This document shows, one piece after another, positions 1 through 64,000 of a stretch of 64,000 bases of DNA. A model generated the notes under the pieces. It searched no databases. It was not told the origin of the DNA and saw only the letters and a program-made list of their open reading frames with translations. Numbering within the stretch: position 1 is the stretch's first letter; every line of letters starts with the position of its first letter. The translations under genes and the position numbers were made by a program. This DNA is from Antedon mediterranea. Taxonomy: Eukaryota; Echinodermata; Crinoidea; Comatulida; Antedonidae. The DNA is taken from positions 1,059,001 to 1,123,000 of the forward strand of contig NC_092677.1 in the NCBI RefSeq assembly GCF_964355755.1. Direction: 5' to 3'.

Positions 1-338
1 ACTACATACTCTTACTTAATGAATGTATTAATAAATGTTACCCTATTAATTTAATTTATTATTTATTATAACATTTATTTTATTTTTATGTTTTTTTATA
101 TCAAAGGTTAAATTATATGATTTCTATTTATTCAAACAATAACCAGCTTGTGCTACTCAACAAAGTTTCTGATGTACATATACTTCAATACTTCAATATA
201 TAATTCAATAATTTCCCTCATCAAGTTGTTTTTACCAAAAAAAAGAAGAAAAGGTAGATGAAAAAGACCGAATAAATTGGAAGATCAGTAAAACATTTTA
301 TAGTATGATACAGTACGGTACATTATATCTTATTACAG

Positions 339-599
339 ATATTAATGGTAGTCTTGCAATTGCTGTAAACTCTAATACCACAGCAGAGGATGTTATCATC
401 ACATGTACTGGTATTGTAGATGGAGACCCAGTTCCTGAACTAAACCTGTATAGAGATAACAATATAATTAAAACACAGAGTACATTACCTCTAACATACA
501 CAATAGCTACTGTGGCAGAGAATGATGGAGGAATCTATAGATGTGAAGCAAACAATACTGCTGGAACTGTGACAAGTAATACAATACAGTTTCATTACT
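339..599 (+). CDS. Gene A exon: Ig (I/C2-type) domain
   Basis: Acceptor TTACAG before 339, donor GTAAGTG from 600, phase 1-1, 87 codons. It shows the B-strand cysteine (VIITCTG) and the F-strand motif DGGIYRCEA. The usual C-strand tryptophan is replaced by leucine (ELNLYRD), as in the paralogous exons at 1271 and 24583. Confidence 0.82.
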
Positions 600-3500
600 G
601 TAAGTGTGTTCAGTTTTGGTAAAGTTAGTTTCCTTTCATGTTGCGTTATTATCTATAAGAATGAGTTATCATGATTTAATTTGAAAAAAAAAACCCTGTC
701 TTAATGTCATTTAAACAAAATTGTTCTGCAAATGACAACTTCCCCCGGGGAAGACATGACGTGTCTTTGCCCATATTTTCTCATCTTTTTCTAGTTAAAT
801 AGATTCAATTATTTTATTTTGAACTAATAGCGTTTCACTTCATAGCAGTATAATCAACATATGTTGTTTTAAGGTGTTGATTATACATTGTTTAATGGTC
901 GCTCCCGAGTATCAATGTTCTTCAGAACGTTAATTCCAAGAGTGCTAGACTAGTACAGTACTAGTATATTAAATATGTCTGTTGCATATTTTATTTGAAC
1001 AAAAATGCAACAATGTTTACATAATTCCTCGTATACGTATGATCATGAATTTATGTCAATTTTTATCTCTTATTCATCTTTGTTAGCAAACTAATTGTAT
1101 TGGTAGGATGTTTAATTACATGAATTAATTCATTTAAAGTGGCTTAGGTTCTATCCTGGCCTAACTTATTTTTATTATTTTATGTTTTTCTGTACGTAGC
1201 TGTTGTGAAAACCACAGTGTTGTTTTTAGTAATTAGTAAAGGATAATTATATCCTTTATTTATTTTGTAGATTTAAACGATATTGTTACAATTAGTTATA
1301 CTTCTAACAATACTACTATCGTAGTCACGTGTTCATGTTCAATTTATGGTAATCCATCTCCTGGTATAAACCTTCACAAAGATGATGATATCATTCTGCA
1401 ACAATCTACATTACCTTTAATATACCCAATAAGCAGTCCAACAGAGAATGATGGAGGATATTACACATGTGAAGCTCATAACACAGCTTTCTCTACAAGA
1501 GTATTAGAATTGTGTAAGTATAAAATACAAACTTTACTTGATAAAGAACGTATCTAAACAGCAAATTCACAATTGATTTAAAATCTCTATCTTTAAAGAG
1601 TCTTGAAAAATTGAAATTCTGAAATAGGCCGATGAAAAAATGGATTTAAAGTTTCACAAATACAAAATTAGTTGACAGAATGAATTAAACAACTGTTTCA
1701 AAGTAAATTTTTGATATAAATGATATATTTTCAGATAAACCAAGATATGAGACAACAGAACCAGGTACTCTTAAACCTGGAGAACAGGGTACGATTACAA
1801 TGGAAATTGTTGAAGCCAACCCTCAAGAGGTGAATTATGTTTGGAGCATCGACGGTGTTGTGGATCCAGATGCAAATTCTGCACCATTCCAGGGGCGCAG
1901 CCAGCAAAGGATTAAAGAGGGGGTCAACCAATATGTGAGTATTTTGCGAGCGAAGCGAGCAACCATGGGCTGGGGGCCAGGGGGCCGCCAAGGGCCCTTG
2001 GTTGGGGTCCAGGGGGCGAAGCCCCCTGGAAGCTTTGGCGGTCTAGGGCAATCTAGATCATTTGAATCGGTTTACGCACACACAAATATGACAATGTTAA
2101 CACTAAAAAACTGTAACAAAGAAAACAAAAAACAACTCTCATTTTCATTACAGAACATTTTTATATTCCAGGCTGCCACAGACAAACACTTTTTTTCTTG
2201 CTTGTTTGTTGATTTGTGTAGAGAGGCTGTAAACTCAGAGGAGGAATTATTTGAATTCCTCCCTTTTCACCAATACAAAAGTTGCATGAAATGAACGTAG
2301 AGATGCAAAAGTTTGAAAAAAGAAATTAGAATGATAGCATGGAGGGAGTGATATTATTAAATGAGAACCGTAAGGTTAGAGTTCATACACTGTGCAAGTC
2401 CAAGAAGCTATCTTAGCTCCGTGTTTATGTGAGACGCTTATCATACCCAGTACATACAATATTTTGTTTAAAAATATACCTATTTTGTTCGAATGTATAG
2501 TATAGGTGATAGCTTATACATAATTGTAATAACTAACTTCTAAATTATTATCATACATTTTACGTTAGTTACTATAACGGCGCTCTTGACATCGCGTGAT
2601 GCATCTTTAAACATAAGTTTGGAACATACATTCTTCTTGGCTTGGAGACAGAATTCGCGAATGACATTCTCTGTATTAATGTTCATGTTAAAGTGTATGT
2701 TCATGAGGCACAATCCCAAAAGCTGCTCATAAGACATGTGATTTCCCAAACAGGTTTTTTTCTCCATAAAGTCGAAAAACTCAGACGTTACGGGCATAGG
2801 CCTACGCGATTAGAAGAAGTGCACGCACATTCGGGAACACATCTGGATCCGCTAATTTTACACAGTCGCTTCCATCACTGAAGCTCGGAATGAAGATGTT
2901 CGTGTCTTGGCAGATCATCGTACCAAATTCAAGTTCCTTGAAGACTTCTTCAACATTACACTTCACTATAGACTCGGGTGCTACGCCAAATATTTTAAAG
3001 CATGGCCTGTTATCGGCAGAAAAACGGGTTTTTAACTCGGTTTGTAATCAAGAAGTTGATTTGGTAATACTGCTCGGTAGTAATCTTCCACAGTATCTCC
3101 AGGATGATTTGATCTGTATTGTTGTCTCATGTTTTTATTTATTTTTTCTAAAAAAAAGGGGGGGTCAGGACCCCCGTGACCCCCCCACTGGCTGCGCCCC
3201 TGCATTCACATTCACTGCATCAATGGAAGTTGGCACAGTTCATGAAATAACACTAATTGCTACTAATCTCATTGGATCAACTGCAGAGACAATACGGATC
3301 ACTGTCTCAGGTGTTGATTCATTTGTTTTTTTATTTTAAGAGCATATTATCATGCACCGAACAAAAACAAAAAGTCATTTAATATATCTATTTTACTCTA
3401 ATTTATCAAATCTCTGTGTGTCTGTCCGACTTTATTCAGAGACTAGAGGTCGCTAGGTCAATGTAAAATCTCAACATTCTCAAATTAGGAGCGGTATAAA

Positions 3501-5116
3501 GTCAAATTCTTTATTCATCCCACCTGGGGCAATTTCAAAAACAGGACTGAACAATATATAAAAAAGTACTGTATATAGTAAATCATTATAACACAATCAT
3601 CAATCATTTAAACACAACACCTTAAATCTATAACATCTCTTATTCAAAAGGCCCTAGATCAAATAATTTTATTTTTTCGTGACACATAGGACTCCGGTAC
3701 CGATATGCATACAGAGATAACAACCAATTCCATCTATCATGCATTGCTCAATTAAAAATATGTATTATAACTTTGACATTTTAGTTGTATTAAAGATGTA
3801 TTGTTCCCTTGAAAAATTAATTGAAAAAAAACATGTTTTGGTTGAAAATGCCATTTAAATGTCACATAATAGTTATTCACTTTCATAAAAAATTGGATCG
3901 AAAACAATATTTACCTGAAAAAACTGTAAAGAAATAGTCAAATTGGATGTCAGTCAATTGGTTTTTGGTTGAATTTAACCATTTATTTTGTCATTTTATA
4001 AGCGACAACATAATTTTGTTCGTTTTTTTCTATGAAAGTGATTAACTATAATAAATGGCCTATACTTTATTAATCTTCATTTTGCATGTTTTCTGGAGGA
4101 CAATATAAATATATATAAATCGTCATTCACATTAAAATTCGGTATAATTTTAGTTTCGTACATTGTAAATAAAGTGTACATTAATTTCCAGTAGAAAGAA
4201 AACGTAGGGCTTAGAAATATCGTAGGTTTGGTCATTGGAATGCTCTTTCTTGGTACCATCATTGGCTCCTTTGGACTTTATATTGGACAAATTATTTACA
4301 ACAAGATAAGGAAAGTTTGTTAGATTATTTATTAATACTTTACTTTATTGTTTTTATAATGCTAAAACATGCATGTTATACAAAGTAATAATAAGGGCCA
4401 TATTGATTTTTAACTACCAGCAGTATATCAAAAGATTTTGAATTACTTTACAACATGTTAGGATGTTGGTTATTTTAGTTTTCATGAACGCAATCCGTTT
4501 TCGAGAAAAGATGAGGTTATTGGAAAAGGGTATTTTATAAATAGTCTACATTGAATAAAACGAATTCACCTCATTTTCCATTGAAATATTATTGAAATAC
4601 ATACAATATTGAAAGTCTTATGGGATGACAATAGAGTAATGAAATATTAATTAATCTATTTAGAAGTCACTGTCAGAGAAACAAGACAAAGACAAAGGGA
4701 AACAAGATGTAAGTATTGAATACAATCTATAAAGACGATCAACAAAACGGTTTAATTGGTAGAACCATTGAAGAGAAAATATTTCTTTTTTCATTAACGG
4801 CAAAATGGACAATTAAAACTTAAATAGACTTAATGTCTAATTTGATTCTGATTAAACGTAAGTCTACGTTTACAATTCCAAATTATTGTATTAAGAGTTT
4901 AGTACAATTCCTTTATTTACCACAAGAAATAATGGTTTCTGATTTAAGTTAACAATTATTTTCTTTTTTTAACAGACTTAGGCCTACATGGATTATGTAG
5001 TAGACACTAGCCAGCAAAATCAAACCTATCAAGATTTACAATGCAGGCCTAACGAACAAGAATCAGCTTATGTTAATGTTAAGGCTGGAAATAAGAAGAA
5101 CAAAGGGAAAATATGA
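339..5116 (+). CDS. Gene A: Ig-superfamily receptor with YVNV tail, 5' end outside window
   Basis: Seen exons: 339-599, 1271-1513, 1735-1889 joined to 3208-3310 (split by a transposon), 4208-4314, 4664-4708 and 4982-5116. The predicted product is a type I membrane receptor with two Ig domains, one cysteine-less Ig-like domain, one membrane helix and a tyrosine-motif tail. Exon order and phases (1-1 for ectodomain, 1-0 for the membrane exon, 0-0 for the juxtamembrane exon) match gene E. The signal peptide and any V exon would lie left of the window. The transposon in the third Ig exon and a weak membrane-exon acceptor suggest a damaged allele or pseudogene. Ligand unknown; a signalling role is inferred from the tail only. 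Confidence 0.72.
1271..1513 (+). CDS. Gene A exon: second Ig domain
   Basis: Acceptor TTTTGTAG, donor GTAAGT at 1514, phase 1-1, 81 codons, open throughout. Ig cysteines are in VVTCSCS and the F-strand motif DGGYYTCEA. It resembles the previous exon (QQSTLPL, TENDGG), so the two arose by exon duplication. The C-strand Trp is missing (INLHKDD). Confidence 0.78.
1735..3310 (+). pseudogene. Gene A exon: cysteine-less Ig-like domain split by a transposon
   Basis: Acceptor TTTTCAG before 1735; donor GTGTTG from 3311. Coding parts are 1735-1889 and 3208-3310; removing 1890-3207 leaves 258 bases in phase 1-1. The parts align with the intact paralogous exon at 26468-26728: NYVWSIDG against TYKWTIND, and ATNLIGSTAE against ITNSIGSTTD. 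Read as is, the frame runs into the transposon and stops at 2292. Either the allele is broken, or the insert is removed from the RNA, for which I see no convincing signals. Confidence 0.7.
1890..3202. mobile_element. DNA transposon with CAGGGGCG terminal inverted repeats (hAT-like)
   Basis: Perfect 15-base inverted ends: CAGGGGCGCAGCCAG at 1890-1904 and its complement at 3188-3202. Both sides are flanked by CATTC (1885-1889 and 3203-3207). Ends starting CAGGGG are typical of hAT elements, but those normally make 8-base duplications, so family assignment is tentative. The GC-rich ends contrast with the AT-rich host. The interior has an interrupted minus-strand coding remnant (about 2540-2980) I do not recognise. 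Confidence 0.75.
3311..4207. other. Gene A intron with hairpin repeat
   Basis: No coding exon seen. At about 3790 it contains TTAAAGATGTATTG, the end sequence of the element at 44815-45368. An internal hairpin pairs TTCACTTTCAT (about 3877) with ATGAAAGTGA (about 4033). Near 3500 is a copy of a dispersed repeat (ATTCATCCCACCTGG) also present near 23690. Confidence 0.4.
4208..4314 (+). CDS. Gene A exon: transmembrane segment
   Basis: The frame reads IVGLVIGMLFLGTIIGSFG and on into LYIGQIIYNKIRK: a membrane helix with small-xxx-small spacing and a basic stop-transfer. It aligns with gene E at 27227-27369 (IIIGMFFVGLTIGIFG). The acceptor ACGTAG before 4208 restores phase 1; the better-looking CAG/TAG at 4191-4194 would not. 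The NSTG juxtamembrane motif of the paralogs is absent. Donor GTTTGT. Confidence 0.62.
4664..4708 (+). CDS. Gene A exon: basic juxtamembrane linker
   Basis: 15 codons, phase 0-0, flanked by TTTAG and GTAAGT. Lys/Gln/Asp-rich (KQDKDKGKQD). Same length and place as gene E 27615-27659. Confidence 0.7.
4982..5116 (+). CDS. Gene A last exon: tyrosine-motif cytoplasmic tail
   Basis: Encodes 44 residues then TGA. Motifs in order: YMDY (residues 2-5), TYQDLQ (15-20) and AYVNVKA (29-35), followed by a Lys-rich end. Phase 0 demands an acceptor at CTTAG/GCC; using the CAG at about 4975 would put a TAG stop at codon 2. The acceptor and the first tyrosine codon lie inside one copy of the genome-wide word TTAGGCCTAC. 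YVNV is a Grb2-type SH2 site; YQDL/YVNV is ITAM-like. Confidence 0.8.
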   Translation, partial: AYMDYVVDTSQQNQTYQDLQCRPNEQESAYVNVKAGNKKNKGKI

Positions 5117-6057
5117 ACAAGAAACAGCTTATACTTGCTTGATACTTGCTTGATGTTATGGGTCGGTTAGAAAGCATAACATTATGTTAATGTTATGGCT
5201 GGAAATAAGAAAAAGAAAGCGAAAATATGAACAACGCTAAGAGGATCGTTCTACTGTACATCTATATAAGTACATTATGCGCACACACACGTTTATAGAA
5301 ATTAAATTATTTAATTAATATTATTTAACTACCATTGGTGGAAGTCAAAATAATTTGTTTTCAATTAATATATGCAGACTAACGTTCATTGTGATATTAT
5401 GTTATATCAGCTAATGATAGACCTTTGAACTCTTTATTGAGTCAATTATATTCTGTAATAACACATCGGTAATTATATTAACTAGATGGCACGCTCGCTT
5501 CGCTCGCGTACCATCTAGGTCGTGCCCACAGATGGTTCTCGAATACACAGTATTTCCAGCGAGAAAAAAATGGAGATTTCAAATGTACGTACCGCAGGAC
5601 TATGAATACATTGTCGTTTACAGAAACGAATAAATATACACAATGATTTATGTAGTCAACCAAAATTAGCACCCTGGGGATTACTTCCGAGAGAGAAACA
5701 AATTGAGTCAAATTTTTTTATTTGGACTCATTTAAACAAACCCAATTTGTGTTTTGTATGTAACATTAAGGGTTGAGGGATGGGGGAAGAAGATGGGTAC
5801 AAAGAGGAAACATTTTAAAATATATTCTTATCCACTCAGTAACGAAATATTGTTTTTAATGTTTTATAGGCCTATAAATAATATACCACTAAATACAGTA
5901 AAACATTTACGATTTAATACGGTACTTTGTTAAAACTCTCACTGTCATAGTCGATTGAAATAGTAAAGTACATGTAACGATACACCACTACGACGTTTAT
6001 ATATTTTTAAATTATTAATTAATACAAACGTTGAGAAGCAACTGTCAGTAATAACGT

Positions 6058-6530
6058 TTATTTATTTGTATATTATATGTTTATAATCTAACAGTAGGGC
6101 CTACCCACACTCACAGTAATAAAGTTTATTTGTATATATTTTTGTGGTTAATACCTTAACAGTATTGTACAGCATTGCAATACTATTTATGTTTATTCTC
6201 CAAGGGGGCCCATAAATCTAAATCTAAATCTATACCTCTATGGTTAAACCAAATAATTTGGAATGTTTATTTGTATATTATATGTTTATAATCTAACAGT
6301 AGGGCCTACCTATACTCACAGTAATAAAGTTTATTTGTATATATTTTTATATTACATCTAACAGTACCAACACTCACAGTAAGAAATTTGCGATTCAAAT
6401 TGCGATCAAAAGTGGTTAATACCTCAACAGTATTGTACAGTATTGCAATACTATTTATGTTTATTCTCCAAGGGGGCCCATAAATCTAAATCTATACCTG
6501 TATGGTTAAACCAAATAATTTGGAATGTTC
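6058..6530. repeat. Direct duplication of about 210-260 bp
   Basis: Units 6058-6266 and 6267-6530 share TCTAACAGTAGGGCCTACC, the CAAGGGGGCCCATAAATCTA stretch and TGGTTAAACCAAATAATTTG. The second unit carries an extra insertion of about 60 bases. Confidence 0.75.
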
Positions 6531-8394
6531 CATTCATCACAAATCAATACATTTGTAAAAACGTATATTAAATGTATCAAAATAGTATTTTTTAAAGAAA
6601 ATCGGCCTGTCTTCAACATTATGATGCTGTACTCGAACTGTTCAACCGGTTTTCAGCTATTAAAAACAATTATCGTAGGAGGAGATAGGAAAATGCGAAG
6701 CCTCCTCGCATTTTTGTGGCGGGTATTTTTCAAGATGGACATCCATTAGACAGTGTATACCACGATCGGAAAACACCCCTATTTGGGGCAAATCGTTGAA
6801 CCTAAATTCGCTTTAATCGTCAATAACTAATTATCTAACTTAATTTAATTAGTAAACAGGGTTACATCAGGTGGTTAAAATCAGTACCGAAAGTACGAAC
6901 CAACTTTATATACCATCGAGTAAAAATTCTAGAAGTAAGGCGCGATTTACCGAATTTTGCCCTTACGTAAATTTATATAGATTGTCTTGTTTCATACTAT
7001 TACAATTCTACATCGAAGCAAGTGTGTCACTCACGTTTTGTAAATACTACAAAGGATCATTCATGCAGTAGGTTTTATATATAATATATTTGGTAAGCTG
7101 AAAACCTCTATTATACCAATATTGTTAGGCCTATTTATATAGAAAACTAAACGGAAACGTATCGACTTAGGTATACTAAGGACGATACTGTCCCTGTAAG
7201 GGACAATTATCTACATATTCTGTTTATGTGAATAATAATCTATGTTAGTTTTTAGTCAACTTGAGTAAATTCTGTAGTACTTCTGAAATGTTTGTTAATT
7301 TTGGTGTTTCTAGTTTTCGTAAATTTATGCGTAAGTCTATTTATAGTTTTTTGTTACGTATTAATATATCTAATAATAATAATAATATGATTGTGAAAGT
7401 TGTGAGTGATAAACTGCTTGCGGAAACTCATTTATATATTTAAATATGCCATAAAAAGCAGAATGGTTTATACATCGAGAAAATAGTGTTAATGTTAATA
7501 TAAAGATTTATAATAAATAAATATTTATATATAGTTATAATATAAATAAATGTAATCTGGTATTACATATAGGCCTGCATACAAATAGCCTACTGTATTT
7601 GTTTATGCACCCAGGACAACGTATCTGACTACGAGTTTGACGACTAATGTCAAATTACCATGACTAAAGATTGGTTTGCCATTCTAAACAAAGATGTGAC
7701 GGGTAGTAACACATTCTGTGCTCATAAACTGTTCTATAAAGCCACATAATAGAAAGTTAACAAGGCCAATATACATGGCTCAATTTAGTGTTTACCTACC
7801 GGCCGACCAACCGACCGACATAGTGAGCTGTAGAGTCGCGTTGCACGCGACTAAAAACGAAACAGAAATGGGAAATAATTATGCGAACAGTAGAAGCGGT
7901 TTAACCTTATCATAAATCAATGAAGATCTACGTTCCACCATAAACGAAATGATCATCAGTAAATGACCATATCCTGTATAATACATTAATATAATAAATG
8001 ATTATTTACCTCAACCATCAATGTTAGTACTGCATGTCACTTTTCTATTGAGTAAAGGCCTATACGTGTGCCTTAAGTAAACGATTGCATGTGATTAGAA
8101 CCACAGATAGCAACAAACACAATACCACCAATAGTCCGTGCTCACCTGTATGCAAATTACAACATAAAATGAAAAAGATAATACTACTCATGGATTAATG
8201 AATTGCCTATTTATTAATCCCTGCACTACTGCAACCATGGGGATTGTTTCAACTTTCTGAAAAGTTATCATCTTTTAATAATAAAAAAAATGAACAGACG
8301 GTTAAACAATATAAAAAAAAATATACGGAATGAACGTATGACGGACACAGGATTAAAAAAAAACGGAGACATAATACCCAACAAAGAAAAACAA

Positions 8395-8552
8395 GGCCAA
8401 CAGCCAATAAGTCGCGTGCTACAATGCATAGTGATACCGGACCGACAGACAGACCGATATACCGACAGACAGACCGATGACAGACCGACAGACAGACCGA
8501 CCGACCGACCAACATAGTGAACTATAGAGTCGCGTCCACGCGACTAAAAATG
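8395..8552. repeat. GACAGACCGACC element with GTCGCGT hairpin end
   Basis: A (GACA)/(GACC) simple-sequence core is preceded by GTCGCGTGCTACAATGCATA and followed by CATAGTGAACTATAGAGTCG, then the hairpin GTCGCGTCCACGCGAC and ACTAAAAA. Copies with the same flanks lie at about 7770-7860 (partial), 30897-30995 and 31559-31665. This is a dispersed family, not chance microsatellites. Confidence 0.7.
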
Positions 8553-8908
8553 ATGGTACAGGCATTGATGAACAAAGGCAGAAAAATTACAGAAAACGAA
8601 AAAAAAAATACACAAAATGAACAAACGAACACAAAAATGAACCAGTGAGAGAACGAAAATATTAATCATTATTTAAATAATACTATTTTCGCATTTAATA
8701 TCCGTTTTGGTTAAAACGCAGGGTTTCTCTGAATTTATCCATCATTCAGAGCAAAGCTAAACAAAAAATATAAGGCCTATCCAAAGTTCATATTATAACA
8801 GTTATAATGATCTTTTTTTTGTAAATTTGCACTTACAGAAAAGGTGTAATAGGAACGTGTCGAAGTGGACAAGTGACGATTTTATTAAAGGCGAAAAAGA
8901 CTTAAAAA

Positions 8909-8951
8909 ATGTACATTGTCTTCGTGTTGTCCTGTATAATCTCAGCTGTTG
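8909..8951 (+). CDS. Gene C exon 1: signal peptide
   Basis: ATG then a hydrophobic run (YIVFVLSCIISAV), donor GTAAGT at 8952, ending phase 1 as in D, E, F, G and H. No upstream in-frame alternative was seen. Confidence 0.78.
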
Positions 8952-11900
8952 GTAAGTACCACAGTAATAACAACAACTAACGTATTCCATTATTCTTAGT
9001 ATTCTTAAATTTTAAAGCAATGTGTTTATTATGATTAAGAATTTCAGTCTAGAATTTATACTGACATTAAATAAACAAATAAGGATAAATTTAACCTAAT
9101 CAATTAAACAAATAATATCATCAGGATATCCAATCATTATCGTTTGCTAGTTGCCGTACAACAGCTTACTTTTAAGCTTGGTTCCCATCAGAAAACGCAA
9201 GGACGTGGCACAATGTATCGACAGAATTTTTAGTGGGAACCAAGCTTCATGACCAAGTGCATGATTCCGATGTCATCCTTAAGCTTGGTTCCTAATAGAA
9301 GCGCAACGCAAGGACGTAAGCACAACGTAAGTAATTTGACCAATCATACTTTTGCTATAATATAATATAAAGAAAGAATTCATAAAGTAATAAACTGAAT
9401 ATCTTCTTTTTAAGAAAAATAAATGTATAAATAATCATATTAGAAAAACACTATCGCTTTTTGATGATGAACAACTCTAAAATGTATATAGGAAATGTTT
9501 TTTTTATTTTGTATCTATTATGCTTATTGTATTATGTTTTTTATGTAAAAGGGTCCTGCGAAAACAGAAGTGTAAATTTCTCTATGCAGGATCCTTGCCA
9601 TCATTTATGCTATGAAACTATATTTATAAAGGATGAGTAAATAAATGAATTGAATTGAATGGATTATGTGAACTTTCGCTTGTGATTGGTCAACTTGCTT
9701 GCGTTGCGTCTACGTCCTTGCGTTGCGTCTCTAGTGGGAACCAAGCTTTATGGTTCACCATTTACACTGCCTTCGCTGTTGTTGTCACAATCATTATTTT
9801 CATTTTAAAATTGATATTGTTATGAATACCAATATTTTACCTTGTCATTGACCATAGTACCCTTGACTGTTGCGCTAGAGGTTACAATAAGTGATGTGCA
9901 AGAATTTACCGAGAATTTAGACGCGTTACTGGCTTGCGACTACACACCAACCAGTGCAACGGGCGTTGATATATCGTGGACACGAGTTAATGCACAGAGC
10001 GACATTATTAATTTAGTAGTACGAAGTGAAGTGGTTGATGAATTCAAACCACGTATGGAACTCCAGGCTTCTGATAATTTCCAGGGTAACGGTGGTTTAA
10101 CAATTCATAATGTCACTAGAGAGGATGCTATGTATTATGTGTGTGCAGTATTCTCCACTAGTGATGGTCAAGAACAAGGAATAACTAGTTTACAGGTACA
10201 ATGTAAGTATTATCAATGACCAATGAATACTAAACTGGTATTTTACAAACCGTGAAAACACAGTAGTACTGTAAAGAATCTTTAACCTAATATTTGATAA
10301 TACTTGGATTATAACATTTATAAGTGTGTAAACGGAAGAAACGGAACCATTTTATTATATCATGCGTCACGACTTATCAGACCACTATAATCCTCTATTA
10401 TTATAACATGCGTCACGACTTATCAGACCACTATAATCATCTATTATATCATGCGTCACGACTTATCAGACCACTATAATCATCTATTATATCATGCGTC
10501 ACGACTTATCAGACCACTATAATCATCTATTTTTATTATCAGGAATGCTGATTCTATCTTTTTTGTCTACATCATTGAAACTATTTTTGATAACTGATAA
10601 TGTAGTTTAATTGTTTTGAAAATACTTAATAACTTTTATTTGTTGCCTTAACGCAATTGTGCTTGTTTAAAAGTTGCATATTCACACAGTCGTCAATTGT
10701 TTTTTTTTTTCAGGGAATTACAAGCCACAAATTACAAGTGATCCAGCTCCATATTCTTTGCAAGTTGGTGACAACGTAACATTTACGTGTTTATCTGAAG
10801 CCAATCCTACATCAAAAATAGCATGGTTGAAGAACAACGTTACCATCGACATGGATGACAGATTCACAAAGAACGAGAATGCATCTACTCTGCACATAGA
10901 TGGTTTAACTCGAGATGATCACGCCCTCTTTAGTTGTAGTTCAAGAAACATTCGAAAGGAAATCTTGAGTGATCAGATTGAACTAAATATAGAATGTAAG
11001 TGCAGTATACAAAGTAAAACATAATTTATTGTAACCATGTAAATCCTGCAGACACTGAAGACATTTACATGGCACTAAAAAATCTTTAAAAAAACAAACC
11101 AATCATTGTCATTGAAGAACAAGATATTGCATGTTCTATTAATCTATGAGATTAAGCTCTAATCCATTCTATTTGGTATTCAATCTATAAATCAAAAACT
11201 AAATAAAGAAATTAGTAAATACGATAAAAACTACTCATTCTAAACATTAAAATATCACTATCCGTCCCATAGCTATAAATGAATAGTTTGTATTTTTGTT
11301 ATCTCCGGAAGATCAATAATATTGGCTGTTTAACTATGCTAATGCATGCTTGCTTTATACCAGATGATCCGCCGTTGAATAATTCCAGATATAATAAAGC
11401 GAAGGTAATTTCCAAAAAGACAGATGCTTCAATTACAATTATTATTTCATTTGATTTCATTTATTGTTTTCGACAAAACGTTCGGGACTTTGAAAGGGAA
11501 GTTCCAGCATACAAATTACAAATATTTATTAACATGATGAAGATACATGTTTTAATAGATGAGCCAGAGATGTATTTGAACCAGACAGGCAACACAGTTG
11601 AATGCACCAGTGACGCGAATCCAGCAGTGTATCAGTACGAGTTTGAAGTAGACGGTAAAGTAGTGAGGACAGCCGACGCAGTGTACGAATTGAAGGGAAC
11701 TGAATGTGTTAATATCACGTGCTTTGGTACTAACAAAATAGGAACAGGCAACGCATCGGATATCGTGTGTCCTCTGTGTAAGTTTATACTGCCTTGGTTC
11801 TAAGTATCATTTAGTATCTACATTCTATTGGCCTAGATTCCAATTCTAATCGACGGCTACTCGATATTGATTAATTAAATTTAATCTTCTTATTTATAAG

Positions 11901-13826
11901 CAAATACTAAATACATAGATAAAACATTATTCAGAGTGTAAACGGAACAATGTTATTATTGCACTTGCACCACCTGATTGATCAGACTGTTATAATCATT
12001 TATTATTGTACTGAATGCCAATTCTATCCTTTTTATCTTCATTATTTTAAGTAGCTGTTAATGCTTTTGTTTGTTTGTTGCTTGTCAGTTGCTTCAAAAC
12101 ACAATTATGCTAGTTTAAAAGTTGCGTTCACACAGTCTTCAATTGCATTTTTAGGGAATTACAAGCCACAAATTACAAGTGATCCAGCTCCAGATTCTTT
12201 GCAAGTTGGTGACAACGTAACATTTACGTGTTTATCTGATGCCAATCCTACATCAGAAATAGCATGGTTGAGGAACAACGTTACCATCATAGAGATGGAT
12301 GACAGATTCACAAGGAACGACAATACATCTATTCTTCACATAGATGGTTTGACTCGAGATGATCACGCCCTCTATGGTTGTAGTTCAAGAAACATTCTAA
12401 AGGAAATCTTGAGTGATCAGATTGAACTAAATATAGAATGTAAGTGCAGTGTAGTAAAACATATTGTAACCAAGATAAGGTATATGAATTGAAAGGAGCT
12501 CATGAATGCGTTAATATCACGTGTTTTGGTACTAACAAAATAGGAACGAATAACGCATCGGGTATCCGTGTCCTAAATGTAAGTTGATAGGCCTCTATTG
12601 GTTCACATTTAGAATTTAAAGATTCTATAGATTCCAAATCCAATCAACGGTTAATATTAATTAACTAGCCTTAAAGCCCTTTTGGCTTATTTATGTTTCT
12701 CCGGCATAAGTGCATTCTACATAAAAAATTAACTGTCATGTTATTTCACAATGATGTATCTTATGAAAATAAAATTGAATTGATTTGAATTATTTCGTTA
12801 TTATTATATAATAAATAATTTATTATGTTTTATTATTTATTATTATTATATTATATTTATTAAATTTTTATTTACTTTTTGGAAGAAGTGGGAGAGGGGT
12901 TAGTTAGAAAGTATATCGAAATCAAAAATTCTGAAAATATAAATATTGTTATTATTATTAACTGGCAATTTGTTTTTATACTTCCATGTAGGAAATATTT
13001 TTACCGTTTGTCAGATAAATTAAAAAAAAGGTGTATATGTATGTATGTTAGCTTAGGTCTACTTATAAAAAAAGTAGTATAGTATAAACACTGGCCTAAC
13101 AATATTTTTTTTTCGGCAGGTGAATGTCTAACTGTTGAATGGCCGACAGTTTATCCAGAGCAAACAGTAGAAACATTGAGTTGGAAGACAAGACTGGTCA
13201 TCGTGAATGTTTGTGTTGGAATGCTAATTGGTGCCATTGTAATGTGTATTGGAATGTTTGTCTATAACAGATGTTATATAAGAGGTTTGTCGCTTTATAT
13301 TTAGACGTATTTTGGTAACACGTCAATGTTTATTTTAAAACATTCATGTCTCATGTGAAAGGTAGATACATAATTCACTCCCATGTTTACACAAATGTTT
13401 ACTAAATAATTGTGTTTGTTACTATTCTGTTGGTATTTGATATATTTTATTACCTAGATACATTTTGTCTTTATTTTTAGAAAACACGAAAACGAAAAAA
13501 CAAGACGTAAGTGTTAAAATATTGACTATTGATTTTTTTTATAAATAATTGCCAACAAAGAAAAAAAATAATCATGTTGATTTTAATTGGAGAAGGTTAG
13601 AAACGTATACCTTTGAATATTGACAAAACAAAACAACAAGGAAGTTTCCGTGAATATTATTTATGGCTCAGCCTGCTAGCCTATTATTATTTATAATAAT
13701 GACATTTGAACTTTCGTATTTATCTTGCAGATGTATATGAATTCCATAGTAAACGACTCCGACAAAGACCATTATGACGACTTACAAAACAAATTAGAAA
13801 TGCCGGCTTATCACAGTGTTTATTAG
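8909..13826 (+). CDS. Gene C: complete Ig-superfamily receptor
   Basis: Exons: 8909-8951 signal peptide, 9858-10202 V-type Ig, 10714-10995 Ig, 11559-11777 short Ig, 12155-12439 duplicated Ig, 13120-13284 transmembrane, 13481-13506 linker, 13731-13826 tail. All ectodomain junctions are phase 1, so every Ig exon can be kept or skipped without frame loss. The tail has YMNS, HYDDLQ and AYHSV, a diverged version of the A/E/F tail with YDDL-x8-YHSV spacing. It faces gene D tail-to-tail. Predicted surface receptor; ligand unknown. Confidence 0.82.
9174..9748. mobile_element. AAGCTTGG-ended MITE copies in intron 1 of gene C
   Basis: A short hairpin copy at 9174-9247 (AAGCTTGGTTCCCA ... TGGGAACCAAGCTT) is followed by a longer one at 9281-9748 with the same inverted ends. 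Subterminal GCGTTGCGTC/ACGTCCTTGCG and TTGACCAATCA blocks recur in both arms. Related copies sit in intron 1 of E (about 22790-22935) and G (48516-48665). Confidence 0.75.
9858..10202 (+). CDS. Gene C exon 2: V-type Ig domain
   Basis: 115 codons, phase 1-1. Core features: LLACDYTP, C-strand VDISWTRV and the F-strand EDAMYYVCAVF. The long C'-C'' region suits a V-set domain. This V is not closely similar to those of D/E or F/G. Confidence 0.8.
10352..10530. repeat. Tandem repeat, about 43-46 bp x 4
   Basis: Four copies of a unit containing CATGCGTCACGACTTATCAG then ACCACTATAATC, inside the intron after the V exon of C. Confidence 0.85.
10714..10995 (+). CDS. Gene C exon 3: Ig domain
   Basis: Strong T-run acceptor, donor GTAAGTG, phase 1-1, 94 codons. 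Motifs VTFTCLSEANP, KIAWLKNN and DDHALFSCSS. Near-identical to 12155-12439, which arose by tandem duplication. Confidence 0.85.
11559..11777 (+). CDS. Gene C exon 4: short Ig-like domain
   Basis: Acceptor TTAATAG, donor GTAAGT, 73 codons, phase 1-1. Two cysteines in Ig positions (VECTSDANP, NITCFGTNKIG) but no core Trp. Resembles the cysteine-less domain of A/E in layout (TNKIGTGNAS against TNLIGSTAE). A second possible acceptor lies at about 11364. Confidence 0.7.
12155..12439 (+). CDS. Gene C exon 5: duplicated Ig domain
   Basis: 95 codons, phase 1-1, one codon longer than 10714-10995 (IIEMDD against IDMDD). Both cysteines and the Trp are kept, so the copy looks functional. Confidence 0.83.
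12478..12579 (+). pseudogene. Remnant of duplicated short Ig exon in gene C
   Basis: Matches the second half of 11559-11777 (CGTTAATATCACGTG, GGTACTAACAAAATAGGAAC) but lacks the first half and an acceptor. A shift near GGTATCCGTGTCC breaks the frame before the old donor. Confidence 0.78.
13120..13284 (+). CDS. Gene C exon: stalk and transmembrane helix
   Basis: 55 codons, phase 1-1. A stalk with WPTVYPEQTVETLSWKTR leads into LVIVNVCVGMLIGAIVMCIG and MFVYNRCYIR. The GMLIG core recalls GMTFVGVLIG of F. An Asn lies in the outer half of the helix; there is no acidic or basic residue in mid-helix of the kind used to bind adaptor chains. Confidence 0.8.
13481..13506 (+). CDS. Gene C exon: juxtamembrane linker
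   Basis: 26 bases, phase 1 in and 0 out, encoding a Lys-rich stretch ending KKQD before GTAAGT, like the KQD end of the gene A linker. Confidence 0.68.
13731..13826 (+). CDS. Gene C last exon: cytoplasmic tail
   Basis: 31 residues then TAG. Motifs: YMNS (residues 2-5), HYDDLQ (14-19) and AYHSVY at the very C-terminus. Y-to-Y spacing fits YxxL-x8-YxxV. The YVNV Grb2 site of the relatives is replaced by YHSV. AATAAA-type signals lie about 170 bases downstream. Confidence 0.78.
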   Translation: MYMNSIVNDSDKDHYDDLQNKLEMPAYHSVY

Positions 13827-15715
13827 TATGATACAAAGTTCTGTCTACAAAAATGTGTGATGTGCCCAAATATGGTAGTAATATACTTAAATAATATGGT
13901 AGTGATATGACATCATCATGTCCATATGGGCACATCACATACAGTTTTATATGTAGACAGAGCATTAGAAAATACGGTAATACAATACAAAGCTTTAAAA
14001 AATAAAAATAAAATGAAGGAAGGTATCACTACATAATCTAGATATCCTCAAGTTGATACACTTAAATTGTATATATTACTATAAGTGGCATGTTTAAGTA
14101 TATCTGTACCAGTAAGAATGAGTCACGTCGTCGGTATTCAGTTGAAGAATACGACTTTTAAAAGCCCATTGTTGGTTTTATAATTATATTACAAAGTTTG
14201 TTACAGATTGCACAATACTTTGCAAAATATTTAACTTCCTTGTAGGGATGTACTAAACATTTTGTACACACCAGCGAAATTGAATGAACAAGGAGTGAAA
14301 TATTTCAGTTTTATTTCTTCTTTGATGAAGAAGTTTCATATTTTGCATATTCAATCAACTTTTTCTTAAATGATTTTTCTGATATGTTCACATCTGCTTA
14401 CAAAATAATTATGAATAACGACTATATTGAAGCAAGAACGAACGTAAACCATGGAGGTATAAAAATATGCGTAAACCGAACCCAGTACCATTTTGATTTA
14501 ATTCATGAAACTACCTCGTGCCATTATTCAGATATATTGACAGTTTTGATTGATATTCACATGAAAATAATATTGAATTAGCAAAAAAAAACATAACATA
14601 AACATGTGGAGGTAGTCATGTTTACTGCAGTAAAATAGGCCTTTTTGCAGTAAGTATGTATCATCATTTGTTGCTGCTACTTAGGGATGTATACCGCAAC
14701 ATGATTGATCATATTTCAATATTGATTTAATGTACACAGCAACACGGTAGACATTGTAACGATTGTTAATCTCATTTATTTATACAAGTAAAAAAAAACA
14801 CATACATGGTTTAGATTTGAGGGGTTAGTTAAAACACAATCAGATCACGACAAGAAAACCAAACTTCTAGGTTTCAGTTAGTAAAATTAGTTTACATTAA
14901 TTAAAGTTTGGTTTAAAAAAAATACAAGTAAACACTGAAAATTGTTAGTAACCTTATTACATAATTCAATTATGTAAAAAAATAATGATGAGTTAAAAAT
15001 TGAAGCTTAATATTCTTCTAATATTTCATTATACTTACTTACATGTCAGACCATGAAGATAACAGCATTTATGTCTTATGTGAGTTTTAAACAAAATTAT
15101 AAGCATGCACTAGATAAAAAAACAAAGCAAAGGAGATATAGTTATAAAACAAAGAACATTATGTTATTGATACAAAACATAGGCTAAGATATAAAATGTA
15201 ACATTGTAAATTCTAATCATTAATTCGTATTGTATAATTTTTAATTTCTATATAATATATTTTGTTGATAATATCTACCAAATGTATTAACTATAATGTC
15301 AGTCATTATACCATAGTGTAAAAATTAAATTTGTATGTACAAATTTAATCGAAATACCGAAAACTAACCTACTAAAATTACGCTAACATTAATGTTACAT
15401 TGTCATTATTGTTTAATGACCGTATATTTATATATGACTTTACTAATTATGATCATTTGTACATCAAAACATTATACTTTGTGACAACTCTATTACAATA
15501 ATTATGAATTCCTGTCCATTTTGTATACTCATAAAATGTCATGTGTTGGAATTTACTTTAATTTTACATTTTAATTTCAAACTGAGTAAATGAAATTGAA
15601 ATCCAATCTAAAAAATAGAAATAATAAATTCCATCTAGAGAAGGGAGCCCTCATTCAGAATGATAAATTCTTGTGATCTTTCAGGGGTCTGCTAAATATT
15701 CTACGAACCCTAGAA
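13827..15715. other. Convergent C-D intergenic region
   Basis: AT-rich, no exon or named repeat recognised apart from poly(A)-like signals near 14000 and short TAGGCC words. Confidence 0.5.
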
Positions 15716-15829
15716 TCAAATGTCACTCTGGACGCTTGAATACTGTGTCTCTGGTTTTGTGCGAATATTTTCATCCTGTTTACCAGGATTGTTAAGATCC
15801 AGCTCAGCATATGCCAGTTGCTCTACGTT
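15716..15829 (-). CDS. Gene D last exon: ITIM + ITSM tail
   Basis: Acceptor GATGTAG, phase 0, 37 residues then TGA. LAYAEL at residues 5-10 fits (I/V/L/S)xYxx(I/V/L), and TQYSSV at 28-33 fits TxYxx(V/I). Homologous to gene G 36317-36201, with the same two motifs and IRTxPET in between. Confidence 0.85.
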   Translation of the reverse strand, partial: NVEQLAYAELDLNNPGKQDENIRTKPETQYSSVQSDI

Positions 15830-18800
15830 CTACATCAAGCAAATAGTACAATTTAAATATTATTATGATCCTAATTATAAATATTTTCAGTATTGTTTAG
15901 GTCGAATGTTTGATGGGCGGCGTTATTGGAAAAACCGTTGTTGATGCCAAGAATTTGTTAAAATTACACGTCTTTACTTACAGCCCCAGATTTCTTTGAA
16001 TCACTTGGTTTCGGCTTTTGGACGTATGCAGTACCATAACCACCAGTTAAACCTATTAATTCAGAGGTGTCTTTTGTGGTTATTACATTTCCAGCGGAGG
16101 TCCTAACCAAGTAAATGAAATTACATGAAATGGAATTATGTGATAATAATGTATGTGCAATTACTAGTAAATTATAGAATGAGTGCATAATAATTAATAA
16201 AAATACAGTACAGTATTTACATTTTGTTACCTGTGTTTTTTTTTTATAATAATACTTACACCCTCTCACTGAAACAATATTTTTTTCCTGTAAGAAGAAA
16301 TAGCAAAAAAAAAAAAAAAGTTTTGGCGAGAGGAAAAACTATATTTGACAATTCTGCTTTTATTTTCTATGGAATGGAGAGATTGTTTTCTTATATTCAG
16401 TAATTCATTAATTATAATTTCCTGTTATTCGTTTCACGGGAACGTCTCTTCTCAGTTAGGGGTGTACACTGAATAGGGGTGTCCTACATAGTTTAATGGT
16501 ACTGAGGTATAAGAAGCCCACTCATAATTATTTAGAATACATTTTACGAAAGGAACTACTTCACTACTACTAGGTTAGGTTCACACCCAAAACATTACTT
16601 ATCATTTTTATTAAAGGTGTTTGTGGAAAGCCGATTTATGATTGGTTTTTTGAATGGGATACATTTTAACTGAATTACTTTTTCTTATTATATTCTATGA
16701 GATAATTATTCTAAAAAAAATATTGAAAAGGATAGTTTTCAATTGGGTAAATCTTCAATTACAGTATCTCATGTATGTAGATAAAATTGCCAGAATATTT
16801 TTAAAGGGAATGTTTAAAGTTTTACGTTAATAGCCTACCAAAATTAGATATCCTGTAACACAGGCCTAAAAGGCTACAATAAAAGAATGCTACAGTATTC
16901 TTCATTTGAATTTTTGAACCTCCTAAATGCTTTTAAACCTAATAGAAAACGTCATATTCAATTTAGTAATTTTTTGTTATTAATATTCACACATTCTTAT
17001 CAATAACTTTATTCACAAACATGATTTTTTTAAATATAAAAACTATATATATATCAAATATTTTTTTTATTAATAATGTATGTTTTTGTTGTTTAGTAAT
17101 GTATTTTTGTTGTTTAATAATGTATTTTTGTTACATTAAAATTGTTTCACTACTGATATAACTTATAACTCTTGTTAGAGGACGTTTTTCTCGTTATAAT
17201 TACCGGTACGATTTTGTAGACAATATTCTTTGTAATTTGCAGATACACACTATTTAAAGGGAAATGTTATTATTGCTTTATGTTAATTGAACTTAACATT
17301 TTCGCAGTATGTAATACGTGAATAATTGATTATTATCCTATTTATATTATTGTTTCTTAGATTAGTAGTAGGCCTACTTTATTGGTATACATGACACCTG
17401 TTTTAAGGTCAACTATTCATTTTTCCAATTGTATAAGTTAAAACTATTAACTTACTACCAAAGATAAAGCCAAAATATAGGCCTATAGCAAGCACTATCA
17501 ATACAATCGTTACTGGTATAACAATTCCAACTGTAAAAAATAATATAAATTATTAAGTAAAAACAACACGACATTATGTGTATAAAATTAACTCTCTTAA
17601 CTTTTGCTTAACATAACATATATATTTTATGGAAAGGCAAAAAATGTGATGAAACAACCGACCATACTCTGTGCATTGTATCTTTAATATTTTACACATT
17701 ACGTCTTATGTATATAATTCATCAATTCTTACGATACATATTTATGTTCAATGTTTATTCTCCATAACCAGTATTGCTAAACTAGTTGTTTGAAATAGAT
17801 GCTCAGCTGAGTAGTTGGTAAACGTTTTATCATAAATTAGTTTTTAACCAATTTATATTTTCTGAATAAGACTCACCTATAAGATCAGCACTTTGCCCAT
17901 CACTGGGATTATAGACATCACTAGCTGTAATATAAAGTTAAAATATTCTTGTGAAAACTTTATGCGGTACTAATCAAACGGAAAAAAAACCCCACAAAAG
18001 TTGTTTTATAATAATTATTTTACATTCTGTGTTATAAATGATGATAACGATGACAATGTTGAAGTGAATGGAAACTTCAGACATATGGCCATCGTGCATT
18101 TTCTTGTGCAGCACCCATTTTGTGGAATAAACTGCCAATCGACATAAAGACATCTGAAAACATCTTTCAAAACACGACTAAAACCCATTTTTACACAGAG
18201 GCATTTCCTGCTTAACTTTGTCAAGCGCCTTTGAACATTATTTCTATGGATACTGGCGCTATATAAATCTGATTGATTGATTGATATTTGACAAAATTGT
18301 GCAGCATTAGCAGCAGCATTAGAATTAGCAGTAGCATTAGCATTAGAAGCAGCAATAGCATTAGCATTAGCAGTAGCATTAGCAACAGCATTAGCATTAG
18401 CAGCAGCATTATCAGTAGCAGCATTAGCAGCAGCATTAGCATTAGCAGCAGCATTATCAGTAGCATTAGCATTAGCAGCAGCATTATCAGTAGCATTAGC
18501 AGCAGCATTAGCAGCAGCATTAGCAGCAGCATTAGCATTAGCAGTAGCATTAGCAACAGCATTAGCATTAGCAGCAGCATTATCAGTAGCAGCATTAGCA
18601 GCAGCATTAGCATTAGCAGCAGCATTATCAGTAGCATTAGCATTAGCAGCAGCATTATCAGTAGCATTAGCAGCAGCATTAGCATTAGCAGCAGCATTAT
18701 CAGTAGCATTAGCATTAGCAGCAGCAGCATTAGCAGCAGCATTAGCATTAGCAGCAGCATTATCAGTAGCATTAGCATTAGCAGCAGCATTAGCAGCAGC

Positions 18801-21458
18801 ATTAGCAGCAGCATTAGCATTAGCAGTAGCATTAGCAACAGCATTAGCATTAGAAGCAGCATTATCAGTAGCATTAGCAGCAGAATTAGTATTAGCAGCA
18901 GCAGCATTAGCAGCAGCAGCATTAGCATTAGCAGCAGCATTAGCAGCAGCATTAGCATTAGCAGTAGCATTAGCAACATCATTAGCAGCAGCATTAGCAG
19001 CATTATCATTAGCAGCAGCATTAGAGCATTAGCAGAAGCATTAGCAGTAGCATTAGCAGCAGCATTATCATTAGCAGCAGCATTAGAGCATTAGCAGCAG
19101 CATTAGCATTAGCAGCAGCATTATCATTAGCAGCAGTAGCAGTAGCATTAGCAGTTTCATTAGCATTAGCAGCAGCATTAGCAGCAGCATTAGCATTAGC
19201 ATTAGCAGCAGTAGCACAGCAGCAGCAGCAGCGGTGGCAGCAGTAGCACAGCAGCAGCAGCAGTAGTAGTACGTTTTTCATCTAAGAATGATGTTAAAGA
19301 TAATGGAATGTGTGTGTACTTACAGTCTAGTTTGAGTGAAGCAGTGTTGCTAAGTTTCCCTTGCATTCCACGATAAGCAGCATTCTCTGCTCTACACTGG
19401 TAATCTCCTTCATCTGATACATTTACTTTATTAATAATTAATGCTGAATCAGAATATGAATATTTGTCTGTATCAGCCGTATTAAGTATGACGTCACCTT
19501 TACACCATGTGACGGTAATGGGGGTTGGTACACCATCAAGTGAAGAACACGTAAACATTGCTGTTTCATTTACCATCACAGACAGTTCTTGAGGCTCCAA
19601 AACAGGGTTGTTTAGATCTGCAATGCACAGAACACATTACATAGCATGTTTTAATATTAATGTTCTTACTGTAGACCTACATTTGTTTCATCCACGAGTG
19701 AGATGATTACTAAAATTTAGCAAGCCAATCAATGTTTTTCTTTAGAGACATTCATTCATTCAGGCGCGCTTTACCTGACTACAGGTATAGTCCAAACTGT
19801 TCATGGTTTTTTAATAACTTGTACTTTCAACAATTTTATAAAATTAAGCAATAATGGTCAACAAAAAAATGTAATAATCTGAAAGTAGAGTAAATCTGAA
19901 ATTTTAAGCATGATAAATAAATTTAAAAATTATTATATAGACGATCCGATAGAATTTAAAAGTGTTAGGATTTTCTATGAATAATTGTGATATAAACTTA
20001 TTTCTAACTCACATTGTACCGTAAGTGAGGCATGGTCATTAGCGGAATTCTCTTTAGTCGTAGTGATTTTACAGAGATAGTTGCTAGTATCATTTACTTT
20101 AACATTGGTAATGATAAGATCGTTATCATTAGATAACCTATAACGACCATTAGTTGTCTGTCCTGTAGCCAATAGAGTGTCCCCTACTTGTTGACCATCT
20201 TGGTCAGCTTTTGTCCAAACCAGTTGTAACAATGAATCTGCTGTAACAAGTGTATAAATACACGATATTATTGCATCTTCAGCAACCTTTACTGTATCAG
20301 GAACCATGACCGTCACCGATGTAGGTTGTGCATTAACTAAAACATAAAAACGCCTTGAATGTTTACTTTTATGATTATGTAAAGTCAGACGTTGAATCTG
20401 TACATCAAATAAACAAAAGTTGTACGCTAAATGGAAATATAAGTTATATAAATATATAAAAAATAAAATCCTTGTAATTCAAATAATTCGAATTAACGGT
20501 AAACATTTTTGAAGATTTTGAAAACCAAACTAAAAAAAGTACCGACCGAGTTATTTATTTGAAACACAGCCCTCATAAATTATATGTATGTATGTATTAC
20601 TCATCTGACTCATCAGATAGAAGTTTAGGCATTTTTCTTCACCTCAAATCTTTCGGAAAACCTATCTGTCAGATAAAGCTTTCGAGATATTTAAAGTAAT
20701 AAATACTTTCTTACACAGTACTTTATTGTAAATACTTACGATTGACATCAAGTTTTCCATAATCTTCACCAGTTTCGCCAGATGAATCCACAATTCTACA
20801 CTGATAATACCCGTCATCAGGTAGGTCTATGTTTATAATGGTGAGAGTAGCCACACCAGTTTGAGGAGTTTCTATTGTGATATCAACTTGATATCTACTA
20901 TTTGGATTAGATATCAGAGTATTAACGAGGATATTCAACTCATCTCCTGCTGAAGTGCTATTCAACCATTGAACACTATAAAGTGTTCTTGTTGTATCAC
21001 TGAGTGTGTAGTAACACTTGATATTAGCATCTTCACCTAATGTTACATTGCTATTCTGTACACTGACTTTTGGAAGGGTATTTATTTGACTGTTTGTAAC
21101 TGAAAAATAGAAACAAGTGGTCATGGTAAGAGAGTAAGTTAACAGATGGGGTGGGACCCTTTTCCCTAAATTCGTCACTTCCCATTATGTAGAATCCACT
21201 GATTATTTTTCAAACCACAATATCAGAACACATAGATACAATTATATGAAATAATTACACCAAAGCCTATCGTTTATTTCATGTTTCTTTGTTTTTTTTA
21301 CAGAATTTCGTAATTGGGTGGGAGCTATTTCACTAGGACCAGAACAATTGCAATTTATATATTGATATCTATAAAATGTTGAAAATCAAAAACACCCCAG
21401 ATTTACCGTGCACTGCTGTAGCAACCAAAGCGATGAACATGAGATGTTGTGTGGTCAT
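15716..21458 (-). CDS. Gene D: inhibitory-type Ig receptor with ITIM and ITSM
   Basis: Exons in gene order: 21458-21407 signal peptide, 21099-20740 V(a), 20336-20013 V(b), 19617-19324 Ig, 17924-17877 stalk, 17530-17456 membrane helix, 16287-16260 linker, 16102-15982 proximal tail, 15829-15716 distal tail. Phases agree throughout (1-1; linker 1-2; tail 2-0; last 0). The distal tail has a textbook ITIM (LAYAEL) and an ITSM (TQYSSV), as in vertebrate receptors that recruit SHP phosphatases or SAP proteins. The gene starts about 1.2 kb from, and opposite to, gene E, which shares V(a). Inhibitory function is inferred from motifs. Confidence 0.85.
15982..16102 (-). CDS. Gene D exon: membrane-proximal tail
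   Basis: Phase 2 in, 0 out. Contains SELIGLTGGYGTAYVQK. It aligns with gene G 38952-38772 (SEVIGLTNDDDVTYAQVQK), but the ITIM of G has become TAYVQK here, losing the +3 hydrophobic residue. If the donor GTAAGT were not used the frame would end five codons later. Confidence 0.78.
16260..16287 (-). CDS. Gene D exon: small linker
   Basis: 28 bases, phase 1 to 2, acceptor TTCTTACAG, donor GTAAGT. Encodes basic residues after the helix (KKYCFSER). Confidence 0.62.
17456..17530 (-). CDS. Gene D exon: transmembrane helix
   Basis: 25 codons, phase 1-1. Reads VGIVIPVTIVLIVLAIGLYF, then GFIFG: an uninterrupted hydrophobic helix without charged residues. Same place as gene G 41911-41852. Confidence 0.8.
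17877..17924 (-). CDS. Gene D exon: short stalk
   Basis: 16 codons, phase 1-1, acceptor TATTACAG, donor GTGAGT. Ser/Asp/Pro-rich, ending ADLIG; the counterpart in G has the same length and ends GGLIG. Confidence 0.72.
   Translation of the reverse strand, partial: LVMSIIPVMGKVLIL
18030..18292 (+). mobile_element. 3' end of a non-LTR retrotransposon
   Basis: The plus strand reads APILWNKLPIDIKTSENIF, the common C-terminal block of CR1/L2/Jockey-type reverse-transcriptase proteins, then a GCGCTATATAAAT 3' end and a GATT microsatellite tail. Sits inside an intron of gene D, opposite in strand. Confidence 0.72.
18297..19275. repeat. GCA/TTA trinucleotide array, about 1 kb
   Basis: Nearly pure GCAGCATTAGCATTA-type triplets with a few GTA, ACA and ATC variants. 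Because every unit is a multiple of three and lacks stops in several frames, it produces long spurious open frames (poly-Leu/Met, poly-Ser/Ile, poly-Ala/Asn). It lies in a gene D intron, directly after the retrotransposon tail. Confidence 0.92.
19324..19617 (-). CDS. Gene D exon: Ig (I-type) domain
   Basis: 98 codons, phase 1-1. Core: AMFTCSSLDGVPTPITVTW and DEGDYQCRAENAAY. Same domain as G 47614-47318, F 56553-56843 and the decayed copy in H. Confidence 0.86.
20013..20336 (-). CDS. Gene D exon: V(b)-type Ig domain
   Basis: 108 codons, phase 1-1. Cysteines in IISCIYTL and NYLCKITT, C-strand LLQLVWTKAD. Homologous to the single V domain of G, F and H. Confidence 0.86.
20740..21099 (-). CDS. 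Gene D exon: V(a)-type Ig domain
   Basis: 120 codons, phase 1-1. Motifs NIKCYYTL, SVQWLNSTSAGDEL and DDGYYQCRIV. Clearly homologous to the V domain of gene E (GVQWYNSTSTGDEL, DDGYYQCRVV), roughly 60% identical by eye. No other gene in the window has V(a). Confidence 0.86.
21407..21458 (-). CDS. Gene D exon 1: signal peptide
   Basis: ATG, then LMFIALVATAVHG, donor GTAAAT, phase 1. The base run TTATTTTAG just upstream of the ATG looks like the acceptor of a 5'-UTR intron. Confidence 0.75.
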
Positions 21459-22674
21459 CTTGAATCAACCTAAAATAACAAGTATATTTACTAGTTACAT
21501 GAAAACAAATCACAAATAGAGGAAATACAAGTTTACTTCTTTACATGACGCTGGATGCAAGGAGGCAGGATTATATTTTTATTGTTTCTCCTTAAACACC
21601 AACCAACAAAACCCTTGAAAGTGATTATGCTCCTCGGTGGCTTAAATCTCATTATTCATCACTTTGACAACCACCACCCAGGATATCATGTGTCGCCTAT
21701 CACATTAATGCCTGTATATTGGAAGGTTCTACGATACAGGCGTCACACTCACATGTGAAAGACATACTGTGTACTATATCAAAGAATTCGCTATGAAACT
21801 GGACAAGTTTAGATACAGTACCGGGATAATCGGCTAAAATATGATGCAATAGAAAAGGTTTATAGTGCCGACGTATATGTTGAAGCAAGTCACTCAGAAA
21901 AAAAAGTATAATTGGCAGATGTGTTCATAAAAGTGTGTTTACTTTATGTATTTTGTGATGAAAGTGGGCTTAATCATTTCATAAGTAAAACTAATAATTA
22001 CAACCATGATTTGACCAATCGCTAGCATTAACATCGGTTCAGTTTCTGTTGGCAAGTCTCGTCCACGAATTTTTGTCGCCCTCTGCGTTCATTTTAACAC
22101 ACACACACAAAGTAATGTACTAGAACTGGAGTTCACTACGTGATATTTTCCCGACACTTAACAAAGTAAGTTGCTTCTTTTCGTAATATTAACATAAGTA
22201 TTACATAATAATATTATATATAATATAGCCAATGTAATAAAGGAGTGTATAGTAGGTTTCGATACTTCAGCTTTACTTAATGCAATATGAGTCCTACTTT
22301 CAAAATTCGATTATTAAGGAATGTTCTGCTTAAAATGCACACATACTACTGCTTGCATATGTACACTATTCAACGATCATTACCAATAGCAACGAACATT
22401 CTTTATTATTTAGGTATTGTATATATAATCATTTACGACCACCAATAAGCTATTTTTTCTAGCCAGAATAGATTTGCTATACGAGGTGGCTCTCATGCTG
22501 ACTTTAAAGAAGATAATCCAACATGAAGTGCTGTCGTCTCTTGAGAAAAGGTTTACCATTAGGCCTATAATAAAATGTACAATGTAAACTTACCATCCCC
22601 CAAATGTCACCACATTTATTTAATTCTAATTAACTAAAGCATGTTACTTCACTTTTTTTTTGCAGAGATTAAAA
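21459..22674. promoter_or_regulatory. Shared divergent 5' region of D and E
   Basis: The two start codons are 1,216 bases apart on opposite strands. Each ATG is preceded by an acceptor-like AG (a 5'-UTR intron in each), so the common promoter should lie in the middle. No TATA box or named factor site could be fixed by eye. Confidence 0.45.
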
Positions 22675-22726
22675 ATGACGATATATAAATGGGAGTTAAT
22701 TATCCTAATGTTTCAGATATGTGATG
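22675..22726 (+). CDS. Gene E exon 1: signal peptide
   Basis: ATG then a hydrophobic stretch (LIILMFQICDG), donor GTAAGT, phase 1. TTTGCAG ten bases upstream is a likely 5'-UTR intron acceptor. Confidence 0.75.
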
Positions 22727-25700
22727 GTAAGTATAACATTTATATTGATAGAAATATAGATATATAAGCTGCAATACCAATTCTTAATTCTTGGTTCTCA
22801 CTAGGACGTAACGCAAGGACGTGCAACGCAAGCGATTTAACCAATGACTAGCAATGGATTATTCTGTTGCTTGTCATTGATCAACTCACTTGCGTTGTGC
22901 TTAGGTCATTGTGATGAATCAAAGTGGGAACTGATGTGACAAATTCGGTTAAAATTTGATATATTTTTTTTTCAGTTATAAATAGCCAAACTCTTCCAAT
23001 AGTGAATGTACAAGACGTTGATGTTACATTAGGTGAAAATGCTCTTATCATCTGTAATTATACATTCATTGACGCAAGAACACTTCTCGGTGTTCAATGG
23101 TACAATAGCACATCAACAGGAGATGAGTTAAACCAACTCCTCAACTCCCAGATATCTTATTCAAATGGCAGATATACAGTTGTCGCCTCCAGACAATCTG
23201 CTCAAACTGGAACAGCTACTCTCACCATTGCAAACACAGTGTTGTCTGATGATGGATACTATCAATGTAGAGTTGTTGATTCATTTGCCGAGACTGGTGA
23301 ACATTTTGGAAAACTGAATGTTCAATGTAAGTATCAGTAATGCTATTGTGAATGCTTTTTCTTTGGTATAACATAGGCCTACACTATGCGACGGTTGTGG
23401 TTTATGTAAAGTAGTTACCTAGCCTAACATACCGATCGATAGTGTAGCTTGCGAGATTCACCATGGTAACCTAATATTTATTGAAGCACATAATTGTGGT
23501 ACGTTTATTACAATTTAAAAAAACTTAATTCCTAAACAACATTATAATAAAAATGTTTCCCATTTTTCTTAGATGTTTTATATTCTATAACATTCGTACG
23601 TGAAGTCGTCACCACCACAGGCGGTTGATCATTCACACAATATAACACATGTTAATTGTTTCAATTCAATTCAATTCAAATTCAAAATTCATCCCACACG
23701 GAGCAATTCAAATAAAAAGGTCTGGATTAAAATGATCTTACAAAATATACAAAATATCACAATACACTAGTAGGTTACAATATAACAAGAGTCAAAGTTC
23801 AAGAATTTAGAAGTCGGATGGCCACTGGCAAAAACGAATTTCTTTTCCGGTTTGTTTTACATGCCGGGCATCGAAAGCGACGCCCATGAGGCATAAGCTC
23901 GAAATCACTGAACAAGGCATGGTTAACATTGTTAGAATAGTTCTACTTTTTTATAGTTTTTCATTGGCATAATATGTAGAAACAATAATTATAATAATCC
24001 ATCCATCATCCGGAAACCGTATAATCGGACTAACTAGTAACATTATAAACACTCCCATATCCGGTAAATTTTTAAAATAAAACAAAGCAATCTCTATTAT
24101 GTCAATGGTGATGATTAATTAAAAAATAATAATATAAAACAGTATAAAAAGAGGCCTATATAATAATAGGCGTACATTCGAGTTTTAAAAACACATTTCT
24201 AATCTGTACAAGATTGGAAAGCCCTCATCGCGATCAAGCAAAGAGCGGGTTGACTCTCAAAGCAGCGCGTACGTTAAAAAATGTTATAATATTTGTTTTT
24301 CTATTATCTGAAAAATGTCTACGTGCGTCCATGCTTTTTGATTGAAGATACATATACATCAGTATTTCATATTAAATAAAAATATACCAATAACAATAAC
24401 ATAAAAACAATAACATCGAACAAATAACGCGTTGATATCACAGTAAAAACAAATAATATGTTACTATCTTTATGCCTCAATATCCATCAATCAATAATTG
24501 TATTTAATCCATGAAAGAGTGCGATAAGTTCTACAAACTATGTTCACATGCAAATGGAAATGTCTTATAATACATCTTACAGATATCGATGACGTCATAA
24601 TTGATATCAGTTCATCTACTGATAGATATTTTGATTTGACGTGTTCTGGAAATGGTAACCCGGTTCCTCAAATGGAACTCTACCATAACGGGGTCATCAT
24701 AGAAAAGGATACTTCAACAATGATAAGACACTCAAGAATGCAAGTAACAACAGATGACAGTGGAAACTATAGATGTATTGCTAGTAATAGTGTTGGACAA
24801 AAGGAAAGTGACGTCATAGAACTAAATTACTGTAAGTATAAACATGAGAATGGTCAGTCTCTTCCCAAGTTAGTCTCATTTACTATTTTTATGTTATTCA
24901 TTTATTTCACCACCAACAAACAAACACCAACAACACCACTACCACTACAACAGCTTAATATCCAGATGCAGTATGCAGATGACATTTCATTTATTAGCGA
25001 CTCAAAAGAACACATAACTAAAATAAAGAAAAAAGTAACAGAGAAATTAGCAGAATTCAATCTAAAGATAAACGAAAGTAAAACAGAAGAATACCTAATA
25101 GGAAGAAACACCGATAGTAAATGGGAAGAATGCAAATACCTCGGTAGTAACTTGGACACAGAAAAAGACATTAAAAGAAGAAAATCACTAGCAGCTATGG
25201 CATATAACAAGCTGAAGCCGTCGCTAGAACACAAAACGATGTCTATAGACGTGAAATCCCGTTTGTTTGACGCATACATAGCAAGTATTTTCTTATATAA
25301 CAGTGAACTCTGGGTACTAAACAAAAAATTACAAGAGAGTATAGATATATATCACAGGAAAATGTTGCGAAAGATGATAGATATTAAATTAACTGATAGA
25401 GTGTGTAACACGAAAATATACGAGATAACAAAACAAGAAGAATGGAGTAAAAGAATTAAACGAAGGAGACTAAAATGGTATGGACACATAATTAGATTAC
25501 CGGATGATACCTCAATCAAACAAACAATGAAGGAAACTAACAGGAAAGTAAAACGACCCGTAGAAAGACCAAGAAATAACTGGATGAATCAAATAAAGAA
25601 AGACTTACAAGGACTAGTAGACACTAACACAATAACAAACCATCCTGCCATAAACAGAAACAAATGGAAACAAATTGTGGAAAGCGTAATGTCGGAAGAC

Positions 25701-28700
25701 GGAAAACGTTAGCAACAAACAACAAGCAACAACAAACAAAAAAGTAACAACAATACAATTATAACATTCATTTAGTTTGCACCATTATATAAATGACGAT
25801 AGATGATAATTAAAAAAAAAATGATTTATATATAAATTTCAAAATGTATTGTTCCCCAAAAACATGAAAAAGTAAAGATTTTATCCCACTTTGTAGTTTA
25901 AACACAGTAAACACGAACCGTAAAAACCCAAATGGAAACTAATTCATTTTTTAGGATTTATTGAGTTGTCCTGAATTCATCATCAAATGTTTCTCCTGAT
26001 GTTTTATCATTTGACTGTTTTTGTGTATGATATATATGTATGTATTCGAAATAAAAACAAATAAAAACAATGATTTCACATAACAAAATAAACCCAAAAC
26101 CCCATTGTCTAAGAGACAATTGGATTCCTATATTTTTCTTTAAAATACAGTTTTTCAGGTAAATAAATTTAATTCAATATTAGTTCAATATTGTTTTTGT
26201 CTTGTGTTGGTTCGTCCCACTTTTATTATTTCAATATTATTTGATTAAAATGGCATATTCGACATTCAACGACGTCATAAAATAATATAAAAAAAACAAA
26301 TAATCTTTAAGTAACAATACAAACTTATTAAAGTGAAATAAAAAGTGTTAAAGAACTTATGCTTGGAATCTCTGGTTTTATAGAAATTAAAATTACATTA
26401 AAATCTTAATTTTTGTCCTATACTCTCTCCCTCGCATGCTTACAAATAACATCTTTTGGTTCTTCAGATAAACCCAGATTGTGTTCACTAAATTATTATA
26501 AACGTGCTGTTACTGGTGAAACTGTTACAATAGACATCATCAAGTTATCGTATAATCCTACTGACGTCACTTATAAATGGACTATTAATGATCTTAATAT
26601 TGATTACGATGATGATAAACCGACATTAACATTCATCGCCGCACCACAATCGACAGAATATAATATCACAGTGAATATTACCAATAGCATTGGATCTACA
26701 ACTGATTATGCAACCGTAAACGTCTCCGGTAAGACTTTCATTTTATTGAGTCACGTGCATCGTATGGTAATAATATCTACACAAAAAATTATGTATTTCC
26801 CTTTACAGATGATAGGTTCATATTTCCCTTTACAAATAGCTTCATGTATTCCCCTTAGTGAACTACGGTTTTCTATGAAACATGTTTTGTAATAGTCTGG
26901 GCTCCAGACGGAGTTTTTTCTTAATATTAGTAAAAATATAAACATTTTTGCACATATGACGTTTCATACGTGTATTACTTGAGTTTGGATATTTTCAGAC
27001 AAAAATCGCGGTCGAAATAAAAACAAATAAATTATAAAAAAAACAATACAGACTTGGGGCAAGTCTAGTTTTGTAATAGCATTGCGGGAACACGGAAATG
27101 TTGAATTTTATTAACGTTCATTAACCGTGTTCAATTAACGTCTTTGAGACGTAATTTCTAACGTTCACAATAGCCCTTCACAACGTACAGTATTTATAAA
27201 TTCTGTTTCCTGTATTTTTCTGTTAGAGATACCATGGAGTTCCTCCATGGAGATACCAGAAGTATGCAACAACAGCACAGGTATAATCATAGGAATGTTC
27301 TTTGTTGGCTTGACAATTGGTATCTTTGGCTTAAGTACTGGGATTGTCATTTACAAAAAGACTACGCAGGTTAGTTAGGTATCATATCAAGTTCTAAATC
27401 AAATCAAAATACTTAAATTAATTCCTCATTTAAATTTAAATCACATGAATTCATTACACTAATCATCTTTATTGGAAAAACGACACCTCGATGGCACACG
27501 TGTCAACCAAGAAGAACAAAACAAACCTTAAAAACAACTTTCGCTAACAATGAAACTTCTTACGAGAATGAATCACTAATTTTTTTTAAAAATCGATAAA
27601 TTTGTTTATGACAGAGATCATCAAAAGGCAAGCCAAACAAGGACAAGCTAAATCATGAGGTAAGCATGGTCTATCTATGGCAAATAAATAGTTGGCGCAA
27701 CGTTGTTTTACTTCATCGTTTTGGTTTAGCCTTTTGCTTATTTTATTTAAAAAAAAAATGTCTATTGCGATCCAGCCACTGATACCCACAACATTGTTAT
27801 TTTATCAGTGCTTATTTTATTTATGTATCTCCACTGATACCCACATCATTGTCATTTTTTCAGTGCTTATTTTATTTGTATCTCCATTGATATCCAACCA
27901 CTGATACCCACATCATTGTCATTTTTTCAGTGATTATTTTATTTGTATCTCCATTGATATCCAGCCACTGATACCCACATCATTGTCATTTTGTCAGTGA
28001 TTATTTTATTTGTATCTCCATTGATATCCAGCCACTGATACCCTCATCATTGTCATTTTGTCAGTGCTTATTTTATTTTGTATCTCCATTGATATCCAGC
28101 CACTGATACCCTCATCATTGTCATTTTGTCAGTGCTTATTTTATTTTGTATCTCCATTGATATCCAGCCACTGATACCCACATCATTGTCATTTTGTCAG
28201 TGATTATTTTATTTGTATCTCCATTGATATCCAGCCACTGATACCCACATCATTGTCATTTTGTCAGTGCTTATTTTATTTTGTATCTCCATTGATATCC
28301 AGCCACTGATACCCTCATCATTGTCATTTTGTCAGTGCTTATTTTATTTTGTATCTCCATTGATATCCAGCCACTGATACCCACATCATTGTCATTTTGT
28401 CAGTGATTATTTTATTTGTATCTCCATTGATATCCAGCCACTGATACCCACATCATTGTCATTTTGTCAGTGCTTATTTTATTTTGTATCTCCATTGATA
28501 TCCAGCCACTGATACCCTCATCATTGTCATTTTGTCAGTGCTTATTTTATTTTGTATCTCCATTGATATCCAGCCACTGATACCCACATCATTGTCATTT
28601 TGTCAGTGATTATTTTATTTGTATCTCCATTGAGATCCAGCCACTGATACCCACATCATTGTCATTTTTTCAGTGCTTATTTTATTTGTATCTCCATTGA

Positions 28701-29242
28701 GATCCAGCCACTGATACCCACAACATTGTCATTTTTTCAGTGCTTATTTTATTTTGTATCTCCATTGATATCCAGCCACTGATACCCACAACATTGTCAT
28801 TTTTTCAGTGCTTATTTTATTCTATATCTCCATTGATATCCAGCCACTGATACCCACAACATTGTCATTTTTTCAGTGCTTATTTTATTCTATATCTCCA
28901 TTGATATCCAGCCACTGATACCCACAACATTGTCATTTTTCAGTGCTTATTTTATTCTATATCTCCATTGATATCCAGCCACTGATACCCACAACATGGT
29001 TATTTTTTCAGTGCTTATTCTATATGTATCTCCACTGATGATATCACATCATTTTAATTCTTTCATACATTTTACTTTTGTTGATTAATATTATATTATT
29101 ATTTTTTCCTTTACAGCCATACATGGAATATAGGCCTAATGATAATACTGAAGGGGACAATAAAACCTACCAAGAACTACAACATAAAGCAGAGGAACCA
29201 GCTTATGTTAATGTTAAGGCTGGTGGTAAGAGAAGGAAGTGA
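22675..29242 (+). CDS. Gene E: Ig receptor with YVNV tail, partner of D
   Basis: Exons: 22675-22726 signal peptide, 22976-23326 V(a), 24583-24831 Ig, 26468-26728 cysteine-less Ig, 27227-27369 membrane, 27615-27659 linker, 29117-29242 tail. Every exon is open and in phase, so this is the cleanest copy of its class. The V domain matches V(a) of the divergent gene D, whereas the two other ectodomains match gene A. The tail carries YMEY, TYQELQ and AYVNVKA. An activating or adaptor-recruiting role is inferred from these motifs; there is no charged residue in the helix to suggest pairing with a DAP12-type chain. Confidence 0.86.
22790..22935. mobile_element. AAGCTTGG-family MITE in intron 1 of E
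   Basis: CTTGGTTCTCACTAG ... AACGCAAGGACG ... TTAACCAAT at the left and ACTTGCGTTG ... AAGTGGGAAC at the right match the element in intron 1 of C. It makes up more than half of this 249-base intron. Confidence 0.68.
22976..23326 (+). CDS. Gene E exon 2: V(a)-type Ig domain
   Basis: 117 codons, phase 1-1. LIICNYTF, GVQWYNSTSTGDEL and DDGYYQCRVV give the V-set core; the end reads GEHFGKLNV, like a G-strand. Confidence 0.87.
24583..24831 (+). CDS. Gene E exon 3: Ig domain
   Basis: 83 codons, phase 1-1. DLTCSGNGNPVPQ and DDSGNYRCIASNSVG. The C-strand Trp is replaced (QMELYHNG), as in A. The frame stays open past the donor into the retrotransposon fragment that follows. Confidence 0.84.
24899..25740 (+). 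mobile_element. 5'-truncated non-LTR retrotransposon (RTE-like RT fragment)
   Basis: The plus frame reads from QYADDISFI (RT active site YADD) through KYLGSNL and RRLKWYGHIIRLPDD to a stop at 25710-25712, with no internal stop, then an A-rich CAACAA tail. Lies in an intron of E. The intact frame suggests a fairly recent insertion. Clade assignment is from remembered motif style only. Confidence 0.78.
26468..26728 (+). CDS. Gene E exon 4: cysteine-less Ig-like domain
   Basis: 87 codons, phase 1-1. Keeps the core Trp (TYKWTIND) but has no cysteine at the B and F positions (TVTIDII, ITVNITNS). The same pattern occurs in gene A, so it is an old feature rather than a mutation here. Confidence 0.75.
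26899..27072. repeat. Dispersed repeat, copy 1
   Basis: AGACGGAGTTTTTTCTTAAT ... CACATATGACGTTTCAT ... GACTTGGGGCAAGTCTA resembles 49570-49737 in the G-F interval. A host-family repeat of unknown type. Confidence 0.6.
27227..27369 (+). CDS. Gene E exon 5: stalk and transmembrane helix
   Basis: Phase 1-0. EVCNNSTGIIIGMFFVG, then LTIGIFGLSTGIVIYKK. The motif CNxSTGxxxGMxFVG is shared with F, H and the orphan cassette (DCNSTGLVVGMTFVG); its cysteine just outside the membrane could allow disulfide-linked dimers (inference). Confidence 0.83.
27615..27659 (+). CDS. Gene E exon 6: basic linker
   Basis: 15 codons, phase 0-0 between GACAG and GTAAGC; Lys/Ser-rich (SSKGKPNKDK). Confidence 0.75.
27775..29045. 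repeat. Minisatellite, about 67-68 bp x 19
   Basis: Units of the form CCACTGATACCCACATCATT / GTCATTTTGTCAGTGCTTAT / TTTATTTGTATCTCCATTGA / TATCCAG. Occupies most of the last intron of gene E. The same CCAGCCACTGATAC core occurs inverted at 35783-35940. Confidence 0.92.
29117..29242 (+). CDS. Gene E last exon: tyrosine-motif tail
   Basis: 41 residues then TGA. YMEY at 2-5, TYQELQ at 17-22, AYVNVKA at 29-35, then a basic end GGKRRK. YQEL to YVNV gap is 8, within the ITAM spacing range. Acceptor TTTACAG. Confidence 0.86.
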   Translation, partial: PYMEYRPNDNTEGDNKTYQELQHKAEEPAYVNVKAGGKRRK

Positions 29243-30896
29243 ATATTACAACAGACAAATTAAATAACACAGCCGAATACAGAATACATGCTTGTTCATT
29301 TACACAACAACAATTTAAAGATGCTAAAGATGAAATGGATCAAATACATGCCATGACTGTGCGATGTTGTTTCAGAAATTCGTTTTTGTTAAATTCTATT
29401 CATACTAACTCAATTTTAATGCAAATGTAATTTGTAACATTTTCCGATTTCAAATCTCTTTTTTTCAAAGATCTTTTTTAAATGTTATTGTATATTACAT
29501 TAAAACACCTATAATTGTTTTGCAATTAATTAAGTACGCAGTGTAGTTAACATCAGCATTTACGGATTTTTTCGAGAGGTTTTCCAACTTTCGTAAGTCC
29601 TTGATTGACACCGAAGTGTTTAAAGTGATGTCATGAATAAAGTCACCGAACTTTCGACAGCAAATTGAAGATAAACTGGAGTTTTATGACACAATTTTAT
29701 TGTATATACGTTTACACTTTTTTCGCGCCGCGGCTCTAGCCAGCTATGTCCAAGAAGTACATATTCATTAATAAGCTGTTTCATAGCGGTAGCTTTAGTA
29801 TCTAACACTGACAGATTTGCGAATTTGTAAATTCGACTATAATTTATAGGTCCCAGCTGCTGGACCCAAAACAAGTCTGGGAAAAGAGAGTCTATGAGGG
29901 CTCACGGTTGCACGATTTTGGATTCTCGCCCTTCGATTGGTTGACGTGAATCAACAGACTGCCGTGAAGTCACCTTGTCTCTAGAGGGTATTCAGTTATT
30001 GCATGCCTACAGTACAGGTTGAGGTCACACACAAACAGGCTACAGCACATTGAAGTTCAAAATTGACCATTTTTTGATTGTTGGAAAGGTACACATGTCT
30101 TCTTTCAAATGCTGTGTATACAATTAACTAGTGAAAAAATGGGCATGTGATTTATAATTAAAGAACTATTTGTGATTTGTATGTATTTTTGCGATTAAAG
30201 GACATCTTTTTAATAATTAATCATAAGTTGCAAAAGAACAATGATTAATGTTAAAATGTCGAGCGGCGTTTTTTGTAAGAAATATTTCTTGTTCACTTTT
30301 GTTTTTAATCTGAAACTACATAAACTTTCCTGTATCTTGCATTCTTATTGACATAAATAAAATAATAATAATAATAATAATAATAAATAGAATAAATAGA
30401 CTTTATAATAACACTAGGACTGAAATAATTCTAAAAAATAAAAAAAATAAAAACGAAAGGTTCCTAGGTTTATCCTATTGTTTGGTTTCTATTGAACTAC
30501 CGGTAACAATCATTCTTAGATGGTATCAATATTGTTTCCCCTGTTTCTTTTTACTACACTATGTTGTACTTCCCGGTAGGGATGAACTGAACATTGTCTG
30601 CCTGCTGCAAGTGTATTATACAACAAAATAATTTGGTATAATTTGGTGGCGCTGTTTCAAAATTAAATGTACAGTATTAGAAAGATAGATAGATCATTAG
30701 TGATTACCTCCCTAATAATGATGACGTTCAGCGAGTGACTCATTTTTGTACAATATTTTATTTATTATAAATGTATTTATTGAAGACCAGTTCATGTAGA
30801 AATTAAAATGTTTTATAAATTCATATTTGAATTTGTAAGAAAGAAAAGGAAGATAAAGAAAAACCAAAACCAAACTCTATTACAACAAGGCCAACA

Positions 30897-30995
30897 GCCA
30901 TTAAGTCGCGTGCTACAATGCATAGTGATACCGGACCGACAGACAGACCGACAGATCGACAGACAGACCGACCGACCGACATAGTGAACTATACT
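30897..30995. repeat. GACAGACCGACC element
   Basis: AAGTCGCGTGCTACAATGCA then the GACAGACC core and CATAGTGAACTAT: same flanks as 8395-8552, but the right-hand GTCGCGT hairpin is missing. Confidence 0.65.
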
Positions 30996-31558
30996 GACCA
31001 AAATTACTGAACATGTTTAAAAATGTTGAAATGTTTAAAAACATTTATATTTTTTTAATTTACACGTATGTAGCCTGTCACTTTTGACGTGCTCGTATAA
31101 CGTAATTTCGAGTTGAAAAGTAAGTAAAGAAAACAGAAATCGGGCAAAAAGAGTGCGCAATAACATTTAACGCGCAGTGCGCGCGCAAAAATATGCGCAC
31201 TCATGGCAATTTTGTAAACGCTTAAAATTGCCTGAAACGTACTCTTATTTCATCGAAAATAAATTTTGAAAATTTTAAGCGCGCGTACGCATGCGTTACA
31301 TGCGCTACGCACGTAATTGTATTGCCATATGATGATTTATGCCCTGAAATTTATGAGTACCAAATTTTATTTAATTGTGATTCATGGTTGTGAAGATATG
31401 ATTACAAACGTGATTTCGTTAAATCGTGCGTAGACCACGTAATTTTTTATTGCGCACCGTGAAAACTTAACCACATTGATTCCTGGCCATAAGTAATATA
31501 CTGTGAAAAATTGACCTAGCTAGATTAAACTGATATCAAGATAAGGTCAGAAAGCGAT

Positions 31559-31665
31559 AAAACGCATAGCGATACCGGACCGACAGACAGACAGACCGAC
31601 AGACAGACAGACCAACCAACAGACCGACATAGTGAACTATATAGTCGCTTCCACGCGACTAAAAA
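31559..31665. repeat. GACAGACCGACC element
   Basis: GCGATACCGGACCGACAGAC core, then CATAGTGAACTATATAGTCG and CTTCCACGCGACTAAAAA; the hairpin has one arm mutated. Confidence 0.65.
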
Positions 31666-34600
31666 CAAAATATTAACCTCAAAATTACTCTTCCATGTCG
31701 ACAAATCATCATTAATGAGAGGACAGATGATATAATTTGTATTTTTTACAATTTCAATTGCATAATGTTTGGAATATGATCTCAAGATAATGAATTATTG
31801 TTCTCCTACCTTCTTCTTTTTGTAGGCCGCCGACTATGCTTTATGTTTTTACTGAAATGAAATACAACATAACAATGTTTGTCATAATAAAAAAAACATA
31901 AAACAAACTAAGGGAGAGAGGAGAGGAAAAGGAAAGTGAGAGGAAATTAAGAGAATAGAAAACAAGTGAAAGAGAAAGAAGAAAAAAAAAGGAGAAATAA
32001 GGAGAAAAAGAAAATAAAATAGAAATAACGAAATGGAAAATAACCGAAACAAATGGTAGAGAAAAGAAAAATGAAAGCAAGAAAAAATAGGCTAAACATT
32101 TTTTTTAACAAAACTGGGGAACCAACCAATTTTTAAAATAAATTCTCAACATAATATGTTTCATCACCTGAGAGAGTTTCTTTTTTCGTATGAACAATTA
32201 ATTCGGAAATTAATCAAATTATAGGCCATATGGCCGAAATCTTGCACGCAAAAAAAAAAATATATATATAAAAAGCGTACGGAACTTGCCATATTCTGTC
32301 AAACACACTAAATCCTAGCCGTTTCTATTCATACATTCATTATCATTTGGGGTTTAAAAAAAACGTGCATATCATTATGTTTCGATTTCAGACAGGAGAC
32401 GAATCATCGTGCGGATAAATTAACATACCATTTGTTTTTAATTTTAAGATGCGCGCCGCTGGATAATTAAAAACCAAATAATTATGCATACAATACTCAC
32501 CTGTTTTCTTTACTTTATTAGATGAGCAATAGGCTGATTTCAAATTTCATAACCGATTTAAAAGCAACGACCGCCGTATTTCAGAAGACAGCCACTCCCA
32601 AGTCGCTGTCTTGGAAAATTGTACGAATGAAATATTGGAGTTCCGCCCTCACATGGCACACGACGACACTCGATGTCAAAATCATCATAATTATTTAAAA
32701 TAATACGCCCTAAACTTGCCATACATTCTCGATAGTTAAAATAACATTATTAAAATGCGCCGATCGACTAGTAACTATTATTCTATCTATTTGTATTTAT
32801 TGAGAGTGGCCTATCCAGCTGCTTCAAGATAGAAACTGATAATGTAGAACATATAAAAAAATATTCAATATTCAATAAAAAAAAAGGGTATAAATTAAAA
32901 ATTATTTATTAGGCTTAATTGTTAAAAGTAAATTAAAAAAATAATTTTAATTTATTTAATATCTAAAACTTTTTTTTCGATACACTGCAGTATTTCTCAA
33001 ATTTCAATATTATACTGCAGTACTGTATTCGCATTCGCAGTTTTAACAATACAATTCAGGACTAACTGTTGATTTTTGCATAAAATGCATTCCATAGCTG
33101 CTTTTACCGGAACTTTTGTAATTCTATTTTTATACGCATTACGTCATCCGGTATTCAATGGGGTTTTCCATACTGGTATGGTTGTTATGTACACAACACT
33201 ACTGTTGATAACGCTTCTATAAATGAATATAAACAGTATTCCGTGTCGTCATAGTGTACAGAGTTCTACAATAGGGTTCAATATTCCAATATATTATTCA
33301 TGTATTTCATTATCTGCTTGCATACACTACTACAAAATTGTATACTTCCGTGTTAGGGATCGACTCAACAATAAAATTGTATGCAAACATTTCCAAATAA
33401 TAACCCTTTTAGGTAAAAAGGACACTCAAGTGGTATTAGTGGCTTCAATATATCATAACAAAATTAATCATAAATATATATAAGCTGTTATTTATTTCAT
33501 ATTAATATTATTTAATATAGAATTATGTTTGGATATCAATTTTATTCTGCCCATCACCATGGAGAAAATTCCATCAATTACTTGCTACTTTACTAATTAG
33601 TAAAAAAATATTTATAGGCCCACTAATCAAATTAATTAATGCAAATGTTACTGGTAACTGTGGATGGGATTTCAAAATATAAAATTAAAAACTCATCTTG
33701 AAGGAAATGTTATTAAAGCAGATAGTAAGGAGGTGCACTGAATGGACAGCACTGACTAAACACTTGATGAACATTTCAAGTTGTATACAATTGTGATATC
33801 ACAAGGAAAAATCTCAACAAACTCAAGTACAATTTTATTTATTACAAAAAACACTCAAATAGCTTAATTGCTCTAGCAGCATTGACTAATGTCCATAATA
33901 GCAGTAAACATAACTAGTATAATAATCATATTCATTTTTTGCAATTAGTATGGCCCTAACCAATTTTCTAATCAGTTTTTTTTCTCGATTTTCCATGTTT
34001 ATTAGAGAATTAAATAGATAGAATTGTTTGACAATGCATTTACAGTACTGCAGAAACTATGTTTGCTGCAGTAAAATGTTCTTATTGTAGCCTCATTCTG
34101 TATTTCTATTTAGGCAATATAGCCTTCGTTGTTTTCATCCAGATTGCAATATTTGTTCAGACATTTATATCTATGTACGGTACACATCAATTGAGTATAC
34201 AGCACAAAGGTATCAACGTCATTTTACTGCAGTATTTTACTTGCTGCAGTAAATTTACTAAATCATGTACCAATGTAAAGTAACTCCTGTACTTTATTAT
34301 TACTTTGGCACAACATAAAGAGCTGCATATTTTTTGGCACATTGTGGACATTAAAGCAAAATATTACTACTGTATAAGACATAGCAAGCTAGCTATATTT
34401 CACAATGTAAAACATGATATTGCACAGCCTCAGTGAAGTTGATCTGGGCCTAGCATAACGTTGAACATGTCTGTATTGATTTACGAAAATGTGCTAATAA
34501 AATGTTTGATTTCGAAAATAAATTGTACAAACTGTTTTTTTCCATTAACTTACTAGATAATACAATTTAGTTTTTTTATAATTTAAACTGTAACATAACA

Positions 34601-35782
34601 ATTTTCCCTATAATTTATATTGATTATATATATCAATTAACAATTGCTAATTAACTAATTAAAGGTTAGGAATATATCAAAATAAATATTTTTTTCTTGT
34701 CTTGTTTTAGTCTAAACATAAGAACTTTTACATACTTTTTTATTTGACTGTCAGTAAATAAAATATAGCAAACTTGCATACTAAAAATGTTTAATGTCAT
34801 TGATGACAGCTTAAATAAAACAACACATACTACTATTATACCACCAAATACCTATAACCATTATTTAACGGTATATTAATGTTCAATTACCATATTTAAA
34901 ATTAGTGACAGATTTAGTTTAAAAATATAAAAACAAAGAGGATAATATGTAAATAATATAAACTTTTTAACGCTGAATAACAACATTGCTATAGTACGAA
35001 AAAGAAACCGATATAAACTTGTGTACCATACGTTTTTAAAAGGGAAAATCTGGTTACAAATACAAAGAGTAGGTCATGTGTCAATCGATCGTCAAACCCA
35101 TCAATGAGACAAATCATCACATAAATTGGTTCCTACTTAAAAAAAACATTTTCTGAAACAGCGAGAGCTACAATTTTAAATGATTAAAATTTGATGATTC
35201 TTGAACTAAGCCCTTATATTTTAACAATTATTTCATTTAAGAATTACCACATTATTTAAAATCCACTAACGGTTCATTATACTTTTTATATTCCTCTCAA
35301 ATTAAAACATCTAGCCTAATTGAGCAGTTGGTATGACTTAAATCGTATCAGCAACTTTACTTCCAATTGTTTGTTAAATTATATATTTTTGGATTGGTGG
35401 TTATGGAATCAGTTTATTTACAAAAATAACAAGAATCATATTTACATACATTAACAATTCTAACATTCAACAATTTCAATATTTCATTGATTGCTATACG
35501 TTACTTTCTAAAATAATGCTACATTCTGTCATGAAGTATATAAACATCTTGGCATCAAAACACCTAATTGGCAATGCATACTACAAGAAATTTACAATTA
35601 TACATGTCAAATTTCATAATACATGATATTGATGAAATCTGGTGCAGCATGGCAATCTAAGGCAGATAGAAAAAAGGGAAAACCCTATTCTTGATTAGGG
35701 AGACAACATTTTAAAATTTTGTTTAATCAGAGAAATTGTTACTCTTTATAAATCCAAAGGCAAATTACTGAAAAAATAACAA

Positions 35783-35940
35783 TGCTGTGTGTATCAGTGG
35801 CTGGATCTCTATGCAGATACATAGAATAAGCACTGAAAAAATAGCAACGCTGTGTGTATCAGTGGCTGGATCTCTATGCAGATACATAATGACAACGCTG
35901 TGTGTATCAGTGGCTGGATCTCTATGCAGATACATAGAAT
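35783..35940. repeat. Inverted units of the gene E minisatellite family
   Basis: Three units GTGTATCAGTGGCTGGATCT / CTATGCAGATACAT; the reverse complement matches the CCAGCCACTGATAC core of 27775-29045. Lies about 260 bases beyond the stop codon of G. Confidence 0.75.
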
Positions 35941-36200
35941 AATCTTTAACAAAATGATAAAAAAATGGCCAGGAAGAATATACTGTAACAAGCTTTCAGA
36001 TAACATGATCATTACAATTGCTTGCTTTCAATTTTTGATTAGACTTTTTTTTAAAGTTTTTCAAATCAATAATGTTTACGAAAATGGAAAAAGAATAAAT
36101 TCAAACTTGTATCAAGCTAACAGACTCATCAGAAGACTAGCTAATATTTCAGAAGTCTGTACAAAAATCTGTGTATTTGTTTCAATACAAGTGTTGAGTA

Positions 36201-36317
36201 TTAACGTTTAATGCTGGGCTGAACGCTTGAATATGTTGTCTCTGGTTCTGTGCGAATAATTTTATTCCCTTTACCAGAATGACGATGATCCACTTCAACA
36301 TAAGTCAGTTCTGCGTT
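36201..36317 (-). CDS. Gene G last exon: ITIM + ITSM tail
   Basis: Phase 0, acceptor GATGTAG, 38 residues then TAA. LTYVEV at 4-9 (ITIM) and TTYSSV at 27-32 (ITSM), homologous to gene D 15829-15716 at the same spacing. Confidence 0.85.
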   Translation of the reverse strand, partial: NAELTYVEVDHRHSGKGNKIIRTEPETTYSSVQPSIKR

Positions 36318-39300
36318 CTACATCAAAAAATAGTTCAAATATTATTACTTCAATTATAAATATGTTTAGGGTTGTCTATGTTTTGCCTATTTGGGTTGGT
36401 TAATTTGAGGTGGGACATTTTTATAAATGGCCTATTTATTATTTGTTTATTATAGGGTATCTTTTAGGGATAGCCTATTTAATGTTTGCGTAGGTATATA
36501 AATATGGTGGGCCAACAGTATAGACACATCGCAAGTAATTTGTGACAGTTGAAATGAATTGTGTTGCGTTATGTCTACGTGTTACTTCCTAGGGGGATCC
36601 AAGCAAGTCTATGTCTACGTGTTACTTCCTAGGGGGATCCAAGCAAGTCTATGTCTATGGGTGACTTCCTAGGGGGATCCAAGCAAGTCTATGTCTACGT
36701 GTTACTTCCTAGGGGGATCCAAGCAAGTCTATGTCTATGGGTGACTTCCTAGAGGGATCCAAGCAAGTCTATGTCTACGTGTTACTTCCTAGAGGGATCC
36801 AAGCAAGTCGATGTCTACGTGTTACTTCCTAGAGGGATCCAAGCAGGTCTATGTCTATGTGTTACTTCCTAGAGGGATCCAAGCAAGTGTATGTCTACGT
36901 GTGACTTCCTAGAGGGATCCAAGCAAGTCGATGTCTACGTGTTACTTCCTAGAGGGATCCAAGCAGGTCTATGTCTATGTGTTACTTCCTAGAGGGAACC
37001 AAGCAAGTCTATGTCTATGGGTGACTTCCTAGAGGGATCCAAGCAAGTCTATGTCTACGTGTTACTTCCTAGAGGGATCCAAGCAAGTCGATGTCTACGT
37101 GTTACTTCCTAGAGGGATCCAAGCAGGTCTATGTCTATGTGTTACTTCCTAGAGGGAACCAAGCAAGTCTATGTCTATGTGTTACTTCCTAGAGGGATCC
37201 AAGCAAGTCTATGTCTACGTGTTACTTCCTAGAGGGATCCAAGCAAGTCAATGTCTACGTGTTACTTCCTAGAGGGATCCAAGCAAGTCTATGTCTATGT
37301 GTTACTTCTTAGAGGGATCCAAGCAAGTCTATGTCTACGTGTGACTTCCTAGAGGGATCCAAGCAAGTCTATGTCTACGTGTTACTTCCTAGAGGGATCC
37401 AAGCAAGTCTATGTCTATGTGTTACTTCCTAGAAGGATCCAAGCAAGTCTATCGCCCGTATTCTTAAACCGGACTTTAGTCGTAGTTCGAGCTAAAACTA
37501 AAAAAATGACGTCATTTTAATTCATAAACCGAACTTCAACTAAATCACCGACTAAATCAGGCAAACCTCGACTAAATCGAGACGGATTTTGATCGATTTT
37601 TTTAGTCCTGGAGGGGGCAGACTAAATGGTCGACTAAATGGTTTTTAAACGATGTTTATAAAAAACGTAACAGTCATTGAGTTGTTATATTGGCCAGATA
37701 TTGAAGAATGAAATATCTATATTTATATTAGCTTAATTAAATATACATTGGTATAAATTATAATAATGAAAATCATCTTTATTTACAACTGTATACAAAT
37801 TACATTATTTTCTTCGCGCAAGTCCGACTTGAGCTACGTCACGCCATAGCGACAATGGGAGATGCGGCAATTCACCACGCGATGGAATGTTTAGTCGAGG
37901 TTGGCCTGATTTAGTCGGTGATTTAGTTGAAGTTCGGTTTATGAATTAAAATGTTTCATGGTCTAATCATCTTTAGAATGCATGATCATGCAAAATAAAA
38001 TTTTAAAAATACATGGGTTGAATGATGAACTAAGGGGATGAGATGAAAACCATTAATTGTATACAGAATACATAGTATGAAATCAACCTAAAAGGATTGT
38101 GAGAAGAAGGATTTGTGCTTCTTTTTAATAGTCTTAGAAACTCTCATTCTTTCTTTGTCATTCACTTCCTTCGTCAAATCACTTATTATTTCTTTCATTC
38201 ATCCATCCATCAATTGAGTACACACATTCCTTCATCAATCAATTCATTTCATTCTATTAAACAAAAGAAATGTACTTTTTGTCAATAAAGCCAAACATAA
38301 TGTTTTAATGTCCTTCATTGAGTTTCAAAGAAAATAAAATTCTTAAAAAAATATCAGACAAGGTTATTCAAATTAAATAATGTTTGTGATATGATATTAA
38401 TTTATCAAGACTTGGATAGAGTTGTTCTAAACTAAACATGACGAAATGTTTCTAATATAAGATTTGATTGCTCTGTGCAATAAGGAAGTATAATAAATAT
38501 ATTGTGTTTGTTTACTTCTAATATGAATAAAATGCTAATTTGATTTGAATTCATTGTTGGCTATCATCTTGACTGAGTGATAAAATACATATAAATCCAA
38601 TAATACTAATATTTTTTTAATCAATTAGAGAACAGTAAATGGTCTTATCTAAGTAATAAATATTAAGTTAAAGCTTAAATTTTTTTTAAAACAAAAACCG
38701 CAAATTTGGTGTTTTCTATGTTGCATTTAGCAAAACATTTATAAGTTTAAACATTTGGCGTCGTTACTTACGGCATCTGGTTTCTTTGTGTCATTTGTTT
38801 CTGCACGCTTTGGTTTTGCCGGCGCATTATTGGTTTTTTCTGGTTCCTTTGATTTAGCTGTCTTTTGTACTTGGGCATATGTGACATCATCATCATTAGT
38901 TAAACCTATTACTTCAGAGGGGCCTTCTTTGGTTACATTACAAGCGGGAGTCCTTTAAATTAGGCATTTAAATGTATCATTTTTAGCGATGCTATTTTTA
39001 AAAAGATATGCTATAAAACTTTTGTTTTACAAAATTATAATACAAAATAAAAAATAAATGTTATTATAAAGATATAAAGATATATAGTGATTTTTAAAAC
39101 TATTTGCAACATCTATGCTTTAGTGAAAAATATATATTTTAATTATTGAGAAGACTTCATAGCATTGACATTTTCTTTACTAAGGCTTATTTCTTTTTTA
39201 GTTAGTTTGAGTGAATAAGGTTGTCTTGGCTTAGTGAACAAATTAGGTACCAACAACAGTCAGCAATTATAACTATATATAAGTGAATGTTAATGTGTAT

Positions 39301-42300
39301 CAGTACATGCATGTATGGCCTCTATATATGAGGAAATAAATGTCCTAGGTCATGTGCCTAAGAAAGAAGAAGTATGTATTGTTATTATTATTACTACTAC
39401 AAATATAATAAAGTATTGCAATCGAAATGATAAGTGCAATTAATGCACATATTAAAGATGATATATTGCTTTATGCTCGCTAATGTTTACTTTTCTACTC
39501 TATGCTAATTTAAGCATGATGGGATTAACAATGATGATGAAGATGATAGTGATGTCAGTGATAATCATGCAAAGGCTGATGAACTAATTATGATAAATAT
39601 AACATGGTATGACAATTCATCATCAGCAGCATGGAACAAGTGACAGTCAAGAGAGGGATAAAATTGATGATGATGATAAGATGATGATGATGAGATGATG
39701 ATGAGATGATGATATGATAATGATGATGACGATAAAATCAATGTCTGCTATCACAGTACATTCTCTCTATTACTACAGTACCACCCACCATTTACCATCA
39801 TCAAAACCTTTACAATAAAGCAACTCTACAACCAACACCTACTACAGCATCCCAACACTCTACCCTACCATCACCACCACCACCACCACCACCAACACAT
39901 ACTTTACTATCAACCACCAATACCACCATCAGCACTTACTATATCATAACCAACTAAATACAGCTACCACAGTTCTAGCATTGTCAGTAAGAATGAGAGT
40001 GCATACAAGCAAATCCACAAGCAATTTTTTTTATAATTGCAGAATTAATAAATTATATTAATTAAGTACACAGTATAGAATATGAATACAATACATTTGC
40101 ATGATCAAAAGGTTAAGTAAGTTTTACAGGCCTGTAACCAGGAGGTTTACTTTATAAATACTTGGGGTATCTACATCCTGTGCCAAAGTCTACCCAGTTT
40201 TTATTTAATGATTATCATAATACAAATTGTTTTTATCTAAACTGACACAGTAATGTTACCTAATTCTTAGTGCTGTATCTCCACATGATCAGTATAATAG
40301 GAAAGGTAGGCAGGCAATAGTAATACAGCATCTCATGTGGTGCTTTTGTAGAGTTAGGTTATGGTCTATACTACTGTAGGCAATACATGTGATGATGTTT
40401 TATTACTAAATTTCCCTTTGATCGGGCGGTACTATGATACAATTATTTCTATAAATAATGTATCATAGTTTAATTACAGTACAAAACAGAGACAGTTGAA
40501 TAGAAAGTTGATTCATAGCAATTAACATGAACTAAGGAGTTATATTATATTGCTGGATTCTTGATAAGAGCTTAGTTCAGAAAACATCTTCCCATTTTAA
40601 AGTACATTCTATACACCCTGGGTTACCACGGGCAGTTGGGTTGAAACCCTACGATCAATCCTGCTTACAAGCCTGATTTAACTGAAGCAATATACGTTAG
40701 TAATCTATTCTATAATCTAATCTAAGAAAACCAGCAAAGAAATTATAATAATATTCACATGAATTAGTTCATATAATAATTATATATCAATGTAATTTAA
40801 TTTTAAAGAACAAAATAAATTTAATAACATAATAATTTAAAACCGAGCTTCAAAACCCACTATACATTTATATTATTATTTGCACATACTCTTTCGAAAC
40901 TATTTCAATCATTAATTTGTTTGTTTAATTAAAAAAAAAGATCTTTTAAAAAAAATCTTAAAAAAGGTAAATTTTGCAAATCTCTATGGCTTTCAAATTA
41001 TTTATAAAAGTTTTTGACAATACAAATGTTTCTTACACATCTCTTGTTGTATTTAATCTTTAAAAGCTAACGATTACTGTATAAAAATAAATTTCATATT
41101 TAAAAAAATCATCAGTTGTTATCCAGAAGATTTAAATATAACACAAATAAAAATGAAAATAGAAATGGATAGTATAATACTCACTTGAAACAAGCTATTC
41201 CCTTTTCTGTACATAATGAAAAAAAAAACACATTAGAATAGATAAAATATAATCCTATGGTATAACACAACCTAACATGAAAACCACAATATTCCCTGCA
41301 ACAAACTTTTAAACAATTGTTTTATATTATGAAATTGTTGCTGTCCTTTGTTTTATTTTTGTTTTTATACTATTTTTAGCAATAATAAGAAATAATTATA
41401 AATAAGTATAATTACAAAAGTTTCAACTTTGTATACCTATATTGTAACAAAAATGTAAAACTATTATATATTAGGTAAAATATCTTGGACGCCATAAAAT
41501 AAAATAGATCACTAGCTGGCAAAAAAAAAATGCTAGATGCTCTAATCTAATATTGTTTGATTTTAAGATAATTCAGGGCTACAGTATCTGTATTGGAGTT
41601 TTAACAATGATCTAAACTACCATATGCATTTGTATACTGTAGGTTCTTAAACATGCACAACAATTCTATTAACTTTATTTAATTAAATAGAAATACAGTT
41701 CTCCATCCAAATCTAGAATAATCTATGATTTATTTTATTAAATTAAGTTAGTAATGTTGTAAGATACTATTTCTGTCATATAAAAGTTTTATTTTGGAGA
41801 TTTTATATTCATTAATTCAAGTATTGTAGTGATCTACTAGTATCTACTTACGATAACAAACAAAAATTCCGATAAAAACCAACACCACTGATACTGCAGA
41901 CACAACCCCACCTATAAAAAGGTATCATTGCATAAAAAATACAATATATTTTCTAAAATAAGTCACTCAGCAATGATGTTGAAAATTTTTTTTTAAAGTA
42001 ACAGCTTTCTAAATCAATATCAAAGAAAATATATAACAATGTCAATAATGGATAAAAGTACTACAGCTTGACTTAGCTGGCCCTCTCACCTTTCTCCTAA
42101 CGTCCAAACAATTTGATAATTATTAAAACTTTTGCAGCACTGGATAATCTTCTAACATAGCACCTCGGTTAAGTTTACTTACCAATACCGAAGTTTTTGT
42201 TAATTATTATTTTTCCACACATAAACAAAATTAAAAAGATAATTATATCTATCAAAAATTAGTAATAACAAATGTGAAAGGAGATCAAAATAAATAAGTA

Positions 42301-45300
42301 AAGATTAGCCTTGACCACTTGAGCAATTGTGGACATGACAAGTAAAGTAAATTTAAAGAAGAAACCAAACAATATGAATAGTAGCGGGTCAATTTTAAAG
42401 TTCATAGTAATTGTGGCTAAGATTTAACTGCTTCTGGATTTGTCAAAGGATCTCATACAATTTCAACTAAGAAAATTTAAAATAAATAATAATAAATAAT
42501 TCATTAATAAATTCATAGGTGTGATTTACTTGGTTTTAAAAATATTTTGGGCAAATGAGTAAAAGACATTCATGGTTTTGGATCATAAGCATTTTTAAAT
42601 ATCTTTCAATTGAAATATTTATGTTTTGGAGTTTTCCTAAAAAGACTCACCTATTAGACCACCATTTACACTTTCAGGAGGATCAGTAGGAACAAAAGCT
42701 GTAAGTAATACAAAAAAATATTTTAAATAATAAACAAACTTAGCAGCAATTATAAACATGAAAATTAAATTCTACAGTACATTAAAACCAGGTAACAAAC
42801 TGTTTAAGTTTGACATTACTGTACAGTACGTACATTCACAAGTTTGTTTACACATTATACTTATTTCCAAGATGGACTGAGCAAAATGAGGCCAATTGCT
42901 ATTTTTTTGCAACCTAGAAGGGTTTTAAACTTTTAAAAATTTTGCAGCTAATATTAAACATTACAAGCATACAATATAAAAAATATAATGTGTTTGAAGC
43001 ATTTATATATGTATTATAGTGTTACATAATATAGAATATGTTTATTAGGTAAAAATAAACAGTATATTATAATTATTGAATATAGAATTGTATGACTTTA
43101 TTTTTCAAACCTTTTTATTTAGTACATTACTTTCAAGTTTTGTCATTGAATGACAAAAGCTATAATAAAAATGGTGATAGTAGCATTGTTTGTTGTTAGC
43201 ATAGCTTCTGTATCTATGTACAATGTATTACAGTATTATTTATAATAGTGACTTATGTTTTTTATTTGAAATTGTTGTTAATGTTAATAACTATGGAAAA
43301 AAAGTTAGTTTAGCAGTTGATTAAGAATTATTTGATTGAATTTTCTTGAGTAAGTACTCAAATTAACCGATTAGATGACTTATAATTTTCATAATTTTGT
43401 GAATATGAACTTTTAAGATAATCCCTAGACTGCAATCAATCCCTAGACTGCAATGATTATCAACATTTTAAAATGGAATTCCCCTTTTCTAAAAACTATA
43501 CAGGAAGGAATGTGCTGTGTTAACACTAGCCTGAACCAATATGATAGGTAATTTAATAATTAATATAATAATTTCTACAAATCAACATAACAAATGTATA
43601 AAACAATAAATTGATCACACAATTTCCAAAACATATGAATAAACTACAAAATAAATTCTACAAAGAAGACAAAGTGGCAACATTTTAAAATACAGTATGT
43701 TTAATTAGAGATTATTAATTATTATTTATTGTTAAGCCAGCTAACAATAGCTGTGTATGGTAACTGACTGATTGGCATCCTCTGTAGTCTTTAATATACA
43801 GTATATATATCTATATAAATAAATGGTAACATGTATAATGATGACAACAATTGAATGTCAAAATATAAAATGGTAATCATAACTTAATTCAATTTTACTG
43901 TACTGTGTAAGCACAGTATACAGTCAACTATCACAAAACCACGGATATCCTTAGGATTTCCCAAAACATCTAGAAATGTTGGAATCATAAGAAAATTCTG
44001 GTTTTGGAAGATTTTCCAGTTTCAGAGTCCCTTTTGAGAGACAAGTTGACTGTATAATTTTATGACAAGATAGGAAGTGAGCCCTAATTTTTACACCATA
44101 GAAATCATATTGAAATTTACTAACACCAGTATTTTGAATAAAAAGCAAGCAGCAAAATGTTATGAATAAAATGAAATATTATAGTTTACAAAACACTGTC
44201 ACTGAAGTTGTGACTAAAATTCTGCTGTGTGACGTAATTTTATTTTTTTGTCTGAGTCTGAAAACTACCACAAATGTTTACAAAATAATATAATAAAGTG
44301 GATAATTGATTACAGTACATCTAATTTAGTGAAAACTACATCAAGATTGAAAGTGAATTTGAGCAAATAAACAACCATCATGTTTAAGAAATGTCGTTTG
44401 AAATGAAAATTTACAATACAGAACACCGAATACTAATACTATATAGCATAAAATGTTTGATTTGCAAAGCCATATATTAGAATAGCTCTCTTAATAATGA
44501 AATAAAAAATTATATGGATGTTGCATTATGAAATATTTAATGCAAATATACAAACTGTCTTCAAAAATATGGCACTGCCCCTGCTAATTAAACTAAAACA
44601 TACCCAAAATGGTAGACAATGTCATCGCAGATATACTCTCGGTTAGTGTTATATCCTCTGTGATTATAATATAATATTAAATAGTAATTTATTTAATCCA
44701 ATATTTAAAGGCACAAATAATTCTATAAAAAGATTGTTATAATTATTAAGATACAGTATGGGAAGATTCAGACACCTTCAGACAGATAAAAATAAATACA
44801 TTCATTTTTTTACATTAAAGATGTATTGTCCCTTGAAACACAAAAAATGAAAAAAAAAATATTCTAAATTTAAATTAGCCATATCAAAGTAATATTAAAT
44901 TTATTCACTTTAAGTCGAAAATTCGAGCCAAAAACAACAAGTTTACGTAATTAACAGGTAAATTAATTAGATTACATTTCGTCTGGGAAATCGTCGCAAG
45001 CGAAAGTAAACAAAGATTTCAAACCATGAGTATGCATTATGCATGATGCTAATTAGGATTGTTTACAACTCGTCACGGTTGAGAAGGTGTTTTCACACAG
45101 ATCGCGAAGAAGTTTTATGATCATGCATACAGAGTAGCCAAACAAGCGCGTTGCATTATGAGATATGTTTTGATTGAAAACTTTGACTGGAAGTCAAAGT
45201 TATTTTTTGAACAAAAAAACATCTGTATTTCGGTTAAATTGTTTTTTTTCCCGACTAATTTTTGGTGAAAGTTAAAAACTATTATGATACTTCAAAATGA

Positions 45301-48300
45301 CCACATTTTATTCAAAATAAAAAAAAAAAATTTTTTTTTAATTAGTCAAAGGGACAATACATCTTTAATAGATAATATCTGGTTTATGGTTTGCTTATAT
45401 TAAAATGCAGTTTTGGAATGAACACTATGAAATTAGCACAGCTTCTTCTAAAGAAAGTGTACAACAATCTATACAAGATAAGTGCTATATTAAGATTAAA
45501 AATAGAAATTCAGACAGTGTAAGGACCATTGTACAAACTCCTACCATAAATGACTCAACATTAATCAAAATAGTACTAGGATTAGGATACAATAGAATCT
45601 ATTGAAACAAAATTTAAAGCTTTATATTATGGTTATAGTGGAAGGACATAATAGTAATTATATTCATCACTTAAGTTATTTGAAGCATATTTGGATGGAA
45701 GTTAACGGACTTGATTAATAATACTGTACTGCTAGATAGTTCTTAATTTTGCTATAAAAACAAACCAATACTTTAAGCTAAACAGTTGTGCATGCACCAA
45801 TATTTAATTAGCTTTTAAACACATTGCAGTAGTTTAAAGCACTATTAATACTTATAAGAAATATTTACAGTACCATTTTGCATAGGTACAGTATATCGTT
45901 TATCATTCAAATCACACTACAGTCAAAAAAATATATACTATACAATGTGTTTAACTTGAGACAACAATTGTTTTTGAACACCAGTAACTAATGCCTGAAA
46001 TAAAACTGGAGGTCCCAAATTATACAAAAACACTAACTTTTTATTTTGTAGAACCAGACAATGTTATACTTTAAAACATTTATTGCTTTGAATAATACTG
46101 TACAACCAAATGGTATGTATACAATCTAGTATAATAATTAATAGGAAAGTTGTAGTGACTATTAGTAAACTTAATAATTAGTTTTCAATAATTCTAAATT
46201 CCATTTATTGGACAAGCTTCCCAAATGTATACTAATAAGAGTAAGAACTTGTACTGGAAGTGTGTAATGATAGCATATAAAATAAAGCATATTATTAAAA
46301 TACAGGAGCAGGTCCAGGGGTAGGAGCTACTATAGGCACCAATGTGTGATCCAACAGTTTTCAGAACACAAATAATTCAACAATACAGTACAATCATCAA
46401 CATAAACATGATTATGAAACTGTTATGCCTCTCCTTTGTAGGCACCTCGGTCATACTGTCACAAAGTCCAAATCTGCTCCTGTATTCAACTATGTGTGCT
46501 ACTAACTACATGTATTTATACATGAAATCTATTACACATACTACTTACGTGGTGGTTCTGTTGTTTTAGGAGTAGTAGTCAACACTGAAAATCAAATTTT
46601 ATTTGATATAACTAAAACTAACATCTACAGTGGTGGATCCATAATTCACTATTCAAATTTGGCAGTGACATGTTTAAAGAACAATTTGTCTACTGATTGC
46701 AAAACTCTTAACTGGGTTCCATGACCTTTACATCATCATCATTTATATACATTTTCATATCCAAATCAAGAAAGTGCTTTTGTTTGCCATGAAGAAATCT
46801 TTCATCAAAATAAAGAAAGTTGTTTTTTTTTAAATTTTATACAAATTTGTTCTGAGAAAAGAATACAAGAATTACTGTCGGCCTAAAATAATTTTTTAAA
46901 CTTTATTTACTAAAACAATTTTGTTTCTCTCTCTAATTGTAATTTCATAATTATTCACCAAAAAAATACATGAAGAATAAATCTGTTCAGTGAAGCTTAA
47001 CAATGAATCAGGACATTGAGCAATAAGAAATTCAAATTACAAAACTAATACTGTAATTAGCATTTATTTTTACACAAAAAATAAAATGCAATGATACTGT
47101 ATAGTGTCAAATCACAATATGATTTCAATGGTTTCAAAATAATACTTGTACCAATGTACAGTATAGTTTAACCTGGTATACTGTATACAATACATAAATA
47201 GACAATGAATAAAAACACACCAAAACAACAAAAGCTTTGATTAGTGATGAAATACTTTCTGTATGATTTCAAATGAATAATTTGAAATGTTATTTAATAT
47301 TAGTAATTTGTACTTACGTTCCAATGTGAGTTTAGCAGTATTACTAAGTTTTCCGTTTGTTCCACTGTAAGCAGCATTCTCTGCTCTACACTGATACATT
47401 CCTTCATCTTCTTCAACAATGTTATTAATCGTTAATGTTGCATCAGAAGACGGATACTTGTCTGTATTAGAAACACCAAGTGGATTGCCATCTTTGATCC
47501 ATGTTGTGACAGTAATTGGTGTTGGTAAACCTTCAAGTTTAGTACATGTAAATGTCGCTGTTTTATTTAATGTGGCATAGAATTCTACTGGTTGCAAATC
47601 TGGTACTTCAAGATCTGAAATGGCAAAAATTATACTGTACAGTTCTTGGATAATCATTTGTTTAGAATTACACAATTGACATTTCTACCAATTAGTTTAC
47701 TACTACTAATACAGTAATTGTTAATGTTTAGTACTCTTTGACAATATAACACATACATAGGATATTGAATATTCATTTGGTTCTGATGTAAATAACATCC
47801 CTGCATTATAATTTAATAATTTAAATATCATACATTGTTTTAAAGATTAAATTTGTAAATTATATACCGTACATTATACTCTAAAAAGCAAACACATCAA
47901 TTGGGAAGTAAATTACCATCATACCACTGAAATAGATGATGATACTTTTTTATTTTTATCCAAATTATTGGTTTCATTTTTTTTTCTGATTGTGAAACTT
48001 ATGATTCAAAGATGAAATTAAAATTACTGTACTAACTGACATGTATTGTACAGTACCTGAAATAAACATATTTAAATAAATTTAAAAAAATCCTTTTTAC
48101 TATTAAAAATACTCACAATAGACTGTGAGATTAGCAAAGTTTTCAGCACTATTTCCACCAACGGTGCTAACGCTACAACGATAGTTGTCTGCGTCACCTC
48201 TCACAACATCAGTTATTATAAGATTATCATTGGACAAACTGTATCGATCATTGTTTGGTTGTCCTGTAGTGACAAGAGCACTTCCTACTGCTTGTCCACT

Positions 48301-48870
48301 GTCGTCAGCTTTTGCCCAAGCCAGTTGTAGCAATGAATCATTTGGTTCAAGTGTATAAGTACACGTCATTGTTGCAGCTTCATCAACTTTTGCTGTACCA
48401 GCATCCACTGTCACTTGTGTTTGTGCACATGTATCTGAAACTAAATTAAGAAATTAAATTAATAATTACAACTTATTTTATTAGTTTATTGAAAATAATG
48501 TTCCTTTTAATACTAAAGCTTGGTTCCCACAAAGCAAAGTAATGTAAAGTAGGCAAGTGAGTTGACCAATCACAAGTGACAGTTCGGATGACGCTTTTCG
48601 TCATGATTGGTTAAATTACTAATGGTGGGCATATATCGTTGTTGCGTTGTGTACAAGAGGACCAAAAACTTCAGTAGTAAACAAACTAACATAATATTTA
48701 ATATGATAAAAGAGGGATTTGAGATAAAGAAATTCAAAGAATTCAAAATTTGCAACAGCACTGGTCTCTTTTGTTTTCAATTTTAACAATGTATTGAATG
48801 ATTTAATGTACTTACCAAACATCAAAAGCAACATGATTAAACACTGATGATACATTACATTTATAGTCAT
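36201..48870 (-). CDS. Gene G: inhibitory-type Ig receptor with two ITIMs and an ITSM
   Basis: Exons in gene order: 48870-48816 signal peptide, 48434-48117 V(b), 47614-47318 Ig, 46584-46549 Thr/Pro stalk, 44657-44604 possible stalk, 42698-42651 stalk, 41911-41852 helix, 41206-41185 linker, 38952-38772 proximal tail, 36317-36201 distal tail. Phases match gene D exon by exon. The tail has VTYAQV, LTYVEV and TTYSSV. G begins about 2 kb from, and opposite to, gene F, whose V domain is almost identical. Predicted inhibitory member of a receptor pair; the ligand is unknown. Confidence 0.85.
36571..37451. repeat. 40-bp tandem array, about 22 copies
   Basis: Unit: AAGTCTATGTCTACGTGTTA / CTTCCTAGAGGGATCCAAGC, with GGGAACC variants. 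It resembles the right end of the AAGCTTGG MITE (GCGTCTACGT ... CTAGTGGGAACCAAGC), so it may have grown from a MITE terminus. Lies in the last intron of G. Confidence 0.92.
37513..37953. mobile_element. MITE with about 65-bp terminal inverted repeats
   Basis: The left end CATTTTAATTCATAAACCGA and the right end TCGGTTTATGAATTAAAATG are exact complements; pairing continues through TTCAACTAAATCACCGACTA. No coding capacity. It sits right after the 40-bp array; the 60 bases before it hold a weaker version of the same end (TTCTTAAACCGGAC). Confidence 0.82.
38772..38952 (-). CDS. Gene G exon: membrane-proximal tail with ITIM
   Basis: 60 codons, phase 2-0. After EVIGLTNDDD comes VTYAQV, a perfect ITIM of the type found in KIR and LILRB tails, followed by a Lys/Pro/Glu-rich linker. 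The homologous exon of D has lost this motif. Confidence 0.83.
39530..39945. repeat. GAT and CCA microsatellites
   Basis: A (GAT)n-rich block around 39530-39740 and a CACCACCACC run at about 39866-39892, inside an intron of G. Confidence 0.75.
41185..41206 (-). CDS. Gene G exon: small linker
   Basis: 22 bases, phase 1-2, acceptor ATGTACAG, donor GTGAGT. Counterpart of D 16287-16260, six bases shorter, so the frame is unchanged. Confidence 0.62.
41852..41911 (-). CDS. Gene G exon: transmembrane helix
   Basis: 20 codons, phase 1-1: VVSAVSVVLVFIGIFVCY, a plain hydrophobic helix with no charge, ending at an Arg codon split by the intron. Confidence 0.78.
42651..42698 (-). CDS. Gene G exon: stalk
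   Basis: 16 codons, phase 1-1: Pro/Asp-rich (VPTDPPESVNGGLI). Same size and position as D 17924-17877. Confidence 0.72.
44604..44657 (-). CDS. Possible Thr/Ser stalk exon of gene G
   Basis: 18 codons, phase 1-1, between ATCACAG and GTATGT. Thr/Ser-rich (ITLTESISAMTLST), as expected of a stalk. No paralog seen, so it could be chance. Confidence 0.4.
44815..45368. mobile_element. MITE with TTAAAGATGTATTGTCCCTT ends
   Basis: Left end TTAAAGATGTATTGTCCCTT at 44815; right end AAGGGACAATACATCTTTAA finishing at 45368. Flanked by TA-rich sequence. One end of the same family is seen at 3790 in gene A. In an intron of G. Confidence 0.82.
46549..46584 (-). CDS. Gene G exon: Thr/Pro stalk
   Basis: 12 codons, phase 1-1, acceptor ATTTTCAG, donor GTAAGT. 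LTTTPKTTEPP is a probable O-glycosylated stalk. A further Pro-rich stretch (APTPGPAP) on the same strand near 46315-46345 may be another stalk exon, but I could not fit splice phases. Confidence 0.6.
47318..47614 (-). CDS. Gene G exon: Ig (I-type) domain
   Basis: 99 codons, phase 1-1. TATFTCTKLEGLPTPITVTT then W, and DEGMYQCRAENAAYSG. One extra Thr codon before the Trp relative to F. Visibly more diverged from the F copy than the V exon is. Confidence 0.87.
48117..48434 (-). CDS. Gene G exon: V(b)-type Ig domain
   Basis: 106 codons, phase 1-1. Core: ATMTCTYTL, LLQLAWAKADD and DADNYRCSVS. Differs from the F exon 55721-56038 at only about three residues (QTQ/QAT near the start, QAV/QVV in the middle). 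Confidence 0.9.
48516..48665. mobile_element. AAGCTTGG-family MITE in intron 1 of G
   Basis: AAGCTTGGTTCCCACA ... AGTTGACCAATCAC and ... GTTGCGTTGT at the far side match the intron 1 elements of C and E. The right end has decayed. Confidence 0.68.
48816..48870 (-). CDS. Gene G exon 1: signal peptide
   Basis: ATG, then a hydrophobic run CLIMLLLMFG, donor GTAAGT, phase 1. A second in-frame ATG five codons on could also start. TTTCAACAG upstream looks like a 5'-UTR acceptor. Confidence 0.75.
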
Positions 48871-49044
48871 ATTGCAGTAATTCTTCTGTTGAAATATCCT
48901 GGAATAAAAAATGTTAAATACAGTTCTATACTGTATTATATAAACAGAAATATTCAAGTTGTAGCTGTATACAGTTATACAGCAGAAGTGAGCACCTGGC
49001 AGGAGAAAGGGGCTGCCTATCTATGTTTTTATGGCCCTGAACGG

Positions 49045-49275
49045 AGGGACTAGCTAGGCCTAGCTAGGCTAGGCCTACTATTTAGGGCCTAAATTGAAAA
49101 AAAAATTAGTTTTGACCCCTTAGAATTGTAGGCCTAACTACCTACCGGTACTAGAGGCCGAGGCCTAGTAGCTAGCCTAGGCGGATGCTAGGCCTAGCCT
49201 AGGCTAGACGGGAATCACTTTTGTTGTACTTAGCTAGGCTAGTAGGCTAGGCTAGGCCTAGGCCTACATAAAAAT
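49045..49275. repeat. Cluster of TAGGCCTA / CTAGGC palindromes
   Basis: More than a dozen overlapping copies of GCCTAGCTAGGC-like words in about 230 bases, next to gene G's 5' end; isolated copies are scattered over the whole window. Confidence 0.75.
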
Positions 49276-49569
49276 AAAATAGTTGGATATCCCTATATTT
49301 TATTAACTTAAGTAATATGTGTCCGGAAAAAAAGAAAACTACCTATCCAAATAAAAATCAGCTTTCAGTTTGAGTGTTTAGCCTAGCTAGCTAGGCCCGA
49401 TCGACGACCGATGCGATGATGATAAAGCAGGCAACCAGGAGAGGCCAGTTAGGGAGCATGCAGCAGCAGCAATCTCGACTATCGAGTGACCAAACCCATT
49501 TTATGGAACGCCCACAGAGACAAACTAATTTGTGTATCAATCTCAAAAACCTCAAAAGGATGTCATTGA

Positions 49570-49737
49570 CGTAGTCTAGCTTCCAGACTGAGTTTTGACC
49601 TAATATTAGCAAAAAGATTGGCACATATGGCGTTTCATTCGTATACTACTAAGCTTGTAAACTATCAGATACTATTCGAAATAAAAAATATAAATAAAAA
49701 AGACAATAAATATAGACTTGGGTTGGGGCAAGTCTAT
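49570..49737. repeat. Dispersed repeat, copy 2
   Basis: GACTGAGTTTTGACCTAATA ... CACATATGGCGTTTCATTC ... GACTTGGGTTGGGGCAAGTC, related to 26899-27072. Confidence 0.6.
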
Positions 49738-50832
49738 CGTCGACGATGAAATTCTTCTTATATTGTCAATGCAATATAAAATACATAAAAGATACGATAA
49801 ATTCGTTTTGGTTAGTTAGTTATGGATCCCTGCTGCATCATGTCATACCACCAACCTGGGAATATTTCAATCTCATTAAATTAATTCCCAATAATAATGA
49901 TTCGAAGTTGTTGATAAGTTGAGGCATAGAGGTATTTATACCTGCATGGTTGGAGGGATGTATATGTTCGATGAATGTTTTAATCATGTTATATGGTAAA
50001 TAGGCCTACATTTTCTTTTGAGAGAGCTTCATACACACGGCCCGCAATTTTTTAGGGCTGATGCTCAGTTTGTTGATGCTCTGTTTTCATGGTAGCCTAA
50101 CAAAATCAAGAATGAAACATTTAAATACAAAGTTATAAGAAACACATATAAACATAAAATGCATAAATAATTCAAAATTATTGTAATTACGTACGATAGC
50201 TGGTTTACGTTAAAAAAAAACATGATCATTTGTTCCTCCGTCATCATCACGATTAGTATCACCGATCATCAACAAAATATATAGGCCTATCTACCTATTC
50301 ATCTTTTATTCTTTACCAAAACAATGTGGTTGTTAAGGCATTAAGACACAACCAATACGGAGTTCAATCAATTTATTTTGCACTTAAATAATTAATAAAT
50401 TATAAATACATGAATAAAAACTGTATAGGCCTATTAATAATAAATAATAATATTTTAATAAAAATGGAGAGGTAAACACGCATACCAAATACGCTGTCGA
50501 GTAAATTCTTATGTTTAAGTTAATCTAAGATAAATAAAAAAATGCCGTAAATGAGATGCAAAAGAGAAAGATGTATATATTGTAGATCAATTTTGAAATC
50601 AGTATCTTTATAAAACAGTTAATCATCGTAATTAGGAATACGTTTTGTTGAGGAGTGCGGTAAAAACAAAAATTAGACGGGAGAGAGCGTAACAACAGTA
50701 AACGATGAGGGCGCATGTAATTCAATTTTATTCAATCAATTGAGGCCTACTTTCAAAATCTCACAGAGTGACAAGGAAGGGCAACTTCGATTTATATTCC
50801 ATATTCGCTATACTAGTAATTCTGTCTGTGTG

Positions 50833-50872
50833 ATGATGACTTTTTGTTTGCTGCTATTTTTTCTTGTATTTG
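50833..50872 (+). CDS. Gene F exon 1: signal peptide
   Basis: Two tandem ATG codons, then FCLLLFFLVFG, donor GTAAGT, phase 1, compatible with the V exon at 55721. It is separated from it by nested retrotransposons. Confidence 0.65.
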
Positions 50873-53800
50873 GTAAGTACCAGGCTGTAACTAAGAAAAC
50901 ATTTGATTTTCAATTTTTGGTATATACACATTTAAAATCCTCATATAGTTTATACGTAGGTAGGCCTTATAGTACGTACCTTTCCGTCATTGTTTGAGAT
51001 ACAAATAATCATCATGCATGTTATTTCCGGATTTATAGAGGTGGTTCTAACTTAGGTTAACAATTATAAAAGTAAACTATTAATTACAAAATCTTGGAAT
51101 TTGCCGGACCACTGGTTTGGTTTGTGTGAGAGCCCAGAACAGAAAACACAATAATAATAATGTTAAATTTACTAAAGCGCAAAATGCAGGACACCTAAGC
51201 GCTGAACAATCAACGGAAGAAAGAAGAGCAAAAACTAAAGAAAATGCAATTTAAAAAGGTGGGATTTCAGGAGTTGTTTGAATGCTGTGAGTGATTCAGC
51301 ATTCCTGATATTGGAAGGGCGTTCCACAGAACAGCCGCTGACCATGAAAAGGCACGTTGTCCATAAAATTTTGTTAAAGGCTGTGTAGGTATAGGCCTGA
51401 GTAAAATCTCAGATGATGAAAGTAATGAGAAGAATTTTAAACATTTTCTCTTCTCAACTGGCAACCAATGTAGATGTTGCAATACTGGTGTTATGTTTTG
51501 ACATATTGGGATGCGAAGAACCAGACGGGCAGCAATGTTCTGTCTCTGAAGCCATTTCTAAGTTAATAAACGTACATAAATCTCCTGGACCTTACAATAT
51601 TTCTCCTTCACTTCTTAAATTAGCTGGTCCTGTTATCTCTTCATATCTTACTAACATCTATATCACTTTCTCTTGGCCAAGTTCCACATGATTGGAAAAG
51701 GGCTAATGTTGTACCAGTTTTCAAATCAGGTAATCGTGCAACACTTAAAAACTATCGACCTATTTCTCTTTGCTCTATTCCTTGTAAACTCTTAGAAGGA
51801 CTTCTTTCTACCCATATTAACACTCACTTAACTAATATATGTTATATATATATATATTGCTCAAGTCTCCCAACTTTACCATCACCTTGCTTCTAATCTT
51901 GATAAACGTAATTCTCATAAAACCGATGATATATTTCTGGATTGGTCCAAGGCCTTTGATAAGATTTCTCATACTCTTCTTCTTCAAAAAATTCACAACT
52001 ATGGTTTCTCTGTGGCTCTACACTTAATTGGATTTCCTCTTACCTAATTGGTCGGTCACAGAGAGTGCTTTTTAATGGTTCCTCCTCCAATTGGGCCCAT
52101 GTAACATCTGGGGTTCCACAGGGATCTCTACTAGGCCCTTTGTTATTTAATATTTTTGTTTCGGATCTTTCCTCTACTCCTCAATCTAATATTCTCCAAT
52201 ATGCTGATGACACTGTTGTCTTCAAGAATATTCAATCTAACTCTGATTCCCTTATCCTACAATCTGATCTTGACAATATTCTTTCTTGGTCCAACGTAAA
52301 TAAAATGTCACTTAACATCAATAAATGTAAAGTTATGCACGTTTCTCGCTCTCGAAATCCCACTCTCTACCCTTAGGCCTATACTCTTAATGATATCTCT
52401 CTATCTCTAACTAACAGCCATAAATACCTTGGCATTCCCCTTAATAGTACCCTTTCCTGGCACGACCACATTTTAGCTGTTCACTCTTCTGCCTCCAGGA
52501 CTTTAGGATTTATCCGTCGTACTGTTGGTACCAATGACTCTCATTCTCTTCTTCTGCTTTACAAATCCTTATGTAGTCCGATTCTGGAATATGGTGCTCC
52601 TGTGTGGTTTCCACATTTGGCTTCCCATCTTAATCTCCTTGAAAAACCTCAACGCATTCTTACAAGATACTTTTTTCCAGGTAAACACTTCGAACGTCCT
52701 ACTTACGCCAAAAGATTAGCTCTCCTTCATCTTCCTTCTTTGGCTTCTCGGATTGATTTCCAAACTATTATCTTTGTTGTCAAATGTGTATACACTATTA
52801 TTGATCTCGATGTTTCTTCTTTTTTTTCTCCTATTTCTCGTCACAAATTATTAATTTATTTTTTCTCGTCATTTATTTTATATTTTTATTATATTTTATT
52901 TATGTTAAAGGAAAGTCTTTAAACAGCGATTTGGGTTCGCTTGTGACAATCCTGGCTTTTTGTTTCATTATATATTTTTATGTTTTCTGTTGTAATTGTA
53001 ATGAGCCGATATTGAATAAATCAAATCAAAAACACGTTGAACCACGCGATAGCTTTAGCTGAAAGCCCACAAAGAAGAGAGTTGCAAGAGTCTAGCCTGG
53101 ATGAAACAAATGCATGGACCATGAGTATTTCTGTCGATTTAGGGTCTAAATACTTTCGAACATGTCAAATCTTGCGAATGGAATTCATTGCAGATTTGCA
53201 CACTTTGTCAACATGAGCAGACAAATTGAAGATGGGGTAATCAAAGAGTTACCAATTTTAAAAGAGAGTATCCAGTCTGAAGGTCAGATAGCGAGACGTG
53301 AAATGAATCAATTCAGTCTTGGCATCGTTCAGTACAAGCATGTTATGTGTACACAATGATTTGATTTCGGCGATGCAAGTTTCAAGCTTTTTCACAGCCC
53401 TTTCACGATCTTTGGGCTGGAATGCAATATAGGGCTGGGTGTCGTCAGCATAGACCATGAACTGCACACCATGTGCGGCAATGATGTCTTGTAATGGGGC
53501 GGTGAACAGGATGAACATATGCTAATTGGACCGATGACAGAGCCTTGAGGGATGCCAAAATTAATTGGAACTGGATCAGACATTGTAGAGTTGATTTCAA
53601 TGGAGTAAGTTCTGCCATTTAGGTAAGATGAAAACCAATTTATAGCAGAGTACCGTTAATACCGTAACGTGAGAAAAGGCGACGTAGGAGCTGTGAATGG
53701 TCTATAGTATCAAATGCAGCACTGAAATCGAGGAAGACAAGCAGCACATCCATGCGTTTATCCACAGCAGTCAAGATGTCATTCTGTACTCGCAGTAATG

Positions 53801-56800
53801 CAGATTCTACACTATAGCCTCGACGGTAAGCTGACTGTCTAGGAGCGAATAGATTATATTCCTCAAGATACGATTGCAGCTGTTTAGTGACGACCCTTTC
53901 AATGATCTTTCCCAGGAAAGGGAGGTTTGATATTGAACGATAACTTGATAGCTCTTCGGTGCTAAGGGATTGGCCCTTCAACAATGGAATAATGCTAGCA
54001 TGTTTGCGAGAAGATGGAAAGACGCCAAAATTCAATGATGCGTTCACTATCTTTGTTATGGCTGGTAAGAGCGTTTGGATGCAGGAACGGTAAATGGTAA
54101 GATGTAGAGGGTCTTGAGAGCAGGAAGTGATGTTAGATGAATTAATGATTTTGTAAATGAATTTGTTAATGAAGTTGGAAGATTTGTTAATTGGTGTGAA
54201 GATATGAACTTAATACTTAATATTACTAAAACCAAAGAGATGATAATAGATTTTCGTAAAACTGCAGTTGAACATAATGTAATAACTATTAAAGGAACCG
54301 AGGTTGAAAGAGTAACCCAATACAAATACTTAGGTACTATAAATGACAACAAATTAAAATGGGAGTCAAACTCTCTCATGATTTCCAAGAAGGCATCTCA
54401 AAGGCTCTACTTTCTCAGAAAACTCAAGCAAATTAGAGTTGATAACACTATTTTAATTCTATTTTATCAAAGTATTATTCAAAGTATTTTATCTTTTAGC
54501 ATTGGATGTTTTTATGGTAACTTTACTGAAAATGATAAGAAAAATATTGAGAGACCACGTAAAATTGCACAACGTATTATTAAAGCTGATCTTACGCCTT
54601 GTTCATTTATCTATGAAAAGAGTATTCTAAAAAAAGTAAACAATATTATGAAAGACCCCACTCATCCGTTACATTACTGTTATAACTTAAATAGATCAGG
54701 CATTAGGCTACGACCTCCAAGAGCAAATCTTTGTAGAACTAGAAAATCCTTCGCTGTAAATAGCATTCATATTTTTAATTCTAATGTAAGACGTTAATGC
54801 AATTTTTAATAGTTTTACATTTTTAACAGTATTTTTAACTTTTTATCTTGTATTTTTAATCTGTTATTATACTGTACGTTTTTAAATTGTTGCAATATTA
54901 TTGTTTTAATCTACCAAGCAAAGTGAATTTCCATTTTTATGGACAAATAAAATTTCTTGAATCTCTTGAATCTTGAATCTTGAATCTTAAGTACTTCATC
55001 TTCATGAACCGCACTGAACATATTAAAAAAGGAAGTTCTGTATGTTTTTGATTCAGCAGCAATTGTAATTTGTTGTTAATTTGTGGCAATTAAGTTCCGG
55101 TAAAGTCTCTTAACCTTGGATGAGAAAAAGCTTGCAAATGAATCAGCAAGATCTTTAGAGTTGTCATGACTAGGAACAGGGTGAGATGATATTGATGTAA
55201 GTTTGTCTATAACACGGAATAAATTTCTCTGGTCTAAACTCGTTATTATATTACTGTGATAATCAGTCTTTGCTCCGATTAGTAGCAATCTATATTTATT
55301 GCATTGTGCTAAGTAGATTTGTTTATCTATCTCTGATTTAGATTTTTGTTCGTTCTTTTTTTGCAACGCGATGAATATCTGCATACCAAGGTGAATGTGG
55401 ACGTGGGACGTTTCACAGGGAGAGCGTGTGTGTTTAATGTAGAACCTAGAACAATAGAAAGAATGCATTCACTAGAATTGTGATTGTTGTCGTCTTTCTC
55501 ATTTTAATACTTTGAAGAATAATGTTATCAATTAATCAAATTTATTCACCTCCCTTAGGAGAAACATATAAAAACTGTAAAAAAACACATCAAAATGAAG
55601 ATTCACACGAATCATAAAAAGATTAAAATGGTTCAACAAGTTAAATAAAGTGTCAAAATCATTGTGAAAAGGGCAGACTTGTTATATTCAAAAGCAAGTA
55701 AAGTAACTTATTAGTTTCAGATACATGTGCACAAGCGACAGTGACAGTGGATGCTGGTACAGCAAAAGTTGATGAAGCTGCAACAATGACGTGTACTTAT
55801 ACACTTGAACCAAATGATTCATTGCTACAACTGGCTTGGGCAAAAGCTGACGACAGTGGACAAGTAGTAGGAAGTGCTCTTGTCACTACAGGACAACCAA
55901 ACAATGATCGATACAGTTTGTCCAATGATAATCTTATAATAACTGATGTTGTGAGAGGTGACGCAGACAACTATCGTTGTAGCGTTAGCACCGTTGGTGG
56001 AAATAGTGCTGAAAACTTTGCTAATCTCACAGTCTATTGTGAGTATTTTTAATAGTAAAAAGGATTTTTTTAAATTTATTTAAATATGTTTATTTCAGGT
56101 ACTGTACAATACATGTCAGTTAGTACAGTAATTTTAATTTCATCTTTGAATCATAAGTTTCACAATCAGAAAAAAAAATGAAACCAATAATTTGGATAAA
56201 AAGTAAAAGATATATCATCATCTATTGTGATATTCAATTTATTTTGGTGGTATGATGGTAATTAACTTTCCAATTTATGTGTTTGCTTTTTAGAGTATAA
56301 TGTACATAATTTACAAATTTAATCTAAAAAATGTATATATAATATGATATATAAAGTGAAAAGCAATTATAATGCAGGGATGTTATTTACATCAGAACCA
56401 AACGAATATTCAATATCCTATGTATGTATTATATTGTCAAAGAAGAGTACTAAACATTAACAATTACTGTATTACAATTGTAGACATGTCAATTGTGTAA
56501 TTCTAAACAAATGATAATGCAAGAACTGTACAGTATAATTTTGCCATTTCAGATCTTGAAGTACCAGATTTGAAACCAGTAGAATTGCATGCCACATTAA
56601 ATGAAACAGCGATATTTACATGTTCTGAACTTGAAGGTTTACCAACACCAATTACTATCACATGGATCAAAGTTGGCAATCCACTTGATGTTTCTAATAC
56701 AGACAAGTATCCAACTTCTGATGCAACATTGACGATTAATAACGTTGATGAGACAGATGAAGGAATGTATCAGTGTAGAGCAGAGAATGCTGCTTACAGT

Positions 56801-57922
56801 GGAATAGATGGGAAACTTAGTAATACTGCCACACTGTCAATAGGTTGGTGGGAATAAACATTTTAATAAATAATGTATTTTATTAGCATCATTGTATAAG
56901 TATTTTCTGCATGTCATAATTATAAATGGAATATTCATATTACAGTATATTATGTCATGTGGTAACAAAAATAAAGCACAGCGAAAACAGCGATAACTGA
57001 AAGTTTTAGTTTATTAAAGTCATTTTTATAAAATGAACGCATGACGTGTCGGATTATTGCTTGTTTATTTTCTATTTCTTTAGCATTGGCGACAACTTCT
57101 TTTATATCCAGTAAGTCAACTACACGTAGGTTTCGTTTGTTTGCACTGCATTGTAAATTTCCGGGATTTTGAATTTGCGAAAAAAAAGGATAGCAATTAA
57201 AAGGGATATCCCTGCCCCATCCCCATGATCTGTATCATGCCTTAAAAGGGAAAATAATGTCAACAGTACATTATTGTAAACATGTTTAAAACACGGCATG
57301 GTAACACGATCCTTCTGTATTATTTGTTCAGTTTTAAGTACAGAAGTTCCAAAGAGAGAGAATGATTGTAATTCAACTGGTCTTGTTGTTGGAATGACGT
57401 TTGTTGGTGTGCTCATTGGATTCATTCTCTGTTTGCTTGTGTGTTTTATCATCAGCAAAATAAAGAAATCACATGCACAGGTAAAGTATAATTCAGAACG
57501 TAGAACCAAAAGCAAAAGTGTAGACTTAAAATGACCAAAGTTTAATGAAATACCGCACACTTAAGTAATAGAAACTATTTTAACATTAAATATGATTTTT
57601 TATTTTGAAGGTACCGACATCGAAAAACACCAACCAATCAGGGGTAAGGATGTTACTTCAACTTTAAGTATTCAATTTCACTCGTCGTCGTCATCATCAT
57701 CATTATTATCACTATTGCCACCAATATATCAATAAAGGTTTACACGATTTTCATTCTTTTTTTTGCATGCACTAAACTTTTGTATTTTTTTAGCTGCAGG
57801 CGTATATGACTTATACTGGGGAGACAGATAAAGATACAAGCCACACATACCAAGATTTACAGAAGAAAGAAGATAATCAAGCTGTATATGTAAATGTTAA
57901 AGCAAAAAAGGACAAAAAATAA
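50833..57922 (+). CDS. Gene F: Ig receptor with YVNV tail, partner of G
   Basis: Exons: 50833-50872 signal peptide, 55721-56038 V(b), 56553-56843 Ig, 57084-57110 stalk, 57332-57480 membrane, 57611-57643 linker, 57800-57922 tail. All open and in phase. Intron 1 is 4.8 kb and filled with nested non-LTR retrotransposons, so joining the signal exon to the V exon is the least certain step. The V domain is almost the same as that of the divergent gene G, but the tail is of the A/E type (YMTY, TYQDLQ, VYVNVKA). An AATAAA lies at 57936-57941, 14 bases past the stop. Predicted activating-type partner of G. Confidence 0.83.
51490..53035 (+). mobile_element. Plus-strand non-LTR retrotransposon fragment
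   Basis: Degenerate RT domain: HKSPGPYNISPSLLKLAG, then GVPQGSLLGPLLFNIFVSDL and QYADDTVVFK, followed by KCKVMHVSRS. The 3' end is AATAAATCAAATCAAAA near 53035. Inserted into the minus-strand element, in intron 1 of F. Frameshifts make it inactive. Confidence 0.78.
54118..55000 (+). mobile_element. Plus-strand non-LTR retrotransposon 3' fragment
   Basis: A 197-codon open frame (54204-54797) with ILNITKTKEMIIDFRKT, TQYKYLGT and RLYFLRKLKQ gives the C-terminal RT region. The 3' end runs into a (TTGAATC)n tail at about 54957-54987. It splits the minus-strand element between VHEDEVLK and DPLHLTIYRS. Confidence 0.78.
55721..56038 (+). CDS. Gene F exon 2: V(b)-type Ig domain
   Basis: 106 codons, phase 1-1, same length as G 48434-48117 with about three replacements. 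The following intron is also nearly identical to that of G over much of its 0.5 kb, whereas similarity stops just upstream of this exon. Confidence 0.9.
56553..56843 (+). CDS. Gene F exon 3: Ig (I-type) domain
   Basis: 97 codons, phase 1-1. AIFTCSELEGLPTPITITW and DEGMYQCRAENAAYSG. The donor is a weak GTTGGT; the H copy has the same GTTGGT at that place. Confidence 0.82.
57084..57110 (+). CDS. Gene F exon 4: short stalk
   Basis: Nine codons, phase 1-1, acceptor TTCTTTAG, donor GTAAGT (LATTSFIS). Conserved in H at 61106-61132, which supports it as a real exon. Confidence 0.68.
57332..57480 (+). CDS. Gene F exon 5: transmembrane segment
   Basis: Phase 1-0. ENDCNSTGLVVGMTFVGVLI then GFILCLLVCFIISKIKK. 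Acceptor TTGTTCAG, donor GTAAAG. Two further copies lie at 61375 and 63308. Confidence 0.86.
57611..57643 (+). CDS. Gene F exon 6: linker
   Basis: 11 codons, phase 0-0 (VPTSKNTNQSG), donor GTAAGG; copies in H and in the orphan cassette. Confidence 0.75.
57800..57922 (+). CDS. Gene F last exon: tyrosine-motif tail
   Basis: 40 residues then TAA. YMTY at 2-5, HTYQDLQ at 15-21, VYVNVKA at 29-35, Lys-rich end. An alternative acceptor six bases upstream (TTTTAG/CTGCAG) would add two residues. Confidence 0.86.
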   Translation, partial: AYMTYTGETDKDTSHTYQDLQKKEDNQAVYVNVKAKKDKK

Positions 57923-59118
57923 TATACATGTTTAAAATAAAATGAAAGAAATACATCAGTATTATTATTCTTATTATTAATGGAATATCATTGGTTTGAA
58001 ACTACAATGACATACCTCTTTTTTTATTATAGAAATAAAGAGAAATCATAACCTGTAGAAAGTGTTTTCTTTCTCTTGATGTAACTCTTTAACGCGTACA
58101 AATTTAATAACAAGAAATGTGAATGCTGTAATTTGTATTATCATTAACTAAACAAATATACACAAGTACCTATAGTGACATAAAATATACCAATATTATA
58201 TAGAAACATGTGATATAGGCCTAAAGATGAAAACCACAAACATACTTGAAAAATGTAAAAAAAAAGATATGTAACTAACAACGATACATTTATTAAAATG
58301 TTATTTTCTATTTTTGATTTTTTTGAATTAAAACTTGCTTGTATTAGACCAACTTTGATTCGTTACTTTGATTTTAATGTTTGAATGCATTAGTACATTG
58401 ACATATAATGACATACTAGAATAGACAAGACAATCAATTCTTTTAACACGCGTGTAATTGTATTATTGTTATATAGCATTCTTTAATTTAATTCGCCTCG
58501 AGATGTGCTTTGGTTGGTTGCTGCCATATTTTTTCAAAGAGTTTAGTAATGATCAAATTGATTTTTAAACGTACAAACTAAATTCTAGGGACAAATTGGA
58601 CGGAGGTTTTAAAGTTATGTGCGATTCAGGTTCATTTGTTTTTTAGGGAAGACATTAAGAAATACCTATAAAAATAATAAATAGTAGTTTGAACTACTTA
58701 CTGTATAAATACAATTTTTAAAAGGCTAGGTGTTTTATGATTTTATTTTAAATAATTGATACTATTAAAAAAGAATAATTGTATCATCTTGATTTGGACG
58801 GAAGTAAAGTGCACTATAATTATGAAGGAAGTAAAACTAATATATCACAAGTATGAATGGCAATCCAGAATCATAACAACGACAGGAACAATCAATACTT
58901 CAGTATACAATACAGTATAGTGTGGTAGAGTGCAAGACAATAATAGTGAAATAGTCATCACCTAATAAAGCGGAAAAGATTTCCATATTTTACAGATTTG
59001 TAATGGAGGCGAAAAGTAAAAATGCGATGATTGTAAGTACAAAAATATTTAAAATATTTTTTCACACAATGACGCAATCGTAAATCGTTAATAGCTATTT
59101 TGTTTAATTTATTTTCAG
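57923..59118. other. F-H interval
   Basis: 3' UTR of F then AT-rich sequence without recognisable exons. A short ATG frame near 59003 followed by a GTAAGT could be a decayed signal-peptide exon of the V relic that follows. Confidence 0.4.
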
Positions 59119-59240
59119 ATACAAGTGGAAAGTTTGACAATGTAACAATGATGTGCACTCCTACATTTGTTACAGGAGATTCGTTGCTTCAACTGGTTTT
59201 GTCAAAAGTTAATGTCAGTGGTCAACAAGAAGCTAGCTAG
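59119..59240 (+). pseudogene. Relic of a V(b) exon
   Basis: After ATTTTCAG the frame gives NVTMMCTPTFVTGDSLLQLV then a stop near QQEAS. This matches the first half of V(b) (ATMTCTYTL, DSLLQL), but the core Trp is lost and the second half is absent. Evidence of another receptor copy between F and H. Confidence 0.68.
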
Positions 59241-59398
59241 CTAGGCCTTCTTGCAGTACAGAAGTACAGAGCAATGATCGTTAAAAAAAAGATGCCATGC
59301 CCTTTAAATCATGCACAGAAGAGGGCGGTGTTTCGCCTTACTACAAATAATGTACTAATAAAGTTGCATTTCCTTCTTGTAAATAGATTGCTGTGAAG

Positions 59399-59444
59399 AT
59401 GAAGAGTGTTTTCTTCTTGTTATTGTTTCTTCTATATTTACGAA
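59399..59444 (+). CDS. Gene H exon 1: signal peptide
   Basis: ATG then a strongly hydrophobic FFLLLFLLYLR, donor GTAAGT, phase 1. TGTAAATAG upstream may be a 5'-UTR intron acceptor. Confidence 0.68.
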
Positions 59445-60049
59445 GTAAGTACAATTCACTAAACTAAACCTATACTATTAAGCATTCTCTAATAGTTCAT
59501 AAACTTTGATGATTTGAACAGTTATTAACTAAATATATTTTGCTTGTAAAGTAAATATATCTCTATTTATGGTAGGTTTATGGCACGTCAGGATGGACAT
59601 ACATAGTCATGTCCGTCCTAGCATGCCATATATGTTCAAACGCTAGTTTATAGGTTAGCTATAAAATACTGTAAAGGCCTGTAACATCGTGACAGTACTC
59701 ATGCTGCTTTAATGTCGCTGTGCTACTAATTGTGAAAATACAGTAGTTATATATACATATATGTTTTCAGTATTTTTTGTTTGTGTTGTTTGCATTTCCT
59801 ATAATTTTGTTTCCAGAAATGACAACAAAAAAAAACTCTCTTGACATCAACACAATGTTTAATAAATGGTAGGCCTACTAGACATACAGCACATGTTTGT
59901 AGCAAGCTATCTTTAAATATAAGTAACAAGCTTTATCTTTTATAACACCAAATCAACGTAGCTACCCTAAACTAAAAAAAAAACATGCAATAAAAGTGCA
60001 CAATATGCAGTATTTATAATAATTACTGCACAATTTTTTTTAGTTTTAG

Positions 60050-60361
60050 GTACACATGCACAAACTACATCTGTGACAGTGGGTGGTGATACAGTTAAAG
60101 TTGGTGAGGTTGCGACGATGACGTGTAGTTATACACTTCAAGCGGGAGATGTCTTGAATCAACTTGTTTGGTTCAGAGTAGATGATGGAAAAAACTATCT
60201 CGTATCTTTAGTTGAAACAAGCAATGGTCGTTATAACTTATCTAATGACAAAGATCTTATGATAAGTAATGTTGAAGTAAATGATGCAGGAAATTATTTT
60301 TGTACAATTTAGACACAAACGTTTCAAATTGCTGACTACTATGGTGAACTTATAGTCCAAT
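60050..60361 (+). pseudogene. Gene H V(b) exon with nonsense codon
   Basis: Keeps ATMTCSYTL, NQLVWFRVDD and NDAGNYFCTI, then TAG; beyond it the frame continues to YYGELIVQ and a GTGAGT donor. A single point change explains the stop. Confidence 0.83.
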
Positions 60362-60520
60362 GTGAGTTTGTCATTTCTTTGTCATAAACGTTAAATACAC
60401 AAACTCTGTTCGACAATCTTCAAATTACAATAAATAATTATAATTAAAAATTATCAAAATGAAAATAAAGCTGTGTTTATGGTATTACATTTAATAGTCA
60501 AATTGTCTATTACACCGCAG

Positions 60521-60801
60521 ATCTTGACACACCAGTTGTGACTCCAGCTCAATTGTCTGCCAATATGGATGAAACAGCATTGTTTTCTACTGTACCTGTT
60601 GGATTCCCAACATCAATTACCATCACATGGATCAAAGATGACGTCGAACTTTATGTTTCTGATATAGAAAAGTATCCGTTTTCTGATGCAACATTAACGA
60701 TAAAGAATGTAAATGAGACAGATGCAGGAAGTGTATAGCAGAGAATGCTGCTTACATGGGAGAAGAAGGAAAAGGTAGTAATACTGCTACACTGTCAATG
60801 G
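60521..60801 (+). pseudogene. Gene H Ig exon, decayed
   Basis: Aligns with F 56553-56843, but the first cysteine codon region (ALFSTVPVG) and the MYQC segment are deleted, giving a frameshift and TAG at 60736-60738. Confidence 0.83.
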
Positions 60802-61105
60802 GTTGGTTGGAAAACAAACTTGTTATAACTGCTGATACAGCAATATCATATTTTATTGATATTTTCTACAAGGACCAAATTGCCTTTCATAATAATTGGT
60901 TAATATTCCTATTATGTTACGTGGTAATGAAAATGAAGCACAGCTACACAACAAAAACTGTTGGAAGTTGGGGGAAAGGTTTGGAAAAAGAAAGGGAAAT
61001 GTTTTAATACTGATTGGTGTGAAACGATATTCTTTTTTTTTAGTTATAAAAGGCTTTTTGTGATATGACGTGTTACTAATATTGCTTGTTTCTCTATTTC
61101 TTTAG

Positions 61106-61132
61106 CACTGACGACAACATCTTTTATATCCA
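61106..61132 (+). CDS. Gene H stalk exon copy
   Basis: Nine codons (LTTTSFIS), same splice signals as F 57084-57110. Confidence 0.6.
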
Positions 61133-61374
61133 GTAAGTCAACTACACGTAGGTTGTGTTTTTTTGTATTGTATTGTGTAAATTTCCGGGTTTTTGCATTT
61201 GCGAAAAGAAAAAAGGGATAGAAATGGGAAGGGATATCCCCGCTCCATCCCATGATTAGTATCACGCATTAAAAGGGAAAGTAATGATGACCTTTGTATA
61301 TTTGTCAACACTAAATTATTGTAAACACGTTTAAAGCACATGGAAACACTAATCCTACTGTATTATTTGTTCAG

Positions 61375-61523
61375 TTTTAAATACAGAAGTTCCAAAGAGT
61401 GAGAATGATTGTAATTCAACTGGTCTTGTTGTTGGAATGACGTTTGTTGGTGTGCTCATTGGATTTATTATCTGTTTGATTGTGGTTTTTATCCTCAGCA
61501 AAATAAGGAAGTCACATGCACAG
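61375..61523 (+). CDS. Gene H transmembrane exon
   Basis: 149 bases, phase 1-0, intact: NDCNSTGLVVGMTFVGVLIG then FIICLIVVFILSKIRKS. Donor GTAAAG. Confidence 0.75.
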
Positions 61524-61654
61524 GTAAAGTATAATTCAGAAAGTAGAACCAAAAGCAAAAGTGTAGATTTAAAATGACCAAAGGTTTAATGAAATACCGC
61601 ACACTTAAGTAATGGAAACTATTTTAACATTAAATATGATGGTTTATTTTAAAG

Positions 61655-61687
61655 GTACCTACATCGAAAAACACCAACCAATCAGGG
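61655..61687 (+). CDS. Gene H linker exon
   Basis: 11 codons, identical in protein to F 57611-57643, donor GTAAGG. Confidence 0.65.
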
Positions 61688-61858
61688 GTAAGGATGCCAT
61701 GCTTCAACTTTAAGTATTCACTTTACTCATCAACATCATCCTTATCATTTATTATTATTACTCTTGTCACCAATATATCAATAAAGGTTTGCACGATTTT
61801 CATTCTTTTGTCATGCAATAAACGTTGTATTATTTTTTGCACAGGCGTATATGACTTA

Positions 61859-62904
61859 TATAACGCCTGCTTACGCAGTGAAGCAAGGCAAAGAATATAA
61901 TATTCTTTGAGCAAGGATAAATTCGGGACATTTTCCTTGATTGAGAAAGACTGTGGCAATTACTTTAGGCCAAATTATTTGATTATATCCATTATATATA
62001 TATATTTTTAGGTTAGTTTGTAAATAATACAATGGAAGAATACGGCCAATAATAATAAAAATATAACAGATGTTGGTCCAAAGATTATTTAACTTGCTGT
62101 AACGTACGTAAGCCTAGGCCCTAGTTAGCATAGTTTTTTTTTTTTTTTTTTTTTTTTTTTTCAGATTTCAGATAATATTTATTTAGATAATAATGAATGA
62201 ATATATACAAAATAGAAAAAAGATATTAAAGTGAACATAGATAAAGCAGTAATAATTGGTAGTCATTATTATCATGGATCCCTTCTAGAAGTTAAAAACT
62301 TGTCTCGTAGGGACCCACAACAAAACACATTACTAAAAAAATAAAAATAACCTAGAATATATAATTATATAATTTAGGATAAAAAATTACAGTATAATAA
62401 CATAACTAACATCTTCTTTATAAAAATTATTTAAATTATATTTCAATAATTTCATGATAATAGTTCTAGCAGGAACATCCTCCGGTGCGCGCTCCCGGTG
62501 CTAGCTCATACCGTAACAGCTTCTGATAATTAAATTCGCGTCTATTTGTAGGCCTAATAGATTTTGTTTCTGTAGAATGGCCATCACGATCGGGCCGTTA
62601 TTAGCACGGAGTGGTGTTGGAGCGCGCACCGGAGGATGTTCCTGCTAGAACTATGCTAACTAGGGCCTAGGCTTACGTATACAACGTTACAGCAAGTTAA
62701 ATAATCTTTGGACCAATGGCAATATATGTTATATTTTTTTTATTATTGGCCATATTCTTCCATTGTATTATTTACAAACTAACCTAAATATAATATATAT
62801 GGATATAATCTAATAATTTGGCCTAAAGTAATTGCCACAGTCTTTCTCAATCAAGGAAAATGTCCCGAATTTATCCTTGCTTCACTGCGTAAGCAGGCGT
62901 TATA
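61859..62904. mobile_element. Foldback element with long inverted arms
   Basis: The left arm from TATAACGCCTGCTTACGCAG (61859) and the right arm ending CTGCGTAAGCAGGCGTTATA (62904) are complementary over about 270 bases. An inner pair, TTCTAGCAGGAACATCCTCC near 62464 and its complement near 62630, brackets the loop. A poly(T) run starts near 62133. No coding capacity. It interrupts the tail exon of H just after YMTY. Confidence 0.83.
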
Positions 62905-63054
62905 TCGTGGACTCTTTCACACAGATCAGGCTTACGACCGTGACGGTAATATTACCGCAATTTTACTAGGTCCAGAGGCGGTCTAACGGAAGCCGGCATT
63001 AAGGGGTTTTTACCCTTTCACACATAAGCCGGCGTTCGCGAATTACCGCAATAT
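62905..63054. mobile_element. Second TIR-like fragment beside the foldback element
   Basis: CTCTTTCACACAGATCAGGC ... GGTAATATTACCGCAATTT and CCCTTTCACACATAAGCCGG ... AATTACCGCAATATT share end-like words in direct and inverted form. TATGACTTATA flanks the whole insert (61850-61860 and 63055-63065). Confidence 0.5.
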
Positions 63055-63071
63055 TATGACTTATACAAGAG

Positions 63072-63191
63072 TATATGACTTACACTGGAGAGACGGATAA
63101 AGAAACAAACCATACATACCAAGATTTACAGAAGAAAGACGATAATCAAGCTGTATATGTAAATGTTAAAGCCAAAAAGGGCAAAAAATAA
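63072..63191 (+). CDS. Gene H distal tail exon fragment
   Basis: Reads YMTYTGETDKETNHTYQDLQ and on to VYVNVKA, then TAA: all three tyrosine motifs intact, after the insertion. ACAAGAG just before could act as an acceptor in phase 0. Confidence 0.6.
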   Translation, partial: YMTYTGETDKETNHTYQDLQKKDDNQAVYVNVKAKKGKK

Positions 63192-63307
63192 TATACATGT
63201 TTAAAATAAAAATTAAATAAATATATTATCATTATCATTATTCTTATTATTAATGGAATATCATTATAATGGTTTGAAACTACAATCCTTCTGTATTATT
63301 TGTTCAG

Positions 63308-63456
63308 TTTTAAATACAGAAGTTCCAAAGAGTGAGAATGATTGTAATTCAACTGGTCTTGTTGTTGTAATGACGTTTGTTGGTGTGCTCATTGGATTCA
63401 TTATCTGTTTGCTTGTGGTTGTTATCCTCAGCAAAATAAGGAAGTCACATGCAAAG
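63308..63456 (+). CDS. Orphan cassette: transmembrane exon
   Basis: Third copy of the F membrane exon, phase 1-0, with VVVMTFVG in place of VVGMTFVG. It begins right after a junction where the 3' UTR of the previous copy (GAAACTACAAT) joins intron sequence (CCTTCTGTATTATTTG). No Ig exon lies between it and the H tail. Confidence 0.75.
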
Positions 63457-63587
63457 GTAAAGTATAATTCATAAAGTAGAACAAAAAGCAAAAGTGTAGA
63501 CTTAAAATTATCAAAGGTTTAATGAAATACCGCACACTTAAGTAATGGACACTATTTTAACATTAGATATGATGTTTTATTTTGAAG

Positions 63588-63626
63588 TTACCTACATCGA
63601 AAAACACCAACCAAACAGGGCCATGG
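63588..63626 (+). CDS. Orphan cassette: linker exon
   Basis: 13 codons (LPTSKNTNQTGPW), two longer than in F, phase 0-0, donor GTAAGG. Confidence 0.62.
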
Positions 63627-63764
63627 GTAAGGATGTTACTTCAACTTTAAATATTCACTTTACTCATCATCATCATCATCATCATTTATTATTACTATTG
63701 TCACCAATATATCAATAAAGGTTTACACGATTTTCATTCTTTTTTCATTTTTTTTTTGCAACAG

Positions 63765-63887
63765 GCGTATATGACTTACACTGGAAAGACAGATAAAGAT
63801 ACAAGCCACACATACCAAGATTTACGGAAGAAAGAAGATAATCAAGCTGTATATGTAAATGTTAAAGCCAAAAAGGGCAAAAAATAA
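63765..63887 (+). CDS. Orphan cassette: tyrosine-motif tail exon
   Basis: 40 residues then TAA, with YMTY, HTYQDLR and VYVNVKA. Acceptor CAACAG. All exons of the cassette are open, so it could serve as an alternative 3' end for F or H by read-through splicing (inference). Confidence 0.75.
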   Translation, partial: AYMTYTGKTDKDTSHTYQDLRKKEDNQAVYVNVKAKKGKK

Positions 63888-64000
63888 TGAATGTTAAAAT
63901 AAAAATAAATAATTTTTATTATTAATTGGTTTAAATCTTCAATCACATACCTCTTGTTGATTTTATTATAGAAATAAAGAGAAATCATAATCTGTAGAAA

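Follow-up and report, generated by a model that had tools for sequence, protein, structure and literature searches.

Crinoid Ig-type receptor genes with ITIM/ITSM and YxxL..YxNV tails on opposite strands, and V-exon conversion between two neighbours

Known paired receptors and the crinoid locus

Among the hallmarks of vertebrate innate immunity are paired receptors whose ligand-binding exons evolve in concert, a feature explained by pathogens that exploit inhibitory receptors. In the Siglec-5/14, KIR, LILR, SIRP and PILR families, similar ectodomains with opposed signalling are encoded by clustered genes, and the activating members of most such families use a charged transmembrane residue to pair with DAP12-type adaptors. 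In the CEACAM receptors of Xenopus and mammals (CEACAM1/CEACAM3), the receptor itself bears an ITIM/ITSM or an ITAM-like tail, inhibitory and activating genes lie in opposite transcriptional orientation, and gene conversion is limited to the V (N) exon (PMC5112662, PMC2832619), a restriction described for the paired receptors of Xenopus (PMC5112662). Among invertebrates, the fester co-receptors (FcoR) of Botryllus form a large linked family, in which type I receptors combine a V-type Ig domain with an ITIM or hemITAM tail (PMC12065747). Hydractinia has a large V-set/I-set cluster of 41 Alr genes (cited in PMC11999971), and both ITIM and ITAM are reported for its candidate allorecognition genes (PMC12065747). 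Crassostrea gigas CgIgIT2 also bears an activating tyrosine motif, although it is a single receptor with five Ig domains and no paired inhibitory partner is mentioned (PMC11999971). The original prediction that the layout described below has no invertebrate equivalent was overstated, as such motifs are reported from Botryllus and Hydractinia. For echinoderms, no paired receptors were found in the literature searched, which was mostly open-access.

We analyzed a window of 64,000 nucleotides from the crinoid Antedon mediterranea, together with its own 354 Mb genome. The reading that we favor, with some reservation, is a tandem array whose V-set/I-set type I receptors are arranged as in the paired-receptor clusters of vertebrates, and in which the genes G and F probably share ligand(s) and D and E are loosely matched. 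Finding the same marks outside vertebrates (ITIM/ITSM versus activating-type tails, strand segregation and V-exon-restricted conversion) would suggest more than one origin of this solution, and the locus offers a concrete place to test the repeated evolution of paired receptors with concerted ligand-binding exons.

Gene structures and tail motifs

Exon chains read in the window between 15716 and 57922 gave four intact type I Ig receptor genes (Table 1). Splicing is canonical, with AG/GT at every junction, exons open and in phase and a stop present in 4/4 genes; in D, a 28 nt exon with a canonical donor keeps the frame open. The start codons of D (minus, 15716-21458) and E (plus, 22675-29242) are 1,216 bp apart and those of G (minus, 36201-48870) and F (plus, 50833-57922) 1,962 bp apart, in agreement with the two head-to-head minus/plus pairs predicted. 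The first exon of F, at 50833, is far from the V exon because intron 1 contains an insert of ~4.3 kb that carries reverse-transcriptase ORFs; the finding of the signal exon beyond the insertion ruled out that F is a headless pseudogene. Each pair had been assigned one V class, which holds for Va in D/E (~61% amino acid identity) and Vb in G/F (99%), except that D carries Vb besides Va. In the AF2 model, Vb is a high-confidence V-set domain closest to nectin, CEACAM, PD-1 and TIGIT. V-set matches are many, and the CEACAM N domains included in them do not stand out as orthologues.

Table 1. Exons and other features of the genes D, E, G and F (positions in the window)
Feature	Position	Strand	Basis or remark
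D terminal exon, ITIM LAYAEL + ITSM TQYSSV, stop	15716-15829	-	homologous to G terminal exon, 50% identical, both motifs kept
D cytoplasmic exon, GTAYVQK, not an ITIM	15982-16102	-	homologous to G exon 38772-38952
D short juxtamembrane exon, 28 nt, frame kept	16260-16287	-	exon chain
D transmembrane exon	17459-17530	-	exon chain
D stalk exon	17877-17924	-	exon chain
D I-set domain (Ic)	19324-19617	-	exon chain
D second V-type domain (Vb)	20013-20336	-	exon chain
D first V-set domain (Va)	20740-21099	-	AF2 model, pLDDT 86.5
D start codon, signal-peptide exon	21407-21458	-	exon chain
E start codon, signal-peptide exon	22675-22726	+	exon chain
E V-set domain (Va)	22976-23326	+	exon chain
E Ig domain (Id)	24583-24831	+	exon chain
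E Ig-like domain (Ie)	26468-26728	+	exon chain
E transmembrane exon, membrane stretch without charged residue	27227-27369	+	exon chain
E cytoplasmic exon	27615-27659	+	exon chain
E terminal exon: YMEY, TYQEL, YVNV	29117-29242	+	exon chain, motif scan
G terminal exon, ITIM LTYVEV + ITSM TTYSSV, stop	36201-36317	-	homology to D tail, exon chain
G cytoplasmic exon, additional ITIM VTYAQV	38772-38952	-	exon chain; sole copy found in genome search
G short juxtamembrane exon	41185-41206	-	exon chain
G transmembrane exon	41852-41911	-	exon chain
G stalk exon 3	42651-42698	-	exon chain
G stalk exon 2	44604-44657	-	exon chain
G stalk exon 1	46549-46584	-	exon chain
G I-set domain (Ic)	47318-47614	-	DNA 90% identical to F
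G side of G/F gene-conversion tract, V exon + ~163 bp of intron 2	47954-48444	-	sequence comparison, permutation
G V-type domain (Vb)	48117-48434	-	DNA 98.4% identical to F, zero synonymous differences; AF2 pLDDT 96.9
G start codon, signal-peptide exon	48816-48870	-	exon chain
F start codon, signal-peptide exon (MMTFCLLLFFLVF)	50833-50872	+	homologous to signal exons of plus-strand paralogues
Insertion with reverse-transcriptase ORFs, F intron 1	51162-55451		missing from paralogue at C8:1143 kb
F side of G/F gene-conversion tract	55711-56201	+	sequence comparison, permutation
F V-type domain (Vb)	55721-56038	+	exon chain
F I-set domain (Ic)	56553-56843	+	97-99% identical to two near plus-strand paralogues, 90% to G
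F stalk exon	57084-57110	+	exon chain
F transmembrane exon, membrane stretch without charged residue	57332-57480	+	exon chain
F cytoplasmic exon	57611-57643	+	exon chain
F terminal exon: YMTY, TYQDL, YVNV	57800-57922	+	exon chain, motif scan

As predicted, the tails of the minus-strand genes D and G fit the ITIM ([SIVL]xYxx[IVL]) and ITSM (TxYxx[VI]) consensus. Both motifs are kept in these tails and in a third minus tail at C8:721 kb (LQYADL..TTYASI) despite ~50% tail divergence. The organism encodes an SHP-type phosphatase: an SHP2 gene lies at C3:14.1 Mb, where exons at C3:14097618-14104506 give the order SH2-SH2-PTP and match PTPN11 best in the PDB (E 1e-41). Once phosphorylated, the ITIM/ITSM tyrosines of the few minus-strand inhibitory genes would recruit this type of SH2 phosphatase.

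The plus-strand tails had been called ITAM-like. The YxxL..YVNV arrangement is indeed present, as TYQEL-x8-YVNV in E and TYQDL-x9-YVNV in F, but the term went too far: a strict ITAM (Yxx[LI]-x6-12-Yxx[LI]) occurs in 2 of 33 sampled plus tails, through a YVNI ending, and in neither E nor F, both of which end in YVNV. The plus tails instead read YxxL..YxNV, with Asn almost always at Y+2 and seldom Leu/Ile at Y+3. This near-invariant YxN points to Grb2-type adaptors, YVNV being a classical Grb2-SH2 ligand, as in Shc. In the dozens of plus-strand genes (E, F and their paralogues), phosphorylated YxxL..YxNV would most likely recruit such adaptors, and possibly also Syk-type kinases, and so signal positively or for uptake. 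The same Asn preference, the scarcity of strict ITAMs and the Shc precedent would also suit tails that are not activating, with YxxL as an endocytic signal, YVNV as a Grb2 site whose output is scaffolding or resembles that of growth factors, and no opposed signalling. This is rather unlikely, as YxxL and YxNV are spaced (x8-10) much as in an ITAM, and "ITAM-like" motifs of the CEACAM3 type mediate uptake in vertebrates. The locus shares with the Siglec-5/14, KIR, LILR, SIRP and PILR families clustered genes and similar ectodomains on tails of predicted opposed signalling. However, no charged residue for a DAP12-type adaptor was found within the hydrophobic stretch of the E and F transmembrane exons, unlike in the activating receptors that couple to DAP12 (KIR, SIRPb, PILRb, Siglec-14 type).

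Strand segregation in the surrounding array

The window lies within a 0.6 Mb array, whose ~70 YVNV tails are without exception on the plus strand and whose ITIM tails are very few and confined to the minus strand; neither a plus-strand ITIM tail nor a minus-strand YVNV tail was found within C8:0.6-1.66 Mb. The ITIM genes amount to two intact genes and one truncated copy in the main array, and one gene and one degenerate copy at 0.72 Mb. The ~70 YVNV genes stand singly, that is, they duplicate without a minus partner, and therefore the pair is not the duplicating unit that had been proposed. Since all inhibitory genes are minus and all activating-type genes plus, any minus-then-plus neighbours are head-to-head. 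The geometry of the two pairs follows from this segregation and is not independent evidence of pairing, contrary to what the prediction had argued.

Other candidate pairs were also considered. At C8:1049-1058 kb, a possible third pair proved to be a truncated copy of D that lacks V exons. A third minus gene, M-minus, adjoins a plus V of the same class, M-plus, but its ITIM tail is gone and M-plus is a pseudogene. For the minus tail at 721 kb, no plus partner could be recognised up to 14 kb from the nearest V-like exon. On chromosome 11, Va(-)/Vb(-) face Va(+), but this was rejected as a second full inhibitory/activating pair, with no minus Ic, transmembrane or ITIM exon found down to 16114 kb. 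A promoter common to D/E and G/F was rejected as well, their intergenic DNA being unrelated except for one short element.

V-exon matching in the two pairs

Although of one V class, D and E are only loosely matched. Closer or equally close Va relatives exist elsewhere for each, the tree neither groups nor separates them as sisters (AU p 0.52), and there was no sign of V-exon conversion in D/E or in M-minus/M-plus. The prediction of opposed tails on homologous V domains is supported, but not that of D/E as a matched pair.

For G and F, the claim proved stronger than stated, their V exon having been recently homogenised. The 163 bp of intron 2 adjacent to the Vb exon are 100% identical, while the flanking introns are unrelated (~45%) and Ic, the next exon, diverged earlier, with 7 synonymous differences. 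The pattern is reversed between F and its two near plus paralogues, with V at 88% and Ic as listed in Table 1. G and F have 66 consecutive polymorphic sites in common (reached in 0/5000 permutations; Fisher 2e-10), they are sisters in the Vb tree as predicted (support 96/85), and the best genome-wide V-exon match of inhibitory G is its adjacent opposite-tail neighbour F. The conversion tract covers almost exactly the V exon. By these measures of molecular evolution, G/F is a true pair, that is, linked genes with highly similar putative ligand-binding domains, whose V exon is kept similar by recent V-exon-restricted gene conversion. This is the one recent event found between opposite-tail genes (n=1).

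A recent inverted duplication of the whole gene was rejected, as the flanks are unrelated. The inverted similarity of G and F (91% identity over 1.1 kb) might instead mean that their whole 5' half was duplicated in inverted orientation in a single recent event. This is very improbable, as homology ends at the V-Ic cassette with unrelated introns on either side, and divergence is clearly greater in Ic and most of intron 2 than in the V exon. More plausible, though still doubtful, is a neutral homogenisation between inverted near-repeats regardless of function, with V exons exchanged array-wide and the tract silent on signalling. Divergence limited to V is seen in other close plus paralogues too, as would be expected if V exons move generally (dS of F versus par1 is 0.17 in V and 0 in Ic; par1 versus par2, 0.19 and 0.03), and a mean V dN/dS of 0.94, not above 1, led us to reject strong positive selection. 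Against this stand the extent of the tract and the identity of G's closest V exon, albeit in a single case. Conversion in G/F would be favored by closeness and inverted orientation, and because the V exon was copied between them, the two receptors most likely have their ligand(s) in common.

V-exon conversion fits a pathogen-sensing system or an adhesion or allorecognition family (cf. Hydractinia Alr, Botryllus FcoR) whose tails tune cell-contact signalling. For the latter, which we hold to be less likely, speak V models that resemble nectins, CEACAMs and Dpr/DIP adhesion domains, and the large V/I-set families known from allorecognition in invertebrates, which are lineage-specific and have ITIM or hemITAM tails (PMC12065747). 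Under the paired-receptor reading, the two partners would presumably be co-expressed and have an immune role. We tentatively suggest an independently evolved invertebrate paired-receptor system, in which few minus ITIM/ITSM receptors stand amid ~70 plus receptors with Grb2-type tails, and V exons circulate by gene conversion, repeatedly re-matching the inhibitory receptor to an activating neighbour.

In organisation the locus resembles the CEACAM receptors, with tails borne by the receptor itself, opposite orientation and conversion limited to the V exon. The locus differs in being invertebrate, in its activating-type YxxL..YxNV tail, in the numbers of its tails (~70 of the activating type and a handful inhibitory), and in a Vb exon followed by an I-set exon. 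For Hydractinia Alr, we found no report of V-exon conversion between opposite-tail neighbours. Botryllus pairs consist of FF, with no known signalling domain, and FcoR, and some loci there obtain opposite motifs by allele or splicing (PMC12065747), whereas the opposite tails here are on separate, oppositely oriented genes.

Gene models and tails

The receptor genes D, E, G and F were all remodelled one exon at a time. In the four models every exon junction shows AG/GT and a kept phase, and the V-set and I-set domains exceed the Pfam cut-off. The signal exon of F lies at 50833, beyond an insertion with reverse-transcriptase ORFs that separates it from the remainder of the gene; a paralogue at C8:1143 kb (C8 is the contig NC_092677.1) lacks this insertion and matches the window on both flanks. 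The start-to-start distance is therefore 2.0 kb for G/F (1.2 kb for D/E). The window, C8:1059001-1123000, has large introns, fragments of retroelements and a GC content of ~26-36%, in a genome of 354 Mb and 18 contigs; a mitochondrial COX1 was looked for in the assembly and not found.

Receptor genes and other features in the window (Va, Vb, V-domain classes; Ic, I-set domain; Id, Ie, further Ig-like domains)
Feature	Strand	Position	Content	Length
D	minus	15716-21458	signal, Va, Vb, Ic, stalk, TM, three cytoplasmic exons	470 aa
E	plus	22675-29242	signal, Va, two more Ig-like domains (Id, Ie), TM, tail	408 aa
G	minus	36201-48870	signal, Vb, Ic, three stalk exons, TM, three cytoplasmic exons	395 aa
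F	plus	50833-57922	signal, Vb, Ic, stalk, TM, tail	326 aa
Insertion in F		51162-55451	reverse-transcriptase ORFs	
H, F paralogue	plus	59399-63188	disrupted by a stop in V and a frameshift in Ic; ~1.2 kb bearing inverted repeats of 91.6% identity (61910-62135 / 62649-62881) splits the tail exon	
Additional TM/tail copy		63307-63884	stop codon directly after TM segment	
Gene C tail		13734-13820	YxxL spacing retained; ends in YHSV, not YVNV	
Intron array, D		18285-19280	long simple or minisatellite	
Intron array, E		27700-29020	long simple or minisatellite	
Intron array, G		36560-37460	long simple or minisatellite	
Reverse-transcriptase-like ORF		24880-25712	continues from the Id exon of E into the intron	

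The tails of D (LAYAEL..TQYSSV) and G (LTYVEV..TTYSSV, with VTYAQV one exon earlier) match the ITIM and ITSM consensus; at 50% identity between the two terminal exons, both motifs are retained. E and F share the C-terminal pattern YxxY, TYQ[ED]L, YVNV. A strict ITAM occurs in 2 of the 33 plus-type tails sampled, and the Asn following YV is near-invariant. pYxN is a Grb2-type site, and judged by its sequence YVNV may be read as such a site set in ITAM-like spacing. DAP12-kind adaptor pairing of E and F is unlikely because their TM segments carry no charged residue.

V-exon conversion in the G/F pair

The V exons of G and F are 98.4% identical, their aligned codons differing by one nonsynonymous and no synonymous change, and identity is 100% over 163 bp of adjoining intron. 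The remaining intron 2 falls to 88-94% and Ic to 90%; introns beyond this stretch are unrelated. Between F and its two near plus-strand siblings the pattern is reversed (V 88%, intron 2 94-97%, Ic 97-99%). None of 5000 permutations reached the G/F run of 66 shared polymorphic sites, and the mismatch contrast gave a Fisher p of 2e-10. These results show a gene conversion limited to the V exon, in which the partners, one inhibitory and the other activating-type, are inverted relative to each other. We infer G to F as the simpler copying direction, since the flanks of F match the array and its V exon matches G. The differences among plus genes, too, lie mainly in the V exon, which suggests a general exchange of V exons and leaves neutral homogenisation as a live rival explanation of the G/F match.

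In ML trees the V domains of G and F are sisters (support 96/85). The same trees leave the relationship of D and E unsettled (a D+E constraint is not rejected, AU p 0.52), and the best Va matches lie elsewhere, at C11-plus (on contig C11) and C8:1182 kb for D and at 1036 and 1022 kb for E. The original observation of two head-to-head receptor pairs is confirmed, and its interpretation is supported in part: G/F is the real pair, with V-exon conversion, and D/E is a looser association.

Strand segregation across the array

A genome search gave 79 YVNV-type tail matches, several of them split fragments. Those inside C8 0.6-1.66 Mb lie on the plus strand without exception, as do the overwhelming majority of V exons, and every ITIM tail (D, G, a truncated D duplicate at 1049-1058 kb and two at 718-721 kb) is on the minus strand. 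With the minus strand holding every inhibitory gene and the plus strand every activating-type gene, any minus-then-plus neighbours are head-to-head, so the geometry, which had been taken to argue against chance, carries little weight alone. Nor is the pair the duplicating unit, as had been proposed; this is the plus gene, with YVNV tails and V exons piling up on the plus strand and ITIM tails few.

Two further head-to-head sets have a common V class. In one (C8 1348-1362 kb), M-minus (C8:1342-1351 kb) is a D/G hybrid that joins a D-like 5' end (signal, Va) to a stalk and TM resembling those of G (85-95% DNA identity); no ITIM exons were found in M-minus, which has lost this tail, and its partner M-plus is interrupted by stops. 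A minisatellite lies where the homology of M-minus to G stops. The other (C11 16142-16172 kb) has Va and Vb fragments on the minus strand and an E-like gene with a divergent tail on the plus strand.

A segmental duplication (9815-19617 against C8:1040001-1059000) covers gene C and the 3' half of D; the resulting D copy has no V exons and adjoins gene A. At C8:721 kb, a minus-strand ITIM/ITSM tail (LQYADL..TTYASI) is accompanied by a divergent V-like exon at C8:729 kb and a degenerate copy at 718 kb, and no plus partner was seen up to 744 kb. A second large group of Ic-like I-set exons, ~30-40% identical to Ic of D, occupies both strands of C8:4.7-5.8 Mb.

Known systems and possible signalling

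The nearest analogue is Xenopus CEACAM: its ITIM/ITSM genes and ITAM-like genes are oppositely oriented and, as in G/F, conversion is limited to the V exon (PMC5112662); mammalian CEACAM resembles this arrangement (PMC5112662, PMC2832619). Predicted structures place Vb near the V domains of nectin, CEACAM, PD-1 and TIGIT, and Va near antibody light chain, TCR V-alpha, Dpr/DIP and SIRP, a likeness that probably represents generic V-set similarity, not orthology. Inhibitory/activating motifs are already described in Ig receptors of Botryllus (FcoR, PMC12065747) and Hydractinia (Alr, PMC12065747, PMC11999971). Such receptors are therefore not new in invertebrates, and the claim that no invertebrate equivalent had been described is overstated; the layout of this locus, with inhibitory and activating-type tails on separate, V-matched genes of opposite orientation, did not turn up in the open-access literature searched.

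Besides the receptor structures, tail motifs and G/F conversion, we observed an SHP2 gene at 14.10 Mb on contig C3, with tandem SH2 and PTP exons and PTPN11 as best PDB match. Were the tail tyrosines phosphorylated, the D and G tails would recruit SHP2 and those of E and F Grb2- or Syk-type proteins, and G and F may bind one common ligand.

The sequence CTACTTTCAAAAT is identical at 22294-22306 (5' of E) and 50747-50759 (5' of F), a possible promoter element common to both; a mean of 0.37 copies is expected in the window with <=1 mismatch allowed. Near-identical copies occur in two plus-strand paralogues.

Follow-up and report, generated by a model that had tools for sequence, protein, structure and literature searches.

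Candidate paired receptors in a crinoid: immunoglobulin-type genes with ITIM/ITSM tails face genes with a common V domain and another tyrosine-bearing tail

A 64-kb stretch of DNA from the crinoid Antedon mediterranea (the window; AT-rich animal DNA, with a G+C content of 31.6%) carries two minus-strand genes, D and G, whose last coding exons each encode an ITIM followed by an ITSM. Each of them lies head to head with a plus-strand gene (F facing D, and E facing G); the members of a pair have a common N-terminal V domain and different tails, ITIM/ITSM in D and G, TYQ(D/E)L...YVNV in F and E. It is this paired, head-to-head setting, beyond the tail motifs themselves, that gives the locus its real interest. 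We put at roughly one in two the probability that D and G form the ITIM/ITSM side of a paired-receptor system reached convergently in an echinoderm, which would make them candidate inhibitory receptors. The exons of the four genes are given in Table 1.

Table 1. Positions in the window of the exons of genes D, F, G and E, and of the longest nearly identical G/E tract
Gene	Feature	Positions	Strand	Basis
D	start/signal exon	21407..21458	-	splice model; residues identical to public P0005
D	V1, first V-type Ig exon	20740..21099	-	splice model; Pfam V-set 7e-11; tree: related to F V exon
D	V2, second V-type Ig exon	20013..20336	-	splice model; Pfam Ig families; tree: kin of G and E V exons
D	I-set Ig exon	19324..19617	-	splice model; Pfam Ig_3/I-set on surrounding ORF
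D	stalk exon	17877..17924	-	splice model
D	transmembrane exon	17456..17530	-	splice model; best 19-residue Kyte-Doolittle mean 3.06
D	mini exon, 3' of membrane span	16260..16287	-	phase 1 in, 2 out; pyrimidine-rich acceptor; GTAAGT donor
D	tail1 exon	15982..16102	-	splice model; aligned with G
D	tail2, last coding exon: ITIM LAYAEL + ITSM TQYSSV, stop	15716..15829	-	splice model; motif scan
F	start/signal coding stretch	22675..22725	+	partial F model
F	V-type Ig exon, related to D V1	22976..23326	+	model; tree
F	tail TYQEL...YVNV	29117..29239	+	tail scan; motif scan
G	start/signal coding stretch	48817..48870	-	placed from P0002
G	V-type Ig exon; 319/324 bases as in E V exon	48117..48440	-	splice model; P0002 residues
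G	I-set Ig exon	47318..47614	-	splice model; P0002; Pfam on surrounding ORF
G	stalk1, optional; missing from public isoform X2	46549..46584	-	splice model
G	stalk2 exon	42651..42698	-	splice model; P0002
G	transmembrane exon	41852..41911	-	splice model; P0002; best 19-residue mean 2.70
G	mini exon	41185..41206	-	splice model; P0002
G	tail1 exon with ITIM VTYAQV	38772..38952	-	splice model; motif scan; P0002
G	tail2, last coding exon: ITIM LTYVEV + ITSM TTYSSV, stop	36201..36317	-	splice model; same residues in P0002
E	start/signal coding stretch	50833..50871	+	placed from P0003
E	V-type Ig exon	55715..56038	+	splice model; residues identical in P0003
E	I-set Ig exon	56553..56843	+	splice model; P0003
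E	transmembrane exon	57332..57480	+	membrane residues as in P0003; best 19-residue mean 3.04
E	tail exon TYQDL...YVNV	57800..57922	+	motif scan; P0003 has extra LQ before modelled start
G/E	longest tract with one mismatch, 469/1,099 ungapped columns	47947..48415	mate on plus strand from ~55740	permutation

The preliminary description of this DNA had reported an ITIM and an ITSM in the last exons of D and G. A regular-expression motif scan finds both, on the minus strand (a strand had not been named) and with the exon coordinates exact, and the equal spacing claimed for them is indeed there, 23 residues separating the two motif tyrosines in D as in G. The exons measure 114 nt (D) and 117 nt (G); each follows an AG acceptor, is entered in phase 0 (in G, the phase counted from the V exon) and is terminated by a stop codon. 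Both genes, modelled as type I membrane proteins, have a tail that fits the ITIM, (I/V/L/S)xYxx(I/V/L), and the ITSM, TxYxx(V/I). That the ITIM precedes the ITSM and that the exon is part of a receptor, as had also been proposed, is backed for G by the public protein P0002 and for D by the splice model. P0002 is the G model minus stalk1 (348/348 residues, tail included) and consists of V and I-set domains, a membrane span and then the ITIM/ITSM tail. The G tail has three motifs (VTYAQV, LTYVEV, TTYSSV) and the D tail two (LAYAEL, TQYSSV): the D tail1 tyrosine that aligns with the first ITIM of G lies in TAYVQK, where the K at +3 leaves no ITIM. To judge from this alignment, the first ITIM may have been lost from D or may never have been present there. 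The last intron of G harbours a 40-bp tandem array of 22 copies (36570-37452), about 250 bp from the ITIM/ITSM exon. At 37513-37576 / 37890-37953, 64-bp inverted arms that are 98% alike enclose ~310 bp in a MITE-like arrangement.

By itself the ITIM pattern says little, since VYYLEV in the ectodomains of G and E fits it too. This, together with a dN/dS near 1 in the tail exon, is what could lead one to regard the D and G motifs as chance matches to loose patterns, a reading that we consider very improbable. When the residues of each exon were shuffled, both motifs turned up together in only 92 (D) and 248 (G) of 200,000 trials (0.05-0.12%, in a post hoc test), and chance would also have to account for the equal spacing in two genes and for the third ITIM-type motif in G.

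Selection on the motifs is another matter. The motif tyrosines had been described as kept while the sequence around them had changed. The tyrosines are kept, but the flanks are not specially changed, 20 of the 36 aligned residues being identical exon-wide. The +3 positions, said to be kept as well, hold residues permitted in an ITIM in both genes, but the ITIM residue is not identical, being L in D and V in G. The chance that all five named motif columns fall among the identical columns is 0.04, and for the two tyrosines alone it is 0.30. Between the tail2 exons of D and G, 16 of 36 aligned residues are different (dS 0.376, dN 0.303), and dN/dS is 0.80 (bootstrap 0.32-2.6), against 0.49 for V2 of D and V of G, 0.57 for the I exons and 0.55 for tail1. 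Thus, tail2 is not more constrained than those exons. In a neutral simulation, both motifs were retained in open frames in 8.6-9.0% of cases at d=0.25, in 2.6-2.7% at 0.376 (the dS of tail2), in 0.7-1.1% at 0.5 and in 0.3-0.5% at 0.6. The similarity between D and G also continues into the intron (74.9% over 175 bp). The earlier conclusion that this conservation points to selection therefore keeps mild support, from the 2.6-2.7% neutral retention, and no more, given a dN/dS that is not confidently below 1. On that interval and on the simulation we rejected the tail exon as proof of selection, which these comparisons leave weakly supported.

The exons of the gene D model are, in order, signal, V1, V2, I-set, stalk, membrane, mini, tail1 and tail2; their phases fit together and their borders are AG/GT. 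The public protein P0005 is identical to this model over the first 343 residues and then departs, without membrane span and tail. It runs through the donor of the I exon into a microsatellite intron and ends there. The repeat, a long microsatellite of Ala/Asn codons, occupies 18301-19243 in the intron between the I and stalk exons; P0005 enters its near edge and ends as a translation of it. This is why its truncated end looks like an annotation artefact. Splicing of the tail onto the D receptor is predicted by the splice model, the public protein stopping before the membrane exon. A tail exon not spliced to the receptor had been named beforehand as counting against the receptor reading; for D, the annotation goes part of the way there, P0005 having no tail, and for G the tail is present in P0002. 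One may thus suppose that the membrane and tail exons of D are out of use, D now being secreted as in the public model and only G having a working ITIM/ITSM tail, a supposition with which the missing ITIM in D tail1 also agrees. We find it rather unlikely: besides the suspect end of P0005, the four membrane and tail exons of D are all open, with matching phases, and their 7 splice dinucleotides are intact, a state that neutral drift preserves in 0.0002-0.01 of 5000 runs (branch lengths 0.15-0.3). Such a low neutral probability speaks for use until recently.

The partner tails form a class of their own. The window contains six tails of the TYxxL/HYxxL type (genes A, C, F and E, and two copies in gene H), all on the plus strand; the two ITIM/ITSM tails occur on the minus strand. 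The order of motifs in the plus-strand tails is Y-M-x-Y (YMNS in C), then TYQ(D/E)L (HYDDL in C), then YVNV (YHSV in C). YxN is an established site for the SH2 domain of Grb2. The six window tails were aligned with those of P0006 and of P0007 from Anneissia japonica (n=8): all 8 have the three tyrosines, the L and the V, and 7/8 have the N of YxN; the partner-type tail is conserved in Anneissia japonica P0007. The dN/dS values are 0.19 (0.04-0.96) and 0.21 (0-0.78) for the E/H tails and 0.37 (0.14-1.01) for A/F; E/F is saturated. The C-terminal tail of P0006, an A. mediterranea protein described as CEACAM5-like, reads HTYEELQKKDTNQVYENV, which we take to recall the ITAM-like segment of CEACAM3. 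The gap from L to Y is 8 in 3/8 partner-type tails, 9 in 4/8 and 10 in 1/8, and the +3 residue of the second motif is V in 8/8. A canonical ITAM, (D/E)xxYxx(L/I)x6-8Yxx(L/I) as printed in PMC2832619, was considered for the E and F tails and rejected on this +3 V and this gap of 8-10. Gene E agrees with P0003 at all 195 Ig residues compared and in the YVNV tail. The sequence of its membrane span shows no charged residue, which, like the departure from a canonical ITAM, counts against the paired-receptor reading. The F model is partial, and no public protein for F is among the 8 returned by the search described below. Just before the F tail exon, the last F intron contains a 68-bp tandem array of about 18 copies (27831-29039), related to a short array at 35763-35960. 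In gene C, two tandem Ig exons on the plus strand (10650-11037 and 12098-12472) match at 89.5% over 391 bp, having arisen by a recent internal duplication.

The start codons of D (21458, minus strand) and F (22675, plus strand) are 1,216 bp apart, and those of G (48870, minus strand) and E (50833, plus strand) 1,962 bp. In a tree of 11 V domains, which left out the V-like domains of genes A and C, V1 of D joins the V domain of F (86/82) and the V domain of G joins that of E (90/87). Both pair forks are below the 95/80 mark; the larger groups around them reach 100/100 and 99/97. The two pairs differ in what has become of their V exons. Between D and F, 72 of 116 residues are identical and dS is 0.64, with no sign of recent homogenisation; lacking the G/E-like pattern, the D/F pair is either older or not maintained. 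Paired receptors are recognised by highly similar domains of the ligand-binding type within one cluster, a feature that is plain in G/E (319/324 bases) and weak in D/F, and by similarity kept through gene conversion, of which the V exons show the marks in G/E and no sign in D/F.

The inverted match between G and E is 90.9% over 1150 bp and spans V exon, intron and I exon, which could suggest nothing more than a recent inverted duplication of the whole block, followed by faster evolution of the I exon and without any gene conversion. The differences are unequally distributed, however. The V exons are identical at 98.5% of their bases, the V-I intron at 463/480 ungapped positions and the I exon at 263/291 (90.4%), and substitutions differ between V and I exons with a Fisher p=7e-6. 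Synonymous divergence is about tenfold lower in V (0.013) than in I (0.124), on small counts of 1.0 and 7.5 changes. The 469-column tract of Table 1 takes in the greater part of the V exon and runs into the beginning of the intron that follows, and a tract of this length was reached in 0/5000 permutations. We therefore consider duplication without conversion fairly improbable. Because the V exon, which lies mostly inside this tract, is 98.5% identical and the I exon only 90.4%, we read the G/E block as the sequence pattern of gene conversion, as in vertebrate paired receptors.

Relatives were sought with three spliced models from the window as queries (8,000 candidates scored). Eight proteins were returned, P0001-P0006 from A. 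mediterranea and P0007 and P0008 from Anneissia japonica, and only one of the 8, gene G itself, has an ITIM/ITSM tail; no relative outside the locus has one, and P0007 and P0008, the two relatives found in Anneissia japonica, are without the D/G type of tail. The D tail alone as query gave 47 candidates, none with E<=10 among proteins of 0.55-1.75 times the length of D. Public names among the 8 include JAM-B-like, amalgam-like, sax-3-like and hemicentin-1-like. In a profile search of solved structures the best matches were titin, ROBO and DSCAM, and P0002 alone matched DSCAM best; the CEACAM1 chain 9gh5_D came 13th among the best 60 profile matches listed. A CEACAM identity was accordingly rejected, the Ig domains being no closer to CEACAMs than to other Ig proteins, of which DSCAM, titin and ROBO rank best, and so was a JAM identity, the structure matches being generic. 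Since no single named vertebrate family fits the Ig domains in these searches, the resemblance to vertebrate receptors would be one of convergence and not of membership.

The same names and structure matches would suit ordinary neural or epithelial Ig adhesion proteins, in which the tail tyrosines serve endocytosis or adaptor docking and the V identity of G and E reflects recent duplication. This is somewhat unlikely in our opinion. Public names and I-set matches of this kind are generic for Ig proteins, and adhesion alone leaves unexplained why the two tail classes are sorted by strand, why the V domain is common to each pair, and why the conversion-like tract is confined to the V exon and the adjacent intron.

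If D and G work as their architecture suggests, they would be type I membrane receptors with V-type and I-set Ig domains, and their tails would be suited to tyrosine phosphorylation on ITIM and ITSM. Binding of a ligand would lead a Src-family kinase to phosphorylate the tail, and the two phosphotyrosines would then recruit a tandem-SH2 phosphatase of the SHP type, dampening nearby signalling; D and G are, on their motifs, most likely inhibitory receptors. The partner, F for D and E for G, would carry the common V domain and, in the YxN of YVNV, a motif suited to Grb2-type SH2 adaptors, and for that reason its response to the same kind of ligand is probably an activating signal or one of a different sort. 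Recent gene conversion would have made the V exons of G and E alike as the exon after them diverged. Phosphorylation, SH2 partners, the sign of the signals, a common ligand and an immune role are what we infer for these four genes.

In PD-1, a V-type domain and a membrane span are followed by an ITIM and then an ITSM in the tail. D and G are similar in all three respects, in architecture only, no sequence relationship being claimed. The PD-1 motifs are phosphorylated by Lck and recruit SHP2 (PMC8211107). As for the pairing, Siglec-11 and Siglec-16 are reported to be head-to-head inhibitory and activating genes whose extracellular exons, including the V-set exon, have been homogenised by gene conversion, and G/E resembles them in orientation and in V-exon conversion. 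Differences are that the activating Siglec-16 uses an ITAM-bearing adaptor, whereas the crinoid partner carries its own tyrosine tail, and that the distance between start codons is only ~1.2 and 2.0 kb in the crinoid pairs, the human Siglec-11 and Siglec-16 genes being ~9 kb apart. The likeness to a CEACAM-type tail drawn in the preliminary description is apt, because a single cytoplasmic exon of CEACAM1 supplies one ITIM and one ITSM in most mammals examined (PMC2832619). The ceacam genes of Xenopus with ITIM/ITSM tails and those with ITAM-like tails are oppositely oriented and show N-exon conversion; from such features they have been argued to be paired receptors (PMC5112662). The crinoid genes are thus like the CEACAM1/CEACAM3 type in having ITIM and ITSM in one exon, genes in opposite orientation and N-exon conversion (PMC2832619, PMC5112662). 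They depart from it in that the partner tail, YxxL-x8-10-YxNV, occupies a single exon, whereas CEACAM ITAM motifs are described as split by phase 0 introns, and in that their Ig domains match generic Ig proteins best, unlike what CEACAM membership would give.

Among invertebrates, the fester co-receptors (FcoRs) of Botryllus and Alr of Hydractinia are clustered receptors with ITIM and activating-type tyrosine motifs, and Botryllus is reported to express homologs of SHP-1, SHIP, Src and Syk family kinases and Grb2 (PMC12065747). Unlike the crinoid genes, the FcoRs also have a sushi domain and pair with fester genes, and the text of PMC12065747 available to us describes no head-to-head pair with a common V exon. 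Amphioxus BbLcLRR is, like D and G, an invertebrate receptor with ITIM-type tyrosines, which in human T cells bind SHIP1 and, with less strength, SHP1/2; unlike them, it has LRRs in place of Ig domains, and its ITSM-like sequence is in the predicted ectodomain (PMC8211107). Among the open-access matches listed, we found no ITIM/ITSM paired receptor of a crinoid or other echinoderm, which does not prove absence. Crinoids are the sister group of all other living echinoderms (PMC11336682).

A bolder proposal, which we make tentatively and hold to be possible but on balance doubtful, is that an on/off paired-receptor locus arose in an echinoderm independently of vertebrates, and that its head-to-head Ig receptor genes, one ITIM-ITIM-ITSM and one Grb2-type, have a common V domain which exon-limited gene conversion keeps identical. 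Such a locus would parallel the vertebrate paired receptors used against pathogens that exploit inhibitory receptors. If so, the pairing of inhibitory and signalling twins and the gene conversion of their binding domains would not be a speciality of vertebrates or of NK cells; the paired-receptor solution would have been reached again in an echinoderm, and one would predict the same ligand, opposite signals and the same cells for the two members of a pair.

The remainder of the window adds some minor features. An Rfam scan of the 64 kb gave no match, nor did the Ig exons of D against a phage collection. Open frames at 24900-25700 and 51400-54800 resemble fragments of non-LTR reverse transcriptases, their translations being judged by eye. 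Gene H, on the plus strand at 59971-63188, is degenerate, with an in-frame stop in its V exon near 60311, and its tail region includes an element with 91% inverted ends (61910-62135 / 62649-62881).
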